Source of the DNA: Closterium sp. NIES-65
Taxonomy: Eukaryota; Streptophyta; Zygnematophyceae; Desmidiales; Closteriaceae
Direction of reading: 5' to 3'
NCBI GenBank assembly: GCA_948144175.1
Contig: CANXME010002559.1
Location: 186,001-250,000 of the forward strand
Length of the DNA stretch: 64,000 nt
A program made the translations under genes and the position numbers. Below, in pieces: positions 1 to 64,000 of this stretch. Position 1 is the first letter of the stretch; every line of letters starts with the position of its first letter. A model generated the notes under the pieces. That model was not told the DNA's origin, did no database searches, and saw only the letters and a program-made list of their open reading frames with translations.

Positions 1-315
1 GGCCGTACGTATGAGTGATGGAGCAGTGAAGGGAATTTTTCTTATTTCCAATTCTATCACCCCCCCCCAAACGACTCTTTTTCAGTTGTGAAGCCAAGCG
101 GAGGAGCAGGACTGGTTACGGGCCATCAGCATGAGGGATGGGGTAATCAAGGGGAGAAAATTATCTGCACATCAGACATCCCCAAAACTGCCGTGGCAGG
201 AGGAGAAGCAGCAGGACCGTTACTGGCCACACGCATGAAAACGTGGCAGTAGGGGATCCCCCGTTTCTCCAATTATGTCAAACCCCCCCTCAACAACTCT
301 TTTTCAAATTGGCAG
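1..315 (+). repeat. Decayed copies of the 316-465 exon region
   Basis: Around 104-150, 200-240 and 310-360 the motif gaggagcaggaccggttacggg followed by catcagcatgagggatgggg recurs with substitutions. These look like partial copies of the first visible VASt-gene exon with its upstream polypyrimidine tract (CCCCCCC then aactctttttca). No open frame with both splice sites was found here, so I treat them as intronic duplicates. Confidence 0.5.
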
Positions 316-3300
316 GAGGAGGAGCAGGATCGGTTACGGGCGATAAGCATGAGGGACGGAGCATTAGAAGGGTTGTCATTTAGAGGAGCGGCTTTGGAAG
401 CAGCAGAGGAGGAGAAGGAGAAACAACCCTTCCTCGACCTCACCGTGCTGGAGCACTTGCTGCAGGTGAGAGTGGTTTTGCAAGGTTTCTCCTCTTCTGA
501 TGCACTCAGACCAGCATGAGAGATGGGGCATTAGAAGGGTTGTTCTATAGAGGGGCAGCATCGAAGGCTGCGGAGCAGGAGAAGGAGAAGCAACCCTTCC
601 TCGACCTCACCGTGCTGGAGCACTTGCTGCAGGTGAGGCCTCTTCTCTTTTGATGCGCTCAGATCAGCATGCGGGATGGGGCAATGGAGTGCACAGCAGA
701 CACTTCCCATTGAGCGTCCTCCATTTTTTATTCATCCGACTTCTTACCCCCCTTCCCTGTGTTTCTGTTCTTCGACCGTTTTACGTCTTCCCTTCCTCCT
801 CTTCCCCCCCCACCCAGTTCTGCGTGCCATCCACTTAAGGAGCCTGTTTCAATGAGTCGTGTTTTGAGTCGACTCAAAACACGTGCCATGCACGGAAGAA
901 GCTTTCTTCAACCTCCGTTCCTCCAATTTTTTCCAAGAACCTCATAAGTCAATTCATTCGATTCCCTTTCTTTCTGTGCTTTTCCCCCTCTGCCCTCCCC
1001 TCCCAGTTCGAGGTGCCCTGCACAGCAGAAACCTACTTCAATCTCCTCTACTCCGATTCGTCTGATTTCGTCGTGGTTTACCGAGCCAAGCGCAAGGACA
1101 CAGAGCTGAAGGTGAGCCTTGGGGTTAAACGGAGTGACGCGTTGACCGCACATAAAAACCCTAAACCATGGTGTACCGAGCCAAGTGCAAGGACACGGAG
1201 CTGAAGGTGAGGCACGGGAACAACACAGCAGTAGGCTAGGCTTGGACCAAACAGCGAAAGGTGAGTCATGTGTGCCGTGCCAGATGCCGTAAGGCTCTGC
1301 CGTGGTATACCGAGCCTAAGGCCTCGCGGCATCTGACATTGAGGTGAAGGTGAGGCGCGGTCCAAACGAGGCGAAAGGTGAGGCAGGACTTTTTCAACTG
1401 TATGAAACGTTTCAGGAGCAAAGGATCCTAATAACCAACTAGTTGCTGAGATCCGTTTGCTCTTGAAGCATTTACAGGAAGTCCAATGTGCATCCAGCCA
1501 ATTGAGCAATGTTTCACTTCTTTTACGCAACCTATAACATCTTGCCAGCCGTTTCAGGCTGTGATTTCGCTTGCATTGCATGTTTTCTTCCTCTTATTCC
1601 ATTTGCTTCCTCTCATCCCACTTGCTTCCTTCAATTCTTGCCTTGCAGGTGGGCGAGTGGAAGGAAACAGAGCAGTACGGAGGCAAGATGAGGGAGGTAA
1701 GTTAAGGGACAAACTTCCTGGAAGATGGAAAGGGAGAAAAAAATCAGAAACAAACATGGTTGTTCAATCTGAGTATAATAGCAAATTGATCGTTTTCAGT
1801 TTCAGGAGATGAGAAGCGATAATTCAGGAAAGGTGATCAGAAAAGGTACGGGCTTTGTCATGTTTCACTCGACATATTTCTCACACTCCCGCTCTCAGTC
1901 TGGCTGTCAGTGTGACTGATAGCTACAGACAGGTAGCGACTCACTCTCAAATTCGTCTGAAAAGGGCTCTTCCATGTGCCCACCCTCCACTGCCATGGCC
2001 GATTGGTGGTGTATGGAGTGGCACGCAGGATTTCATGCTCTGCTTGCCACGCACCCACCCATCGTTCAGCCGCCCTGCCTGCACTCCACCCCCTCTCTCC
2101 CCCACTCCCCTCTCTCCACTGCCATGACCGATTGGTGGTGTATGGAGTGGCACACAGGATTTCATGCTCTGCTTGCCACACACCCACCCATCGTTTAGCC
2201 GCCCTGCCTGCACTGCACCCCCTCTCTCCCCCACTCCCCTTTCTCCACTGCCATGACCGATTGGTGGTGTATGGAGTGGCACGCGGGATTTCATGCTCTG
2301 CTTGCCACGCACCCACCCATCGTTCAGCTGCCCTGCCTGCACTGCACCCCCTCTCTCCCCCACTCCCCTTTCTCCACTGCCATGGCCGATTGGTGGTGTA
2401 TGGAGTGGCACGCAGGATTTCATGCTCTGCTTGCCACGCACCCACCCATCGTTCAGCCGCCATGCCTGCACACTCTCCCCCACTCCCCGCCTCCCCTGTG
2501 CTCCCACCCAGGTGACCTATCGCTCGCTCTGTGACTCCCCCATGTGCCCACCCTCCACTGCCATGACCGAGTGGCTGTGGCTGAGTGGCAGCACACGGCC
2601 TTTCCTAGCTGATCCACGTGACCTCTCTTCCCACCCCTACCCGCCCCCCTGTCTTCCCAGGTGACCTATCGCTCGCTCTGCGACTCCCCCATGTGCCCAC
2701 CCTCCACTGCCATGACTGAGTGGCAGCACACGGCCTTCTCTGCTCCAGACCACAAGCACCTGGTGCGTGCATGCTTTATATGTATCTCTGAGTGGAACAC
2801 AACACGCGTGTAGAAATTGAAGTGCTCCTGAGGCCACCCTCCTCCACGGCCATGACTGAGTGGCAGCACATGGCCTTCTCTGCTCCAGACCACAACCACC
2901 TGGTGCGTGAATGCTCCATCTTATTGAAATATACAAATTTACTGATGGAGATGTTATAACAACCCAGCACATGCCAAGCACATCTTGTGCTGTGTGTTGC
3001 AGTCTGATTTCTTTGACTGACTGAAACAGTTTCTCGCGTTGCTTGCATGTCATTGTTCGGACTGTAACAACTCCCCTTAGTCCTGGTGATCTTCAATGAA
3101 ACCATAGAAGTATGAACCTTATTCTTGCATCCATGAAGCCCCTCTCATCAGCTGCTGAGATGATGTGATGATGTGTGTGCTCCTTTTATAGCATCTCTCA
3201 TCTATGCTGTGTTGCCTGTATCTCTCATCTCTCACTTCTCCCATCTTCCCTCCATCGTTTCCCACCAGCTGCTCGAGCTAATGAACCAAGCGCATGACAT

Positions 3301-5362
3301 GCCGTTTGGGCCCTATCTGGTACAGTCGTGCCTGTACCTCTTGTATCTCATCTCTCACATCTCCCAACTCCCAACTCTCAACTCCTCTCAAACCAGGTAC
3401 TGGAGCTAATAAACCAGGCGCATGACGTGCCGTTTGGATCCTATCTGTTACAGTCTCGCCTGTATTTCTTGTACCACATTTTTCTCATCTCTCAAATATC
3501 CCAACTTTCAATCCCCCTCCCTGGTCCCCCACCAGGTCTTGGAGCTAATAAACCAGGCGCATGACGTGCCGTTTGGGTCCTACTTTGAGGTGAGGCATGG
3601 GGTGTGGTGTGATTACATGAGCAGCCTAAGAAGATAAGAACAGATCAAATCTAAGAGGTGAACGGGAAACGTTAGCGAATCATTTCTATCCAGGTTAGTG
3701 GACTCAAGTTACGGCTGGCATATGGTCGTCAGCATCTCGCAGACAAAAAAACGAGCCAGCAAGATGCTGACGACCATTTGCCAGCCATAACTTGAGTCCA
3801 CTAATCTGGATAGGAATGATTCGCTAATGTTTCCCCGTTCGCCTCTTAAATTCTTTCTGTTGTTACCTTCCTTTCTTACGCTTCTCCCCCACTTTTAAAA
3901 TGGATAACATGACACCAGCGCTCGCTGTAGGCCGTCACAGGAAGGCGGGGGACCGAGCAAGACTGTGCAGGGCCTTTGAGCACCTTAGAACTAGAGATGA
4001 AATATGTGTTGGCTCTTAAACATCTCAAAATCGGGAGTTTATATCAACCCTTTTGCTCTTTTCTGTGGTTCTCAGGTGCATGCACAATGGACAGTCAAAA
4101 CGACTTCCGACAACCCCGAGAGCCCATCGTGCAGCGCCGAGCTCAAAGCAGGTCGGTGGTCGTGGCTTTTCAGTTGAGTCAAATGTCTCCCTGTGAGGCA
4201 ACTCCGATAACCCTGAGAGCCCATCGTGAAGTGCTGAACTTAAAGCCGGTCAGTGGTTATGCTGTTTGGCTTCAACTCAAAAGTCAACGGCTGCCCGATT
4301 TCAGTCTGTGTGTGTCCTTTTGCATTGTTGTGTTCAGGCTCTGAACCTTGTGGCTCATGCTGTGTGGTGCTTGCATGGTGCATGCTGCTTGGTGCATGGC
4401 GTGTGGTACATTGCATTTGTGACATAATTGCACGAGTGCGTACCAATAAGTGAGTCGTCTAAAGATTTTTTTTGCCAGGGGGAAGGGACAGATTCGACTT
4501 GCATTGAATCTTGTTGACATTTCTGTGTATCAACGTCTGTGCGTGTGTGAATTGCAGGTGTGCACTTCAAGAAGTGGTGCATGATGCAAGGGAAGATCCG
4601 GCAGGGAGCGCAGGCAGAGGTGAGTGCATGTGGTGCCCTTCCCTGTTGTTTGTAGTAGCTTGTGAGGTATCTTATGAGGCACATGTGTCATCTTCGTTCC
4701 AGCTCTGATATTACAGCAATATGTGCGCTGTTGAATTGTTGCTGCTTGCACTTGTTTGCTTTGTTGCCCTTTCTGGTATCCCGTGCAGATGAAGATGATG
4801 GAGATGGCAATGACATACATAGCAGAGCGAACACAGGGCGGTAACCAGCCGGTTGACTGTAATGCTATCTCCTCTGGTAGCACATCTCCCCCTTTGTTGC
4901 CCTCTCTCTCCCCTTCCTGCAGATGAAGAGGAACAGCCAGGCGATGATGGAGATGCAATGACAAACATAGCCGAGCGCACACAGGGCGGTAACCAGCCGG
5001 TTGACTGAGCACACGCAGGTGGTAACCAGCTGCTGCTGATAGCACATCTATCTCTTTGTTACCCCCTCCCTCTCGTCCTCTCCTTTTCTTCCTTGCCTGT
5101 GCAGATGAAGAGGAACAGCCAGGCGATGATGGAGATGGCAATGACATACATAGCTGAGCGCACACAGGGCGGTAACCAGCCGGCTGATTGTAACGCTGCT
5201 GGGAGCGTTGGGGCAGACAGCAGTGATAGTAATGGGAGAGGAAACGGGGGTGATGTGAAGGTGGAGGAGGGAGGGGAAGCAGGGGGAGTGGAAGGAAGGG
5301 AGAATCTTGTACCTGGTGGTGATAGTAGAAGACAAGGAAGTGTAGACACCAAGCCAGGGTAA
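316..5362 (+). CDS. GRAM/VASt-domain protein (VAD1-like), 3' part of gene
   Basis: Exons that join in phase are 316-465, 1007-1111, 1649-1696, 2661-2762, 3536-3589, 4076-4151, 4558-4619 and 5105-5362 (stop TAA). The first visible exon is an acidic linker ending LTVLEHLLQ. The rest reads as a plant VASt domain: [85 protein letters not shown] and [18 protein letters not shown] follow each other in the order of Arabidopsis VAD1-type proteins. In this family VASt binds sterols at membrane contact sites, and the GRAM domain lies N-terminal to it. A GRAM domain is not visible and would lie upstream of the window. The last exon adds a Gly/Ser/Asp-rich tail. Every intron holds decayed partial copies of the neighbouring exon, so exon choice was made by intact GT-AG sites and phase. 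Domain identification is strong; the exact first exon and the precise function are not established. Confidence 0.8.
497..632 (+). repeat. Partial duplicate of VASt-gene linker exon
   Basis: This stretch repeats the 3' two thirds of exon 316-465 (ALEGL...[18 protein letters not shown]) including the GT donor, but with several substitutions. It could serve as an alternative exon or be skipped. Confidence 0.7.
858..883. repeat. TTTTGAG/CTCAAAA palindrome, TCGA centre
   Basis: A 26-nt perfect palindrome centred at 870/871 with core TTTTGAGTCGACTCAAAA. It separates two degenerate copies of the VASt exon start (gcgtgccatccac before, acgtgccatgcac after). It is a member of the palindrome family found across the window. 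Confidence 0.85.
1986..2500. repeat. Four tandem copies of a ~130-bp exon-derived unit
   Basis: Four near-identical units begin at about 1986, 2116, 2247 and 2378. Each starts with ccactgccatggccgattgg and contains a stretch related to the PPSTAMTEW part of exon 2661-2762. Several frames stay open on both strands only because the unit is repeated; none is a convincing gene. Further partial copies of the same exon lie at about 2512-2600 and 2840-2911. Confidence 0.75.
3268..3455 (+). repeat. Two partial copies of VASt exon 3536-3589
   Basis: Two copies of the LELxNQAHDxPFGxY coding stretch (about 3268-3315 and 3396-3445), each with an acceptor-like ccagctgct or accaggtactg start, precede the copy that has both splice sites. 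They differ by a few substitutions and lack an obvious donor. Confidence 0.75.
3653..3847. repeat. Foldback (inverted repeat) element in intron
   Basis: The left arm, from aagaggtgaacgggaaacg to gtcgtcagcatct, is repeated in reverse complement from agatgctgacgacc to cgcctctta, giving arms of about 85 bp around a short spacer. No coding potential is visible. It resembles a MITE-like foldback sequence; target-site duplications were not identified. Confidence 0.75.
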
Positions 5363-5988
5363 TTGCATTTCAAGTTTTGTTGTTTAAGAGGATAAGAGTG
5401 CTGCTATATGTTTGTTACTGCATCAATCGATGCCCTTGGTTCAGCCCCTGTAAATAGTGGTTCAGGAAAGAAAATATTTTCTACTGTGGTGGTTATTACC
5501 GTGGTGGTTCCAAGTATTACTCATTAAACTAACATGGTTTTCTTATCAATGGAGCAGACCACTAGAACAAAGCTTCCGTCCGTTCCGTAGCACTTTTTAG
5601 CGAATCCGTTTCACCCTTGTGCTAGACCCCACTAAAAGCCTAATGCGGCACAAGCGGGCTAAGGAAGACTCGACTGTAGCGTATCGCATGGCGATTATTC
5701 TGCACGGATGACGCCGTTCTCACCAGCCTTCGGCTCGCAGCGGCAGTACCGTTGTCGTGCTATTGCTGCGGGAATTCTGAGACAACCCAACGTTAGGGCA
5801 TGATGAAATCGGCATTTGCGGAAGTAGTACGCCGCCTGTAGTCGATTCCCCGCTTGCGAAAAAGTAGTAGGATGTGATAGTGCTTCGCCACGCCACTCCT
5901 GACGTTATACGCGTTACAAAGCGTCTCAGGACTCTGTTGGAAGAACTAACAAGGGGAAGCCAACTCGCCTGGAAAAAGAACCTTGGGA
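5363..5988. other. Intergenic spacer between VASt gene and RPC3
   Basis: No gene recognised. It should hold the end of the VASt transcript and the RPC3 promoter. No convincing TATA box or other element was seen. Confidence 0.5.
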
Positions 5989-8900
5989 ATGCCGACGCCG
6001 TACGCGCGAGAGCTGGCGTGTGGAATCGTGAAGGACCACTTCGGGGACCAAGTGGAGGTGCGTGCGGGTGTTACCTGGGGGAGGTGCGCCCGGGTGCTAC
6101 CTGGGAGAGGTGCATTTAAGTGTGTTGTGTTTTATGGGTGAGACCCATCTAAGGTGTTACCTGGGAGAGGTGCGCCCGGGTGCTACCTGGGAGAGGTGCA
6201 TTTAAGTGTGTTGTGTTTTATGGGTGAGACCCATCTAAGGTGTTACCTGGGAGAGGTGCGTCCAGGTGTTATCAGGACCATTTCATGAAGGGCCACTTTG
6301 GTGGTGGAAGTGCGTGTGAGTGTTTTTGGGGGAGGCGAATCCAGGTTTATCTGGGGGAGGGGAGAGGGCATCCAGGTGTTATCCAGGTGGCATCCAGGAC
6401 CACTTCTGGAACCAGGAGGAGGTGCGAGCGTGCGAGTGTTGCTCGGTGGGCACTCGCTCGGTAGATTCCTGCCCGGTGGACAGGGGAATCTAGGCTGTTC
6501 CTCCTTTCAGTTCCCCATTCCTCCTCCCTTCGATTCCCCACCCTTCCTTTCCACCCTCCTCCACCCCATGCAGGCGGTATGTCGCACACTGCTGGAGAAA
6601 GAACAGCTCGGCCTGTCCCTTCACGGCCCTCCTGTTTATTCCTTATGTCTTCTACCCTACCCCCTTCCCCCACTCCCCCACACCAGACGGTATGCCGCAC
6701 GCTGCTAGAGAAGGGACAGCTGGGCCTGTCTCTCCAGGACCTCGCTCGCTTCACCGCCCTCCCACTAATGCAACCTTTTTTCCTCCCCCTACTCCCTATC
6801 CCTCCTCCTACCCCCTCCTATCAGACAGTATGCCGCACGCTATTGGAGAAGGGGCAGCTCGGCCTGTCCCTGCAGGACCTCACTCGTTTCACCGCCCTGC
6901 CCCCCCCTTCGCTCCGCTCTGCTCTCCTGGTGCTAGTACAGCACAACTGCGCGCAGGCCTTTCGGCCACAGACTGAAGGTGAGCCAGGCTGCCAGGGGTG
7001 AGGGTTGTGGGTATACCCTCTCAGAGCTCTCCCTCCTCCCTCAATTTGAGTCGACTCAAAACCAGGGGTGAGGGTTGTGGGTTTACCGTCTCAGAGCTCT
7101 CTCTCCTCCCTCAGTTTGAGTCGACGTAAAACCAGGGGTGAGGGTTGTGGGTTTACCGTCTCATAGCTCTCTCTCCTCCCTCAAATTTGAGTCGACTCAA
7201 AACCAGGGGTGAGGGTTGTGGGTTTACCGTCTCATAGCTCTCTCTCCTCCCTCAAATTTGAGTCGACTCAAAACCAGGGGTGAGGGTTGTGGGTTTACCG
7301 TCTCAGAGCTCTCTCTCCTCCCTCAGTTTGAGTCGACGTAAAACCAGGGGTGAGGGTTGTGGGTTTACCGTCTCATAGCTCTCTCTCCTCCCTCAAATTT
7401 GAGTCGACTCAAAACCAGGGGTGAGGGTTGTGGGTTTACCGTCTCATAGCTCTCTCTCCTCCCTCAGTTTGAGTCGACATAAAACCAGGGGTGAGGGTTG
7501 TGGGTTTACCGTCTCATAGCTCTCTCTCCTCCCTCAAATTTGAGTCGACTCAAAACCAGGGGTGAGGGTTGTGGGTTTACCGTCTCATAGCTCTCTCTCC
7601 TCCCTCAGTTTGAGTCGACGTAAAACCAGGGGTGAGGGTTGTGGGTTTACCGTCTCATAGCTCTCTCTCCTCCCTCAGTTTGAGTCGACGTAAAACCAGG
7701 GGTGAGGGTTGTGGGTTTACCGTCTCATAGCTCTCTCTCCTCCCTCAAATTTGAGTCGACTCAAAACCAGGGGTGAGGGTTGTGGGTTTACCGTCTCATA
7801 GCTCTCTCTCCTCCCTCAAATTTGAGTCGACTCAAAACCAGGGGTGAGGGTTGTGGGTTTACCGTCTCAGAGCTCTCTCTCCTCCCTCAGTTTGAGTCGA
7901 CGTAAAACCAGGGGTGAGGGTTGTGGGTTTACCGTCTCATAGCTCTCTCTCCTCCCTCAAATTTGAGTCGACTCAAAACCAGGGGTGAGGGTTGTGGGTT
8001 TACCGTCTCAGAGCTCTCTCTCCTCCCTCAGTTTGAGTCGACGTAAAACCAGGGGTGAGGGTTGTGGGTTTACCGTCTCATAGCTCTCTCTCCTCCCTCA
8101 AATTTGAGTCGAATCAAAACCAGGGGTGAGGGTTGTGGGTTTACCGTCTCAGAGCTCTCTCTCCTCCCTCAGTTTGAGTCGACGTAAAACCAGGGGTGAG
8201 GGTTGTGGGTTTACCGTCTCATAGCTCTCTCTCCTCCCTCAAATTTGAGTCGACTCAAAACCAGGGGTGAGGGTTGTGGGTTTACTGTCTCAGAGCTCTC
8301 TCTCCTCCCTCAGTTTGAGTCGACGTAAAACCAGGGGTGAGGGTTGTGGGTTTACCGTCTCATAGCTCTCTCTCCTCCCTCAGTTTGAGTCGACGTAAAA
8401 CCAGGGGTGAGGGTTGTGGGTTTACCGTCTCATAGCTCTCTCTCCTCCCTCAAATTTGAGTCGACTCAAAACCAGGGGTGAGGGTTGTGGGTTTACCGTC
8501 TCATAGCTCTCTCTCCTCCCTCAGTTTGAGTCGACGTAAAACCAGGGGTGAGGGTTGTGGGTTTACCGTCTCATAGCTCTCTCTCCTCCCTCAAATTTGA
8601 GTCGACTCAAAACCAGGGGTGAGGGTTGTGGGTTTACCGTCTCATAGCTCTCTCTCCTCCCTCAAATTTGAGTCGACTCAAAACCAGGGGTGAGGGTTGT
8701 GGGTTTACCGTCTCAGAGCTCTCTCTCCTCCCTCAGTTTGAGTCGACGTAAAACCAGGGGTGAGGGTTGTGGGTTTACCGTCTCATAGCTCTCTCTCCTC
8801 CCTCAAATTTGAGTCGACTCAAAACCAGGGGTGAGGGTTGTGGGTTTACCGTCTCAGAGCTCTCTCTCCTCCCTCAGTTTGAGTCGACGTAAAACCAGGG

Positions 8901-11900
8901 GTGAGGGTTGTGGGTTTACCGTCTCATAGCTCTCTCTCCTCCCTCAAATTTGAGTCGACTCAAAACCAGGGGTGAGGGTTGTGGGTTTACCGTCTCAGAG
9001 CTCTCTCTCCTCCCTCAGTTTGAGTCGACGTAAAACCAGGGGTGAGGGTTGTGGGTTTACCGTCTCATAGCTCTCTCTCCTCCCTCAAATTTGAGTCGAC
9101 TCAAAACCAGGGGTGAGGGTTGTGGGTTTACCGTCTCATAGCTCTCTCTCCTCCCTCAGTTTGAGTCGACGTAAAACCAGGGGTGAGGGTTGTGGGTTTA
9201 CCGTCTCATAGCTCTCTCTCCTCCCTCAGTTTGAGTCGACGTAAAACCAGGGGTGAGGGTTGTGGGTTTACCGTCTCATAGCTCTCTCTCCTCCCTCAAA
9301 TTTGAGTCGACTCAAAACCAGGGGTGAGGGTTGTGGGTTTACCGTCTCATAGCTCTCTCTCCTCCCTCAAATTTGAGTCGACTCAAAACCAGGGGTGAGG
9401 GTTGTGGGTTTACCGTCTCAGAGCTCTCTCTCCTCCCTCAGTTTGAGTCGACGTAAAACCAGGGGTGAGGGTTGTGGGTTTACCGTCTCATAGCTCTCTC
9501 TCCTCCCTCAAATTTGAGTCGACTCAAAACCAGGGGTGAGGGTTGTGGGTTTACCGTCTCAGAGCTCTCTCTCCTCCCTCAGTTTGAGTCGACGTAAAAC
9601 CAGGGGTGAGGGTTGTGGGTTTACCGTCTCAGAGCTCTCCCTCCTCCCTCAGGGTTCAGGGTGTTGGGTTTCCTACCTCCCCCTCCCTCCCCCTTCTTTC
9701 CGCTCCGCTCTCCTGGTGCTCGTACAGCACAACTGCGTGCAGGCATTTCGACCGTAGGCAGACTGAAGGTGGATTATTCAGGGTTTAAGGTTAAGGCTGT
9801 GACTTGACTTGACTTGACCCTCTCCCTCCTCCCTCAGGGTTCAGGATGTTGGGTTTCCTTTCACCCCCTCCCTCCCCGTTCGTTCGGCTCTGCTCTCACA
9901 CAGGCCTTCCGGCCTTTTGGCCCGTACCCAGGCCAACTGGTCTCTTATCCTGCACCCCACACTCTTGAGAACTCCCAATAGTGCTGCACAGCACAACTGC
10001 ACTGCACTGCACTGCACACAGGCCTTTTGGCCCGTACGCAGGCCAACCGGACTACTTTTGAGGCACCTCAAAAGTTGGCGCCTCAAAAGTAGGCGCCTCA
10101 AAAGTGAACTGCACAGTGCACACAGGCCTTTCGGCCCGCCTGCACTGCACCCACCCCACCACACTCTACATCACTCTACTTTTGAGTCGACTCAAAAGTC
10201 AACGCAGGCGAACCGGCTTCTTGGCCTGCACCCACCCCACCTATATTGGAGTGACTTTTGAGAATTCTCAAAAGTCACCCCACCACACTCTACATCGCTC
10301 TACAGGACTCCATTCTGCCTCGCCTCCCCTGTGCGTTGATTTAACTCTTCACACCCTCTTCAACCACACTCCCTCCTTTTCCTCTCATCCTGCCCAACCC
10401 CCATTCCCTTCCAGACTCCGGTCTTCTCGCCCGCACGCCCACGCTCTACATCGCTCATCAGGACTCCATCCTGCCTCGCCTTCTCTGCGCAGACTGACTC
10501 TCCACACCCCCCTTAATCTTAATCCACGGTCCGCCACCATCTCCTACTTCCCCTGCTCACCCCATTCCCTTCCAGACTCTGGCCTTCTCGCCCGCACGCC
10601 CACGCTCTACATCGCTCATCAGGACCCCATCCTGCCTCGCCTCCCCTTTGGAACGATTCCATTCTCCTGCTTCCCCCCTTGCTCTTTTCAACCCCTCCTT
10701 CATAGAGACACCAGTCCCCTGGCCCGCACGCCCACGCTCTACAGGACCCCATCCTGCTTCACTTAAAAGCCCCCTCTGCCTGCCCTTCCCCGCTTCTTCC
10801 CCACCCACGCCCTCCCCAGGACACCAGACCTCTTGCCCGCACGTCAACCCTCTACATTGCGCTTCAGGACTTCATCCTGCCCCGCCTGCGCGAACCACCA
10901 AGCTAACCTTTCACACCCACTCCAACCACTCCAAACCCCTGCTTCTTTCCCCCCATAGACACGGGTCCTCTGGCCCGCATGCCCACACTCTACGTCGCTC
11001 TGCAGGACTTCATCCTGCCTCGCCTGCGGTGCTTTGATCTAACTTTTTACACCCCTTCTTATCCTTCCCAACCCCTTCTGCTCCCCTGCCAGACACGGGT
11101 CCCCTGGCCCGCACACCAACCCTATACATCTCTCTGCAGGACTCCATCCTGCCTCGCCTGCGCTTCCCCAAGTTCATGGCGCAGACAAACGAACTGCTGG
11201 GAGACGAGGTGGGTGTGTGGAATGCGGTGGAGTAGGGTGGAGTGGGGTGAAGTGGTCGAAGACGCGGGTTAGGCGTGTCACTTCATGGTTCTGCCTCGCC
11301 TGCGCTTCCCCAAGTTCATGGCTCAGACGAACGAGCTGCTGGGAGACGAAGTGGGTGGGTGGTTGGTTGATGGGTGGAAGGGTCGGTTGGTGGATGAGTG
11401 GATGGGCGGGTGGGGCAGAGGCAGTGATTGACGCTCTTTGAGACGTCTCAAAACTCTTTTGAAGCATGGTTGCCTTGCCTGCCCTCGGTTTCCCACAGTG
11501 GGGCGTTCCACCATCTCGGGCAGCGATCGCCCCACAGTTCCCTTGATGCCCCACCCCCACGCGCCCCCCTTTCTTCCCGCACCCCCCATCTAAGCACTAT
11601 GTTCAGGCAGAAGCAGTGGTGGAGGCTCTTCTGGGGGACCACAGCCACCTGTCCCGCCCCCAGCTGGTGAAGCAGCCGAAGTTCCCTCAATGTGTCATCC
11701 TCCCTTTTCTTCCTGCACCCCCGCTCCCCCTCCCAACACACCTCCCGTCAGGCAAAGGTAAAGTGGTGGAGGCTCTTCTGGAGCACGGCCGTCTGTTCCT
11801 GCACCAGCTCGTGCAGCGATAACACCGCACTTCCCTTGATGCCCCATTTACCACCCACCCTTTCCCCTTCCCCCTCCAACACACCCCTCGTCAGGCAGAG

Positions 11901-14900
11901 GCAGTGGTGGAGGCTCTTTTGGAGCACGGCCGCCTGTTCCCATGCCGCATCTCTCCCCCCCCCCCCTCTCTCCACTTTTCCCCTTCCCCATCCAGCACAC
12001 ACCTCGCCAGGCAGAGGCAGTGGTGGAGGCTCTTTTGGAGCACGGCCGCCTGGCACAGCGATCAAAGTTCCCTCAATGCCCCATCCTCGCTTTATTCTCC
12101 CTGTCCCCGTCCCACCCAACACACCTCTCATCAGGCAGAGGCAGTGGTGGAGGCTCTTTTAGAGCACGGCCGCCTGTCCCTGCACCAGCTCGTGCAGCGA
12201 TCAGTGGCAAAGGCTGGCTCGTCTGATCCCTCTGCTGCCAAGAGTAAGCAACTTGTAGGTTGAGATGCAAGCATGAGAGTATGTGTGTCTGTCTTTGAGG
12301 CGCCTCAGAAGCACGACTGGGTCGGGTCCGTTGACTGTCACTGCATCAACTTGTGCCTTTTGAGAATTCTCAAAGCCGATCAGTGGCGAAGGCTGGCTCG
12401 TCTGATCCCTCTGCCGCAAAGAGTAAGCAACTTGTTGCTTGGCTGCCCTTTGATTATGTATGTCTATTTTGAGCCGCCTCAAGAGCAAATGTTTCTTTTT
12501 ATTATTCTTATTCATTTGTTCGTTTGATTTTTTTTCTTTTTAATTCTTCGTTTGCTTCTTATTCTTTTGTTTTTTCCACGTTCGTTTGCTCACCCTGCCG
12601 TTCCTGCAGCCGAGGGTCAGATTCGGCAGCAGCTGGTGGCGGCGCTGTCAGTGCTGATCCATGAGAGGCTCGTCGAGAGGGTCGGGGCCCCCGAGCCTAT
12701 GCTGCCGGCTCGGGGAGCAAGCAGCGGCGGCGATGCTCCCAAGCCTGCTGCTCGTGCGCGAGTGGTGAGTTTGTTCTCCCTCTCCAGACACTCTTTCCCT
12801 CTTATTTGTAGTGCCTAATCCGGTTCACCAATCTCAAATGTGGCTTCAGTTCATTCAGAGGTGGTGTTGCAGCGCGCGTGGTGCATTCAGAGGTGCTCGG
12901 TTCACTTGTATTGAATCGGAGGAGGGGCGGAGCATCGCATGGTGGGTGTTGCAGCGCGCTGCACTCACACTCGCTCACTCCTGCCATCTTTTCTCCCTTG
13001 CCTCTCTCAGTGCACGCGAGCAATGATGGAATCGTCTGGCTATCTTTTGAGGCGCCTATCTTTTAAGTCGACTCAAAACTCGACTTATCACACACAACTC
13101 AACAGTCGACTCAAAACTCGCCTCAGAAGTTATTATTTGAGGCGCCTATCCTGACTCGGAGGAGCACCGGGTGGTGGTTGTTGCAGCGTGCTATTGCCAC
13201 GCACTTGCTCCCTCCTGCTGTGTTTTCCATGTGCCGTTTGCTAACCTGTCCCACCCTCTCAGCGCACTCGGGCAATGATGGAGTGGTCGGGGTATGTTGA
13301 CTCGGAGGAACACCGTGTGGTCGTTGCAACGACACTCACTCTCTCCTGATGTTTTTCTCTATATTACTCCCTGACGTCAGCCCCCGTGTCTCACCCCACC
13401 CTCTCAGCGCATGAGGGCAATGATGGAGTGGTCCGACTACGTTGATTCTGAAGAGCACCACGTGGTTGTTGCAGTGTGCTGCACCCTCACTCATTTACTC
13501 CTCTCCTCTCATGTTTGCATGTCCCCTTCCCTTCCTGCTCCCACCCTTCCTCTCATCCCTCTCAGCGGATGTGGGCAATGATGGAATCGTCTGGGCACGT
13601 CGACTCCGAAGAGTACCGCGTGGTCGTTGCAGCGCGCTGCTGCTGCAGCCATACTCATTCCCTCCTCTCCTCTCATGCTTGAACGTCCCCTTCCCTTCCT
13701 GATTTCATTCACTCTTCCTCCCTATCAGCGCATGCGGGCAACGATGGAGTCGTCAGGCTACTTTGATTCAGAGGAGCATCGTGTGGTCGTTGCAGCGCGC
13801 TGCAGCCACTCCCACTCCGCTCACTCCTGCCATGTTTCCCTCCTTGCTCTTTCAGCGCACGCGTGCCATGATGGAATCGTCTGGCTACTTTGACTCATGA
13901 TTGAAGAAGGGTTTTGAGACGTCTCAGAACCCTTCTTCAATCAGCGCGCTGCAGCCACTCCCACTCCGCTCACTCCTGCCATGTTTTCCCCCTTGCTCAC
14001 TCTTTCAGCGCACACGTGCCATGATGGAATCGTCTGGCTACTTTGATTCAGAGGAGCATCGTGTGGTCATTGCGGCGCGCTGCAGCGATGCTCTGCGCTT
14101 CCAGCTGCCTGCTGCCTGGGTGCTGTCGGGTGGTGATGGCGCTGGTGGCAATGCTGTTAGTGCTGCTGCTGTGGATGGGAGCGCAGGGGCGGATGGGGGG
14201 ATGTCAGCAGCAGCAGCAGCAAAGCTGAAGGTGAGTGGGATGTTGTAGATTCAGGATCGGCTGTGTTGTTTCGGGAAAGAACACCGACTGGTCGTTGCAG
14301 CGCACTGCAGCGATGCTCTGCGCTTCCAGCTGCCCGCTGCCTGGGTGCTGTCGGGTGGTGGTGGCGCTGGTGGCGGTGCTGCTAGTGCTGCTGCTGTGGA
14401 TGGGAGCACTGGAACAGATGGTGGGATGTCAGCAGCAGCAGCGGCCAAATTGAAGGTGATTATTCGGATCGTGGTGATTGTGCTGGCGCTGGTGCTGTTA
14501 GTGGTGCTGTGGATGGGAGCGCAGGGGCGGATGGTGGAATGTCAGCAGCAGCAGCAGCAAAGTTGAAGGTGAGTGAGTTGTTGGAATTGGTGGATCTCAA
14601 TCGTATTTTGAGTCGACTCAAAATTACGAAGGTGAGTAATTTGTCGGAACGGAATTGGTGGATCTGGGTGCAGTGCAGGTGCAGCCGTGCTGTTTCAGGA
14701 AGCATCACCGGTGTTTCGCCCTGCACTGGTGGTGCCCCAATACAGTGTTTCCCCTTCTTCCCTTCTGCTCTGTACTTGCAGAGAAAGTGAGTGGTTCTAG
14801 ACAATGAGGATGAGGATGAGGAGCAAGCGGGGCCCAGTGCCAAGCGGCCTGCAACGGGGTTGGCAGCAGGTGGAGGGAAGTGCAGGTGGAGGGGAGAAGC

Positions 14901-17900
14901 AAGTTTTTCTAGACAATGTTATGCCGCTTTTTCCCGTGGTCTCGTCCTCACTCACTTGCAGAGAAAGCGGGTGGTTCTAGACGATGACGATGAGGAGGAG
15001 CAAGCGGGGCCCAGTGCCAAGCGCCCTGCAACGGGGTTGGCACCACACAGAGTTTTCCGTGTCTGCCCTTGCACTGCACCTCACCGCACCCCACCGCACC
15101 ACACTTTCAGGGAAAGCGAGTGGTTCTAGATGCAGACGATGCGGAGGAGGAGCAAGCGGGACCCAGTGCCAAGCGGCAAGCGCTGGCCGCACTGCACCAC
15201 ACAGTGTTCCCCATTTCTGCCCTTGCACCGCACCCCACCGCACCTCCCTTGCAGAGGAAGCGAGTGGTCTTGGATGATGACGATGAGGAGGAGCAAGCAG
15301 GGCCCAGTGCCAAGCGGCCTGCACTGGTACCACCACACAGTGTTCCCGTACCATCAGACAGTGTTTCCCTTTGTACCCTTGCCCTCCACTCTATACCTGT
15401 AGAGAAAGCGAGTGGTGTTGGATGATGACGACGAGGAGGAGCAAGCAGGGCCCAGTGCCAAGCGGCCTGCACTGGCCGCACCACCACACAGTGTTTCCCA
15501 TTTCTGCCCTTGCACCGCACCCCACCGCACCGCACTTGCAGAGAAAGCGAGTGGTGTTGGACGATGACGATGAGGAGGAGCAAGCGGGGCCTAGTGCCAA
15601 GAGGCTTGCAACGGGGGCGGCACCACACAATGTTTCCCATTTCTGCCTATGCACTGCACCCACCACACCGCACCCCACCGCACCGCACTTGCAGAGGAAG
15701 CGAGTGGTTTTGGATGACGATGATGATGAGGAGCAAGCGGGGCCCAGTGCCAAGCGGCCTGCCACAGGGGCTGCAGCAGGTGGAGGGGAGAAGCAGGGAG
15801 GAGGAGGGGAGGACTCTGGCGTGCTGTGGCGGGTGAACTATGAGGAGTTTCTTAGACGAACGAGACACCAGGTGGGTTGTGGGTGGTTGGGAGGAGAACA
15901 GCGCACCAGGTAGGCAGCCAACAAGACACCAGGAGTGAAGCAGGGAGGAGGAGGGGAGGACTCTGGCGGCGTGCTGTGGCGGGTGAACTATGAGGAGTTT
16001 CTCAGGCGAACGAGACACCAGGTTGGTTCTGGTGGGAAGATTCCATGCACCAGGTGGGCTTCATGTGGGAAGAGAACAAGGCACCAGGTGTGCAGCAAAG
16101 CAGGGAGGAGGGGAGGACTCTGGCGTGCTGTGGCGGATGAAACACGAGGAATTTCTCAGGAGAACGGGACACCAGGTGGGAAATTTTTTCAGATGCAAAA
16201 AAAAACAGTGAAGGGTTTTCCGGTAGAATGGGACACACACCAAGTGGGGGCCTCTGTTACTGCTGTCACTGCCGTGCTTGCTCTTTCCCCTCCCTGACAA
16301 CCCACTTTCCCTCACCCAATTCCCGACACCCTCTTCCTTCCCCACACCCATATCCGCCACTCTTCACCCCTCTCCACCCCTCTCCACCCCTCTCCACCAG
16401 ACCATAGTGGACTTTGTGCGGGAGAGCATTGACCCTGGCGCTTCCATCATCACAGCCGCCCTGCTCCATGCTGGAAAGAACCAGGAAACTTCCCTTCGAC
16501 ACCCGTACTCAGGTAGCGTACCTCACTCCCTAGATTTGATTCCTTTGATTCCTTCGGTGCTTTCTCAAGACACGAGCATTGCCATGCCAGCATCCCTCCT
16601 ATACACCTCCCCTTCCCTGCCCTCCCAGCGTCTCTCTCCCTGGACTCGATAGTCAATGCAGTGCGAGGCACAGAAGACGGTCGCACCATGGCCCTGGATC
16701 GCATCAGATCCCTCTGCACCTCTTACTCCCCTCCCAGCATTCCTCCTATACACCTCCCCTTCCCTGCCCTCCCAGCGTCTCTCTCCCTGGACTCAATAGT
16801 CAATGCAGTGCGAGGCACAGAAGACGGTCGCACCATGGCCCTGGATCGCATCAGATCCCTCTGCACCTCTTACTCCCCTCCCAGCATTCCTCCTATACAC
16901 CTCCCCTTCCCTGCCCTCCCAGCGTCTCTCTCCCTGGACTCGATAGTCAATGCAGTGCGAGGCACAGAAGACGGTCGCACCATGGCCCTGGATCGCATCA
17001 GACCCCTCTGCACCTCTTACTCCCCTCCCAGCATTCCTCCTATACACCTCCCCTTCCCTGCCCTCCCAGCGTCTCTCTCCCTGGACTCAATAGTCAATGC
17101 AGTGCGAGGCACAGAAGACGGTCGCACCATGGCCCTGGATCGCATCAGATCCCTCTGCACCTCTTACTCCCCTCCCAGCATTCCTCCTATACACCTCCCC
17201 TTCCCTGCCCTCCCAGCGTCTCTCTCCCTGGACTCGATAGTCAATGCAGTGCGAGGCACAGAAGACGGTCGCACCATGGCCCTGGATCGCATCAGACCCC
17301 TCTGCACCTCTTACTCCCCTCCCAGCATTCCTCCTATACACCTCCCCTTCCCTGCCCTCCCAGCGTCTCTCTCCCTGGACTCAATAGTCAATGCAGTGCG
17401 AGGCACAGAAGACGGTCGCACCATGGCCCTGGATCGCATCAGACCCCTCTGCACCTCTTACTCCCCTCCCAGCATTCCTCCTATACACCTCCCCTTCCCT
17501 GCCCTCCCAGCGTCTCTCTCCCTGGACTCAATAGTCAATGCAGTGCGAGGCACAGAAGACGGTCGCACCATGGCCCTGGATCGCATCAGGGCAGCTCTGC
17601 AGCTGCTCGTTGCTCATCCCAGCGCCGTGGCTTCTCGTTCCTCAGACGCTCACTACACCATCCGTGAGTCGTCGATCTGCGCATGTCAAACGTGAGTCAT
17701 CAATCTGCACATGTCAAACGTGAGTCATCAATCTGCACATGTCAAACGTGAGTCATCCAATCCAATTCCACATGTCAAACTACTCAGAGTTGAGTTATAT
17801 ATACGTTGCACCACGAGCATGTAAACCTATCCAACTCCGCTAACCTTGTTGTGTGAGCGTGCCTGTGCTTGCATGTGTACGTGTGTATGCATGTGTGCAT

Positions 17901-20900
17901 GCATGTGTGCATGCATGTGTGCATGCATGTGTGAATGTATGGATGGCTTGTGAATGCATAACGTGTGAATGGTCATTTCTGCTGTTGCTGTCAGAATCTG
18001 CAAAGATTATCGAGCTAGTGAAACTCAGAGAGGTGTGTTGACTTTAGTTGACTGACAGGGAAGTGCGTTGACTAGAGTTGACTCATGGATCGCGGGGCTA
18101 TCCTTAGAGGGTTCGTTCATTCAATAGTACTTGTGATTACTCCATTAACTCTTGCCTTATAAATGCGCGTAAATTTTCATTTACTCCCCGTTTCCTCATT
18201 CCACGGGCAATGTTGTTTGTTTTTTCTCTTCTTCTTCTTTTGGATTGATTGTAGCAACATTTTACATCCCATCCCTCATGACTTTTGAGTCGACTCAAAA
18301 GTTGATTGTAGCAACATTTTATATCACATCCCTCACGGTGTTGTGCTGACTTTGTCGGTTCACAACGTGGTGGCCTTTGTAGGTAACCCTAAATCAGTTC
18401 TCGTCATATGCTCATCATCATTACCACTTCGTTCATCCATTTCTAAGCCTTGACACATATGTATCACGTTGAGGGTTACTTACAAAGTGGTGTCAATGCC
18501 AGTCCCACGGAGGGAGACTACCGTGCGTCAATGCTTTGGGCCTTCTCTCACTCAATGCCCCACTTCTCCAACCTGTCAACCTCGCCCGTCCCACTACTGG
18601 TCACTCAGGTGGAGGCCATTGTTTCTCAACGTTTCGGCCCTTCTGCCTGCCGATTGTTCCGCCTGCTGCTGTCCAAGAACTGCTTGGAGCAGAAGCAGGT
18701 GGGATGGTGGGAAAGGGGGAGCGGGGGGAGGAGGGGGGCGGAGGCTAACCTAGCACAAAGAGCAGAGGTGGCAGGTATTTCATCGTATCTCAACGCTTCG
18801 AGCCTTCTGCCTGCCCACTGTTCTGCCTACTGCCCTCCAAGACCTGCCTGGAGCAGAAGCAGGTGAGATGGTGGGAGGGGGAATCGGGGAGGGAAGGATA
18901 TTACTGAAGGTTGTTTAGGGATTTCAGAATTCACCCCCCTTTTCTTTGTCCCAATCAATTTTCCAAACCTAAAAGAAATTTCGAAATAGCTGTGCAACAC
19001 GAGGTATTGGGGAGGCGGCCACGCTGTATGACAGGTGAGAGGCTGTTTTTCCTTTTCATTTCACTGATCCAATTTCTACCGGGAAAAACTGGCTGATGCA
19101 GTTTTGCACGGGGCAGCTCTTCATCGCATCGACCATCCCTCTAATGTGTGCGAACTCCGTTCACCTATTGAAGGGCGGCCTAAAAATACTATGGACCCGA
19201 AGAAAACCTGAACTTTGGCCTCACGGATGACCAGAAAATGAGAAATTGAATGGGGGTGCGAAGGCTCCTTTTTTCTGGTCATCCGTGAGGTCAAAATTCA
19301 GTTTTTTCTTCGGGTCCAAAATATTTGTACGCCGGCCTGCAAAAGGAGAACGATCTTCGCACACTTTAGAGGGCTCATTGATGCGATGAAGAGCTGCCCA
19401 TGCAATACTGCATCAATCAGTTTTGCCCGGTAGAAAAGAAAAGAAAAACAGCCTCTCGGCCGCCTCCTGTGGGCTGCATCACGCATGCACTCACAAATAA
19501 CCTGAATTTTGGCCTCTTTTTTTTCTTTTTTTTTTTCCTCCCATTTTCGTAAAGAGGGAATTGGGGAGGCGGACCATGCCCGACAACAGCCAGGTGTGGG
19601 TAACACCAAAAGGGGTACCCCTCCACCGTTTCTCTTACCGGTTCTCTCACTTCCCGTGTCTCATCAGCCCTCTCTCTCCATCTCTCTTCCCATGCCACTA
19701 GGCAGCGGAGCTGGCGATATCTCTTGCGGACGCACAGCAGCTGCTCTACCGAATGACCCTATTTTTTCCCTCTCTCCATCTCTCCCCACCCCACTCCATC
19801 TCTCGTACGATCCCACCAGGCGGCAGAACTTGCGATGATATCTCTTGCGGACGCACGGCAGCTGCTCTACCGAATGATGCTGGATGAGTTTGTGCAGCTG
19901 CAGGTATGGCGTAGTCTTGTATGTGTGATCGTCTTGTCTCCGCTAGATGGGCTGTATGTGTATGAATGCTGTATACGTCTCTACTTGCGCAGCTGCTCTA
20001 CCGAATGATGCTGGACGAGTTTGTGCAGCTGCAGGTATGATGTAGTTGCATGTGGGCATGCATGCTACTCCACCTAGCTTCTCTAAGCATGCTTGCAGCT
20101 GCAGCTGCTCTACCGTATGATGCTGGGCGAGTTAGTGCAGCTGCAGGTATGGCATGGATGAGTGCAGGTATGGTGTGCTGTGGATGCATGTGCGAGATAC
20201 TCTACCTAGCTCCTCTAGGGCCGAGGCGTGCTTGTATGCACAGCAGCTGCTCTACCGGATGATGCTGGACGAGTTTGTGCAGCTGCAGGTGCGTGAGGTT
20301 GTGTTTGCAGGATCAGCTGCAGGTGCGGTACGGTACGATGGTTGTATAAGGTGTTACCCTGTAGCCCTGCTGCTTGCGCACCTGCTCTACCGCATGATGC
20401 TGGACGAGTTTGTGTAGCTGCAGGCATGGTGTGGATGAGTGCAGGTGCGGGTATTGCAGCTGCAGGCATGAGATCATTGTATGTCCTCCGAGTCTAGATT
20501 TTGATTTCTCTGTTTATTGCGCACCTGGCATGGCAGCAACTCCCTTTTTCACTCCCAGTTCTGCCCCACATGCTCTTACCCAGCCAATATCCTCCCTCTT
20601 CTGCTCACCTGCCACACAGGAAGTCCCCAAGACGGCAGACCACACATTCACACAGGTCCTCAAAGAACCTTTTATCTCTGGCTCATTCACACAGCACTGG
20701 TTCTGCCCAATGTGCATTCTTGATCTCCTCTGCCCCTCTCTTTTTGGTACATCAAGTCCCCAAGACAGCGGATCATGCCCCTCAGAGGACACTCTACCTC
20801 TCGCACATTCACATCGCAACGGTTCTGCCCCGCGTGCATTCTTCACCCCACCAGCAACGGTTCTGCCCCGCGTGCATTCTTCACCCCACCAGCAGCGGTT

Positions 20901-22891
20901 CTGCCTTGCGTGCATTCTTCACCCCACCAGCAGCGGTTCTGCCCCGCGTGCATTCTTCACCCCAACAGCAGCGGTTCTGCCTTGCGTGCATTCTTCACCC
21001 CACCAGCAGCGGTTCTGCCCCGCGTGCATTCTTCACCCCACCAGCAGCGGTTCTGCCTTGCGTGCATTCTTCACCCCACCAGCAGCGGTTCTGCCTTGCG
21101 TGCATTCTTCACCCCATCAGCAGCGGTTCTGCCTTGCGTGCATTCTTCACCCCACCAGCAGCGGTTCTGCCTTGCGTGCATTCTTCACCCCACCAGCAGC
21201 GGTTCTGGCACATCCACATCGCGACTGTCCTGCCCCTTGCTGTCCTTCCCCTTGCTGTCCTTGTACCTCTGGTGCATTCCTGATTCCCCTTGCCACAATC
21301 TCCCCCTCTGCTGCTCCCCTGTATCTCGCCTCCACAGGAAGTCCCCAAGACGGCTGATCATGCCCCTCAGAGGACCTTCTACCTCTGGCGCATCCACATT
21401 GGGACGGTTCTGCCCCGCGTGCTCAACCACATGTGCCATGGCGCCTGCAACCTGCGGCTGAGGCTGGAGCATGAAATGCAGCAGGAGCAGGAGGTGAGCA
21501 GAAATGGAGAACTGGCTGTAACACGAGAGTTTGTTAGATGGTGCTTGCTTCTCCCCCGCGTGCTCAACCACATGTGCCATGGCGCCTGCAACCTTTGGTT
21601 ACGGCTGGAGCACGAGATGCAGCAGGAGCAGGAGGTGGGAGAGGGAGGTAAAGGTTGTGCAGGAGTTTTGGTCTCTCAACACGACTAGAGCGGCATCAGT
21701 AGTAAGCTAGCGCATGGCAGCGACAGTTCTGCCCCGCGTGCTGAACCACATGTGCCATGGTGCTTGCGACCTGCGGCTGAGGCTGGAGCATGAAATGCAG
21801 CAGGAGCAGGAGGTGAGAGAGAAGGAGAGGGGAGTGTGTGACTTGGGATGGGAGAGTGCTTGATGGTTCTGTCCTGCCCCGCGTGCTGAACCTCATGTGC
21901 CACGGTGCCAAAGCCTGAGGCTGGAGCATGAAATGCAGCAGGAGCAGGAGGTGAGGGAGACGGCAGAGTGGTGGTAAACAAGCACCACAGCACAGGCGGT
22001 GCTGCCAGTTCCGTTGGAGGTGGCGGGGTCCCAGAGAAGGCAGTGGCATTGAAGTCAGGGCAGAGGAAGCAACTGGAGAGGATACGGCGAGCGCTGTTCT
22101 CTCGCCCATGTGTGTGTAACCCATGTCCGTACCACCCATGTGACTTTTGAGTCGACTCCCATGTCCGTACCACCCATGTGTGCTTGAACCCATGTGCGAA
22201 TCCACCAGGTGCTCTCTCTCTTGGAGCAAATAGAACAGGCGCATGCAGCACACAGCACAGGTGGTGCTGCCAGTTCCGCTGGTGGTGATGGCGGGGTCCC
22301 AGAGAAGGCAGTGGCGTTGACGTCAGGGCAGAGGAAGCAGCTGGAGAGAAGCATGGGCTATTCGGCGAGTGCCTCTCACCCATGAACTAATAACCCATCA
22401 TGTGCTTATAACCGGTGTGCTTATAACCTCCTGTGACTCCACCAGGTGCTCTCTCTCTTGGAGCAAATAGAACAGGCGCATGCAGCACACAGCACAGGTG
22501 GTGCTGCCAGTTCCGCTGGTGGTGGTGGTGGGGCGCCGGAGAAGGCAGTGGCGTTGACGTCAGGGCAGAGGAAGCAGCTGGAGAGGATTCGGCGAGTGCC
22601 TCTCACCCATGAACTAATAACCCATCATGTGCTTATAACCCGTGTGCTTATAACCTCCTGTGACTCCACCAGGTGCTCTCTCTCTTGGAGCAAATAGAAC
22701 AGGCGCATGCAGCACACAGCACAGGTGGTGCTGCCAGTTCCGCTGGTGGTGGTGGTGGGGCACCGGAGAAGGCAGTGGCGTTGACGTCAGGGCAGAGGAA
22801 GCAGCTGGAGAGGATCCGGCGAGTGGCGGCTGTTCTGGAGACCTCACTGCTGCGCCTTGACAATACCATTACGCTCTTCTCTGCGTTCTGA
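5989..22891 (+). CDS. RPC3: RNA polymerase III subunit RPC3 (RPC82/RPC62)
   Basis: Fourteen exons join in phase to 617 aa: 5989-6057, 6825-6978, 11093-11208, 12135-12243, 12610-12764, 14009-14230, 15695-15871, 16401-16512, 17511-17663, 17995-18032, 18609-18698, 19820-19903, 21338-21493 and 22673-22891 (TGA). The start MPTPYARELACGIVKDHFGD is the first winged-helix region. It is followed by LLEKGQLGLSLQDLTRFTAL and ALLVLVQHNCAQAF (residues 30-70), then TLYISLQDSILPRLRFPKF, VVEALLEHGRLSLHQLVQR, RLVERVGAPEPML, an acidic insert, VLWRVNYEEFLRRTRHQ (near 317-333), SLDSIVNAVRGTEDGRTMAL, and the C-terminal TADHAPQRTFYLWRI, RLRLEHEMQQEQE and VLETSLLRLDNTI. RPC3 is part of the RPC3-RPC6-RPC7 subcomplex that helps Pol III initiate at tRNA and 5S genes. 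It is slightly longer than the roughly 530-560 aa usual in the family because of Ala/Gly and Asp/Glu inserts. Introns are filled with partial exon copies. Confidence 0.93.
6566..6762 (+). repeat. Partial copies of RPC3 exon 2
   Basis: Two copies of the VCRTLLEKxQLGLSLxxL stretch (about 6570-6632 and 6686-6762) with acceptor-like starts precede the complete exon 6825-6978. They run into pyrimidine-rich intron without a donor. Another copy carrying the 3' half of the exon (ALLVLVQHNCVQAF) lies after the minisatellite at about 9690-9757. Confidence 0.8.
6993..9655. repeat. 70/71-bp minisatellite carrying the palindrome, ~37 units
   Basis: The unit begins ccaggggtgagggttgtggg and ends cctccctca plus a palindrome box. 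Two main box types are mixed: a perfect palindrome (aaatttgagtcgactcaaaa) and a form with gtcgacgtaaaa. A second variable site is tcagagctc versus tcatagctc. The unit resembles the donor side of RPC3 exon 2 (gaaggtgagccagg...ccaggggtgagggttgtggg), so the array probably arose from that exon-intron boundary. It lies wholly in the intron after exon 2. It is not a CRISPR array: there are no unique spacers. Confidence 0.92.
10178..10199. repeat. TTTTGAG/CTCAAAA palindrome, TCGA centre
   Basis: Perfect 22-nt palindrome in the RPC3 intron before exon 3. Related half-sites with GCAC and GCGC centres cluster at about 10048-10105 (ttttgaggcacctcaaaag, ggcgcctcaaaag). Confidence 0.85.
10251..10278. repeat. 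TTTTGAG/CTCAAAA palindrome, AATT centre
   Basis: Perfect 28-nt palindrome with arms gtgacttttgag and centre AATT, 50 bp from the TCGA-centred member at 10178. The extended arm GTGACTTTTGAG matches the members at 36951 and 39613, so the arms are conserved while the centre differs. Confidence 0.88.
11437..11452. repeat. TTTTGAG/CTCAAAA palindrome, ACGT centre
   Basis: Sixteen-nt palindrome tttgagacgtctcaaa between the downstream copy of exon 3 and the first copy of exon 4. Confidence 0.8.
11606..12062 (+). repeat. Four partial copies of RPC3 exon 4
   Basis: The VVEALLEHGRL stretch occurs at about 11608-11690, 11760-11822, 11898-11945 and 12013-12062. All share an acceptor-like caggcagagg start and vary in length at the 3' side. 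The complete exon is 12135-12243. Confidence 0.8.
13010..13960 (+). repeat. Six partial copies of RPC3 exon 6 start
   Basis: The R(T/M)RAMMESSGYFDSEEHRVVVAA coding stretch recurs at about 13010, 13258, 13408, 13563, 13728 and 13855, each behind a pyrimidine tract and cag. The complete exon is 14009-14230. Copies diverge by substitutions (GYVDSEE, DYVDSEE, GHVDSEE), so they are not recent assembly doublings. Two copies of the exon's 3' half (DALRFQLPAAWVLSGG and SAAAAAKLK with donor) follow at about 14285-14456 and 14470-14570. Confidence 0.82.
13898..13943. repeat. 46-nt palindrome, ACGT centre, at duplication junction
   Basis: Arms of 23 nt (tgattgaagaagggttttgag and its reverse complement, one mismatch) around ACGT. 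It interrupts an exon copy just after GYFDS. The region to its right restarts with the same intron-plus-exon segment, so it marks the seam between two copies. Confidence 0.88.
14605..14624. repeat. TTTTGAG/CTCAAAA palindrome, TCGA centre
   Basis: Perfect 20-nt palindrome attttgagtcgactcaaaat in the RPC3 intron after exon 6. It separates two similar stretches (gtgagtgagttgttggaattggtggatct and gtgagtaatttgtcggaacggaattggtggatct). Confidence 0.85.
14782..15625 (+). repeat. Six partial copies of RPC3 exon 7 start
   Basis: The RKRVVLDxDDEEEQAGPSAKRPA stretch occurs at about 14782, 14965, 15114, 15256, 15406 and 15541, each after ttgcag or similar. The complete exon is 15695-15871. Copies of the exon's 3' half (EDSGVLWRVNYEEFLRRTRHQ with donor) follow at about 15937-16020 and 16100-16173. 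Confidence 0.83.
16575..17600 (+). repeat. Seven-copy 147-bp array around RPC3 exon 9
   Basis: Units start at 16629, 16776, 16923, 17070, 17217, 17364 and 17511 (cgtctctctccctggact), spaced exactly 147 bp. Each holds the acceptor, the first 90 bases or so of exon 9 (SLDSIVNAVRGTEDGRTMALDRIR) and a pyrimidine-rich stretch. Only the last copy continues into the rest of the exon and a donor. Because 147 is a multiple of 3 and the unit has no stop in the coding frame, the array also reads as a 49-aa repeat in frame with RPC3. Copies differ at only a few sites (gactcg/gactca, agatcc/agaccc), so it is young or homogenised. Confidence 0.92.
17870..17940. repeat. TGCATG-rich microsatellite
   Basis: Repeats of gcatgtgtgcat in the intron before RPC3 exon 10. 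No other function is visible. Confidence 0.8.
18281..18302. repeat. Palindrome between two copies of a 35-bp segment
   Basis: Perfect 22-nt palindrome (core TTTTGAGTCGACTCAAAA). The segment from ttgattgtagcaacatttta to catccctca lies immediately on both sides (18245-18279 and 18303-18337) with three or so differences. This is one of the cleanest palindrome-at-junction cases. Confidence 0.88.
18770..18861 (+). repeat. Decayed copy of RPC3 exon 11
   Basis: Copy of the SQRFGPSACRLFRLLL...LEQKQ exon with donor gtgag, diverged, and without a good acceptor. Confidence 0.7.
19025..19470. repeat. Long foldback element in RPC3 intron
   Basis: The arm running from gagaggctgtttttc through gatgcagttttg, cagctcttcatcgcatcga and ggacccgaagaaaa to ctcacggatgaccagaaaa is repeated as reverse complement between 19271 and 19466. 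Arms are roughly 180 bp with mismatches and the loop is short. No protein is encoded. It could be a MITE or another product of inverted duplication. Confidence 0.78.
19690..20420 (+). repeat. Partial copies of RPC3 exon 12
   Basis: The QLLYRMMLDEFVQLQ stretch with donor-like ctgcaggtatg recurs at about 19990-20035, 20101-20147, 20240-20288 and 20385-20424, after the complete exon 19820-19903. An earlier acceptor-side copy lies at 19703-19760. Confidence 0.82.
20620..20830 (+). repeat. Partial copies of RPC3 exon 13
   Basis: Two copies of the EVPKTADHxxQRTxYL start (about 20621-20680 and 20757-20825) precede the complete exon 21338-21493. The second runs straight into the 38-bp minisatellite. 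Confidence 0.75.
20823..21210 (+). repeat. 38-bp minisatellite, about 10 units, from RPC3 exon 13
   Basis: Unit ttctgccccgcgtgcattct plus tcaccccaccagcagcgg, with a ccccg/ccttg variant. The unit resembles the exon 13 stretch coding TVLPRVL. It is open in two frames simply by repetition and lies in an intron in my model. Confidence 0.85.
21545..21955 (+). repeat. Copies of RPC3 exon 13 3' half with donor
   Basis: Three copies of LPRVLNHMCHGACxLxLRLEHEMQQEQE followed by gtgag or gtggg at about 21556-21636, 21733-21813 and 21880-21951. The complete exon 21338-21493 comes first. Confidence 0.82.
21960..22610 (+). repeat. Copies of RPC3 last exon, acceptor side
   Basis: Copies of VLSLLEQIEQAHAAHSTGG to SGQRKQLERIRR at about 22209-22350 and 22446-22600, and a partial one at 21985-22090. 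A half palindrome (acttttgagtcgact) lies at 22142 between the first two. The copy at 22673-22891 reaches the stop codon. Confidence 0.8.
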
Positions 22892-22989
22892 CTTCCAGCC
22901 TGACTGGGAGCAGGGGGGTAAGGGAGAGCAGAGGGGAGCAGGTAGAGCAGGCAGCAGGCAGGAGTGCCATTCAGTGGTGGTGGTGGTGC

Positions 22990-23515
22990 TGCTGCTGGTG
23001 GTGACGTCAGGGCAGAGGAAGCAGCTGGAGAGGATAGGGCGAGTGGCGGCAGTGCTGGAGACCTCACTGCTGCGTCTTGACGATACAATCACACTTTTCT
23101 CTGCGTTCTAAGGTCCGGTCAGGGGTGCCATTCAGTGGTGGTGGTGCTGCTGGTGAAAGGAGGGCAGAGGAAGCAGCTGGAGAGTATTCGGGAGTGGCGG
23201 TGGTGCTACTCTAGCTGTTTGTTATTTTGCTTTAAGCCTAGCTTCACTACTGCTGCTCCCTGAGAATTATGTCTGAAGATCTGCTGGTGAAAGGAGGGCA
23301 GAGGAAGCAGCTGGAGAGGATACGGCGAGTGGTGGCAGTGCTGGAGACCTCATTGCTGCACCTTGACGATATGATTACGCTCTTCTCTGCGTTTTAAGGG
23401 TGGCTGGGAGATGGGCTGCAGGGCGATTCAACGCCTCATTTTCACATCAGTGCTGGAGACATCATTGCTGCGCCTTGACGATGCCATCGTCACTCTCTTC
23501 TCCACATTTTAAGGG
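22990..23515 (+). repeat. Copies of RPC3 last exon, stop side
   Basis: Copies ending VLETSLLRLDDTITLFSAF and stop at about 23000-23111, 23290-23398 and, more diverged, 23450-23511. They lie downstream of the stop used in the model and may be 3' UTR, or alternative last exons with near-identical C-termini. Confidence 0.8.
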
Positions 23516-23639
23516 TGGCTTGGAGATTTGGGAGTGGAGGGAGCAGGGATAGTAGGGCAGCAGTGCAGCACAAAGCCTCGCTAAATAGCCCTAGCTGCTG
23601 CGCGTTGCGATGCCATCACTCTGTTTTCTGCATTCAGGT

Positions 23640-25320
23640 TGGCTAACAGTACCAGTTCTGTAATTTTCTCCTTTGATTATGTTTGCCCGCCACCATTCTC
23701 CAGTACACCACACCACAACCGGTACCATAGATCTGGTTTCAGCATGCTCCTATGAGAAGCATGCTCCTGTCACAAAGCATGCTCCATTGCTCCTCTCATT
23801 CGATCCATCCCTAGTGTTTTACCTCTCCTGAGTAGATTGCATGAACTTGGCAAACACAAGTGAGACTGACAATGCAGCACAGCAGTGTCAAGACATAGTG
23901 GATTAATCTGGTCACCACTTGAAAGAAAACGGTTCCAAATACTCGACCTACGAGCACACAAAAGAAAGAAAACAACAAGTAAAAAATAACAAACAAAGAA
24001 CACACACCAACACACACGACAACCTAATGACATAATGACAGTTTATCCCTCTCAAGAGCAGGTATGTCGACGAATGAAAGACAGCAGTCTTCCGACAAAG
24101 CAATTTTTCCCCGCACAAGAAACGGGAAGCATTGTATTGCACAAAATTTCACCACCGCCCCATGTCTCCACCATGGGTGCTTGCTTTGCCCCCCAAATCC
24201 CCACCAATGTAGACAATCCATGGCTCGAATTGAAAACCATCTCGGGATCGAAATGAGGTGACTTTTGAGTCGACTCAAAGATCCCCATCAATGTAGATAA
24301 TCCATGGCTCGAAAACCATCCCGGGATCAAAATGGCCCTGCCCTGCACTGCTTCTGCGCCAGCCAATGAGGAGACCAGTAAGAGGCGGAACCATCTGCGA
24401 CCCGTGGCAGTTTGCTCGCAATTGCCACCACCCAAAACGTCTCCAGCCAATGAAGAAACAACAGCAACCGCCTGCGGTTCCTGCTTCTGCTTTAACCAAA
24501 ACCACCAACATTCCTGCAGCTGGAAGAAGGTTCAACCACTGAAACTGATGCACCCGCGAGAAACTTCTGCCACCGAAATTTCTGAAGCTGCAACTGGTAC
24601 TGAAAGCCCTGTAGCTGCAGCTGCACCTGCCTAATAAAACTGCTGCCATGCCACCAACGCCACTGCATCTCAGACAGCTGCTGCTGATTTCAAAAAGTTT
24701 CCGAAAAAAAACACTACCTATCTTCACAACCCCTGAGATCAAACTCTTCCCAATCAAACCACACCCACTGCCACTGCAACCGTAGCCGCTCCAAATGCAG
24801 CCATAGAATCAAAGCTCCAGATTCTATGATTCTGACCCTGCTGCCAAAAAAAACTGCTCTGGAGCCGATCATTACTGTCATATGCAGACCACACCATGAC
24901 TTTTCTGCAGACCGATCACCGAATGCTGGCGCTATGACTGGAACACTGAAAGCTGGCGCTACCCTTAGCAGCGGCAGCTGCTGCTGGTGCTGCTGCTGGT
25001 GGTTCCGATGCTGCCAATTCCGGCTTCGTGCGCAAATGAATGGACGAATAAGGCTCAGAGTCAAAGCCAGCCAACCGCTCCATGGTCACGTAGATGAATG
25101 TGATTAACCGTCCCATCCACGTCAGCTTAGTCAGAAGAGTTGATTAAAAAGAGTTGATTATCCCAACTGTCCCTCCCTCTCTCCAGCATACCCGTAAAAA
25201 GTGGGCAGCTGTATCCGTCCTGTATCCGTCCCTCCTCAGAACGATCGAAAGACTTGAAAAAAACAAACAGGACAAAAACAAAATGTGCGAAGACAATCAG
25301 CAGGAAGGCCAGAGGGTGTG
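23640..25320. other. Convergent intergenic region between RPC3 and DCD-TRF4
   Basis: No gene recognised. It should hold both 3' UTRs. It contains one palindrome (24263-24280, TCGA centre) set between two similar 70-bp segments (about 24190-24255 and 24281-24335), and several CTG/CAG-rich stretches. Short open frames on both strands have no recognisable domain. Confidence 0.5.
24263..24280. repeat. Palindrome between two copies of a ~70-bp segment
   Basis: Core ctttgagtcgactcaaag. The segment atccccaccaatgtagac...catggctcgaa...aaccatc is present on both sides with substitutions and one small indel. Confidence 0.85.
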
Positions 25321-27391
25321 TTACTCCGCTGCTGCGACTGCAGCAGCAGCAGGAATAGGTGCCGAGACATAAGGTGCAGCAGAGACCGAGAGAGGGGCAG
25401 CAGAAGCGGGAGCGGAAGAAAGAGGAGCAGGAGGAGCAGCAACAGACAAGGCATGGGACGCGAGCTCTGCTGGTTTGAGGGACTGGGTGATGGGCAAGCG
25501 GGTGGAGAAGGCGAGATCAAGGAGAGAGATCGAGGGGCGGGATGGGGAGGAGAGCACGGGAGACACGGACGAGAGGAGTGGGCTGGAGGAGGGGGTGAAG
25601 ACGTGGGGAGCAGCAGCAGGAGTGGTGGCGTTGGCAGCATTTGAATCATCAGCAGCAGGAGGAGCAGCAGCAGCAGCAGCAGCAACAGCAGGTAGTGGTG
25701 AGGAGGAGGAGGCTGCTTCTGCAGCTACACTGCCATCAGCAGCGGGTGCTGGGGACTTAGGAGGAGACTGTGAAAGCGAAGCAGGTGGGGGAGATGAGGT
25801 GGTGGTTCCAGCAGCGGTGGTGGACGGGGAAGCGACTGGCTTGGAGATGACGTGCAGCATTTCCCGCATGGCAGCCTGGAAAAGGGTGAGATGGGTGAGG
25901 AAGCGAGTGTGGGAGGGAGTGAGAGGGAGGAGGGAGGTACAGACGATTAGAAACGCGGTGGTGGCAGTGGAAAGGGTGGGGAGGAGAGGGGCTTGGAGAT
26001 GACATGAGGGACTTCTTGCATGGTCGACAGGAAGAGGAAGAGATGGGTGTGAGGGAGCAAGTGATGGAGGGATATAAAACAATTAGAAGTGTGATTGAGA
26101 ATGTACAACAAAATCGACGCGGAGGAATTTCCAACAATTGATATGTACATTCGCAGGCAGTGCATTTTCGACATCAACTGCCCATAAAACCAAGTAAGTA
26201 TTTCACATGGTTGTGAGCATCAGCCCATGCAAGGTTAGTTTTTTCTAGGCAATTGATGTCGAAAATGCACTGCCTCTGAATGTACATCCCAAGTGTTGGA
26301 AACTCCCCCGTGTTGATTTTGTCTAACTGACTGCCAAACACACGCACACTCACATACCCCCCCTCTCCCCCCCCCCCCCTCCCCTCCCCCCCACACACAC
26401 ACAAACCTGCACATGCCACATGGCAAACAAGCCCGAGCAGATGTTGGCCTCGGGGCGGAGCGGGTCGTCAATCCAGAGAGCAGTTTCAACCGACAACACC
26501 ACACACAAACCCACACACCAGCGCGCGCACACCCATGCTCATACCCCCCCCCCCCCCCCCCCCCCCCTGCACACACCTGCACGTGCCACATGGCAAACGA
26601 GCCTGAGCCGATGTTGGCACCGGGGCGGAGCGGGTCGTCAATCCAGAGAGCAGCCGGCGGCATGGAGGGGTCGCGCCAGAACACGCCGCCCGGCATGCCA
26701 TTCAGACCCTGGGAGAAGTGGAGAATGATCAAGAATCAGAATGATCCAAGAATCAGAATGATCCAAGAATCAGAATGAGAAGCGAGAGGGTAGTCAGTCG
26801 CAGCAGCCGCAGCAGGAGGCATACAGGGGTCCCTCCAGAACACTCCCTTCTCACTTCCTCTCAGAATGAGCCCCAAGCGAGACCGGTCGATCTCCTGACC
26901 GAACAGGTCAAAGAAGCCTGTTGGCATCAGAAACTTTCTATTGTCAAAGAAGCCAATGTGTGTTCAGTTTTGAGGTGCATCAGAAACTTTCTATTGTCTC
27001 ACTTGCCCTGAAAATGAGGCGCACGCAAAGAATGCCAATTTTCCTGACCGAGAAGTTCACACCAACGGATCTTCTCACCAACTATTTTACCAAATCAACT
27101 AATAAAACGTTTTACTTACCCTGAGAATGAGGCGCACGCGAGAAAGGTCAATCTCCTGACCAAACAGATGCAGGAAGCCGATAAGCAGCACTCCCAGGTT
27201 CGGCACAGGTACGGACTGCGCCGAACCAGGCAAGTCGTCCACCACTACCCCCTTCACAGGTCCGTCCGCTGCAGTCACTGACGCCACTTCAACCGCCTTG
27301 CTGCTGTTGCTATTCTCAGCAGCTGATGGTTTTTCTTTTGTGCCAGATGCAGCATCAGCATCTGAAGACCCGGCAGCAGCACCATCACCAC

Positions 27392-27440
<49 letters not shown>

Positions 27441-30400
27441 GGCGTCATCGCCGCCCGAAGCAGCAGCTGCGGCAGTGGTAACACTATCTGAAGCAGTCAC
27501 ATTTTCCGCTGAAGCAGCAGCAGCAGCATCAGCATCATTATCAGCAGCAGCAGCATCACCACTGGCTTGCTCAACCTTGGAGTCTGCAGACTTGGATCCT
27601 GGTGACTTGGTTGCTGCCTCAGCAGGAGCAGTAGTAGCAGGAGGGGGGGACATGCCACATGCGACAGGAGCTCTCTGCAGGGATGGGAAGCAAAGGAGAG
27701 AACAGACACACAGAAGTGTTGAGCACCAGACTTCAGCAGCATCAGCACCACCAGCGGCATTGCCATTAGGTTGCTCAACCTTAGAATCTGCAAACTTGGA
27801 TCCTGGTGACTTGGCTGCTGCCTCAGCAGGAGCAGCAGCAGGAGGGTGAAACATGCCACATGCGACAGGGGCTCTCTGGAGGGATAAAGGAGGAGGCAGG
27901 ACCACACCAGGGGTGGTGAGGATACAACAGGGGTTGGGAACTCACCACAGCGCACAAAAAGGAGAACATATCTCCGTAGAAAACAGACACCATAGTCAAG
28001 AAACCCGAATTGTGGGTTGCTCAAAGAATGTACATCGAATCGAGTTGAACGACGCCAGGGAGCAGGGTAGAAGGAGGCTCAGGAAACACACATTGAGGTA
28101 AACGGCGAGCATCATAGTCAGAGAGAAGGATCATTCGAGGATGCTCGTCGAGGAACAACGACAGTCATAGTCCTTCGAATACAAAGGACCATTCGAAGGA
28201 TTCAAAGGCGGCCAAAGTGCGTACCTCCAGGTAAAAGACGAGCATCATGGTGAGGGAGAAGGACCCGAGCCCGCCAGTGTAGACGTCCTTGAGACCCCGG
28301 TGGTGCAGGTAGGACTTCATCAGCAGCACCTGGAGAGTGGAAAGAGGACAAACGGGAGGGAGAAAGGAGTGGAAAGCAGGCAGGGGGGTGGAAATTGGCA
28401 CGCAAAGGAATCACAAGGCAGGCCAGAGTGCAGACATCCTTGATGCTGGCCAGCTTTTGAGAAACTTCAAAATCGGCTGAATGCCGTTGCACAGGGAGGA
28501 GCTGAGCCCGCCAGTGTAGACGTTTTTGAGTCCTCGGTGGTGCAGGTAGGACAGGGTAAATGGAATCAACACAAGGGGGGCTGGGCTGGGCGGGGCTGGG
28601 CGGGATGGATGAATGAATGCATTCACACGTGTTTTGAGTCGGCTCAGAACAAGGAGATCAACCTGTAGACGACCTTGAGGCCTTGTTGGTGTGGCAGGAC
28701 TAGAACAGTAACCTGTCATTCCAACCCCTCCAAGAAAGGCAAACTAGGGGGGCGAGAGCGGGCATTTTCTTGAGGCGTTCAATCACGAGCTCCCTGGCGG
28801 CCGACCCGTTGTGATGTCCATCTGAACCACTCATTCCTCGTGCACTCACTCTCACCAGGGAAACCAGCCCAGCCCATTCACTCACCAGGGGGGCGAGAGC
28901 CGGCATTTTCCTGAGGCGTTCAATCACGAGCTCTCTGGCGACCGACCCGTTGCGAGCGGCAGCTGCCTCGTCCAGCTTCCCCGCCAGCACCCTGCTGGCC
29001 GCATCCCCCACCTCCATGCCCTTGGGGCGCGTCAGGGAGAACGTACTGTCCATCCGAACCCCCATTACCTTACCTGTCCCCGCCCCGCCCTGCCCCGCCC
29101 GTGGCCCTGGCCCCCTTGAAGCAAGACAAACTAGACTCACCAGGGGGGCGAGGGCGGGCATTTTCTTGAGGCGTTCAATCACGAGCTCTCTGGCGGCCGA
29201 CCCGTTGTGAGCCGCAGCAGCCTCGTCCAGCTTCCCCGCCAGCACCCTGCTGGCCGCATCCCCCACCTCCATGCCCTTGGGGCGCGACAGGGAGAACGTA
29301 ATGTCCATCCGAACCCCCCTTACCTGTGAGACCTCCTACCCCCGTCCCCAGCCCGGCCCCAGCCCCGACCCCTGGCCCCGGCCAAGGCCCCGGCCCGGTC
29401 CCCGGGCCCGGCCCCCTTCAAGCAAGGCAGACTACACTCACCAGGGGGGCGAGGGCGGGCATCTTCTTGAGCCGCTCAATAACCAGCTCCCTGGCCGCTG
29501 ATCCGTTGTGAGCCGCAGCAGCCTCGTCCAGCTTCCCCGCCAGCACCCTGCTGGCAGCATCAGACACCTCCATGGCCTTGGGCCGCGACAGGGAGAACGT
29601 TATGTCCATCCGAACCACTCCCTGCACGCTCGGCCCCACCAGGTCCGACGCCGAAGCAGACGGCTTCAGCGCCGTGGCTGCCGAACCTGCTGCTGCCGCC
29701 GCTGTGACGTTTGCCTCTCCTGCTTCGCTCTCTCCCACCACCGACGCGCCACCGCTCCCCTCTGTGGAACCAGAAGAGCCTGAAGACCTTTGAGACGTCT
29801 CAAAAGAACCTGAAGACCCAGCGCCCCGCTCAGAAGTCGACGGGGCCTTCTCCTTCTCTTCCTCTGCTCCTTCGGCGGAAGCGGGCGGCAGCGGGCGGCA
29901 CTTGAGTTTGATGACGGGGATGCGGGCGGTTTCAATGGTGTGCAGGCTCTCGCACCACGGCTGCTTCTTCAGTGCAGCTGCCAGCTGCCTGATGAGCGGT
30001 GCACTGATGCGCGCACCTGGGAAGCGAGGGAGGAGGGGGAGAGGGGGGAGATGAGGGAGAGGAGGGAAGGAGAAGAAAGTGGGCTTGATGTTTAAGAAGC
30101 ACCACCACCAGCGGCAGCACCAGAAGCAGCAGCAGCACCAGCAGCAGCAGCAGGAGGATTCGATGGTGTGCAGGCTCTCGCACCACGGCTGCTTCTTCAG
30201 TGCTGCCGCCAGCTGCCAGATGAGCAAAGCGCTGATGCGCGCACCTGGGAAGGAGCGCGAAGAGGGAGATGGGGGAGAGGAGGGAAAGAGAAGAAGATGG
30301 GCTTGATGTTTAAGAAGCACCACCAGCAGCAGCAGCAGCACCAGAAGCAGCAGCACCGCCAGCAGCGGCAGCACCAGAAGCAGCAGCACCACCAGCAGCA

Positions 30401-33400
30401 GCAGGCGGGTTCAATGGTGTGCGTGAGAGCATTTAAGAGACTGTTATACCCACGTGATGCAGTTCCTGTTGCAAGAACCTTATACGTCCACCCTAGGGCC
30501 TGATGCACGCACGCACCGGACAGGCTGGGGCGCTCTGGTAGGTTAGCGGTTGGTGGAGGTGACTCTTGAGTCAACTCAACTTTCAAGGCGCCTCAAAAAT
30601 CAACTAATATATCGGTCCATTCACCTCTTGCACTTGGCAGGCTCATGCACGCACGCACCTGACAGGCCGGCGAGCCAGCAATTGGGACGAGTGCCCTTTG
30701 AGTCGACTCAAAAGTCGGTACATTCACCTCGTACATTCACTTGCAAGCACTTGACAGGCTCATGCACGCACACACCTGACAGGGTCGCGAGCTCCGGTAG
30801 GTCAACAATTGGAATGCGTGTTTTTCTGACTCCGGTGCCCTTTGAGTCAAGTCAGTGCATTCACCTCGACTCATAAGTCAACTCAAAAGTCAAACACCTA
30901 AAGCCTCATGAATGCACACACCTGACAGGGTCGCGAGCTCTGGTAGGTCAGCGGGTGGAGGAGGTGCGTTAATCACTGCCACGTCAACATCGCTGTGAGC
31001 GAGGGCAAGGCCAGTGGCGAATGAACCAAACACCTGAGGGAAGAAGTGGGACGGGGGATAGAGAGGAAGTGGGTTGGGTGAAGGGGGGGGGGGTGCGTTA
31101 ATCACTGCCATGTCAACGTCGCTGTGAGCGAGGGCAAGGCCAGTGGCAAATGAACCAAACACCTGAAAGAATGAGAGTGAATGGGAGGGCGGATAGAGAA
31201 GTAGGGAGCAGGAGTGGGAGTGGAAGGGGTTTTTGGAGGGGTGGGGAAGAGGGAGGAGAAGGGAGAAAGGGGTTGCATTGATCACTGGCACATCAACATT
31301 GCTGTGAGCGAGGGCAAGCCCATGGCGAAGGAGCCAAACACCCGAGGGAATGGGCAAAACCGGGAGAGCAACTAGAGAGGAGGGAAACTGGAATGGAACT
31401 GGAGGATGTTTTTTGAGGGGTTTGGGGGGTTGGGGTGCACGAATCACTGTCACATCAACATCAATGTGAGCACACAGCAAGGCCACCGCCATAAGTCACA
31501 ATAAGCGTCTCGGCCAATATTCAGCACGACTACTCACCTCAACGTCAGCTCCTTCCCAAAGCGACCTGAGACCGTGCGCCTGACACACGCCACTGCCTGC
31601 TCCGCGCTGACCCGCGCCTCCCTGGGCGGCCTTTCCAAAGCACAGGCATAATAACCCTAGTCTCCTAGACAGCAAGCAAAGCCCTAAACTCACCTCCACA
31701 TCAGCTCCCTCCCACAGCGATCGCACAGTCCGCCTGACACACGCCACAGCCTGCTCCGCGCTGACCCTTAGACAGACCAGGGCACACACAAACAGCTCCC
31801 TGAGGGTGAAGCCTGGAACTCACGTCCACATCGGCTCCCTCCCACAGGGATCGCACAGTCCGCCTCACACACGCCACAGCCTGCTTCGCACTGACCCTTA
31901 GAAACAGACCAGGGCACACACAAACAGCTCGCTAGAGGGTAAAGCATGGAACTCACCTCCACATCAGCTCCCTCCCAGAGGGATCTAACAGTGCGCCTCA
32001 CACACGCCACAGCCTGCTCCGCACTGACAGACCGCACACACAAGCAGCCCCCTTGTGGGTAAAGCTTGGAGCTCACCTCCACATCGGCTCCTTCCCACAG
32101 TGACCGCACTGTCCGTCTCACACACGCCACAGCCTGCTCTGCGCTGACCCGCGCCTCCCTGGGCGGCCGCACCTCCTCTGCATACGCCAGCACCTCCCCA
32201 TGCAGCGCCCACCACACACCAGAACTCAATTCCACACGCAATCAGGCACAGCAACTCACCTCAACATCGGCTCCTTCCCACAGCGATCTGACCGTCCTCC
32301 TCACACACGCCACTGCCTGCTCCGCGCTGACCCGCGCCTCCCTGGGCGGCCGCACCTCCTCTGCATACGCCAGCACCTCCCCATGCAGCGCCGCCGCGTT
32401 TTGCAGCAGCGCAGCTGGTGGCACCGGGAACGCCGGGAACCCTGCGATCGGCACCGCTAGCATGCGCGGGTGCAGGTGCGGGAGCGGGTGCGGGTGGGGG
32501 TGTGGATGGGCGCGGGCGTGTGCGTGAGGGTTGGTGTGCGCGTGGAGGGGGGGTTGGCCTGCCGCGTGAGTGAGTGGGGTGAAGGGGAGAGGGTGGTAGA
32601 GAGAGGAGGGAGGAGCGCCTCCAGGGAGGACCCCTGCAGCTCCTGTATGGAAAGGGGGGCCTGGAATAACGGATCCTGCTGCTGCAGCTGCTGCTGCTCC
32701 TGCTGCTGCTGGAATAACGCCTCGACCTTGCCCTGCTGCTGCAGGCACAGCAGCACCAGCAGCACCAGCCACAGCAGCAGCGGAACCAACGCCACTCAAA
32801 GAAGCTGCTGCAGCCGCCGCCGCAGTAGCAGCTGCAGAAGCACCAGCAGCAACGACGCCACCTCCAGCCTGCCTCACCCCCCCTGCTGCTCCTGCCCCTG
32901 TTGCTGCTGCCCCAGCAGCAGCTGCCACTCCGCCGTGCCGATACCCGCCCCCTCTGCCCCCCACAGCGCCAGCAGCAGCGCTGCTTCCCCCAGGCGCAGC
33001 CCCCCCCTGGCGTTGCTGGTACCTCATAGGTCTCCCGTGCTGATTCCCCTGCTGGTGCTGGTGCTGATGCTGGTGGTGCTGGTGGTGCTGGTGGTGCGGT
33101 TGGTGCAGCTGCTGCTGCTGCCGTTGCATGTGCAGAATCGGCTGCCCCGCGCCTGCCGCCGCCGCAGCAGCAGCGGAAGCAGCGTGGGTAGGAGCTGAGG
33201 CGGTGTGCTGATGTGGAGAGGCCGCAGATGACGCACCTGATGCAGATGCACCAGTGGAAGCTCCAGGGGATACGCCAGTAGAACCGCTACTCTTCCCCCC
33301 CTGCTGCTGCTGCTGGTGCTGGTGATGATGGTGGTGGTTGTGATGCTGATTCTGCCGCTGTGGCTGAGTCGAACCCCTAGCAGAAACTTTAGACCCCGCT

Positions 33401-35756
33401 CCTCCTCCTCCCCCTCCACCACCACTGCTCTTCTTAGCACCACCCTCACTCTCACCCCCCTGGGTCTTCCCCTTCGGCCCCCCCGTCCCACCCTCCCCGG
33501 GTTTCTCACACCCTCCTTCCTTCTCCACCCCCTCTTCCTTATCCCCTGTCTTGCCACTCTCAACCTTCCTCCCGTCCTTCCCCTTCTCCCCAGCACCAGC
33601 CTGCTCTCCAGGCTTCCCTGCCTGCTTTCCCCCCCTACCCTGCTGCCCCTGCTGCTGTCTCTGCCCGTCCTGCTTCCCACTGGCGCCATGAGACTGCGAC
33701 TGCGACCCCTGGTGCTTCTGGCTTCTCCCTTCAGCAGACCCAGCGCCACCGCCTGCCTGGCCTGTGCTTCCCTGCCCCGCCCCGCTGTCGCCCAGACGCT
33801 TCAGTATCGCCGCGTCGTTCCCCTGCCACGCCGGGCGCCGGGACCTCGCCGGCTGTGGTGCCGCTGCCAGCGGTTTCCCATCCGCGGCTGTAGCAGCAGC
33901 AGCTGCGTCGCTCGCGGCTGTAGCAGCGCCAGCGCCGGCAGAGGCACCTGCTGCCTGCCCGTCCTCCCCACCAGAGCGTGCCGCTACAGCTGTGGTAGAA
34001 GCAGCACTGCCTGCAGCACCACCCGTTGCACCAGCAGCAGCCCCCACACCAGCAATAGTTGCACCCCCTGCGGTCCTATCCGCCCCTTTGCCCGCCCCCT
34101 TCTTTCCCCCGCCCTTACCTTCCTTGCCCCCTCCTGCAGCCGGCGCCCCCCTCTTCACCCACACACCCGCGGATTTCTCCTCCCCACTCGCCCTCCGCCC
34201 CCCCCTTCCGCCCGCCCCCGCAGCAGCTCCCGCCGCCCCCCCTGCTCCGCCCCTCCCTTGCGCCTTCTCCTTGGGTCCGCTAGACACTTTAATCCACCCC
34301 TCCTCCTCCTCGTCACCAGCCTTCTCCCCGCTCGCACTCGGGGCTTTAGCCGCTGGTTTACCCTCTTTTGGAGGGCTACTTGAGCGGGTTTCCCCTGGCG
34401 CTGGTACTGTTGCTCCTGCCACAGAAGCCGGTACGTCAGTGCTAGCAGAAGCGCTAGCTGAGTCCGAGCGGGGTTCTTCCTTGCTCGCCTCCGCCACCCC
34501 TGCTGCGCCTGCTCCGCCTGCCACTCCCCCCGCCCCTCCGCCAGTCTCTCCCGCGCCTCCCCCTGAGGGCACTCCCGCTGCGCCCTCCGCGCCTTCAGGA
34601 CTTCCCCCAGCAGCCGCGCCTTCCTCCGCCTTCCCCAGTAAAACCGCAGCAAATGACACATTGGCGCTACGCACCGACCACACACTCCCCCCACCTCCCG
34701 CCCCACCTGCGCCCCCCTCCCCCGCAGCCTTCCCCGGACTCCCGCCTCTCCCCGCCCTCTCCGCGTCTGCCTCCCCCGCTTTTTCCCCCTCCGCCCCTTG
34801 CTCGGAAGAGGAGGACTCTTCGCTCCGCCTATCCTCCGTATGGAGAACCCCGTTACCGTTACACTCCGCCTCGTGCTCCCCCCCGCCCGCGGACGACCGC
34901 TCCTCGCTGCTGCTTCCCCCCGTGGTGCTCAAATCGGGGGAAACCAGTCCGCTCCCGCTACTTCCGCTTCCAGACGACTTGCTGCAGCCGTCCGCCTCCC
35001 CCTGCCGCCACCGCCCTGCGGAATCCGCGCGGCCTCCGCTGTCCTTTCCGCCAGCTGCGGGAGGCGCGGGCGGCGGCGGCGGAACTGCTGCTGCCCCTGC
35101 TGCGCCGCCGCCACCCCCTCGCCCTGCGCCCACCCATCCTGCTCCCCCTCCGCCCCCCCCAGCATGCCCCACGCCATTGCCCCCTTGGTTCTGCGCGGAG
35201 CGCCAATGCGCCCCCTGATGCGGGTGCCCGTGCTTCTTCCCGCGGAAATGCCCCCCACCGCCGCCAGAATAACCGCCGCGCATACCCCTGCCCTTGGGTT
35301 TGACCTTCTCCCACTGCCCGCCCTCCTCGTCCCCCTGCTGCTTCTTCTCCCCCTTGCCTTCTTCCCCTTCCAGCAACCCAAAGACTCTCAGCAAGTTGTT
35401 GGCCTGCACGAGGAACCAAGAGGGAAAAAGGCACGTGTGAAAGGTTGGGTTTTGAGACGTTTCAAAACTCCACAAACCAAAGACCCGCAGCAAGTTGTTG
35501 GCCTGCACGAAGAACCAAGAGGGAAAAAGGCACGTGTGAAGGTTGGGTTTTGAGACGTTTCAAAGCTCAACAAACCAAAGACTCTCAGCAAGTTGTTGGC
35601 CTGCACGAGGAACCAAGAGGGAAGAGGGAAACGCAAAAAAAAAAAAAAAGTTTGTGTTGTTGTATTTCCCGGCCCCTTCAGAAGGAAGGGGGAGCGCTGC
35701 TGCTTTCCCCCGCCCTTGAGCTAGAACTTGTCTTACTGCCCGCCCTCCTCGTCCCC

Positions 35757-35787
<31 letters not shown>

Positions 35788-38700
35788 GGCTGCTGCTGCT
35801 GCTGCTGCTGCGGCTGCTGCTGCTGCTGCTGCTGCTGCGGCTGCTGCTGTTGCGGCTGCCTTTCACCTTTCCCCCAATCCAGCAGACCAGAAATCCGAAA
35901 AAGGATATTCGCCTGTAGGAGGAATGAAAATAAACCCTCCTAGACTTTTCATAAGGGCATCTTACCTTCGCGTTAAGAGACGCCTCAACTCCCCAGGCCA
36001 CGCTACCTCCAAGCCACCATGCCTTAACGCAATCACAAAGCAAACTTCAACCAGCAACCAAGCAAAAACGTTCTAGAAGCAATCATCCCTTGCCAGGAAG
36101 GGATGATCTTGCATTCACTCCTAAAAAAAAATTACCTCGAAACGTAGCTCGGAACGTTCCTCCGAAAGAAGGAGCGTTCTTTAGCATGAAAGAAGGTATC
36201 CGCTCTGGTGCATTGGTACAACTTCTTGCGTGTTGACTTATTAATCAGGATTTTTGCATTTACAATTCCCATAGATTGTACCTGATTTTTGCGTACGCCC
36301 CCCTCACAGAACGTGTCTCGTCACGAAAAAGCGTTCTAGCACGAGAGAAGAACATACCCGTCCTACTGCATTGGTACAGAGCCTTTTCAAGTTGACTCAA
36401 AAGGCATGTTCTTGCAGCCAACCCTCTAAAACGAAGTACCTCAAAGGGAGAGTAAGTACAGAATCCGTATCCCTACGAACGCATCTGTCCTACTGCAGTA
36501 GTACAGGTGTCAACTCAAAAGCTATAATCTTGCATTGCATGGGATCCACCCCTTTCAAAGAACGTGCATCAGGCGGAGACTGGGTATAGCCAGCAATGAT
36601 TTCGAACCGCACAAGGCTACTGTGTATTGTGCCTTGGCAAGGCATGCTCTTGCATTGCATCCATCCACACCCACGCCCTTCACAGAACGTGCATCAGGCG
36701 GAGACTGGCTATAACCAGCAAGCAATGTTTTCGAACCACACAAGGGTGACTTGGCAAGGCTCGCAGCAACACCTGGTGACCTCTAGTCTAGATGGGGCGG
36801 CGTCTGACTGTGCGAGGCGGCGTCTGACTGTGCTAACGAATGACCTCGTATTTTGAGCCATGAACACAAGTCACGTGGTGAGGGCATCTCTAGATGAAGC
36901 GGCGACTGACTGTCTGTGCCTGGAAATGACCTGGTGAACTGAGATAAAAAGAGGTGACTTTTGAGTCGACTCAAAAGTCACCTCGCAACGTGGTGAGGGT
37001 ATCCCTAGATGAAGCGACGACAGACTGTGCCTGGAAATGACCTGGTGACTTAAGATAAAAAGAGAGCGTAACTCGGCGAGGGGGAGCACGAGTCGTACCG
37101 TGGTGAGGGCAGCTCTGAAGGAGGTGGTGACTGGCTATGCGTTCGAATGGCCAGGTTATTCAAATCATTACCAAACGTAACTCGGCCGATGGGAGCTAGA
37201 GTCAAAGCTTGGGTCGTGCAGTGATACAGGACCGAAGGAACTTGACTTGGTGATTGCACCTCTAGGTGAGGTAGTGAGTACTTCTAAAACCCTGCAGACC
37301 TCGAAAAAAAGGAGATCTTGAGCCGAAGATTGGACCCGTTCGAGTAGTGCAAGCGCTGGTAACTGTAGCTCCAGGTGAGCTGGTTCGTTCAGCTAACTTT
37401 GACCCAACAGCACCTCGGCAAGAGAAAGTTCGAGACGTGACTTGGGCCCGTCATAGTGATACAGGCAAAAACCAACGGAATTGAACTTGGGTATCGCACA
37501 TCTAAGTGGGTTGGTGAAGTGTGACCCTACACACCTCGAAAAGAGAGAGCTCGCGTCCAAGTCTGGCCTCGTCTGATTGGTACAGGCACCGGCGGAACTT
37601 GAGTTGTTGGATGGACTCCTAAATGACCAACGCACCTCATCAAGTAAGAGCGATCGAGTCAATACTTGGATCCGTCGCAATGGCGTAGGCACCAGTGATG
37701 AGTAAAGCTCTATGCCTTGGTTCGTTTGACTTGCTAGAACATCGGTTCGTACCTCGGTCAGGAAGAGCTCGAGTCAATACTTGGATCCGTCGCGGTGGTA
37801 TGGTGGCATTGATGAGTAAAGCTCTATACTTGGTTCGTTCTACTTGCTAGAACCTCGGTTCGCACCTCGGTCAGGGAGAGCTCGAGGCGGAACTTGGGCC
37901 CGTCATCGCGATACAGGAAAACGGCAAAACTGATCTTGGTCATTTCACCTCTGAATGAATAATTTCCTACACCTTTTTTCCATTCTTTTTCACAGAAAAG
38001 GAAATGGTGTAAGCAGCGACCGTATAACCCAGCGTACCTCGGTCAAAGAGAGCTCGAGGCGGAACTTGGGCCCGTCGTAGTGATACAGGAACCGACGGAA
38101 CTTGGTCTCGTCCAGCGGTGACCGTTGCTCCCGCAGACGAACCCTAACCTGCATGACGCACAAAACGGAAGGTGGAAGACCAAGGGGATAGCCCGCTTGC
38201 CAATGCTCCATGAGAAAAGAAAGTGACAGTACAGTTTCAAGAACAGCAACACAAATTCACGCTAAGAAAATCATTTACCAAACAAACAAATACAAAAAAG
38301 GGAGGGGGGGGGGGGGGGGGGGGGGGGGAAGGGGGGGGGAAGGGGGGGGGAAGGTGGGGGGGATTCGGGGGGTGTTGGGGGGGTGGAGGGGTGAGGGGAA
38401 AGGGGAGAAGGAGAAGGAGGATTCAACAGTCTGAAGCACAAGGTGAACCTTACTTGTGATGGAAATTTCGATAACGACGGGTCTAGGTTCAGGCCACCTT
38501 CGCTTGATGCCTATAATGGTTTGGGTGACGAAACGGCAAGAAGAGGAAGGAGTAGCGAAACAAGTACACAGAAATCAAGCGTGAGGGGACGGAGTTAGAG
38601 AGAGAAAGGGAGGCAATCTGATGCTTCGCCGGTTCTCAGAACGCTAGCTATGAGCTATTCTGCACCTTAGCGGTCTCTACGTCACAACCATTTACAGTAC

Positions 38701-39893
38701 AGCAGGAAAAGTACACACTTCCATTGATCAAATGCAGCGTTCTTCTGTTCTAAACAACTCTTTGGCCACCAAGGGATTCTGATAACAAACCTCGAAGACG
38801 CCGTGTAAATGGTGAGTGGTGTAGTTGTAGAGAAACAGCGGCATTCCCGGTTGAATCCCCCGAACCGACTCGTGATACTTCTGCGGTAAGCCTGTAAGCA
38901 AGACACATAGGAGATCGAAAAACAGCGTGCGATAATGAATCCTCGTATCACAAAACTGCACTTGTTTCGCCTCGAACAGGATCGAACGGAGATCTAGAAA
39001 CGAAGGTCAACATGGGAATGGCACATATAGTTTATCAGTCACTGACTGAATACGAGCCCCTCGACAGTTTGAAAAAGACACGGAAGAAAAAAACTACAAC
39101 GAGACTTTCCCACTTGAGTAAAAAAAAAACAAAAAACAAAACCGGAAGATGCGCATTAACTTCAAGAACGTCGTTGAAACTGCGATGACGTGAGCACTGT
39201 GAACGACGTAATTACGACGCCGACTCAGAAGTCACTTCGTCAAAGCTGCGATAAAGCGAGCAACGCGAACGATACGACGGGAACCAATGCTGAAAAGGGC
39301 ATCCAATGTTCGACAGCGATCGAGGGGTAAACGAACATCTATTCCTCTTATCAGGTGCCTTAGTTGCCATCAAAAGCTTTTGGCTGTGAACGATTTGCCT
39401 GACGCCGATCTACGGCTCGATAGGCATATCGCGTATCAATCACCGAGAGACGCAAACCTGTCGATCGCCGACAGTTGTAAACCTGTCAATCGCCACGTCA
39501 CGGCCTTCATCGCTTCGTTGTTGCACACGAACACGTAAACTGCCAGCAGCGTTGAAGCCACCCCAAAAGCATCACCAAGGAGAAGAGATACCCGTCGATC
39601 GGCAAGAAACGGGCTGACTTTTGAGTCGACTCAAAAGTCAGCTCGAATACGTCACCCGTCAGCTGCGTTGAAGCCACCCCAAAAGCATCACCAAGGAGAA
39701 GAGATACCCGTCGATCGGCAAGAAACGGCTCACCGAAAAGCTCGCGTTTAATGTCATCCTCCATGGTTTCATTGTTGCACACGAATATATAACCCGCAAG
39801 AGGGTCCTCCAACGGGGGAACGTCCGTCGACGGAACGGCAGACTTCCGATCGTGAAACCCCTCCTGCTGCCGGTACGTCTTTAAGTTGGCCAT
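25321..39893 (-). CDS. DCD domain fused to TRF4/5-type non-canonical poly(A) polymerase
   Basis: Eleven minus-strand exons join in phase to 1868 aa: 39893-39734, 38891-38791, 38510-38454, 38148-38038, 35403-32260, 31033-30922, 30016-29442, 28329-28225, 27674-27120, 26708-26577 and 25875-25321 (stop TAA). Residues 32-158 are a DCD domain (LAGYIFVCNNETM, RELFGLPQKYHESV, GMPLFLYNYTTHHLHGVFE, RLELSLTEANNLLRVFGLL). Residues 160-1160 are Gly/Ala/Ser/Gln/His-rich low complexity. From about 1165 the protein is a TRF4-like nucleotidyltransferase: FGSFATG with D1206 and D1208 (SDVDVAV), third Asp D1366 (MDITF), SYLHHRGLKDVYTGG, NLGVLLIGFLHLFG and WIDDPLRPGANIGSGSFA. TRF4/5 enzymes add short tails that mark nuclear RNAs for exosome decay. 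DCD is a plant domain linked to stress and cell death. Long Ser/Glu- and Ala-rich inserts interrupt the catalytic part. The fusion rests on one exon (35403-32260) holding both the DCD end and the start of the transferase. Confidence 0.85.
26100..26330. repeat. Foldback in intron between the last two DCD-TRF4 exons
   Basis: The segment from acaaaatcgacgcggaggaa to attttcgacatcaactgcc is followed, after about 65 bp, by its diverged reverse complement (ggcaattgatgtcgaaaat to gttgattttgtc). Arms are about 78 bp. Confidence 0.78.
26395..26490 (-). repeat. Partial copy of DCD-TRF4 exon 10
   Basis: Reads LWIDDPLRPEANICSGLFAMWHVQ with a donor on the minus strand. It differs from exon 26708-26577 at several residues. 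A further partial copy (LFGQEIDRSRLGLILR joined to a GVFWRDPCMPPAA-like stretch) lies at about 26800-26920. Confidence 0.75.
26541..26567. repeat. Poly-C run of about 26 bases
   Basis: Homopolymer next to the exon 10 donor, part of the C-rich intron; its length may be unreliable in the assembly. Confidence 0.8.
27690..27890 (-). repeat. Partial copy of DCD-TRF4 exon 9 start
   Basis: Minus-strand copy of RAPVACGMxxPPA...EAAxKSPGSKxADSKVEQ with its own acceptor at about 27885. It lies upstream of the complete exon 27674-27120 and runs into pyrimidine-rich intron. Confidence 0.78.
28480..28700 (-). repeat. Partial copies of DCD-TRF4 exon 8
   Basis: SYLHHRGLKNVYTGGL at about 28560-28490 and a shorter remnant at 28700-28655. 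An imperfect palindrome (gttttgagtcggctcagaac, 28630-28649) lies between them. Confidence 0.75.
28740..29165 (-). repeat. Copies of DCD-TRF4 exon 7 3' half
   Basis: MDxTFSLxRPKGMEVGDAAS and the AARELVIERL(K/R)KMPALAPL stretch with donor are repeated at about 29310-29140, 29060-28885 and 28810-28755, all downstream of complete exon 30016-29442. The extra copies retain the third catalytic Asp (MDITF and MDSTF). Confidence 0.82.
29789..29804. repeat. Palindrome inside a coding exon
   Basis: tttgagacgtctcaaa sits within exon 7 of the DCD-TRF4 gene, in the Ser/Glu-rich insert (reading SFETSQ). It is flanked by near-identical 14-bp repeats agagcctgaagacc and agaacctgaagacc, which look like a target-site duplication or a small tandem duplication. 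The reading frame is kept. Confidence 0.85.
30070..30420 (-). repeat. Copies of DCD-TRF4 exon 7 5' part with CTG/CAG tracts
   Basis: ARISALLIWQLAAALKKQPWCESLHTIE at about 30245-30160 is a near copy of the start of exon 30016-29442, and a shorter HTIEP remnant lies at 30425-30405. Trinucleotide (CAG)n-type tracts follow each copy. Confidence 0.78.
30530..30900. repeat. Intron with several palindrome-family members
   Basis: ctcttgagtcaactcaac (about 30562), ccctttgagtcgactcaaaag (about 30698) and ctttgagtcaagtcag (about 30840) lie among repeated copies of the segment acgcacctgacaggc...gctc, which derives from the 3' end of exon 31033-30922. Confidence 0.75.
31090..31490 (-). repeat. Copies of the catalytic DxD exon
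   Basis: Three further copies of the VFGSFATGLALAHSDVDVAV stretch lie upstream of exon 31033-30922: about 31165-31095 (SDVDMAV), 31345-31270 (SNVDVPV, first Asp replaced by Asn, acceptor AG lost) and 31485-31435 (IDVDVTV). None has a recognisable donor, so normal splicing would favour the complete exon. Confidence 0.8.
31543..32215 (-). repeat. Five copies of the large exon's 3' end with donor
   Basis: RVSAEQAVACVRRTVRSLWEGADVE with a donor (gtgagc, gtgagt) recurs at about 32180-32075, 32025-31960, 31895-31825, 31770-31700 and 31625-31543, after the complete exon 35403-32260. The sequences differ by a few substitutions (e.g. SLWEGADVD, RSLWEGADVE). Confidence 0.83.
35440..35620. repeat. Tandem copies of the large exon's 5' boundary, each seam with a palindrome
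   Basis: Two extra copies of the first 20 bases or so of exon 35403-32260 (ANNLLRVFG) with acceptor and upstream intron. Each seam holds gttttgagacgtttcaaaac or gttttgagacgtttcaaagc, diverged ACGT-centred members of the palindrome family. Confidence 0.85.
35738..35912 (-). repeat. PolyQ-expanded copy of the large exon's start
   Basis: From an acceptor (cctacag) the minus strand reads ANILFRISGLLDWGKGERQPQ, then long Gln tracts broken by Pro, then EGDEEGGQ, mirroring ANNLLRVFGLLEG...QQGDEEGGQ of the used exon. A gtaag follows directly, so it could be spliced as an alternative exon; in-frame reading otherwise ends in a stop at that point. On the + strand it appears as (CTG)n. Confidence 0.7.
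36150..37945 (-). repeat. Array of decaying copies of the last DCD exon's 3' half
   Basis: About ten copies of the YHYDGPKFRLELSLTE-plus-donor segment, best at about 37945-37868 and 37495-37405 (LYHYDGPKSRLELSLAE), become progressively unrecognisable towards 36150. Each retains a gtacag/gatacagg...acctcg pattern. The complete exon is 38148-38038. Confidence 0.75.
36951..36984. repeat. 34-nt perfect palindrome between two ~85-bp copies
   Basis: gaggtgacttttgag plus TCGA-centre plus its complement. The sequence tggtgaggg(c/t)atctctagatgaagcg...ctggaaatgacctggtga...gataaaaagag is found directly on both sides (36870-36950 and 36990-37065). Confidence 0.9.
38303..38360. repeat. Poly-G run and G-rich low complexity
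   Basis: About 26 consecutive G followed by G-rich sequence in the intron before the last DCD exon; its length may be unreliable. Confidence 0.8.
39535..39735 (-). repeat. Palindrome seam at the first DCD exon
   Basis: The ~62-bp segment gttgaagccaccccaaaagc...tcggcaagaaacgg, just inside the donor of exon 39893-39734, occurs at about 39549-39612 and 39667-39728. Between them lies a 30-nt perfect palindrome at 39613-39642 (core TTTTGAGTCGACTCAAAA). Confidence 0.9.
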
Positions 39894-40945
39894 TTCAAAT
39901 GGCCTGGCGGAGGGCCTGGACGGCCCAGCGCCTTAACCTAAGACTGCTTCACAAACTAAAAACTAACGGAGATTAATTTGGCGCTTCCGTTACAGGCCGA
40001 CTCGACCTGGCCGTCCAACTAAACCCCGATAATGGAGGATGCAACGATAAGGGTTCCGACGTAGCAGACAGATGAACGAGAGAGATCGAGACGCCGATGG
40101 CAGTCTTGTGGGAGTAAAGACCGGGAAAGTAAGCTACTCCTGCCTTGACACACACTCCAGAAGATACAGAAGCTGCTCCGAACGCCCTAAACCAGAACCT
40201 GTTGGTGTGTGAACGAGCAGGACGGAATTCCGCGACAAAGGGAGGAGAACTGGGGGGTTTGGGTTGGGGAGAACGAGACGAGGTAGTAAGCATGGCTTGA
40301 GGTGAAGGTGTCGGCTCAACCGTTTTGTTCTCCCCTGTAACTCGCAGAAGCGCTTTGAAGGACTCATTAATCCGCTTAAACCGCAAACAAATATCTTTGC
40401 AAGGCCTTGTTCAATAAGGGGGATGGTTTGGGAGGGGGGTGAGGCATGCGGGAGGGCGTGATGGAATGGAATGGGATGGAAGCGAAGCGCAGTGTGCGAA
40501 GCGAAGTCGCTGTGCGACGTAAACGATATCAGATGCGATGTCCTTGTGATGGCTGACCTGCGTGCCTGTCGCAGAGCAACCATATCGGCCAGCCACAAAC
40601 AGCTGCGGCGATGATGGGTGCGACTGGCGGTTCGTGAAATTCAGGGTGCTGTGCTGGGGACTGTGGCGATGACGAGCCGTCCATCGCACATGCCTCGCCT
40701 GGTCTGGCGACGCTTGCGAAATCTGGGATGATGTACCTGAGTGACCAGGTGGATTTCTCGAAGTCTGAACACCAATCATATGCGAGAAGCGGCCTTCCGT
40801 GGAGAAAGCTGCGGATAGGGCCGTGGATTCTTCTGGCTCTTGTGTACCTTGGCAGCCAGCCATCTGTGCCCCCGCAAGCAACTCCAGCACTTGAGGAACA
40901 ATTTCTCGGAACAAATTGCCATAACTTCTGCGGCGCGCTTTGTGC
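39894..40945. other. Upstream region of DCD-TRF4 gene
   Basis: It should contain the promoter and 5' UTR. A minus-strand open stretch 40386-39973 (137 codons, Pro/Ser-rich, no recognised domain) could be an upstream exon or chance. No TATA box was identified with confidence. Confidence 0.45.
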
Positions 40946-41369
40946 GATATTGTAAGGAATTTTCTCGGCATTCCTTACGGAGCCGACTACATCGCGTACA
41001 GCAACAGCCGATTGTTCGCCCGTTACTACTAACGGAACATTGTGAAAGCTTGCTTAGTCCATCTTGCAAAGGCAGCGTGCTTCATTCCAAGTGGGTTTAA
41101 TACAACGTTCTCGTTCATAAATGATACACATTGGGGTGGGTGGTGGGAAAGTAAACTAGAAAAGTTGGAAATGAAGAACGTGGGTGAAGGCGACTGAACC
41201 CACGTCCCTCTTTTGTAGGCAAAAGAGGGGTGAGTAGCGTCGAGCCGCTACCTTTGCTTTCCTGGCCACGTCCTCGCTTTCACAATACGAAATTTGAAAA
41301 AGTGTTACACTTTTAAAAATTATAATATTGTGAAAGCTTGCTTAGTCCATCTTGCAAAGGCAGCGTGCT

Positions 41370-42440
41370 TCATTCCAAGTGGGTCTTCTGAGGCAAGTGC
41401 ATTTTGGGTCGGCGGTGCCTCTCCAACGATTGCTGGTGCCGACCAGGCGACGGGGCTGCAGAGGTGTCCTGCAGCCGGGTGGAGAGGTCGATGAGTTGGT
41501 CTTGGGCGATGGTGACGTAGAGATCCTTCGCGCCGTCGCTGCGCCATCGCCCCATTCGTTTGAAGAGCCGGTCAGGGATGCCTAACGCCGCTGCTGCCGT
41601 TGCCGCGCCCTTGCGGAATGAGTGTGTCCCGATGTGTGTGGCGTCGAGCCCTGCCTTCTTGCACGCCTCGAGGCACCAGCTCCGAATGGTTGGGTATGAA
41701 GGCGATTTGTCGTGCGGCGAGGCCTGTGCCCTTTTGTTGAAAACCCGAATCAGTGGCCCGTGAGGCATGTTTACAAGGCCTGCGATGCGAATGAACTCCC
41801 GTGTGCATCTCACTGCGCAGTAGGGCCCTGCTGACGCTGCGACCGGGATCCACGTGCCCTTGCCTTCTTGGTCCGTCTTAGAGTAGGGAATCAGTAGCCA
41901 CATTGCCTCCCCTTCGAACTGAATGTCGTTCCATTGGAGGGAGATCAGGTCGGAGTAGCGCAGGAATGCCGCGAACATCAAGAGAGGTATCAAGCCTTTC
42001 TGATATTCCGCCGGCACTGTTGATTCCAGGAATGGTCGTGCCATGTTGTGCACTTGGTGTAGTGACACGGGTTCCTTGGTCCTTGTTGGGCGTAGGCCAT
42101 GTCGCTTAGCGAACTCTCGTACTTGCAGCGTGAACGGGCCGTTCGTTGGGGATGCCTCTCCGGTCATTCGATGGGCGAAGGCTACGGCAGAGCATGTGAG
42201 GTTGATCGCTGACGTTGTTGCCTTGTTGTTCAACGCATGGACTAGGTAGAGTGCCAGCGTGAGGTCCGTCGCTGGCAGAAAAGCTAGCTTGACTCGGGTG
42301 CAAAAGTTGCGAAATTTGAGCCAGTAAGGCTGGTATGTCTCGATCGTAGACGGTGCGCGAACATCATTTATAACTTGTAACAGTTGGTTTTGAAGCTGGG
42401 TCAATAATCCTGAAAGAATTAACACTCGAATATTAGTCAC
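41370..42440 (-). mobile_element. DIRS-like tyrosine recombinase
   Basis: 356 codons ending in a phage-integrase-type catalytic region: LMFAAFLRYSDLISLQW carries the first Arg, HSFRKGAATAAAALG the His-x-x-Arg, and the Tyr lies in KDLYV. It overlaps the end of the RT gene by 4 bases and abuts the repeats. Confidence 0.85.
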
Positions 42441-44356
42441 GTATGATATTTTACATGCAAGGCAATTATTGGGCTATGGGGTAGGCCTAGTCCGGAAAAT
42501 GCTGTTGCATGCGAACCAGGTCGAAGGCACTGGCTGCCTTGAGCGAGTGGCAAGCATGCGATCACTTCTGGGGCCCATGTCTCTGGGGAGGGTTGTAGCA
42601 ACGGCCACCATGCTGCTCCCGGCCACTTGGGGACGACGAGTGTCAACTCGGCTTGTGTGCGCCTGGCGTGAGAGAGTGTGGCTGGGATCAAGCCGGGGGG
42701 CGGAAAGGTGAAGCACCGCTCGCCTTTCCACGAGATCGAGAACGCGTCAATTGCTGTGGCACTTGGGTGCGGTATCTTGGAGCAGAATCGTTGCAGCCTC
42801 CTGTTGCTAATGTTCGCGAAAAGGTCGATCGTATGGGGGCCCCATCGACGTTCCAGTAGGCGAAACCATGGCATGTGCAGCGAGTAGTCGTCATGGTCTT
42901 GGAGTTTTGACAGTTCGTCCGCGTGGGCATTGAGCTCCCTTGGGATCCATTCGATTGCCAGACGTGTATGGTTCTTGAGGCAAAACTGTATGACTGCTTG
43001 ACAAGTCAGTGTGAGCCGAGGTTGACTGGACCCCCCTTTGCGCAAGATAAACATGACTCCTTGGTTGTCCACGCGAACCAAAACGTGGCCGCCTGTGAGA
43101 TGGGACGCAAATGTCTGTAGCGCCCAGAGGACACCCTCGAGCTCCCTTTGAGTGCTTGAGGTTGGGAGGAGCTCGCTCGGCATGCTGGCGCTTGCTTCGT
43201 ACGACGCGTCGGTAAACTTGGTGAGGGTGGCGCCCCAGCTGTGAGCGCTCGCGTCGACGTGGATCACAGCATCGAATTGATGGCTTAGGTGAAATGGGGC
43301 ACCGTTAAACTGGTCGAAGTGCAGTTGCCAGAAGATTAGCTCCTCGATGGCGGCCCGTGTCAGCCCGATCCTTGAGTTCCAGGATGCCGCTGTCTCGATC
43401 AATTGTAGCAGCTCGTGGCTGAATGCGCGTGCTGTTGTGCCCAATGCGAGGGACATAGAGCTCAACATTCCGGTGATACGAGCGACTTCCCGAATTGGGA
43501 CTTGCTGGCCGCGTTGCCCCTTGGAGATGAGTGTGTGCAGCTTGTCGAGGAACTGCGCTCGCCGATCGGAGCCAATGCTAAACATGCCGCATGTCGTGTC
43601 CAGCTCCATCCCCAGAAATCGTGTTTGATGGGCCGGCTGGAGGCGTGATTTCTTTTCGTTGATCACGAAACCTGCCGCCCCCAGGTCTCGGAGAACCTCT
43701 GTGCATGTCTTGCGTGCGTGCTCCGCCGAGTCGCAGAGGAATAGCAGGTCGTCCACATATGGGACTACGCGCACGCCCCGCGCCCGCCAGCGTTTGGCCA
43801 ATTGCTTGATCAACTGGGTGAAGACGAAAGGTGCTGTCGCCAGTCCAAACGGCAAGGCTCGGAAGCAGTAGAACTCGCCTTCGAATTGGAAGCCTAGGAA
43901 CTTCCAGCACGAAGGGTGCATCTCGACATGGTGGTAGCCCGATTTTAGGTCAATGGTGAACAGCCAGTCGTTGCGTCGAATGATCTCCGAAACGCGATTC
44001 AGGCCCTCGTATTTGAATTTAGTGACTTGGAGGTGTTGGTTGACCTTGCGTAGGTCGAGGATGAGGCGACATTTGTCGCGTTGTTCTACCACGTTGAGTG
44101 GGCTCACGCACGAGAGCGCAGTCCGCGAGGCGACCTTGGTTGCCGCGCCCGATGTGATTAAGTCGCGAATGGCCTCACGAATGAACGTGGTGTGTGCATG
44201 AACACCCGCGTGGTTTGTGGTTTCGAAGGGTGGCGGTTCTGTAGTTTTCCAAGGCAGCCAATATCCCCTGGCAATAATAGAGATGATAAAACTGCTGTCG
44301 CACCACGATATCCACCAATGCAGTTGGTTACGCAATCGGTTGCGCATGACCTTCAC
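42437..44356 (-). mobile_element. DIRS-like reverse transcriptase-RNase H
   Basis: 639 codons with RT motifs CRLILDLRKVNQ, FTIDLKSGYHHVE, FRALPFGLATAPFVFT and VPYVDDLLFL, then RNase H-like VIHVDASAHSWGA and LVRVDNQGVMF. Confidence 0.88.
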
Positions 44357-44359
44357 TGT

Positions 44360-44575
44360 GTCATCTGTGACCGCGTTCTCGTATGGGTCCCATTCCGCCT
44401 CTCGCCACTTGTCGTCCGCTACTGCACGTGGGGCAACCGGGGTGTGGTGTATTGGGTGATTAGCCTTTGCCCATAGGACCAGCCCGGGGGCTTATGCATA
44501 CTCGGTGCTACGCCTTCCGTCTCTCCTTGTATCCTCCCTCCTCTAGTCTTCCTTTCTCCATGTTTCTTGCTCTCA

Positions 44576-44648
<73 letters not shown>

Positions 44649-45215
44649 TCTCTCTCGCTCTCACTCTCTCGCTCTCGCTCTCTCTCTCTCTCGCTCTTGC
44701 TCTCTCTCGCTCTCTCTCGCTCTCTTTCCCTCCCTCTCCCTCTCTCTCTCTCTTTCTCTCTCTCCCTTTCTCTTCCTTGCGTTCTCTCTCTCTCTCGCTC
44801 GCTCTCTCGTTCTCTTGCTCACTCCTCTTCTGATCTTTCCATTTGCTCTTCTTCTCGAACTCTGCCCCGTATTCGCACGTTTTCCTTCCATCTCGTTTTC
44901 TTCCTCTTTCCTTCGTACTCTTCCCTTCAAGTCAGGGGGGCGCTTGGGCTGGAATGGCTGCCTTGGCTTTACTTCCTTCTCTCCCACTTTGTTTGGTTGC
45001 ATGTGTGGGTGTTTTTTTTTTTTTTTTTTTGAAAACCAGAGGCAAACTTTTATTACCACACATGGGTACATAGCATGTACTGCCCCCATAGCTACCCTTA
45101 TGGCTAGGGATTTCTAAGGCCTCCAGCCCATACTCCCTGCTAGCTACCAGCCATGCACCCTCGGTGCTCCACCTACGCCCCCCGGCATGGTGGCAAGGGG
45201 CTCCGCCCCGTGTGC
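44360..45215. repeat. CT microsatellite and spacer inside the DIRS element
   Basis: Between the RT and gag-like genes lies a (TC)n tract at 44578-44645, with further TC-rich sequence to about 44830, and an 18-bp poly-T at 45013-45030 followed by gaaaaccagaggcaaac. No gene recognised. Confidence 0.75.
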
Positions 45216-45219
45216 CTCC

Positions 45220-46407
45220 TCACACGACGGGTGAGGGGCCTTGAGCGCCCCGCCCTCCCATAGGGCAAGCATTTGCCATATGGCCGGGCTGGCCGCATCG
45301 GAAGCACACCCCTTTGAAGCGGGGCTCGTGGCAGCTTGCGGGAGGCATGCCCTTGCCTTCCGTGTCGCCATCTCGGGTAGGCATGCGATTACCGCGAGTG
45401 TAGCCGGCGCGTGCACGCTTGAGAGCCGCCACATCCGCAACGGCGAGCTTGTAAGAGCGGGAGGTTAACACGCTCTTGGACTGGTATAGCTGAAAACGAT
45501 CGGCAGCCTCAAACCCCGCCTCGTCCGCCACCAAGAGGACTTCGAAGCGCTTGTGGATGAGCGTTTCGATTTCCGCAACGTTGGCGAGTGCGCTTTCGAT
45601 GTCGCCGTGCTGGAGCTTGAAATTGACGTGCTTCAGGTGTGCCTGGATAGCAGAGAAAACCTCCGCCTGATCGCGCACGCCCTTGCGCATGAAGGTGGTA
45701 GGTGCGGGTGTGGGGTTGAGGGGTGGAAGAGAAGGTGCTGGTGCAATAACGCGACGACGGGTGATGTTATTGGGGGCCTCACCATCATCGTTGTCTGAGT
45801 CGTCGCTGTCGGCTTGAGCGGCGATTGGTGCCGGTACGGGAGCGGGAAGAGGTGCGGCAGTGGTCTCGTTGACGCGAGCAGCCTTGTTTGCGCGGGGAGC
45901 GTTGACTTCTTTCTGATTTTCGATTTTTGCAGGTGCAGAATTATAGTCGGAAGAAGTTGCGATTGTTACTGGGGCTTGCTGCTGTAACATCGAAAGCAGT
46001 GCCTGCATCTGCTGCGCAGTGAGGGACGCAAGGGGGTTGACTGGGGCGGCTTCTGCTGGGGTCGCTGCCTTCTGTCGCTTCTGCAGGGTGGGCCCCGGCT
46101 GACCAGCGTCGCCGTCCGCGTCAGCCGGCGTTGACTTGACTGGCGCGCGCGGCTGCCTGGCGGCCACACGCTCGTCAGCAGGAGGCACGCGCGACTGTTT
46201 CACAGCCGCGCGTGCTTCTTCGGAGGGGGCTCGAGAGTTGCTCCCGAGCAACACTTCGACTCCTGAAGTGCCCTCGCCGAAATTGTCTTCGGCAGGGCGT
46301 TTTCCGCGGCGGTCGGTTGCCCCGGGCGCGTTCGCGTGCTCCGAAGCGTTTCCGGGGTTGTTGGTCTTTTCCGCCTCTCGATTAAGTACAGTGTTGGCGG
46401 GAGCCAT
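45220..46407 (-). mobile_element. DIRS-like gag-like gene
   Basis: 395 codons, Pro/Ala-rich N-terminal half, C-terminal CCHC knuckle CFRCGQPGHMANACP. It is the first gene of the element on the minus strand. Confidence 0.82.
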
Positions 46408-46805
46408 ATTCGCCAGGTTGTGTTGGAGAATGTCTATGAGAAGGGTCGACGGGGACTTGAACCTCGGGAGAGATTGCGTCTTCGCCAGGATGAACGAGAA
46501 CTAGGAAAGTAAACTAGAAAAGTTGGAAATGAAGAACGTGGGTGAAGGCGACTGAACCCACGTCCCTCTTTTGTAGGCAAAAGAGGGGTGAGTAGCGTCG
46601 AGCCGCTACCTTTGCTTTGCTGGCCACGTCCTCGCTTTCACAATACGAAATTTGAAAAAGTGTTACACTTTTAAAAATTATAATTTCGCCGACTTCGCGC
46701 GCACTGTTTTGCCAAACCTCGCACTGCTGGCATGGCCGTATCGGCCTACGCTTCGGGACTAGCCCGAGCCTCGCTCCAGCGTAGCACTAGCAAGCTCGCA
46801 CGCAC

Positions 46806-48351
46806 TGTCAGAATATTATCTTATTGTTCTAGCCTGTAGTGGGGTGCTCTATAGCGAGTACAACCCTTTTAGGGTTTGCTATTTGTATCCTCATTCTTGC
46901 TAGTTCAATCCTCTTTCTTTCTTCTAATTTTGACATGGTATCAGAGCAGGTCGATCCCCTTGGATCGATCCTGTGGGTGTGTCCCCACCTTGCTTCCGCT
47001 GCTACTTTTTTATCCCGCCGTGCGCCCCGAGGCGCGCGGCGGTTTTCTGCCCGCCGTGCACCCCGAGGCGCGCGGCGGTTCATTGCCCGCTGTGCGCCCC
47101 GGGGCGCGCGGCGGGCTTCTCCTCTACGTCGCGGCCCCGCCCCGGCCCGTCGCCGCCCGTGCGCCTGCCCGGCTCGGCCCCGCCCTTCGTCGCGGCCCCG
47201 CCCCGGCCCGTCGCCGCCCGTGCGCCTGCCCGGCTTGGCCCCGCCCTACCTGTCGCGGTCCCGCCCCTCCGTCGCGGCCCCGCCCCGACCGTCGCGGCCC
47301 CGCCCCTCGTCGCGGCCCCGCCCCTGCGTCGCGGCCCCGCCCCTCGAAGCGGCCCCGCCCTACGTCGCGGCCCCGCCCCGGACCCTATGCAGCCCCGCCC
47401 TACCTTCGCGGCCCCGACCTGTCGCGGCCCCACCCTACGTCGCGGTCCCACCCCGACCGTCGCGGCCCCGCCCCGCTCGTCGCGGCCCCGCCCCTTGTCG
47501 CGGCCCCGCCCTCCCCTCAGGTCCGTGGTGGGCCCCCCCCCCCCTTCTCCCCTTCCCCCATTTCCCGTCGTCCGTCGTGGCGACCTGAGGGGCGAGCTGT
47601 GGGGTGGCGGGTATGGGGGTGGCCGGTGTGCCTTCCTCCCTTTCTCCTCCTCCTCCTTCGTCTCCCACTGCTGCAGCTGTCGCTGAGGGGGGTGGTTGTG
47701 TGGGAGACTGGGGTTTAGGGTTTTTGGGGGGTGCGTGGGAGTAGAGCTAGTGGTGTAGCAGTGGGTGTGTATCAAGGGGGTGGGACTGTGTGCGGGAGGA
47801 TGAGCGGAGGTTGCCAGTTTGTCGTCAGCAGCACCTGTAGTCCGGGGCGCTGTCCCGGTAGCCCAGTCGTAGCCAGCTGTGCCAGCCGCCCGTGGGTCCG
47901 TTGCCCGTCCGCCGCTATTTGAGCCGCGGGGCCTGTTACCCCTGTAGTCCGGGCGCTGTCCGGTAGCCGCTGTGCCAGTCTGCCTCCTGTTGCCCGTGTG
48001 TCTGCAGCTTCAGCCGTCGCCTCCTGTCTCCTCTCCCCTCACTCTCCCTCCTCCTCCTCACTTGCCCGTTGTGACTACCACTAGCTTTGCTTATAATTGT
48101 TAACTCTAAACTATTTCTTCTTGAACTTGTGCTCAGAATGTGTGGTGACATTGTGATCCACCCTGAGCTTGTTTTGCTTTGCCTGCTCTGCTGATTACAC
48201 CCCACTTTGGCTATGGGGGTGTGTCAGAATATTATCTTATTGTTCTAGCCTGTAGTGGGGTGCTCTATAGCGAGTACAACCCTTCTAGGGTTTGCTATTT
48301 GTATCCTCATTCTTGCTAGTTCAATCCTCTTTCTTTCTTCTAATTTTGACA
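46806..48351 (+). mobile_element. Non-autonomous TRIM-like LTR element nested in the 5' LTR
   Basis: 130-bp LTRs at 46806-46935 and 48222-48351 (tgtcagaata...ttttgaca, one difference) flanked by CGCAC at 46801-46805 and 48352-48356. The primer site tggtatcagagc follows the left LTR directly, matching initiator tRNA-Met, and a polypurine tract tatgggggtg precedes the right one. The inside is non-coding and largely GC-rich repeats. It has no pol gene and must be mobilised in trans. Confidence 0.92.
47020..47515. repeat. GC-rich repeats inside the TRIM-like element
   Basis: About twenty copies of gtcgcggccccgcccc with small variations, preceded by three or four cgccccgaggcgcgcggcgg units. Open frames here follow from base composition only. 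Confidence 0.85.
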
Positions 48352-48658
48352 CGCACCGCGTTACCGTTTTGCATGTTTCGCGTATAAATGTTCGCTCATG
48401 CCTTCGCTCACATTTTGTACTCGTTTGACACCTTAGTGCAATTCTCGCTACCTCGATTCATTGCACCCGTAACACTTGGTTATCAGAGCCCCTTTCTTTT
48501 CGGACCGCGCATCTCCGCACACCAGGAAATCAACTTTTGTTTTTTCACTCGAAGGGACTCACGCACCTTAGCCCCTAGGAGCCGCTGTCCTCGCGTTCTC
48601 TCGTAAACGCGTGCAGCCACGACTGCGCCTAGACTAAGACGAGCCGACGCCCTTCGTC

Positions 48659-49819
48659 ATGGCCGAAAACATCAACGTCACCACTCTCACGCAGGAGCGT
48701 TTGAACAATCTGCTGCGACAACTGCACGAAAGCTCCGAGGAAATCGCGGCATTGACGGCAGAACGCTCATCACTGCAAAATGACCTCATGAGAGCACAAT
48801 CTCAAGCACCTGGCACTCCGATTCAACCTGCACCCTCAACATCGCAACACGGGAGTGTGGGGCAACCCGCGAGTGCGGCCAGTGATGGCGTCGTCCGCCC
48901 CGACGGAGACGACGACCACGGCACGACACACCCCAGAGCGACGCATGCGGCCCCAAGTCAGCCTCGCGTCACGATTTGGGCACCAACCCACGATTCGGGA
49001 CTGCCGTCACCGATGCCGCTGAAGCCGCAGCGCCCGCCATGCTTTGACCCGAGTCAACGGGGTGGTCCTACCGTTCAGGCGTGGTTATTCACAATGAATG
49101 TTTTCTTCGACGCCAACTACGTCTCGGAGGACTCGGCGAAGATTCGATACGCCGTGTCGTTGCTGCGAGGACCCGCCATGGACTGGTGGCGCGTCATCGT
49201 CACGAAGCCGACCGACTACGCGACACTACCGACACGGGAAGGACAAACCGGACCCTGGGCGCCGTCGTATTTCGTGGAGGTGCCCCAGTATCGCACGTGG
49301 GACGCGTGGTGCGCAGGTCTGCGCGCTCGATTTGAGCCAATCGCGGCCTCGATCTCGGCGCGACAGAAGCTCCGCACTTGGCGCCAACTCGGTTCCGTCC
49401 AGGATTACACGAGCGGATTTCTGGCGCTATGCGAGCAGGTGGGCTACATGCATGAGAGCGAACGCATCGACCGCTACATCGGCGGCCTGAAGCAGGACAT
49501 CGCTCAGGAAATCCAGCTTCGTGGCGTCACTGAGTTTCAGGAAATTCTCGCTATGGCGGAGAAGCTCGACTTCTTTCGCCGACCGAGACCGGGGTCCTAC
49601 GGAAACAACACATGGGGACATCGGCCTCGTGGGACGAACGAGAGCGCCACGATACGCGCCGTAGCCGCAAATGCCGCTGCCGCACCGTTCAAAGGGCGCT
49701 GCTTTGCGTGCAATCGGCCGGGACATCGCAAGAGCGAATGCCCGGAAAACACTAAGGGAAAGGGGGAAGCTGAGCAGCAGACACAGACCAAGCAGCAGGG
49801 AAACGCTGGAAGTCAGTAG
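48659..49819 (+). mobile_element. Chromovirus gag region
   Basis: 386 codons with a central Ty3-type capsid-like stretch (WWRVIVTKPTDY, FEPIAASISARQKLRTW) and a single CCHC knuckle CFACNRPGHRKSEC near the end, as expected for a gag protein of this family. Confidence 0.88.
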
Positions 49820-49878
49820 CAGACGGGCCCTCTACTGACAGGTCACGCCGCTCGCCCGACCCAACCGACCCTCACCGC

Positions 49879-50582
49879 GTGATTGTGCCGGTTCACGCAA
49901 TCGACCACACCCGGCCGAATAAGGAGGGTAGCACGGTAGATAGCCCTATACTGCTCAGTGGGAAAATTGGGACGGACTTAGTTAAAATCTTCGTAGACGG
50001 GGGAGCCAGCCACAGCCTCATTAACACTGCTACAGCACGAAAACTGCGACTACCACTGGACCGATGCTTACCTGAGATCGACGCACGACTGGTAGACGGC
50101 ACGCCGCTGGCAATACGGGAACGCGTAGACCGAGTTCGGATTCGATGCGGGGGTAACTTCACGTTTAGTCAGGAAATGCTCGCAACGACCCTCGACGGAA
50201 CCGACATTTTACTCGGGCGTGATTGGCTGCGACGACACAATCCGCGAATTGACTGGACGACGGGTGACTGCACCGTGCGAGTAAACGGTAACAACATCGC
50301 CTTACCTCGCTGGAGCTCGCCTGAGTCTTCGACGGTGCGTGTCAATGCGATCACGATGAAACGCGCTGTTGCGGCCGGAGCCGACGTGTACGCGGTTGAC
50401 ATTCGGGAAGCCGAGGCAGCAGACAAGGGGGGCGATTGACAGAAACTGCTGACCGACGTACCGAGTGACCTGGCGGCACTGTTAAAACAGTACAGTGACA
50501 TTTTCCCGGATGACCTGCCGACGGGACTGCCACCTCAGCGACCGCACGATCACAGGATAGAACTGGAACCGGGGGCACAGCC
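49879..50582 (+). mobile_element. Chromovirus protease region
   Basis: Contains the retroviral-type aspartic protease signature FVDGGASHSLI and the later ILLGRDWL motif. It ends where the copia element has inserted. Confidence 0.85.
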
Positions 50583-50925
50583 TGTGAAACAAGGAAAACA
50601 GGAATGAAAATGACTAAGTCAGAGTTGGGTACAAATACAACCCTAGAAAGCTGTACCCCATATGTGCTACCCCACTATGGCCTACAAACATGCATCAGCT
50701 ATGATAATCTGACACACCCCCATAGGCAAAGTGGGGGAGAACAAGGGGTCACAAGACCAGTCAAGCAAAGCAAAGCAAAGCAAGCTCAGGGTGGATCACA
50801 AAGTCACCACACATTCCGAGCACAAGAGCAGGGCCAGAGGCCAGTTCACATGCAGGAGTACGGACATATATATAAAACTAGACAAGCAAGAGCAGGTATA
50901 TATATATGTCATAGTACAAGTGAAG

Positions 50926-53900
50926 TCAAGAGGAGAGCAAGTGAGGCAAGACAGGCACAAGACCCAGCTGGGTGCAAAAGCGCTGATGGTCACAAGGCGC
51001 GAGTGCCTTGGTGAACACATCAGCAGTGTTGGCCTCAGAGGCCACGTACGCAAGTCGCAACTGACCACGCTGCTGCAGCTCACGAGCAAGGAAGTAGCGG
51101 AGAGCAATGTGCTTCGTTCTGTGCTCCAAGCGCTGCTCTCGACACAAGGCCAGCATGGCCTTGTTGTCTACGTACAGGACTGGAGGAGAACGAGGCGGCT
51201 CTCCAAGGTCAGTCAGCAGGTAGGTGAGCCAGCGAAGCTCCTGTGCAGCCATGGCCCCGGCGTAGATCTCAGCCTCACAACTGGAGCCGAGAACCGAAGA
51301 CGAGCGAGTAGACCTCCACGAGACAGAGCCGGAACCAAGGCTGAAGGTGTAACCCTGTGACGACCGCTGCGTAGCCTGGTCGTCAGCCCAAGAAGCGTCC
51401 GCGTGGCCGGTAAGGACCACTGGACTCCGCCCTCCAAGCACTAGCCCCATGCCCGACGTGCTGCACAGGTAGCGCAATACCCTCTTCGCTGCAGCCATGT
51501 GCTCTGGTCTGTGTCTCCCAGGAGCATCATAGCGAGCAAGAATGCTCAGAGGGTATGCAAGGTCAGGTCGTGTGCAGGCCATCAGGTACATGAGGCAGCC
51601 AACAAGCTCTGCATACGGGCCACTCGACTCTACGGACTCATCCGAAGGCAGAGCTGAGAGTGAGTGGCGAGTAGGCAGAGGAGTGGCCTGAGGCGAGGAG
51701 TACGTGAAGCCGAAGCGCTGAAGGACCTGCTGCACCATGTGTGACTGAGTCAAGGTAATGGTGCGGCGTGCTCTGTCCCGAGTGATCTGCAAGCCAAGGT
51801 AGCTGCGCAGTTCACCCAGGTCTGTGCACGTGTGTCTCTTCAGCAGCTCGGACTTCACGTAGGCGAGTCCAGCAGTGTCCGCTGTGGCAAAGACCAAGTC
51901 GTCGACGTACACGAGGATGTAGAACGGCGGCAGGGAAGTGTCGGTGCGAAGAAACAGCGACGGGTCAGCAGTAGAAGGAGCAAACCCAAGAGCCGCAAGC
52001 GTAGTCCTCAGTGTGTCGTGCCACTCACGCGGTGCCTGACGGAGACCGTAGACTGGCCGTCGGAGGCTCCACTGGGTGCCAGGAGGGAAAGTCCCAGTGA
52101 AGCCAGGTGGACGGCGAAGCCAGATCTCCTTGTGCAGGCTACCCTGCAAGAACGCAGTGCTGAAGTCGAGAGAGTGAAGCTCGTAGGCGCGCTGAGCGGC
52201 TATGTGCAGCAGTACCCGAAGAGTAGTCATCTTCGGGGTGGGAGAGAAGGTCTGAAAGTAGTCAACTCCCTGCCGCTGACTGAAGCCACGAGCAACGCAC
52301 CGTGCCTTGAAGACAGGTGGAGAGCCCGGCGGCCGCTTCACCCTGAAGATCCACATGCCACTGACGATGTTCGCCCCAGGAGGGGGAACCGCGTCAACGT
52401 AGGTGCCTGTGGACTTCCAGGAAGCCATCTCTGCATCCATAGCTGCCTGCCACTGAGAGGAGTAGGGACCCTCTACGGCCTCCGCGTAAGAACGCGGAGT
52501 CGGGATGTCTAGTGCATCTGGGTCTCCCTCAGGGGCAAGCAGTACAGACGCGAGATGAGGTGAAGCAGCCGCTAGACACTGTAACTCCTCCTGCCTGTCC
52601 TCTAGGACGTCCGTGCCAAGAGCACACTCACCCCCGACGGACGGAGGACAGACAGACGCAGACTCAGCAACAAGACTAGCAGCGTAGTCGAGACGACAGC
52701 GAGCAGCAAAGTCGACGAGCTCAGCGACTAGAGCAGACGCAGCAGTGGACTCAAAAGAGGGGTCAGTGACGACAGTAGCAAGCAGACGCGTGACAGTAGG
52801 ACTGGCAGCACGAAGAGAGTCCGACTCAGGGTCGGCAAGCGCAGGAAGAGAGGACTCAGGAGGAGAAGGCAAAGGGGCACGCAGAGGAGCAGTGGACGGA
52901 CGCAAAGACATCCGGTGCGTGCCAGGGACAGGAGGAGGACGCTGACGCGAACTGCGACCACAAGCGCGAGCAGCACGAACATGCGACGCGGGACGAGACG
53001 CAGGCTCACGACGCTCAGCAAGACCCCCAGTAGGACCAGTGTAAGGAGAGGGAGCAGGCAGTGGAGAGGAAGGCTCCAGCAGGGACTGCGACTGGACAGG
53101 CGGTGGACCCTCTACTGGAGGAGAAAGACCAAGAACCTGCTGCAGGAGCGGAACGAAGTACGGCCGAGGCCGCGCGGCAGCTCCAGACTCAGCAGGGACA
53201 GCACCAGCACCCTCAGCGACAGCACCAGCGCCACCCACACCTCCAGCGGCAGGTCCAACAGCAGTAGGCTCAGCACCAACGCCCTCAGCAGCTCCAGCTC
53301 CAGGAGGACCAGTAGGTCCAGCAGCTCCGGGACCGGCAGCACCCGCACCCTCGACGGTCGAAGAAGCTCCAGCTCCAGCTCCAGCAGCACCTCCAGACTC
53401 AGCAGCACGCCTCCAGCGGCGAGTGAACCACTCGCGCAGCTCCTGTGGAGAGAGGGGCTCCCGGCGAGACGCAGCAGCAGGAGAAACCCCAGGCTCAGCA
53501 GCTCCAGACGTAGTACCCCCAGGCTCAGCAGCCCTCAGCTCAGCACCCCCAGGCTCAGCAGCTCCCGACCCAGCACCCCCAGACCCAGCACCTCCAGGCA
53601 CAGCACCCCCCGGCTCAGCACCCCCAGGCTCCGCACCCTCCGCAGTAGCACCCTCAGGCTCAGCACCCCCAGCAGTAGCACCCCCAGGCTCAGCACCCCC
53701 GCGCACAGCACCCCCAGAGTCAGCACCCCCAGGCTCAGCACCCGCAGCAGCACTAGAGTCACCAGTAACCTCGACCGGGTCAACGGCGTCTACCTGGGAC
53801 ACACCTGAGGGGGCAGGAACCTGAGGGGGGAGGGGGTCTACCGGGGGGGGAACCGGCACAAGGAAGTCCGGGGGAGGGGGGAGGGAAGGAGTGCGGTAGG

Positions 53901-56427
53901 GGAAGAGACGGTAGAAGGGGACTGACTCGTCGAACGTGACGTCCTGGGAGGACAGAACACGACGAGAGGAGGGGTGGTAAAACTGCCACCCTGGGGCGTC
54001 AGTGGGGAAGCCAAGGAAGACACAGGGAGCAGCACGAGGGGACAGCTTGTCCGTAGACAAGTCGCGGACAAACGCCCGAGATCCCCAGACACGGAACACA
54101 GACGCATCGCCAACCTTCCCCGTCCACAGCAAGGCTGGGGACATCGCAGGCCGAGAGACCCGGGGGTGAAGGTTGAGCTGATGCGCCGCGTACCTCACCG
54201 CAAACGGCCACAGAAAATGGGGGGCAGCCGCATGCATCATGGACGTACGAGCGACATCCATGACCATGCCAATGCGGCGCTCAGCAATCCCATTTTGCTG
54301 TGGTGAGTCCGGAAGCGTGAAGGTCTGGCGGATCCCCCGTGCGCGACAGTAGTCTCGCAGAAGGCGAGAAAAGAACTCTCCGCCTCTGTCAGAGTGCAGA
54401 CGCAGAACAGGAAAGTCCGAGCCGAAGCTCTTCCTGAGCTGGAGACGAGCCTCGCGGATCCAGCCGATCAGCACCTCAGTGACCTCACCCTTGCTGCGCA
54501 AGGGGAGGACTGTGGTGTAACGCGAGTAGTCGTCAACCACCAACAGGAAGTAGCGCTCGTAACCCTGCCCACGGACGGGGGCTGGGCCCCACACATCCAT
54601 GTGAAGCGTCTGCAGGGGAGCCTCTGTCGGGGGGAAGTGGGAGGAGTGAGGAGTAGCCCGGAGGCGACCCTCGACACAGGGGACACAGGAAGGTCCTGGC
54701 CCGGAGGGGAGAGGAGGGAGAGACTGGGGAAGACCAGAGACAAGGACACGGGAAGCCATGCTCCGAAGACGGGGCAAGGAGGGGTGGCCAAGACGGTGGT
54801 GCCACAGGAGAGTCTCGTGAGACAGGAGGCGACAAGAACAGGGGGCAGACTCAGGACCTGACCGGGACGCAGCAGCAAGTACCTGACCCGACGCAGCCAC
54901 CTGACCAGACGCAGGGACAGGAGGAGACTCAACGGTCAGGGTGTAGAGACTCGACCCCGGCCGACGCGAGAACGTGGCCACGTGTCGGCCTGTGCGTGCC
55001 TCCGTGCAGTGGGTCACCCGCTGACTCGCAGGAGTGAACTGGTGAACACCCCCATCCTGCAGGTCCGCTCCACTCACCAAGTTCGTGGAGAACGAGGGAA
55101 GGTACAGACCCGACAGGGTGCCCGAAGGGGCAGCCGGACACGGGAGGACAGTGGAGAAGTGAGACAGGACAGGACCTCCAGAGGGGTCAGCAAGGGAGAT
55201 TGCAACCGGCCGGCCGAGCGGCGTAAGGGTAGTGCGGTCTCGAAAGAAGGAGCGAGAAGCTCTGGAGTCAAGTGTGAAAGTGAGGGAGGACGAGGACGAC
55301 GCAGTACCTGAGAGCGCAGTCTCACCAGTACCTGAGAGCGCAGACGCACTGGCACCTAGAGCAGTAGCCTCACAAGCACCTAGCGCAGCAGTACCAATGC
55401 CCGGGTCGGGCTGGAAACAACGGTAACCCTCATTCTCCTCACTATAATCCACAACATACATAGCAGTAAGGATAGCATCAAAATCAAGATCAAAGATCGC
55501 TTCACCAGCCCTGAGAAGCTCATCCCAGCGAGGGATCTCACTAGCCCCAGGGAACTGCTGACGCCAGGCGTCCGTCAGGCGGCCAAAGCAGCGCTGGGTG
55601 GCGTGGGCACCCCCACACTGCTCACCCGCGCGGTCGCCGGAACGAAGAACGTAGGTGCAGGGACCAGTACCCCCACCCCTCTGACGCCCAGCGTACCACT
55701 CACGAAGCTGCTGAGGCGAAGGGATGTCCCGCGAGCGCTGCTGCTGCTGCCGGTGCGAGCGCTGGCCACCACCACCGCCGCTACGCTGCTGGGTACCACC
55801 CCGACCAGCTCCACCTCCTCCACCACTACTGCCTCCTCCGCTGCCGCCTCCACCGCCTCCACCTCCGCCGCTGCCTCCACCACCACCGCTGGCACCACCA
55901 CCACCGCTGGCACCACCACCACCGTCTCCGCTGCTGCTGCTACCACCACCACCACCACCACCCCCGCCACTAGTCCCGCCGCCACCCCCACTCCCTCCGC
56001 CGCCACCGCCGCCACCGCCACCGCCCCCTCCAGCTCCACCCGCGCCCTTGCCCCCCTTGCCCTTGCTGGAGCGACGTCTTCCACTAGGGGCAGACGCCGC
56101 GCCGACCGACTCAAGACCAAGCAGGTCGGCAGCAGCAGCAGAGGCAACAGAGGGCAGCAAGGGGGAAGGAGAGCACCCCTCAAAGATGGGGGTGCGAGGG
56201 TCACCACGAGAAGCACCTACAGCGACGATGCTCTTCTCCGCTGCAAGGAGGGCCTTCTCGAGGAGGTCGACGGTGAGGGTGGTGGGACAGACTGCGAGAA
56301 AGTGGTCCCTGACGACGCGAAGGGAGTCAGGGAGGCGCGCGACTACGTAGTAGAGAGCGATGTACATGGGGGGGGGGGTTCTTAGCGCAGAACTCAGCAG
56401 GAAGGGCGGCGCGGTAGCGAGTGTCAC
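50926..56427 (-). mobile_element. Copia pol region
   Basis: 1833 codons: Gly/Ser-rich stretch, a His-Cys integrase zinc motif (HRLGHPSLPRLRSM), integrase core (HMDVWGPAPVRG, DRGGEFFS), a long (PGGAE)n-type linker, RT (QTFSPTPKMTTLR, ILVYVDDLVFA) and RNase H (GHADASWADDQ, LYVDNKAMLAL). The Gly-rich and PGGA-type segments are unusually long. Confidence 0.9.
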
Positions 56428-56863
56428 TAGTGCGGAGGTGCGTAATGAGGTCAGCGACAGTGGGAAAGGCAGAGAGGTCAGGAAAGAGGTAGGGAAGCAT
56501 GAGACGGCTCAGTGCAGCAGTGGCAGGGGAGGAGTAGCGCGCAACTACAGCGTCGTACAAGGTCTGAGCACTCTTGTACTGACTAAAGTGCGCACGCTCA
56601 GAGGTAGGGAGGTGGCGACGCACAGCAAGACGTGCAGCAGCATCGCGGGTGGCCCACTTAGAGCGGACAGCGGGATTAGCATCAGTAGCAGGAGCAGGAG
56701 AGGCGCCAGAGGTGAGATCAAAGAGAGAAAGGTCGTCAGCCCTGTCGCACTGTAAGAACAGCTGCAGGTCGTCTAACCAGACCTCAAAATCAATGGCGCG
56801 ACCCTCAGCGTCAAAAGCTAGGACACTAGGGGTAGCCATGGCGACGACAGCGACGCAGTGCAA
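56327..56863 (-). mobile_element. Copia gag region
   Basis: 178 codons starting MATPSVLAFDAEG shortly after its ATG at about 56839, with the copia gag pattern FEVWLDDLQLFL and LYDAVVARYSSP. It overlaps the start of the pol tract. Confidence 0.82.
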
Positions 56864-56929
56864 GCAGAAGGGAAAGAGCTCGCAGTGGCAGTGGGACTGT
56901 GCTCACCAGGCAGGGCAGGTCGAGAAGGT

Positions 56930-57860
56930 ATGCAGAAAGGCGGCTCAGCGACCTGGCGGCTCGGGTGCTGGGCGGCTCGGGCACAGGGCGGCTCGGCTCC
57001 CGGGCGGCTCGGCTCCCGGGCGGCTCGGCTTCCGGGCGGCTCGGCGGTTGGGCGGCTCGGGTGCAGAGCGGCTCGGCTCCCGGGCGGCCCGGCGGTTGGG
57101 CGGCTCGGGTCCCGGGCGGCTCGGCGTCGGGCGGCTCGGCTCACGGGCGGTTCGGCTGCTGGGGCGGCTCGGCCAGGAGATCCAGGGGCGGGGCCGTCAG
57201 GTGCAGCGGCGGGTTGACCGATGCAGTGGCGGGCCGGCAGGTGCAGCGGCGGGCCGGCAGGTGCAGCGGCGGGCCGGCAGGTGCAGAGGCGGGCCGGCAG
57301 GTGCAGGCGGCGGGCCGTAGGGTGCAGTGGCGGGCCGGCAGGTGCAGCGGCGAGGCCGTCAGAGGCGGCGGGCCGGCAGGTGCAGCGGCGAGGCCGTCAG
57401 AGGCGGCGGGCCGCTGGGTGCAGCGGCGGGCCGGCAGGTGCAGTGGCGGGCCGACAGGAGCAGCGGCGGGCCGGCAGGGGAGGCGGCGGAGCCGAGTCTG
57501 GGGAGGCGGCAGGGCCGCGTCAGGGGAGGCGGCGGAGCCGCGTCAGGGGAGGCGGCGGTGCCGCGTCAGGGGAGGCGGCGGAGCCGCGTCAGGGGAGGCG
57601 GCGGGGCCGCGTCAGGGAAGGCGGCGGGGCCGCGTCAAACAGGCGGCGGGGCCGCGTCAGGGGAGGCGGCGGAGCCGCGTCAGGGGAGGCGGCGGGGCCG
57701 CGTCAAACAGGCGGCGGGGCCGCGTTAGGGGAGGCGGCGGAGCCGCGTCAGGGGAGGCGGCGGGGCTGCGTCAGGGGAGGCGGCGGGGCCGCGTCAAACA
57801 GGCGGCGGGGCCGCGATCAGGAGAGGTGGCGGGGCCGCGTCTGAGGGACAGCGGGGCCGC
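56930..57860. repeat. GC-rich leader repeats of the copia element
   Basis: Three repeat types in the 5' leader (minus orientation): cgggcggctcgg units (56945-57170), gcgggccggcaggtgcagcg units (57220-57480) and ggcggcggggccgcgtcagg units (57480-57850). They are open in several frames by composition only. Confidence 0.85.
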
Positions 57861-58098
57861 GAGGGAAACGGCGACCCGAGGGGTCGCTAAAAAAAAAGGC
57901 GCGCCTCGGGGCGCGCTTCGGTGGGCCCTAAAAAAACGGTCCTAAGGTAGGACCCGCTCTATACCATGTGAAACAAGGAAAACAGGAATGAAAACGACTA
58001 AGTCAGAGTTGGGTACAAATACAACCCTAGAAAGCTGTACCCCATATGTGCTACCCCACTATGGCCTACAAACATGCATCAGCTATGATAATCTGACA

Positions 58099-60828
58099 CA
58101 CCCAACAGTACAGCGACAGTTCCGACTGACCCAACCCGAACTAGACGAACTGAGGAAGCAGCTCGATTACCTGCTCGAGAAGGAATTCATTCGCCCTAGT
58201 TCGTCGCCCTTCGCCGCACCCATACTGTTCACACCGAAAAAAGACGGGGGTTTTCGCATGTGCATCGACTACCGGGCACTGAACAGGGTTACCATCAAAT
58301 CCCGTTACCCCATCCCACGAGCCGACGAACTGATCGACCAACTGCGCACAGCCCGGGTTTTCTCGAAAATCGACCTCCGAGGAGGCTACCACCAAATCCG
58401 CGTCAACCCAACCGACTGCCCTAAAACCGCATTCCGAACACGCTACGGATCCTTCGAATACACCGTCATGCCATTCGGACTGACCAACGCCCCCGCCACT
58501 TTCCAAATGACCATGAACGAAGCATTCCGCCCGCTTTTAGATAAGTGCGTCATCGTTTATCTGGACGACATACTGATTTACAGCCCTGACAGAGCACAGC
58601 ACTTACACGACATCGAGGCAGTTTTTAAAATCCTGAGAGAGAACCGCCTACTGACCAAAGCATCTAAGTTTGAGTTTTTACAGGACCGCCTGGAGTTTTT
58701 GGGACATGTTATTTCAGCTGCAGGAGTGGAAATAGACCCGAAGAAAATTGCGACGATTCAGGCGTGGCACGCGCCGACCAACCTGACCGAGTTGCAGAGT
58801 TTTCTGGGGTTCGTCAACTACGTGCGCCGGTTCGTCCCCGACATGGCGAAGCTGACTGCCCCGTTGACCGACCTGCTGAGGAAGGGAGTTGAGTACACGT
58901 GGGGGGAGAAAGAGCAAGCTGCCTTCTCGGCCCTCAAAAATATTTTGTGCTCCCCGCCCGTCCTTCACATTGCAGATCCCCACCGTCCGTTCGAGCTCGT
59001 CACCGACGCAAGTGACATCGCTGTGGGAGCGGTACTGTTGCAGGACTTCGGGAACGGCCTCCAGCCAATCGCGTACGAGTCCCGCAAACTACACCCGCCC
59101 GAACGTAACTACCCGATACACGACCGCGAGATGCTAGCGATCGTGCACGCGTTCAAAGTCTGGCGATGTTACGTGACTGGCGCCGACGTGACAGTACGGA
59201 CAGACCACCGCTCGCTACAGTACCTTCGCGCCCAACCGAATCTCAACCCACGACAGATTCGCTGGTTGGACTATCTCGAGTCCAATTTTCACTACACCGT
59301 TACGTACAAAAAAGGTGCATCCAACATCGCCGACGCTCTCACCCGCCCCACCGCCCAACTCCACGCCATCCTACTCGCCCAGACCAACCCGCTTTTAACC
59401 GGCCTATTCACCCACGGATACCGCACCGACCCATTTTTCACGACCGGAAATTCACAGCAACTGGCAGAAGCAAAAGGAGTCTATTACGTAAAAACAGGCA
59501 CCAACCGCATTTGGGTACCCGCGTACTCACTACTGAGGGAGCTGCTACTGCAGGAGGCACACGACGGGATTACCTCGGGACATTTCGGGGTAGAAAAAAC
59601 GCGACAGCAACTGCAGCGGTACTATTACTGGCCGGAGCTGTTGACCGACGTACAGCAGCACGTGGGCTCGTGCACGACGTGTCAGGTGATGAAGAGTTCA
59701 AGGAAGCGGAAGGCGGGTCAATTGCAGCCGATCCCACCGCCCGAACGCGCCTGGCAGCAAGTAACCATGGACTTCGTCACAGGGTTACCTTCGAATCCTG
59801 GAGGTAACGACGCGGTGATGGTCGTCGTGGATAGGCTGACGAAGATGGCGCACTTCGCTGCGTGCAAAAAGTCGATCTCAGCCGAGGAGACCGCTCGCCT
59901 GTTCATCGCAGCCGTTGTTCGCCTGCACGGGATACCAGCAGCAATTATCAGCGACAGGGACACGAAGTTTACCAGCAACTTCTGGAAGAACCTCTGGGAA
60001 CAGTTCGGGACCAGGCTACAGTTCAGTTCGTCGTACCACCCCGAGACCGACGGCCAAATGGAGCGGACGAATCAGACGATGGAGCAGTTGATTCGTGCCA
60101 CGTGCGACGACCCAACGACCTGGGAGCAGCAGTTGCCGCTGATCGAGTTCGCGTACAACAACGCCACATCAGCCACGAGGCAGCAGTCCCCATTCTACCT
60201 GAACTATGGGCAAAACCCCACAGTGCCCATGACGCCGAGTCCGGACAACCCAACGCCACGTGCACAACAATTCGCCGAAATCCTGCAAGCTGCCCGCGCC
60301 AGAGCCGCCGAGGCAATAAAAAAGGCCAACGTCATCGCTAAGCGCAACGCTGATCGCCACCGCCGTCCTGTCACGTACCAATCTGGAGATTACGTGCTGC
60401 TTGACACGCAAAATCTGCGACTGCCCGACGTACCAAAATTACGACCGCGCTACTGTGGACCATTCCAAATCAGTCACATGATCACACCCGTCACCGCGCA
60501 CCTACTGTTGCCAACCGACTGGTACATCAGCCCTTCGTTCCACGTCAGCCTACTTCGCCCATACATCCCGACCACAAGTCAACTGCCGCGTCACCGGCCA
60601 CAATCAATGACTCGCCCTGCATCGGAGCCGATCATCGAGCCCGAAAAAATTCTGAGCCATCGGATCCGCCACCCCACGGGAATCAGGAGGATTGAATTCC
60701 TCGTTCGCTGGAAAGACCGCACGCCAACTGAAGATAGCTGGGTGCCCCTGAGCAACATCGAAAATCACCCTGCCCTGCAAGTGTACCTGAGGAGCCGGGG
60801 ATTCCGCGATATACACGCACTCGCGTAG
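58099..60828 (+). mobile_element. Chromovirus RT-RNase H-integrase-chromodomain region
   Basis: Reverse transcriptase (FRMCIDYRALN, IYLDDILIYS-like VIVYLDDILIYS), RNase H (ASDIAVGAVLLQDFG), zinc-binding and catalytic integrase (WQQVTMDFVTGLP, ISDRDTKFTSNFW, SYHPETDGQMERTN), and a C-terminal stretch EKILSHRIR...FLVRWKDRTPTEDSW that resembles a chromodomain. Confidence 0.9.
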
Positions 60829-60857
60829 CGGAGGGGGCTTCTTAAGGGGGGGGGTAG

Positions 60858-61184
60858 TGTAAGGAATTTTCTCGGCATTCCTTACGGAGCCGACTACATC
60901 GCGTACAGCAACAGCCGATTGTTCGCCCGTTACTGCTAACGGAACTTCGCCGACTTCGCGCGCACTGTTTTGCCAAACCTCGCATTGCTGGCATGGCCGT
61001 ATCGGCCTACGCTTCGGGACTAGCCCGAGCCTCGCTCCAGCGTAGCACTAGCAAGCTCGCACGCACCGCGTTACCGTTTTGCATGTTTCGCGTATAAATG
61101 TTCGCTCATGCCTTCGCTCACATTTTGTACTCGTTTGACACCTTAGTGCAATTCTCGCTACCTCGATTCATTGCACCCGTAACA
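60858..61184 (+). mobile_element. Chromovirus 3' LTR
   Basis: Intact 327-bp LTR preceded by a G-run polypurine tract (aaggggggggggta) and followed by the GATAT duplication. Confidence 0.93.
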
Positions 61185-61189
61185 GATAT

Positions 61190-61348
61190 GAAGTGATAAC
61201 TTCAACGAAAACATTAAATTGGTAAGGTATTGCTAAAAAATCGTAACATGAAAAAGCCACCCTTTTTTGGAGGGGTATGAGACATGATAGTGTTAACATA
61301 ATCTCACAACCTACTATACAGAGAGCAATACTGCTGGAACTCATAACA
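61190..61348. other. Host DNA between chromovirus and LINE
   Basis: AT-rich sequence with no recognised gene, probably 3' flank or UTR of the minus-strand gene to the right. Confidence 0.4.
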
Positions 61349-61364
61349 AAACACTTTATTTGTT

Positions 61365-63066
61365 TTTTTTTTTTTTTTTTTGGAAATTCAATCTCGGCCT
61401 CCTCCACTGGATGCCAGCTCTTGCCATGAGCTCTAAGCTCATGCAAAGCTCATAACCAAGCTTTTGTAGTCCATTTCTCATGATAGAACAGTCATTCACA
61501 CCATGTGTCTCGCCATAGTGTGTCTGAAAAAGAAAGGGGATGGAGAAAGAAAGGGAGAAGGAAAATGAAACTCCCAAAAAGAACCCAAATGCAACACACA
61601 TAAAACCCCCCCTCAAGTTACCCAATCAAAACGCCCAGTCAAGACACCCCATCAAGACATCCCATCCCACGCCCCATCCCCTCCCCCCCCCCTCAATCAC
61701 ATCAACGTATCGACCATGTACGGGGCCTCCACCCAGAGAGCCCCGCCTTCCACATCGACATCGTCCCTCTCCTGATCCGCCAAATCTACGTTAATCCCCC
61801 CCATGGAAGACGCCGCTCGAAGCAGGATGACACGGGCTTGCGCACGTTGTAACGCCACCCCGATGAGCGCCTTTAGTGACCCTAAAAGATAAGCCGAAAA
61901 CACAGAGTCGTCCTCTCGACAAGCCCCCCGCGACACAGCTAGCCCCACATGCGCATCCCCCTGCTGACGAAGCCACCGCTGAAAACGACCGCCGAGACAC
62001 CCCCACGTTTCAACTATCAAAGGGGTGAACTGCACGCCCCGGTTGCGTGCAAGCAGAGGCGCGTAATCACTCGTTTTGCGACGCTCCCATTCCCTTGCCG
62101 CCACACCTATTTGACGCCCGCACTGTCCCAACAGTGATGGAGACAGTGATAGCGGGTCCGCGACGCTGATCTCTAGGGCGTGAGCCTCTCCAGCCATTGG
62201 ACGTCGCACCGCCACATCAACCCGCTTCCCTTGCAGCACCACACTATCCTCCAATGTCACCACCCCCCCCCGACGCCTTAGAGATCCTCGCCACCGCAAA
62301 CTTCACCTCATCATGCACCCGAGAAGGACCATGCTGGTGCCTGCATCTCACGGCATGGTGCGGGTCTGCTGGGTCAACATACGTTGTGCCACAAACACAC
62401 CTCCCCGCCACCTGCAGCTGCTGAATTGGGAGGCCGAGCCGTATAGCAGCAGCAATGCCCCACTCAGCCGCAGTGAATGTGAGATCTGAGTGAGCCGGAA
62501 CCGCCGAAACCCATGCACCTGCCCCCGAGCCCTGAAGGGATGTGAAACGGGCCAAGGTAGCATCGTCACGAGCCAAGCGGCGCAGTGCCTGGAGCTCCTC
62601 TACAGCTAACTGCCGCTGACGCGCCTGGAAAAGCCGAACAGGAGGGGACGCTACACACAGAGGTAAGCCCGGTATCTCGTGGCGGATAGTCGCTGGCGGC
62701 TGCTCGAGAGCCTTGACAAACCACGGGTCAAGAAACTCTGCCCCTGTCGAAGTGGTGAGGTACTCAGCAAACATCGCCTCCTCACCCGCCACCCCTAACT
62801 GTGCAATGTCCCGCGCGGCCTGCGCCCACCCGCAAACATAGGACAGTGGGCTCAAAGAGGCCGCCGCCCGGATCCCGAACCCACCGAGACGCACAGGGAG
62901 ATGCAGCTGCATGCGTGCGCGCCTAGACCGGTCGGGGTCCTGCTCCCAAGTGCCAGGTGGGAAAAGCTGCTCAAAGCAATCCTCTAAACAGCTGTCCCAA
63001 TCCCTAAAAGCCTCAACCACCTCCGGACGCGGCGGCATAGTCCGGGCGAGGTACATCGGCCGCGCT
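61365..63066 (-). mobile_element. 5'-truncated LINE
   Basis: Flanked by the 16-bp direct repeat aaacactttatttgtt at 61349-61364 and 63067-63082. The poly-T next to the left repeat is the minus-strand poly(A) tail. Only the region after the reverse transcriptase remains. Minus-strand 63064-62244 encodes LPVRLGGFGIRAAASLSP and a CxC...DPADPHHAVRC-type zinc-binding end. 62299-61697 continues in another frame (AHALEISVADPL, LARNRGVQFTPLIVETWG), which is typical of the C-terminal part of plant and algal LINE ORF2 proteins. The frame change lies near a run of C at about 62260-62270, either a real frameshift or a sequencing slip. It is a dead-on-arrival copy. Confidence 0.87.
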
Positions 63067-63149
63067 AAACACTTTATTTGTTGCGTGTCGATGCTAGCAA
63101 AGGACAAATTCTATTATCCCTCAATAATGGGTGCAACGAATACGACACC

Positions 63150-63348
63150 TTATGATAACAAAGGTCTCCTAATATCAATCTCAGGTACTACATTAATCGT
63201 TGTGGGCGTTTTGGCGCACGAAGCTGCACAGCAAGGTGCAGATTTCATGCAGTGAATGGCAAAGTAAACGGGCAGTGCTGTGAAAACAAAGGCGAGCGAG
63301 AGCAGCGACGGGATGAGTTGTGTGACGAGAGACGAAATGACAAGGTAC
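63150..63348 (-). CDS. Last exon of an unrecognised gene, possible membrane segment
   Basis: The minus strand reads from an acceptor (ctccag at 63349-63354) as YLVISSLVTQLIPSLLSLAF, then VFTALPVYFAIHCMKSAPCC, ending PEIDIRRPLLS and stop. The first 30 residues could form one membrane helix. The start of the exon is duplicated twice upstream (YLVISSLVTQL(M) at about 63470-63440 and 63590-63555), the same boundary-copy pattern seen in the three recognised genes, which supports a real exon. Family not recognised; the rest of the gene lies to the right or beyond the window. Confidence 0.5.
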
Positions 63349-63644
63349 CTGGAGGTGGGGAGGGGGGGTAGGAAGAGTGAGGAGGGAAGTGTAGGGGTGG
63401 AGTGAGTGAGGGGATACAAGGGGCATAGAGCCACATCAGCTGAGTGACAAGAGACGAGATGACAAGGTACACGTGGGTGAGTTGTAGAGAAAGAAAAGGA
63501 CAGATATGTAGGGGTGGAGTGAGTGAGAGGCCAAAGAAGCACAAAGGCACATCAGCTGAGTGAGAAGAGATGAGATCACAAGATACCTGTGGGTGAGTTG
63601 GGAAGATTAGGAAGGAAGAATTGTACCGGTAGGGGTGGAGTGAG

Positions 63645-63905
63645 TGAGAGAATAAGGGAGAGACAGAGAGTCACTTGTGGAACTGCAGCGCCAACCACGG
63701 GGGTTGCTTTAAAAGGCACCTCACTACACATGTGTGTAGTGAGTGAGAGAATAAGGGAGACACAGAGTCACTTGTGGAACTGCAGTGCCAACCATGGGGG
63801 TCGCTTAAAAGCCACCTCACTCCATCTGTGTGTAGTGAGTGAGAGAATAAAGGAGAGACAGAGTCACTTGTGGAACTGCAGCGTCAACCATGGAGTTCGC
63901 TCTGG
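63645..63905. repeat. Three copies of a ~95-bp unit
   Basis: gtgagagaataagggagac/agagtcacttgtggaactgcag...ccaaccatggggg recurs at about 63645, 63738 and 63836. It is probably another duplicated exon boundary, but I cannot assign the exon. Confidence 0.7.
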
Positions 63906-64000
63906 CTAGTGAGTTCAACCAGCCAGGAAGGTCAGGAAGGAGAATTGAGAAGGATTGATAGGCAGGTGTGGGCAGCTCTTACGACAATGACGCCTGGAAG

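Follow-up and report, generated by a model that had tools for sequence, protein, structure and literature searches.

The palindromes analysed here may well constitute a nuclear family of ultra-short insertions, each of which would arrive together with a duplication of the DNA at its target and would be formed by steps of nicking, fill-in and copying of a single arm; we give this reading a probability of about 0.45. The window, that is, the whole stretch of 64,000 nucleotides that was analysed, corresponds to C2261:186001-250000 in the one genome studied (874 Mb, 2400 contigs). The host was taken as Closterium because most of the 120 matches listed for a gypsy-type frame of the window (57946-60828) are Closterium proteins (NIES-53, -54, -67, -68 and Yama58-4). 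Closterium is a green alga near land plants. The overall base is a small sample from this genome, with three fresh insertion events.

Abundance and anatomy of the palindromes

Exact copies of the pattern TTTTGAG-NNNN-CTCAAAA occupy 30,327 sites genome-wide (about 35 per Mb) against 4 for the reversed control pattern; this excess runs counter to the refuting case named in the earlier note, a frequency no higher than expected from composition. The window is richer in exact sites than this genome average. Given the genome-wide excess over the control and the simulated expectations in the window (see below), an origin by chance was rejected. The centres were surveyed in the window plus 20 stretches of 10 kb, a sample that is no measure of site density since 18 of the 20 stretches were picked for holding listed sites. 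Among its 65 exact sites the centre is TCGA in 28, ACGT in 14, GCGC in 14, AATT in 3 and another sequence in 6, so that 59 carry one of four self-complementary 4-mers. Over about 280 kb, where alleles of some loci are included, TTTTGAG was counted 304 times on both strands against 31-46 for three similar 7-mers, and 218 of these 304 are followed by one of the four 4-mers; four other self-complementary 4-mers have 0 occurrences directly after TTTTGAG in the same DNA. When TTTTGAG...CTCAAAA pairs with spacers of 0-30 were collected there, the spacer was 4 in 79 of 96, some of the loci being alleles of each other.

The conserved part of each copy is the centre and the variable part the outer ends, some of which are truncated. 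The outer arm bases vary between loci and match within a copy (GAGGTGAC, GCTGAC, CATGC and CGTG with the TCGA centre), many different mirrored arm variants were seen, and ACGT-centred copies have arms of up to 26. The palindrome reaches at least 2 bases past the core on each side in 35 of the 59 sites with a self-complementary centre, some array copies among them, where chance would give 1/16; the earlier observation that changes in one arm tend to be mirrored in the other is thus borne out. The inserts are short, 47 of the 50 listed measuring 19-50 bp and 48 being below 55 nt (a list of seams and inserts in which some entries are copies from arrays or a pair of cores within a single insert). 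Folding the RNA of one copy gives a 15-bp stem with a 4-nt loop (z -8.66).

The 24-base pattern GACTTTTGAG-NNNN-CTCAAAAGTC was found neither in viral contigs nor in a bacterial and archaeal collection, two sets from which records near the window's genome were possibly excluded. A literature search at the level of titles and abstract openings returned no description of such a palindrome family, and the part of the Closterium genome-size paper that was searched (PMC10407611) contains neither 'palindrom' nor 'inverted repeat'.

Outside an array at 6992-9651, the window holds 12 perfect palindromes with arms of at least 8, all of this family, where about 1.0 is expected from simulation. The coordinates reported earlier for the palindromes hold on recheck. 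The former figure of more than 15 copies does not stand for exact 18-mers, of which there are 8 (7 with a self-complementary centre). When up to 3 mismatches are allowed, 25 sites lie outside the array, where simulated sequence yields 0.0. The array itself had been missed. The features are as follows, D denoting a copy of the flanking segment:

858-883, 10178-10199, 10251-10278, 11437-11452, 12359-12374, 14605-14624: perfect palindromes with arms of at least 8
18281-18302, 24264-24279, 29789-29804, 30697-30712, 36951-36984, 39613-39642: further perfect palindromes with arms of at least 8
858..883: 26-bp perfect palindrome, TCGA centre, without abutting repeat
6992..9651: array of 70/71-bp units with palindromes nearly exact or diverged
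10056..10278: cluster of a multi-unit GCGC-type insert (10056-10105), a TCGA copy (10178-10199) and an AATT copy (10251-10278)
12293..12484: diverged GCGC, AATT and GCGC-like copies within tandem units
13793..14050: D 13793-13897, insert 13898-13941 with ACGT centre, D 13942-14050
14565..14665: D, insert 14598-14627 with TCGA centre, D; copies 79% alike, gapped
18245..18335: D 18245-18278, insert 18279-18301 (TGAC, palindrome, G), D 18302-18335
24197..24334: D 24197-24255, insert 24256-24280, D 24281-24334
30564..30713: diverged and TCGA copies within tandem units
35369..35623: ACGT-type palindromes (35450-35467, 35548-35565) separating copies of D
36873..37064: D 36873-36953, insert 36954-36987, D 36988-37064
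39528..39728: D 39528-39612, insert 39613-39643 (palindrome of 30 bp and one further base), D 39644-39728

A single mismatch interrupts the 46-bp palindrome at 13898-13943, and the 34-bp perfect palindrome at 36951-36984 includes the final three bases of the first D. In a minus-strand open frame the palindrome 35450-35467 reads FETSQ; palindromes may supply new peptides to exons.

None of the 25 sites falls within the block 40951-61185 (Poisson P(0) 4.5e-6), in agreement with the earlier statement that the retrotransposons are free of them, and this block may simply be young, because it is absent from the second haplotype described below. The missing block spans about 20 kb and contains a frame that matches phage-type integrase (41370-42473) beside a reverse-transcriptase-like frame, a pair which we take to be DIRS-like, as well as copia-like and gypsy-like frames.

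Seams, direct repeats and empty sites

A closer look at the flanks placed a copy of a segment on either side of the seams at 13912, 14606, 18283, 24263, 35450, 36959 and 39619. The length formerly given for this segment, 35-95 bp, had to be corrected to 10 to about 105 bp. No abutting repeat was found at sites 862 and 11436, and site 30696 is embedded in tandem units and lacks a tight seam. With up to 20 extra bases allowed, direct repeats abut isolated exact sites in 18 of 28 cases and diverged sites in 8 of 43; at random places the count is 372 of 4000, so the association that had been proposed for the window is also seen elsewhere. The corresponding figures are 20/28, 14/43 and 519/4000 with 40 extra bases and 10/28, 4/43 and 242/4000 with 10; an initial version of the test had given 18/34 against 470/6000. 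The enrichment is about 7-fold and not absolute, because random places abut repeats in 8-9% of cases in this repeat-rich DNA, and single cases of a palindrome between two D copies prove little, since tandem duplication is common in this genome. It is the enrichment, together with its fall in diverged copies, that counts as evidence. In the 32 of 89 tested sites that passed, both alleles of some loci being counted, D measures 16-105 bp.

Over the 50 listed seams no clear target motif for homing appeared, and homing to a short target motif was dropped on these grounds. Junction microhomology is weak (19/30 against 13.1 expected, p 0.024), being derived from a hand-typed list of 24 events with two outliers dropped and with one GCGC-type event set against the TCGA-type arm consensus. 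A permutation p of 0.0 over 32 junctions was rejected, because the maximal alignment of D itself produces matches and makes that null unsuitable.

The contig C1828 represents the second haplotype of the window from 5291 to 40950. Seven of the nine blocks that align show 0.61% substitutions, the two excluded blocks about 1.8%. This part of the window has 24 family sites, of which 22 recur in order on C1828 and two are absent; one more locus is found on C1828 only. Because 22 of 24 sites recur in order on a second contig and the similarity of the D pairs varies from identity down to about 80%, an assembly artefact is unlikely. Thus, 25 loci were compared and three proved to be on one haplotype only:

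22120..22180: 23-bp D 22120-22142, insert ACTTTTGAGTCGACT 22143-22157, D 22158-22180; on C1828 the insert is absent and D occurs once
29779..29818: 10-bp D 29779-29788, insert TTTGAGACGTCTCAAAAGAA 29789-29808 (20 nt), D 29809-29818; C1828 has a single D
C1828:163906-163990 (L037:3906-3990): 85-nt insertion with a D of 71 bp; the empty site is window 11398..11468

At all three the other haplotype carries a single D without palindrome, which is the empty site that the earlier note had described for insertion and duplication in one event; since the empty alleles carry one D and no palindrome (3/3), insertion and duplication do look like one event. The insertion at 29779-29818 adds ten residues in frame, and on C1828 the frame is open without it. 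Pfam matches this frame, below the family cut-off, with a poly(A) polymerase domain, and a protein search with it gave one distant match. The 71-bp D of the C1828 insertion contains the older ACGT palindrome 11437-11452, which was thereby itself duplicated.

The D pairs of the polymorphic loci differ at 2 of 104 positions against 30 of 467 in seven shared ones (p 0.096), a hint only that the former are young. These figures bear on the converse scenario, in which the palindrome between two D copies would be ancestral everywhere and the empty alleles would have arisen by recombination between the copies. Deletion between direct repeats would yield the same product; nevertheless, the young appearance of the polymorphic pairs (not significant), a D of only 10 bp at one locus and the window's single D at 11398-11468, which equals the first C1828 copy at both differing positions, all point the other way, and we regard such a loss as very improbable.

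Haplotype indels of at least 10 bp, other than unit changes of simple or 17-bp repeats, number 9. The palindrome is present in 3 of them, and the other 6 include one plain duplication and four indels in the poorly aligned, repeat-rich region 29092-29392. Two further allelic locus pairs, and a third pair overlapping one of them, gave no palindrome polymorphism. The array 6992-9651 has about 38 units in the window and a far shorter counterpart on C1828, roughly 7 by alignment, so that the two haplotypes differ greatly in array length. On C1828 a plain 34-bp tandem duplication without palindrome is located at 20280.

Duplication seams left by break repair are empty or hold varied filler. Host break repair alone could account for the duplications if fill-in produced them and the seam captured or copied an already common palindrome, without any causal role for the latter. 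Fill-in at staggered breaks is a known origin of small tandem duplications, in which a two-nick break leads to the doubling of one segment of less than about 100 bp (PMC8355091), and the polymorphic loci resemble them in gaining an extra copy of one segment in one step (3/3, the polarity being assumed). Tandem repeats are also common in the window, and the plain 34-bp duplication differs between haplotypes as well. In contrast, the Closterium seams hold the same palindrome family, a fixed seam sequence that the consulted part of that source does not describe; random capture should yield varied fillers, yet all 12 perfect window palindromes outside the array that have arms of at least 8 belong to this family, which also appears in 3 of the 9 haplotype indels of at least 10 bp (repeat-unit changes excluded). 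Host repair acting alone is thus considered unlikely.

A possible route of formation

The mirrored arms, the four self-complementary centres and the arm repeats that resume after the centre speak in favour of copying, with two equal arms being joined. At L033, L018:2018 and W10056, repeats of the arm in the same direction resume directly behind the central 4-mer. Copying at both ends is proposed because self-complementary 4-mers dominate the centre, the arms co-vary and arm repeats resume after the 4-mer. For a pure hairpin, self-complementarity of the loop would be unnecessary, though the RNA of one copy folds with that loop.

The nick, fill-in and arm-copy reading would run through four steps. 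A single D becomes D, palindrome and D in one event, as seen at three loci provided that the empty alleles are ancestral, with a D of 10, 23 and 71 bp at these loci and about 105 bp elsewhere. Two opposite-strand nicks, staggered by 10-105 bp, would be filled in from both sides to give D twice. Both 3' ends would then be extended by copying the same arm of a pre-existing family copy or of its transcript (...GGTGACTTTTGAG and 4 nt more), with a halt after the 4-nt centre. Finally, the equal tails would pair via their self-complementary 4-mer (TCGA, ACGT, GCGC or AATT) and be sealed. The expected product is a palindrome with a conserved centre and variable, truncated outer ends; repeated rounds could give rise to multi-unit inserts, and later unequal exchange could expand units of D and palindrome into arrays.

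Several observations stand against the joining of two equal single-arm tails. The order + - + - of the inserts at L030:1346, L030:1512, L008:5821 and partly L014:2576 counts against it unless a whole palindrome was copied through. The almost missing right arm of the fresh 15-nt insert at 22143-22157 and the two similar, unequal arms of the C1828 insertion, which also has 12 unexplained bases before the second D, speak against it too. Also to be set against the nick, fill-in and arm-copy reading are the lack of a clear target motif over the listed seams, the slight junction microhomology and the 6 of 9 comparable haplotype indels that are free of the palindrome. The earlier reading as either a tiny insertion element or a hairpin- or template-switch-based duplication is supported by these data.

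LINE and SINE retroposons, including those formed by twin priming, have variable target duplications and end on one side in a poly-A or similar tail. The fresh C1828 insertion begins on the left with a T10 run and shows an A10 run close to its right end, and a second locus carries TTTTTTTAGAATT ahead of the left arm only; these A and T runs, found beside AGAATT at both loci, would be compatible with an RNA template. A short RNA (5' end NNNN-CUCAAAA, NNNNCUCAAAA) would in that case be copied by reverse transcription starting at the two 3' ends of a staggered break (twin priming), the conserved centre being the 5' end of the RNA and the outer ends varying with priming. The variable duplications, the unequal but similar C1828 arms and the conserved centre with variable outer ends fit such retroposition. 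However, the runs beside AGAATT were seen at just these two loci, the other arms ending earlier; the inserts, unlike LINEs or SINEs, are mostly 19-50 bp and palindromic with no promoter or body recognised; no Rfam family matches at the gathering threshold within the window, and with the C1828 insert as query the non-self matches cover at most 49 bases. Retroposition is accordingly viewed as doubtful.

More tentatively than the nick, fill-in and arm-copy route itself, the palindromes might be assigned to a new class of selfish DNA without gene or fixed ends. Its whole information would reside in a single arm, about 10-25 nt long, whose last bases form a self-complementary 4-mer. It would spread when both ends of a staggered break copy the arm and join through the 4-mer, its copies being born as palindromes between target copies.

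Relation to known elements and biological meaning

MITEs and other non-autonomous DNA transposons combine inverted repeats and high copy number with conserved ends and short target duplications of fixed length. The Closterium palindromes could be an element of this kind consisting almost entirely of inverted repeat, with a transposase that gives unusually long and variable target duplications, and they share the inverted repeats, the copy number and the insertion with target duplication. Unlike MITEs as generally defined, they have target duplications that are long and not fixed in length (10, 23 and 71 bp at the empty-site loci), and a conserved centre with variable ends is the reverse of what transposon ends show. 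No longer family member was found when the C1828 insert was used as query. We consider a MITE-like origin improbable. The Angel-type fold-back elements of fish are short near-perfect palindromes, longer than those of Closterium, and are not known to have long variable duplications.

Among known systems, the short palindromic repeats in the organelles of Volvox come closest. In Volvox carteri mitochondria and plastids these form families of 11-79 nt, often nested and thought to be selfish, with hairpin loops of 3-5 nt and few loop sequences; they multiply in the organelles by a mechanism that was left open, and nuclear copies were suggested to be inert (PMC2670323). The folded Closterium copy is alike in its hairpin with a 4-nt loop. 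In contrast to Volvox, the Closterium family is nuclear, lies at seams between two D copies and has motifs other than those quoted for the alga, and its setting is an 874-Mb genome with retrotransposon frames and two haplotypes. In a word search of the Volvox paper, neither 'duplicat' nor 'direct repeat' turned up.

Each of the three known kinds, MITEs, SINEs or LINEs and plain filler, disagrees with the Closterium palindromes in a feature that was tested, the first two being judged by their general definitions. If the palindrome were a passive filler, the family would be a variant of break-repair duplication.

If the proposed reading is true, a sequence of about 20 bases without coding reaches tens of thousands of copies in a nucleus, and a spreading sequence would be linked to the origin of small tandem duplications, of minisatellites and of in-frame protein changes. 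Because some copies are confined to one haplotype, the mechanism is open to direct testing in the living alga.
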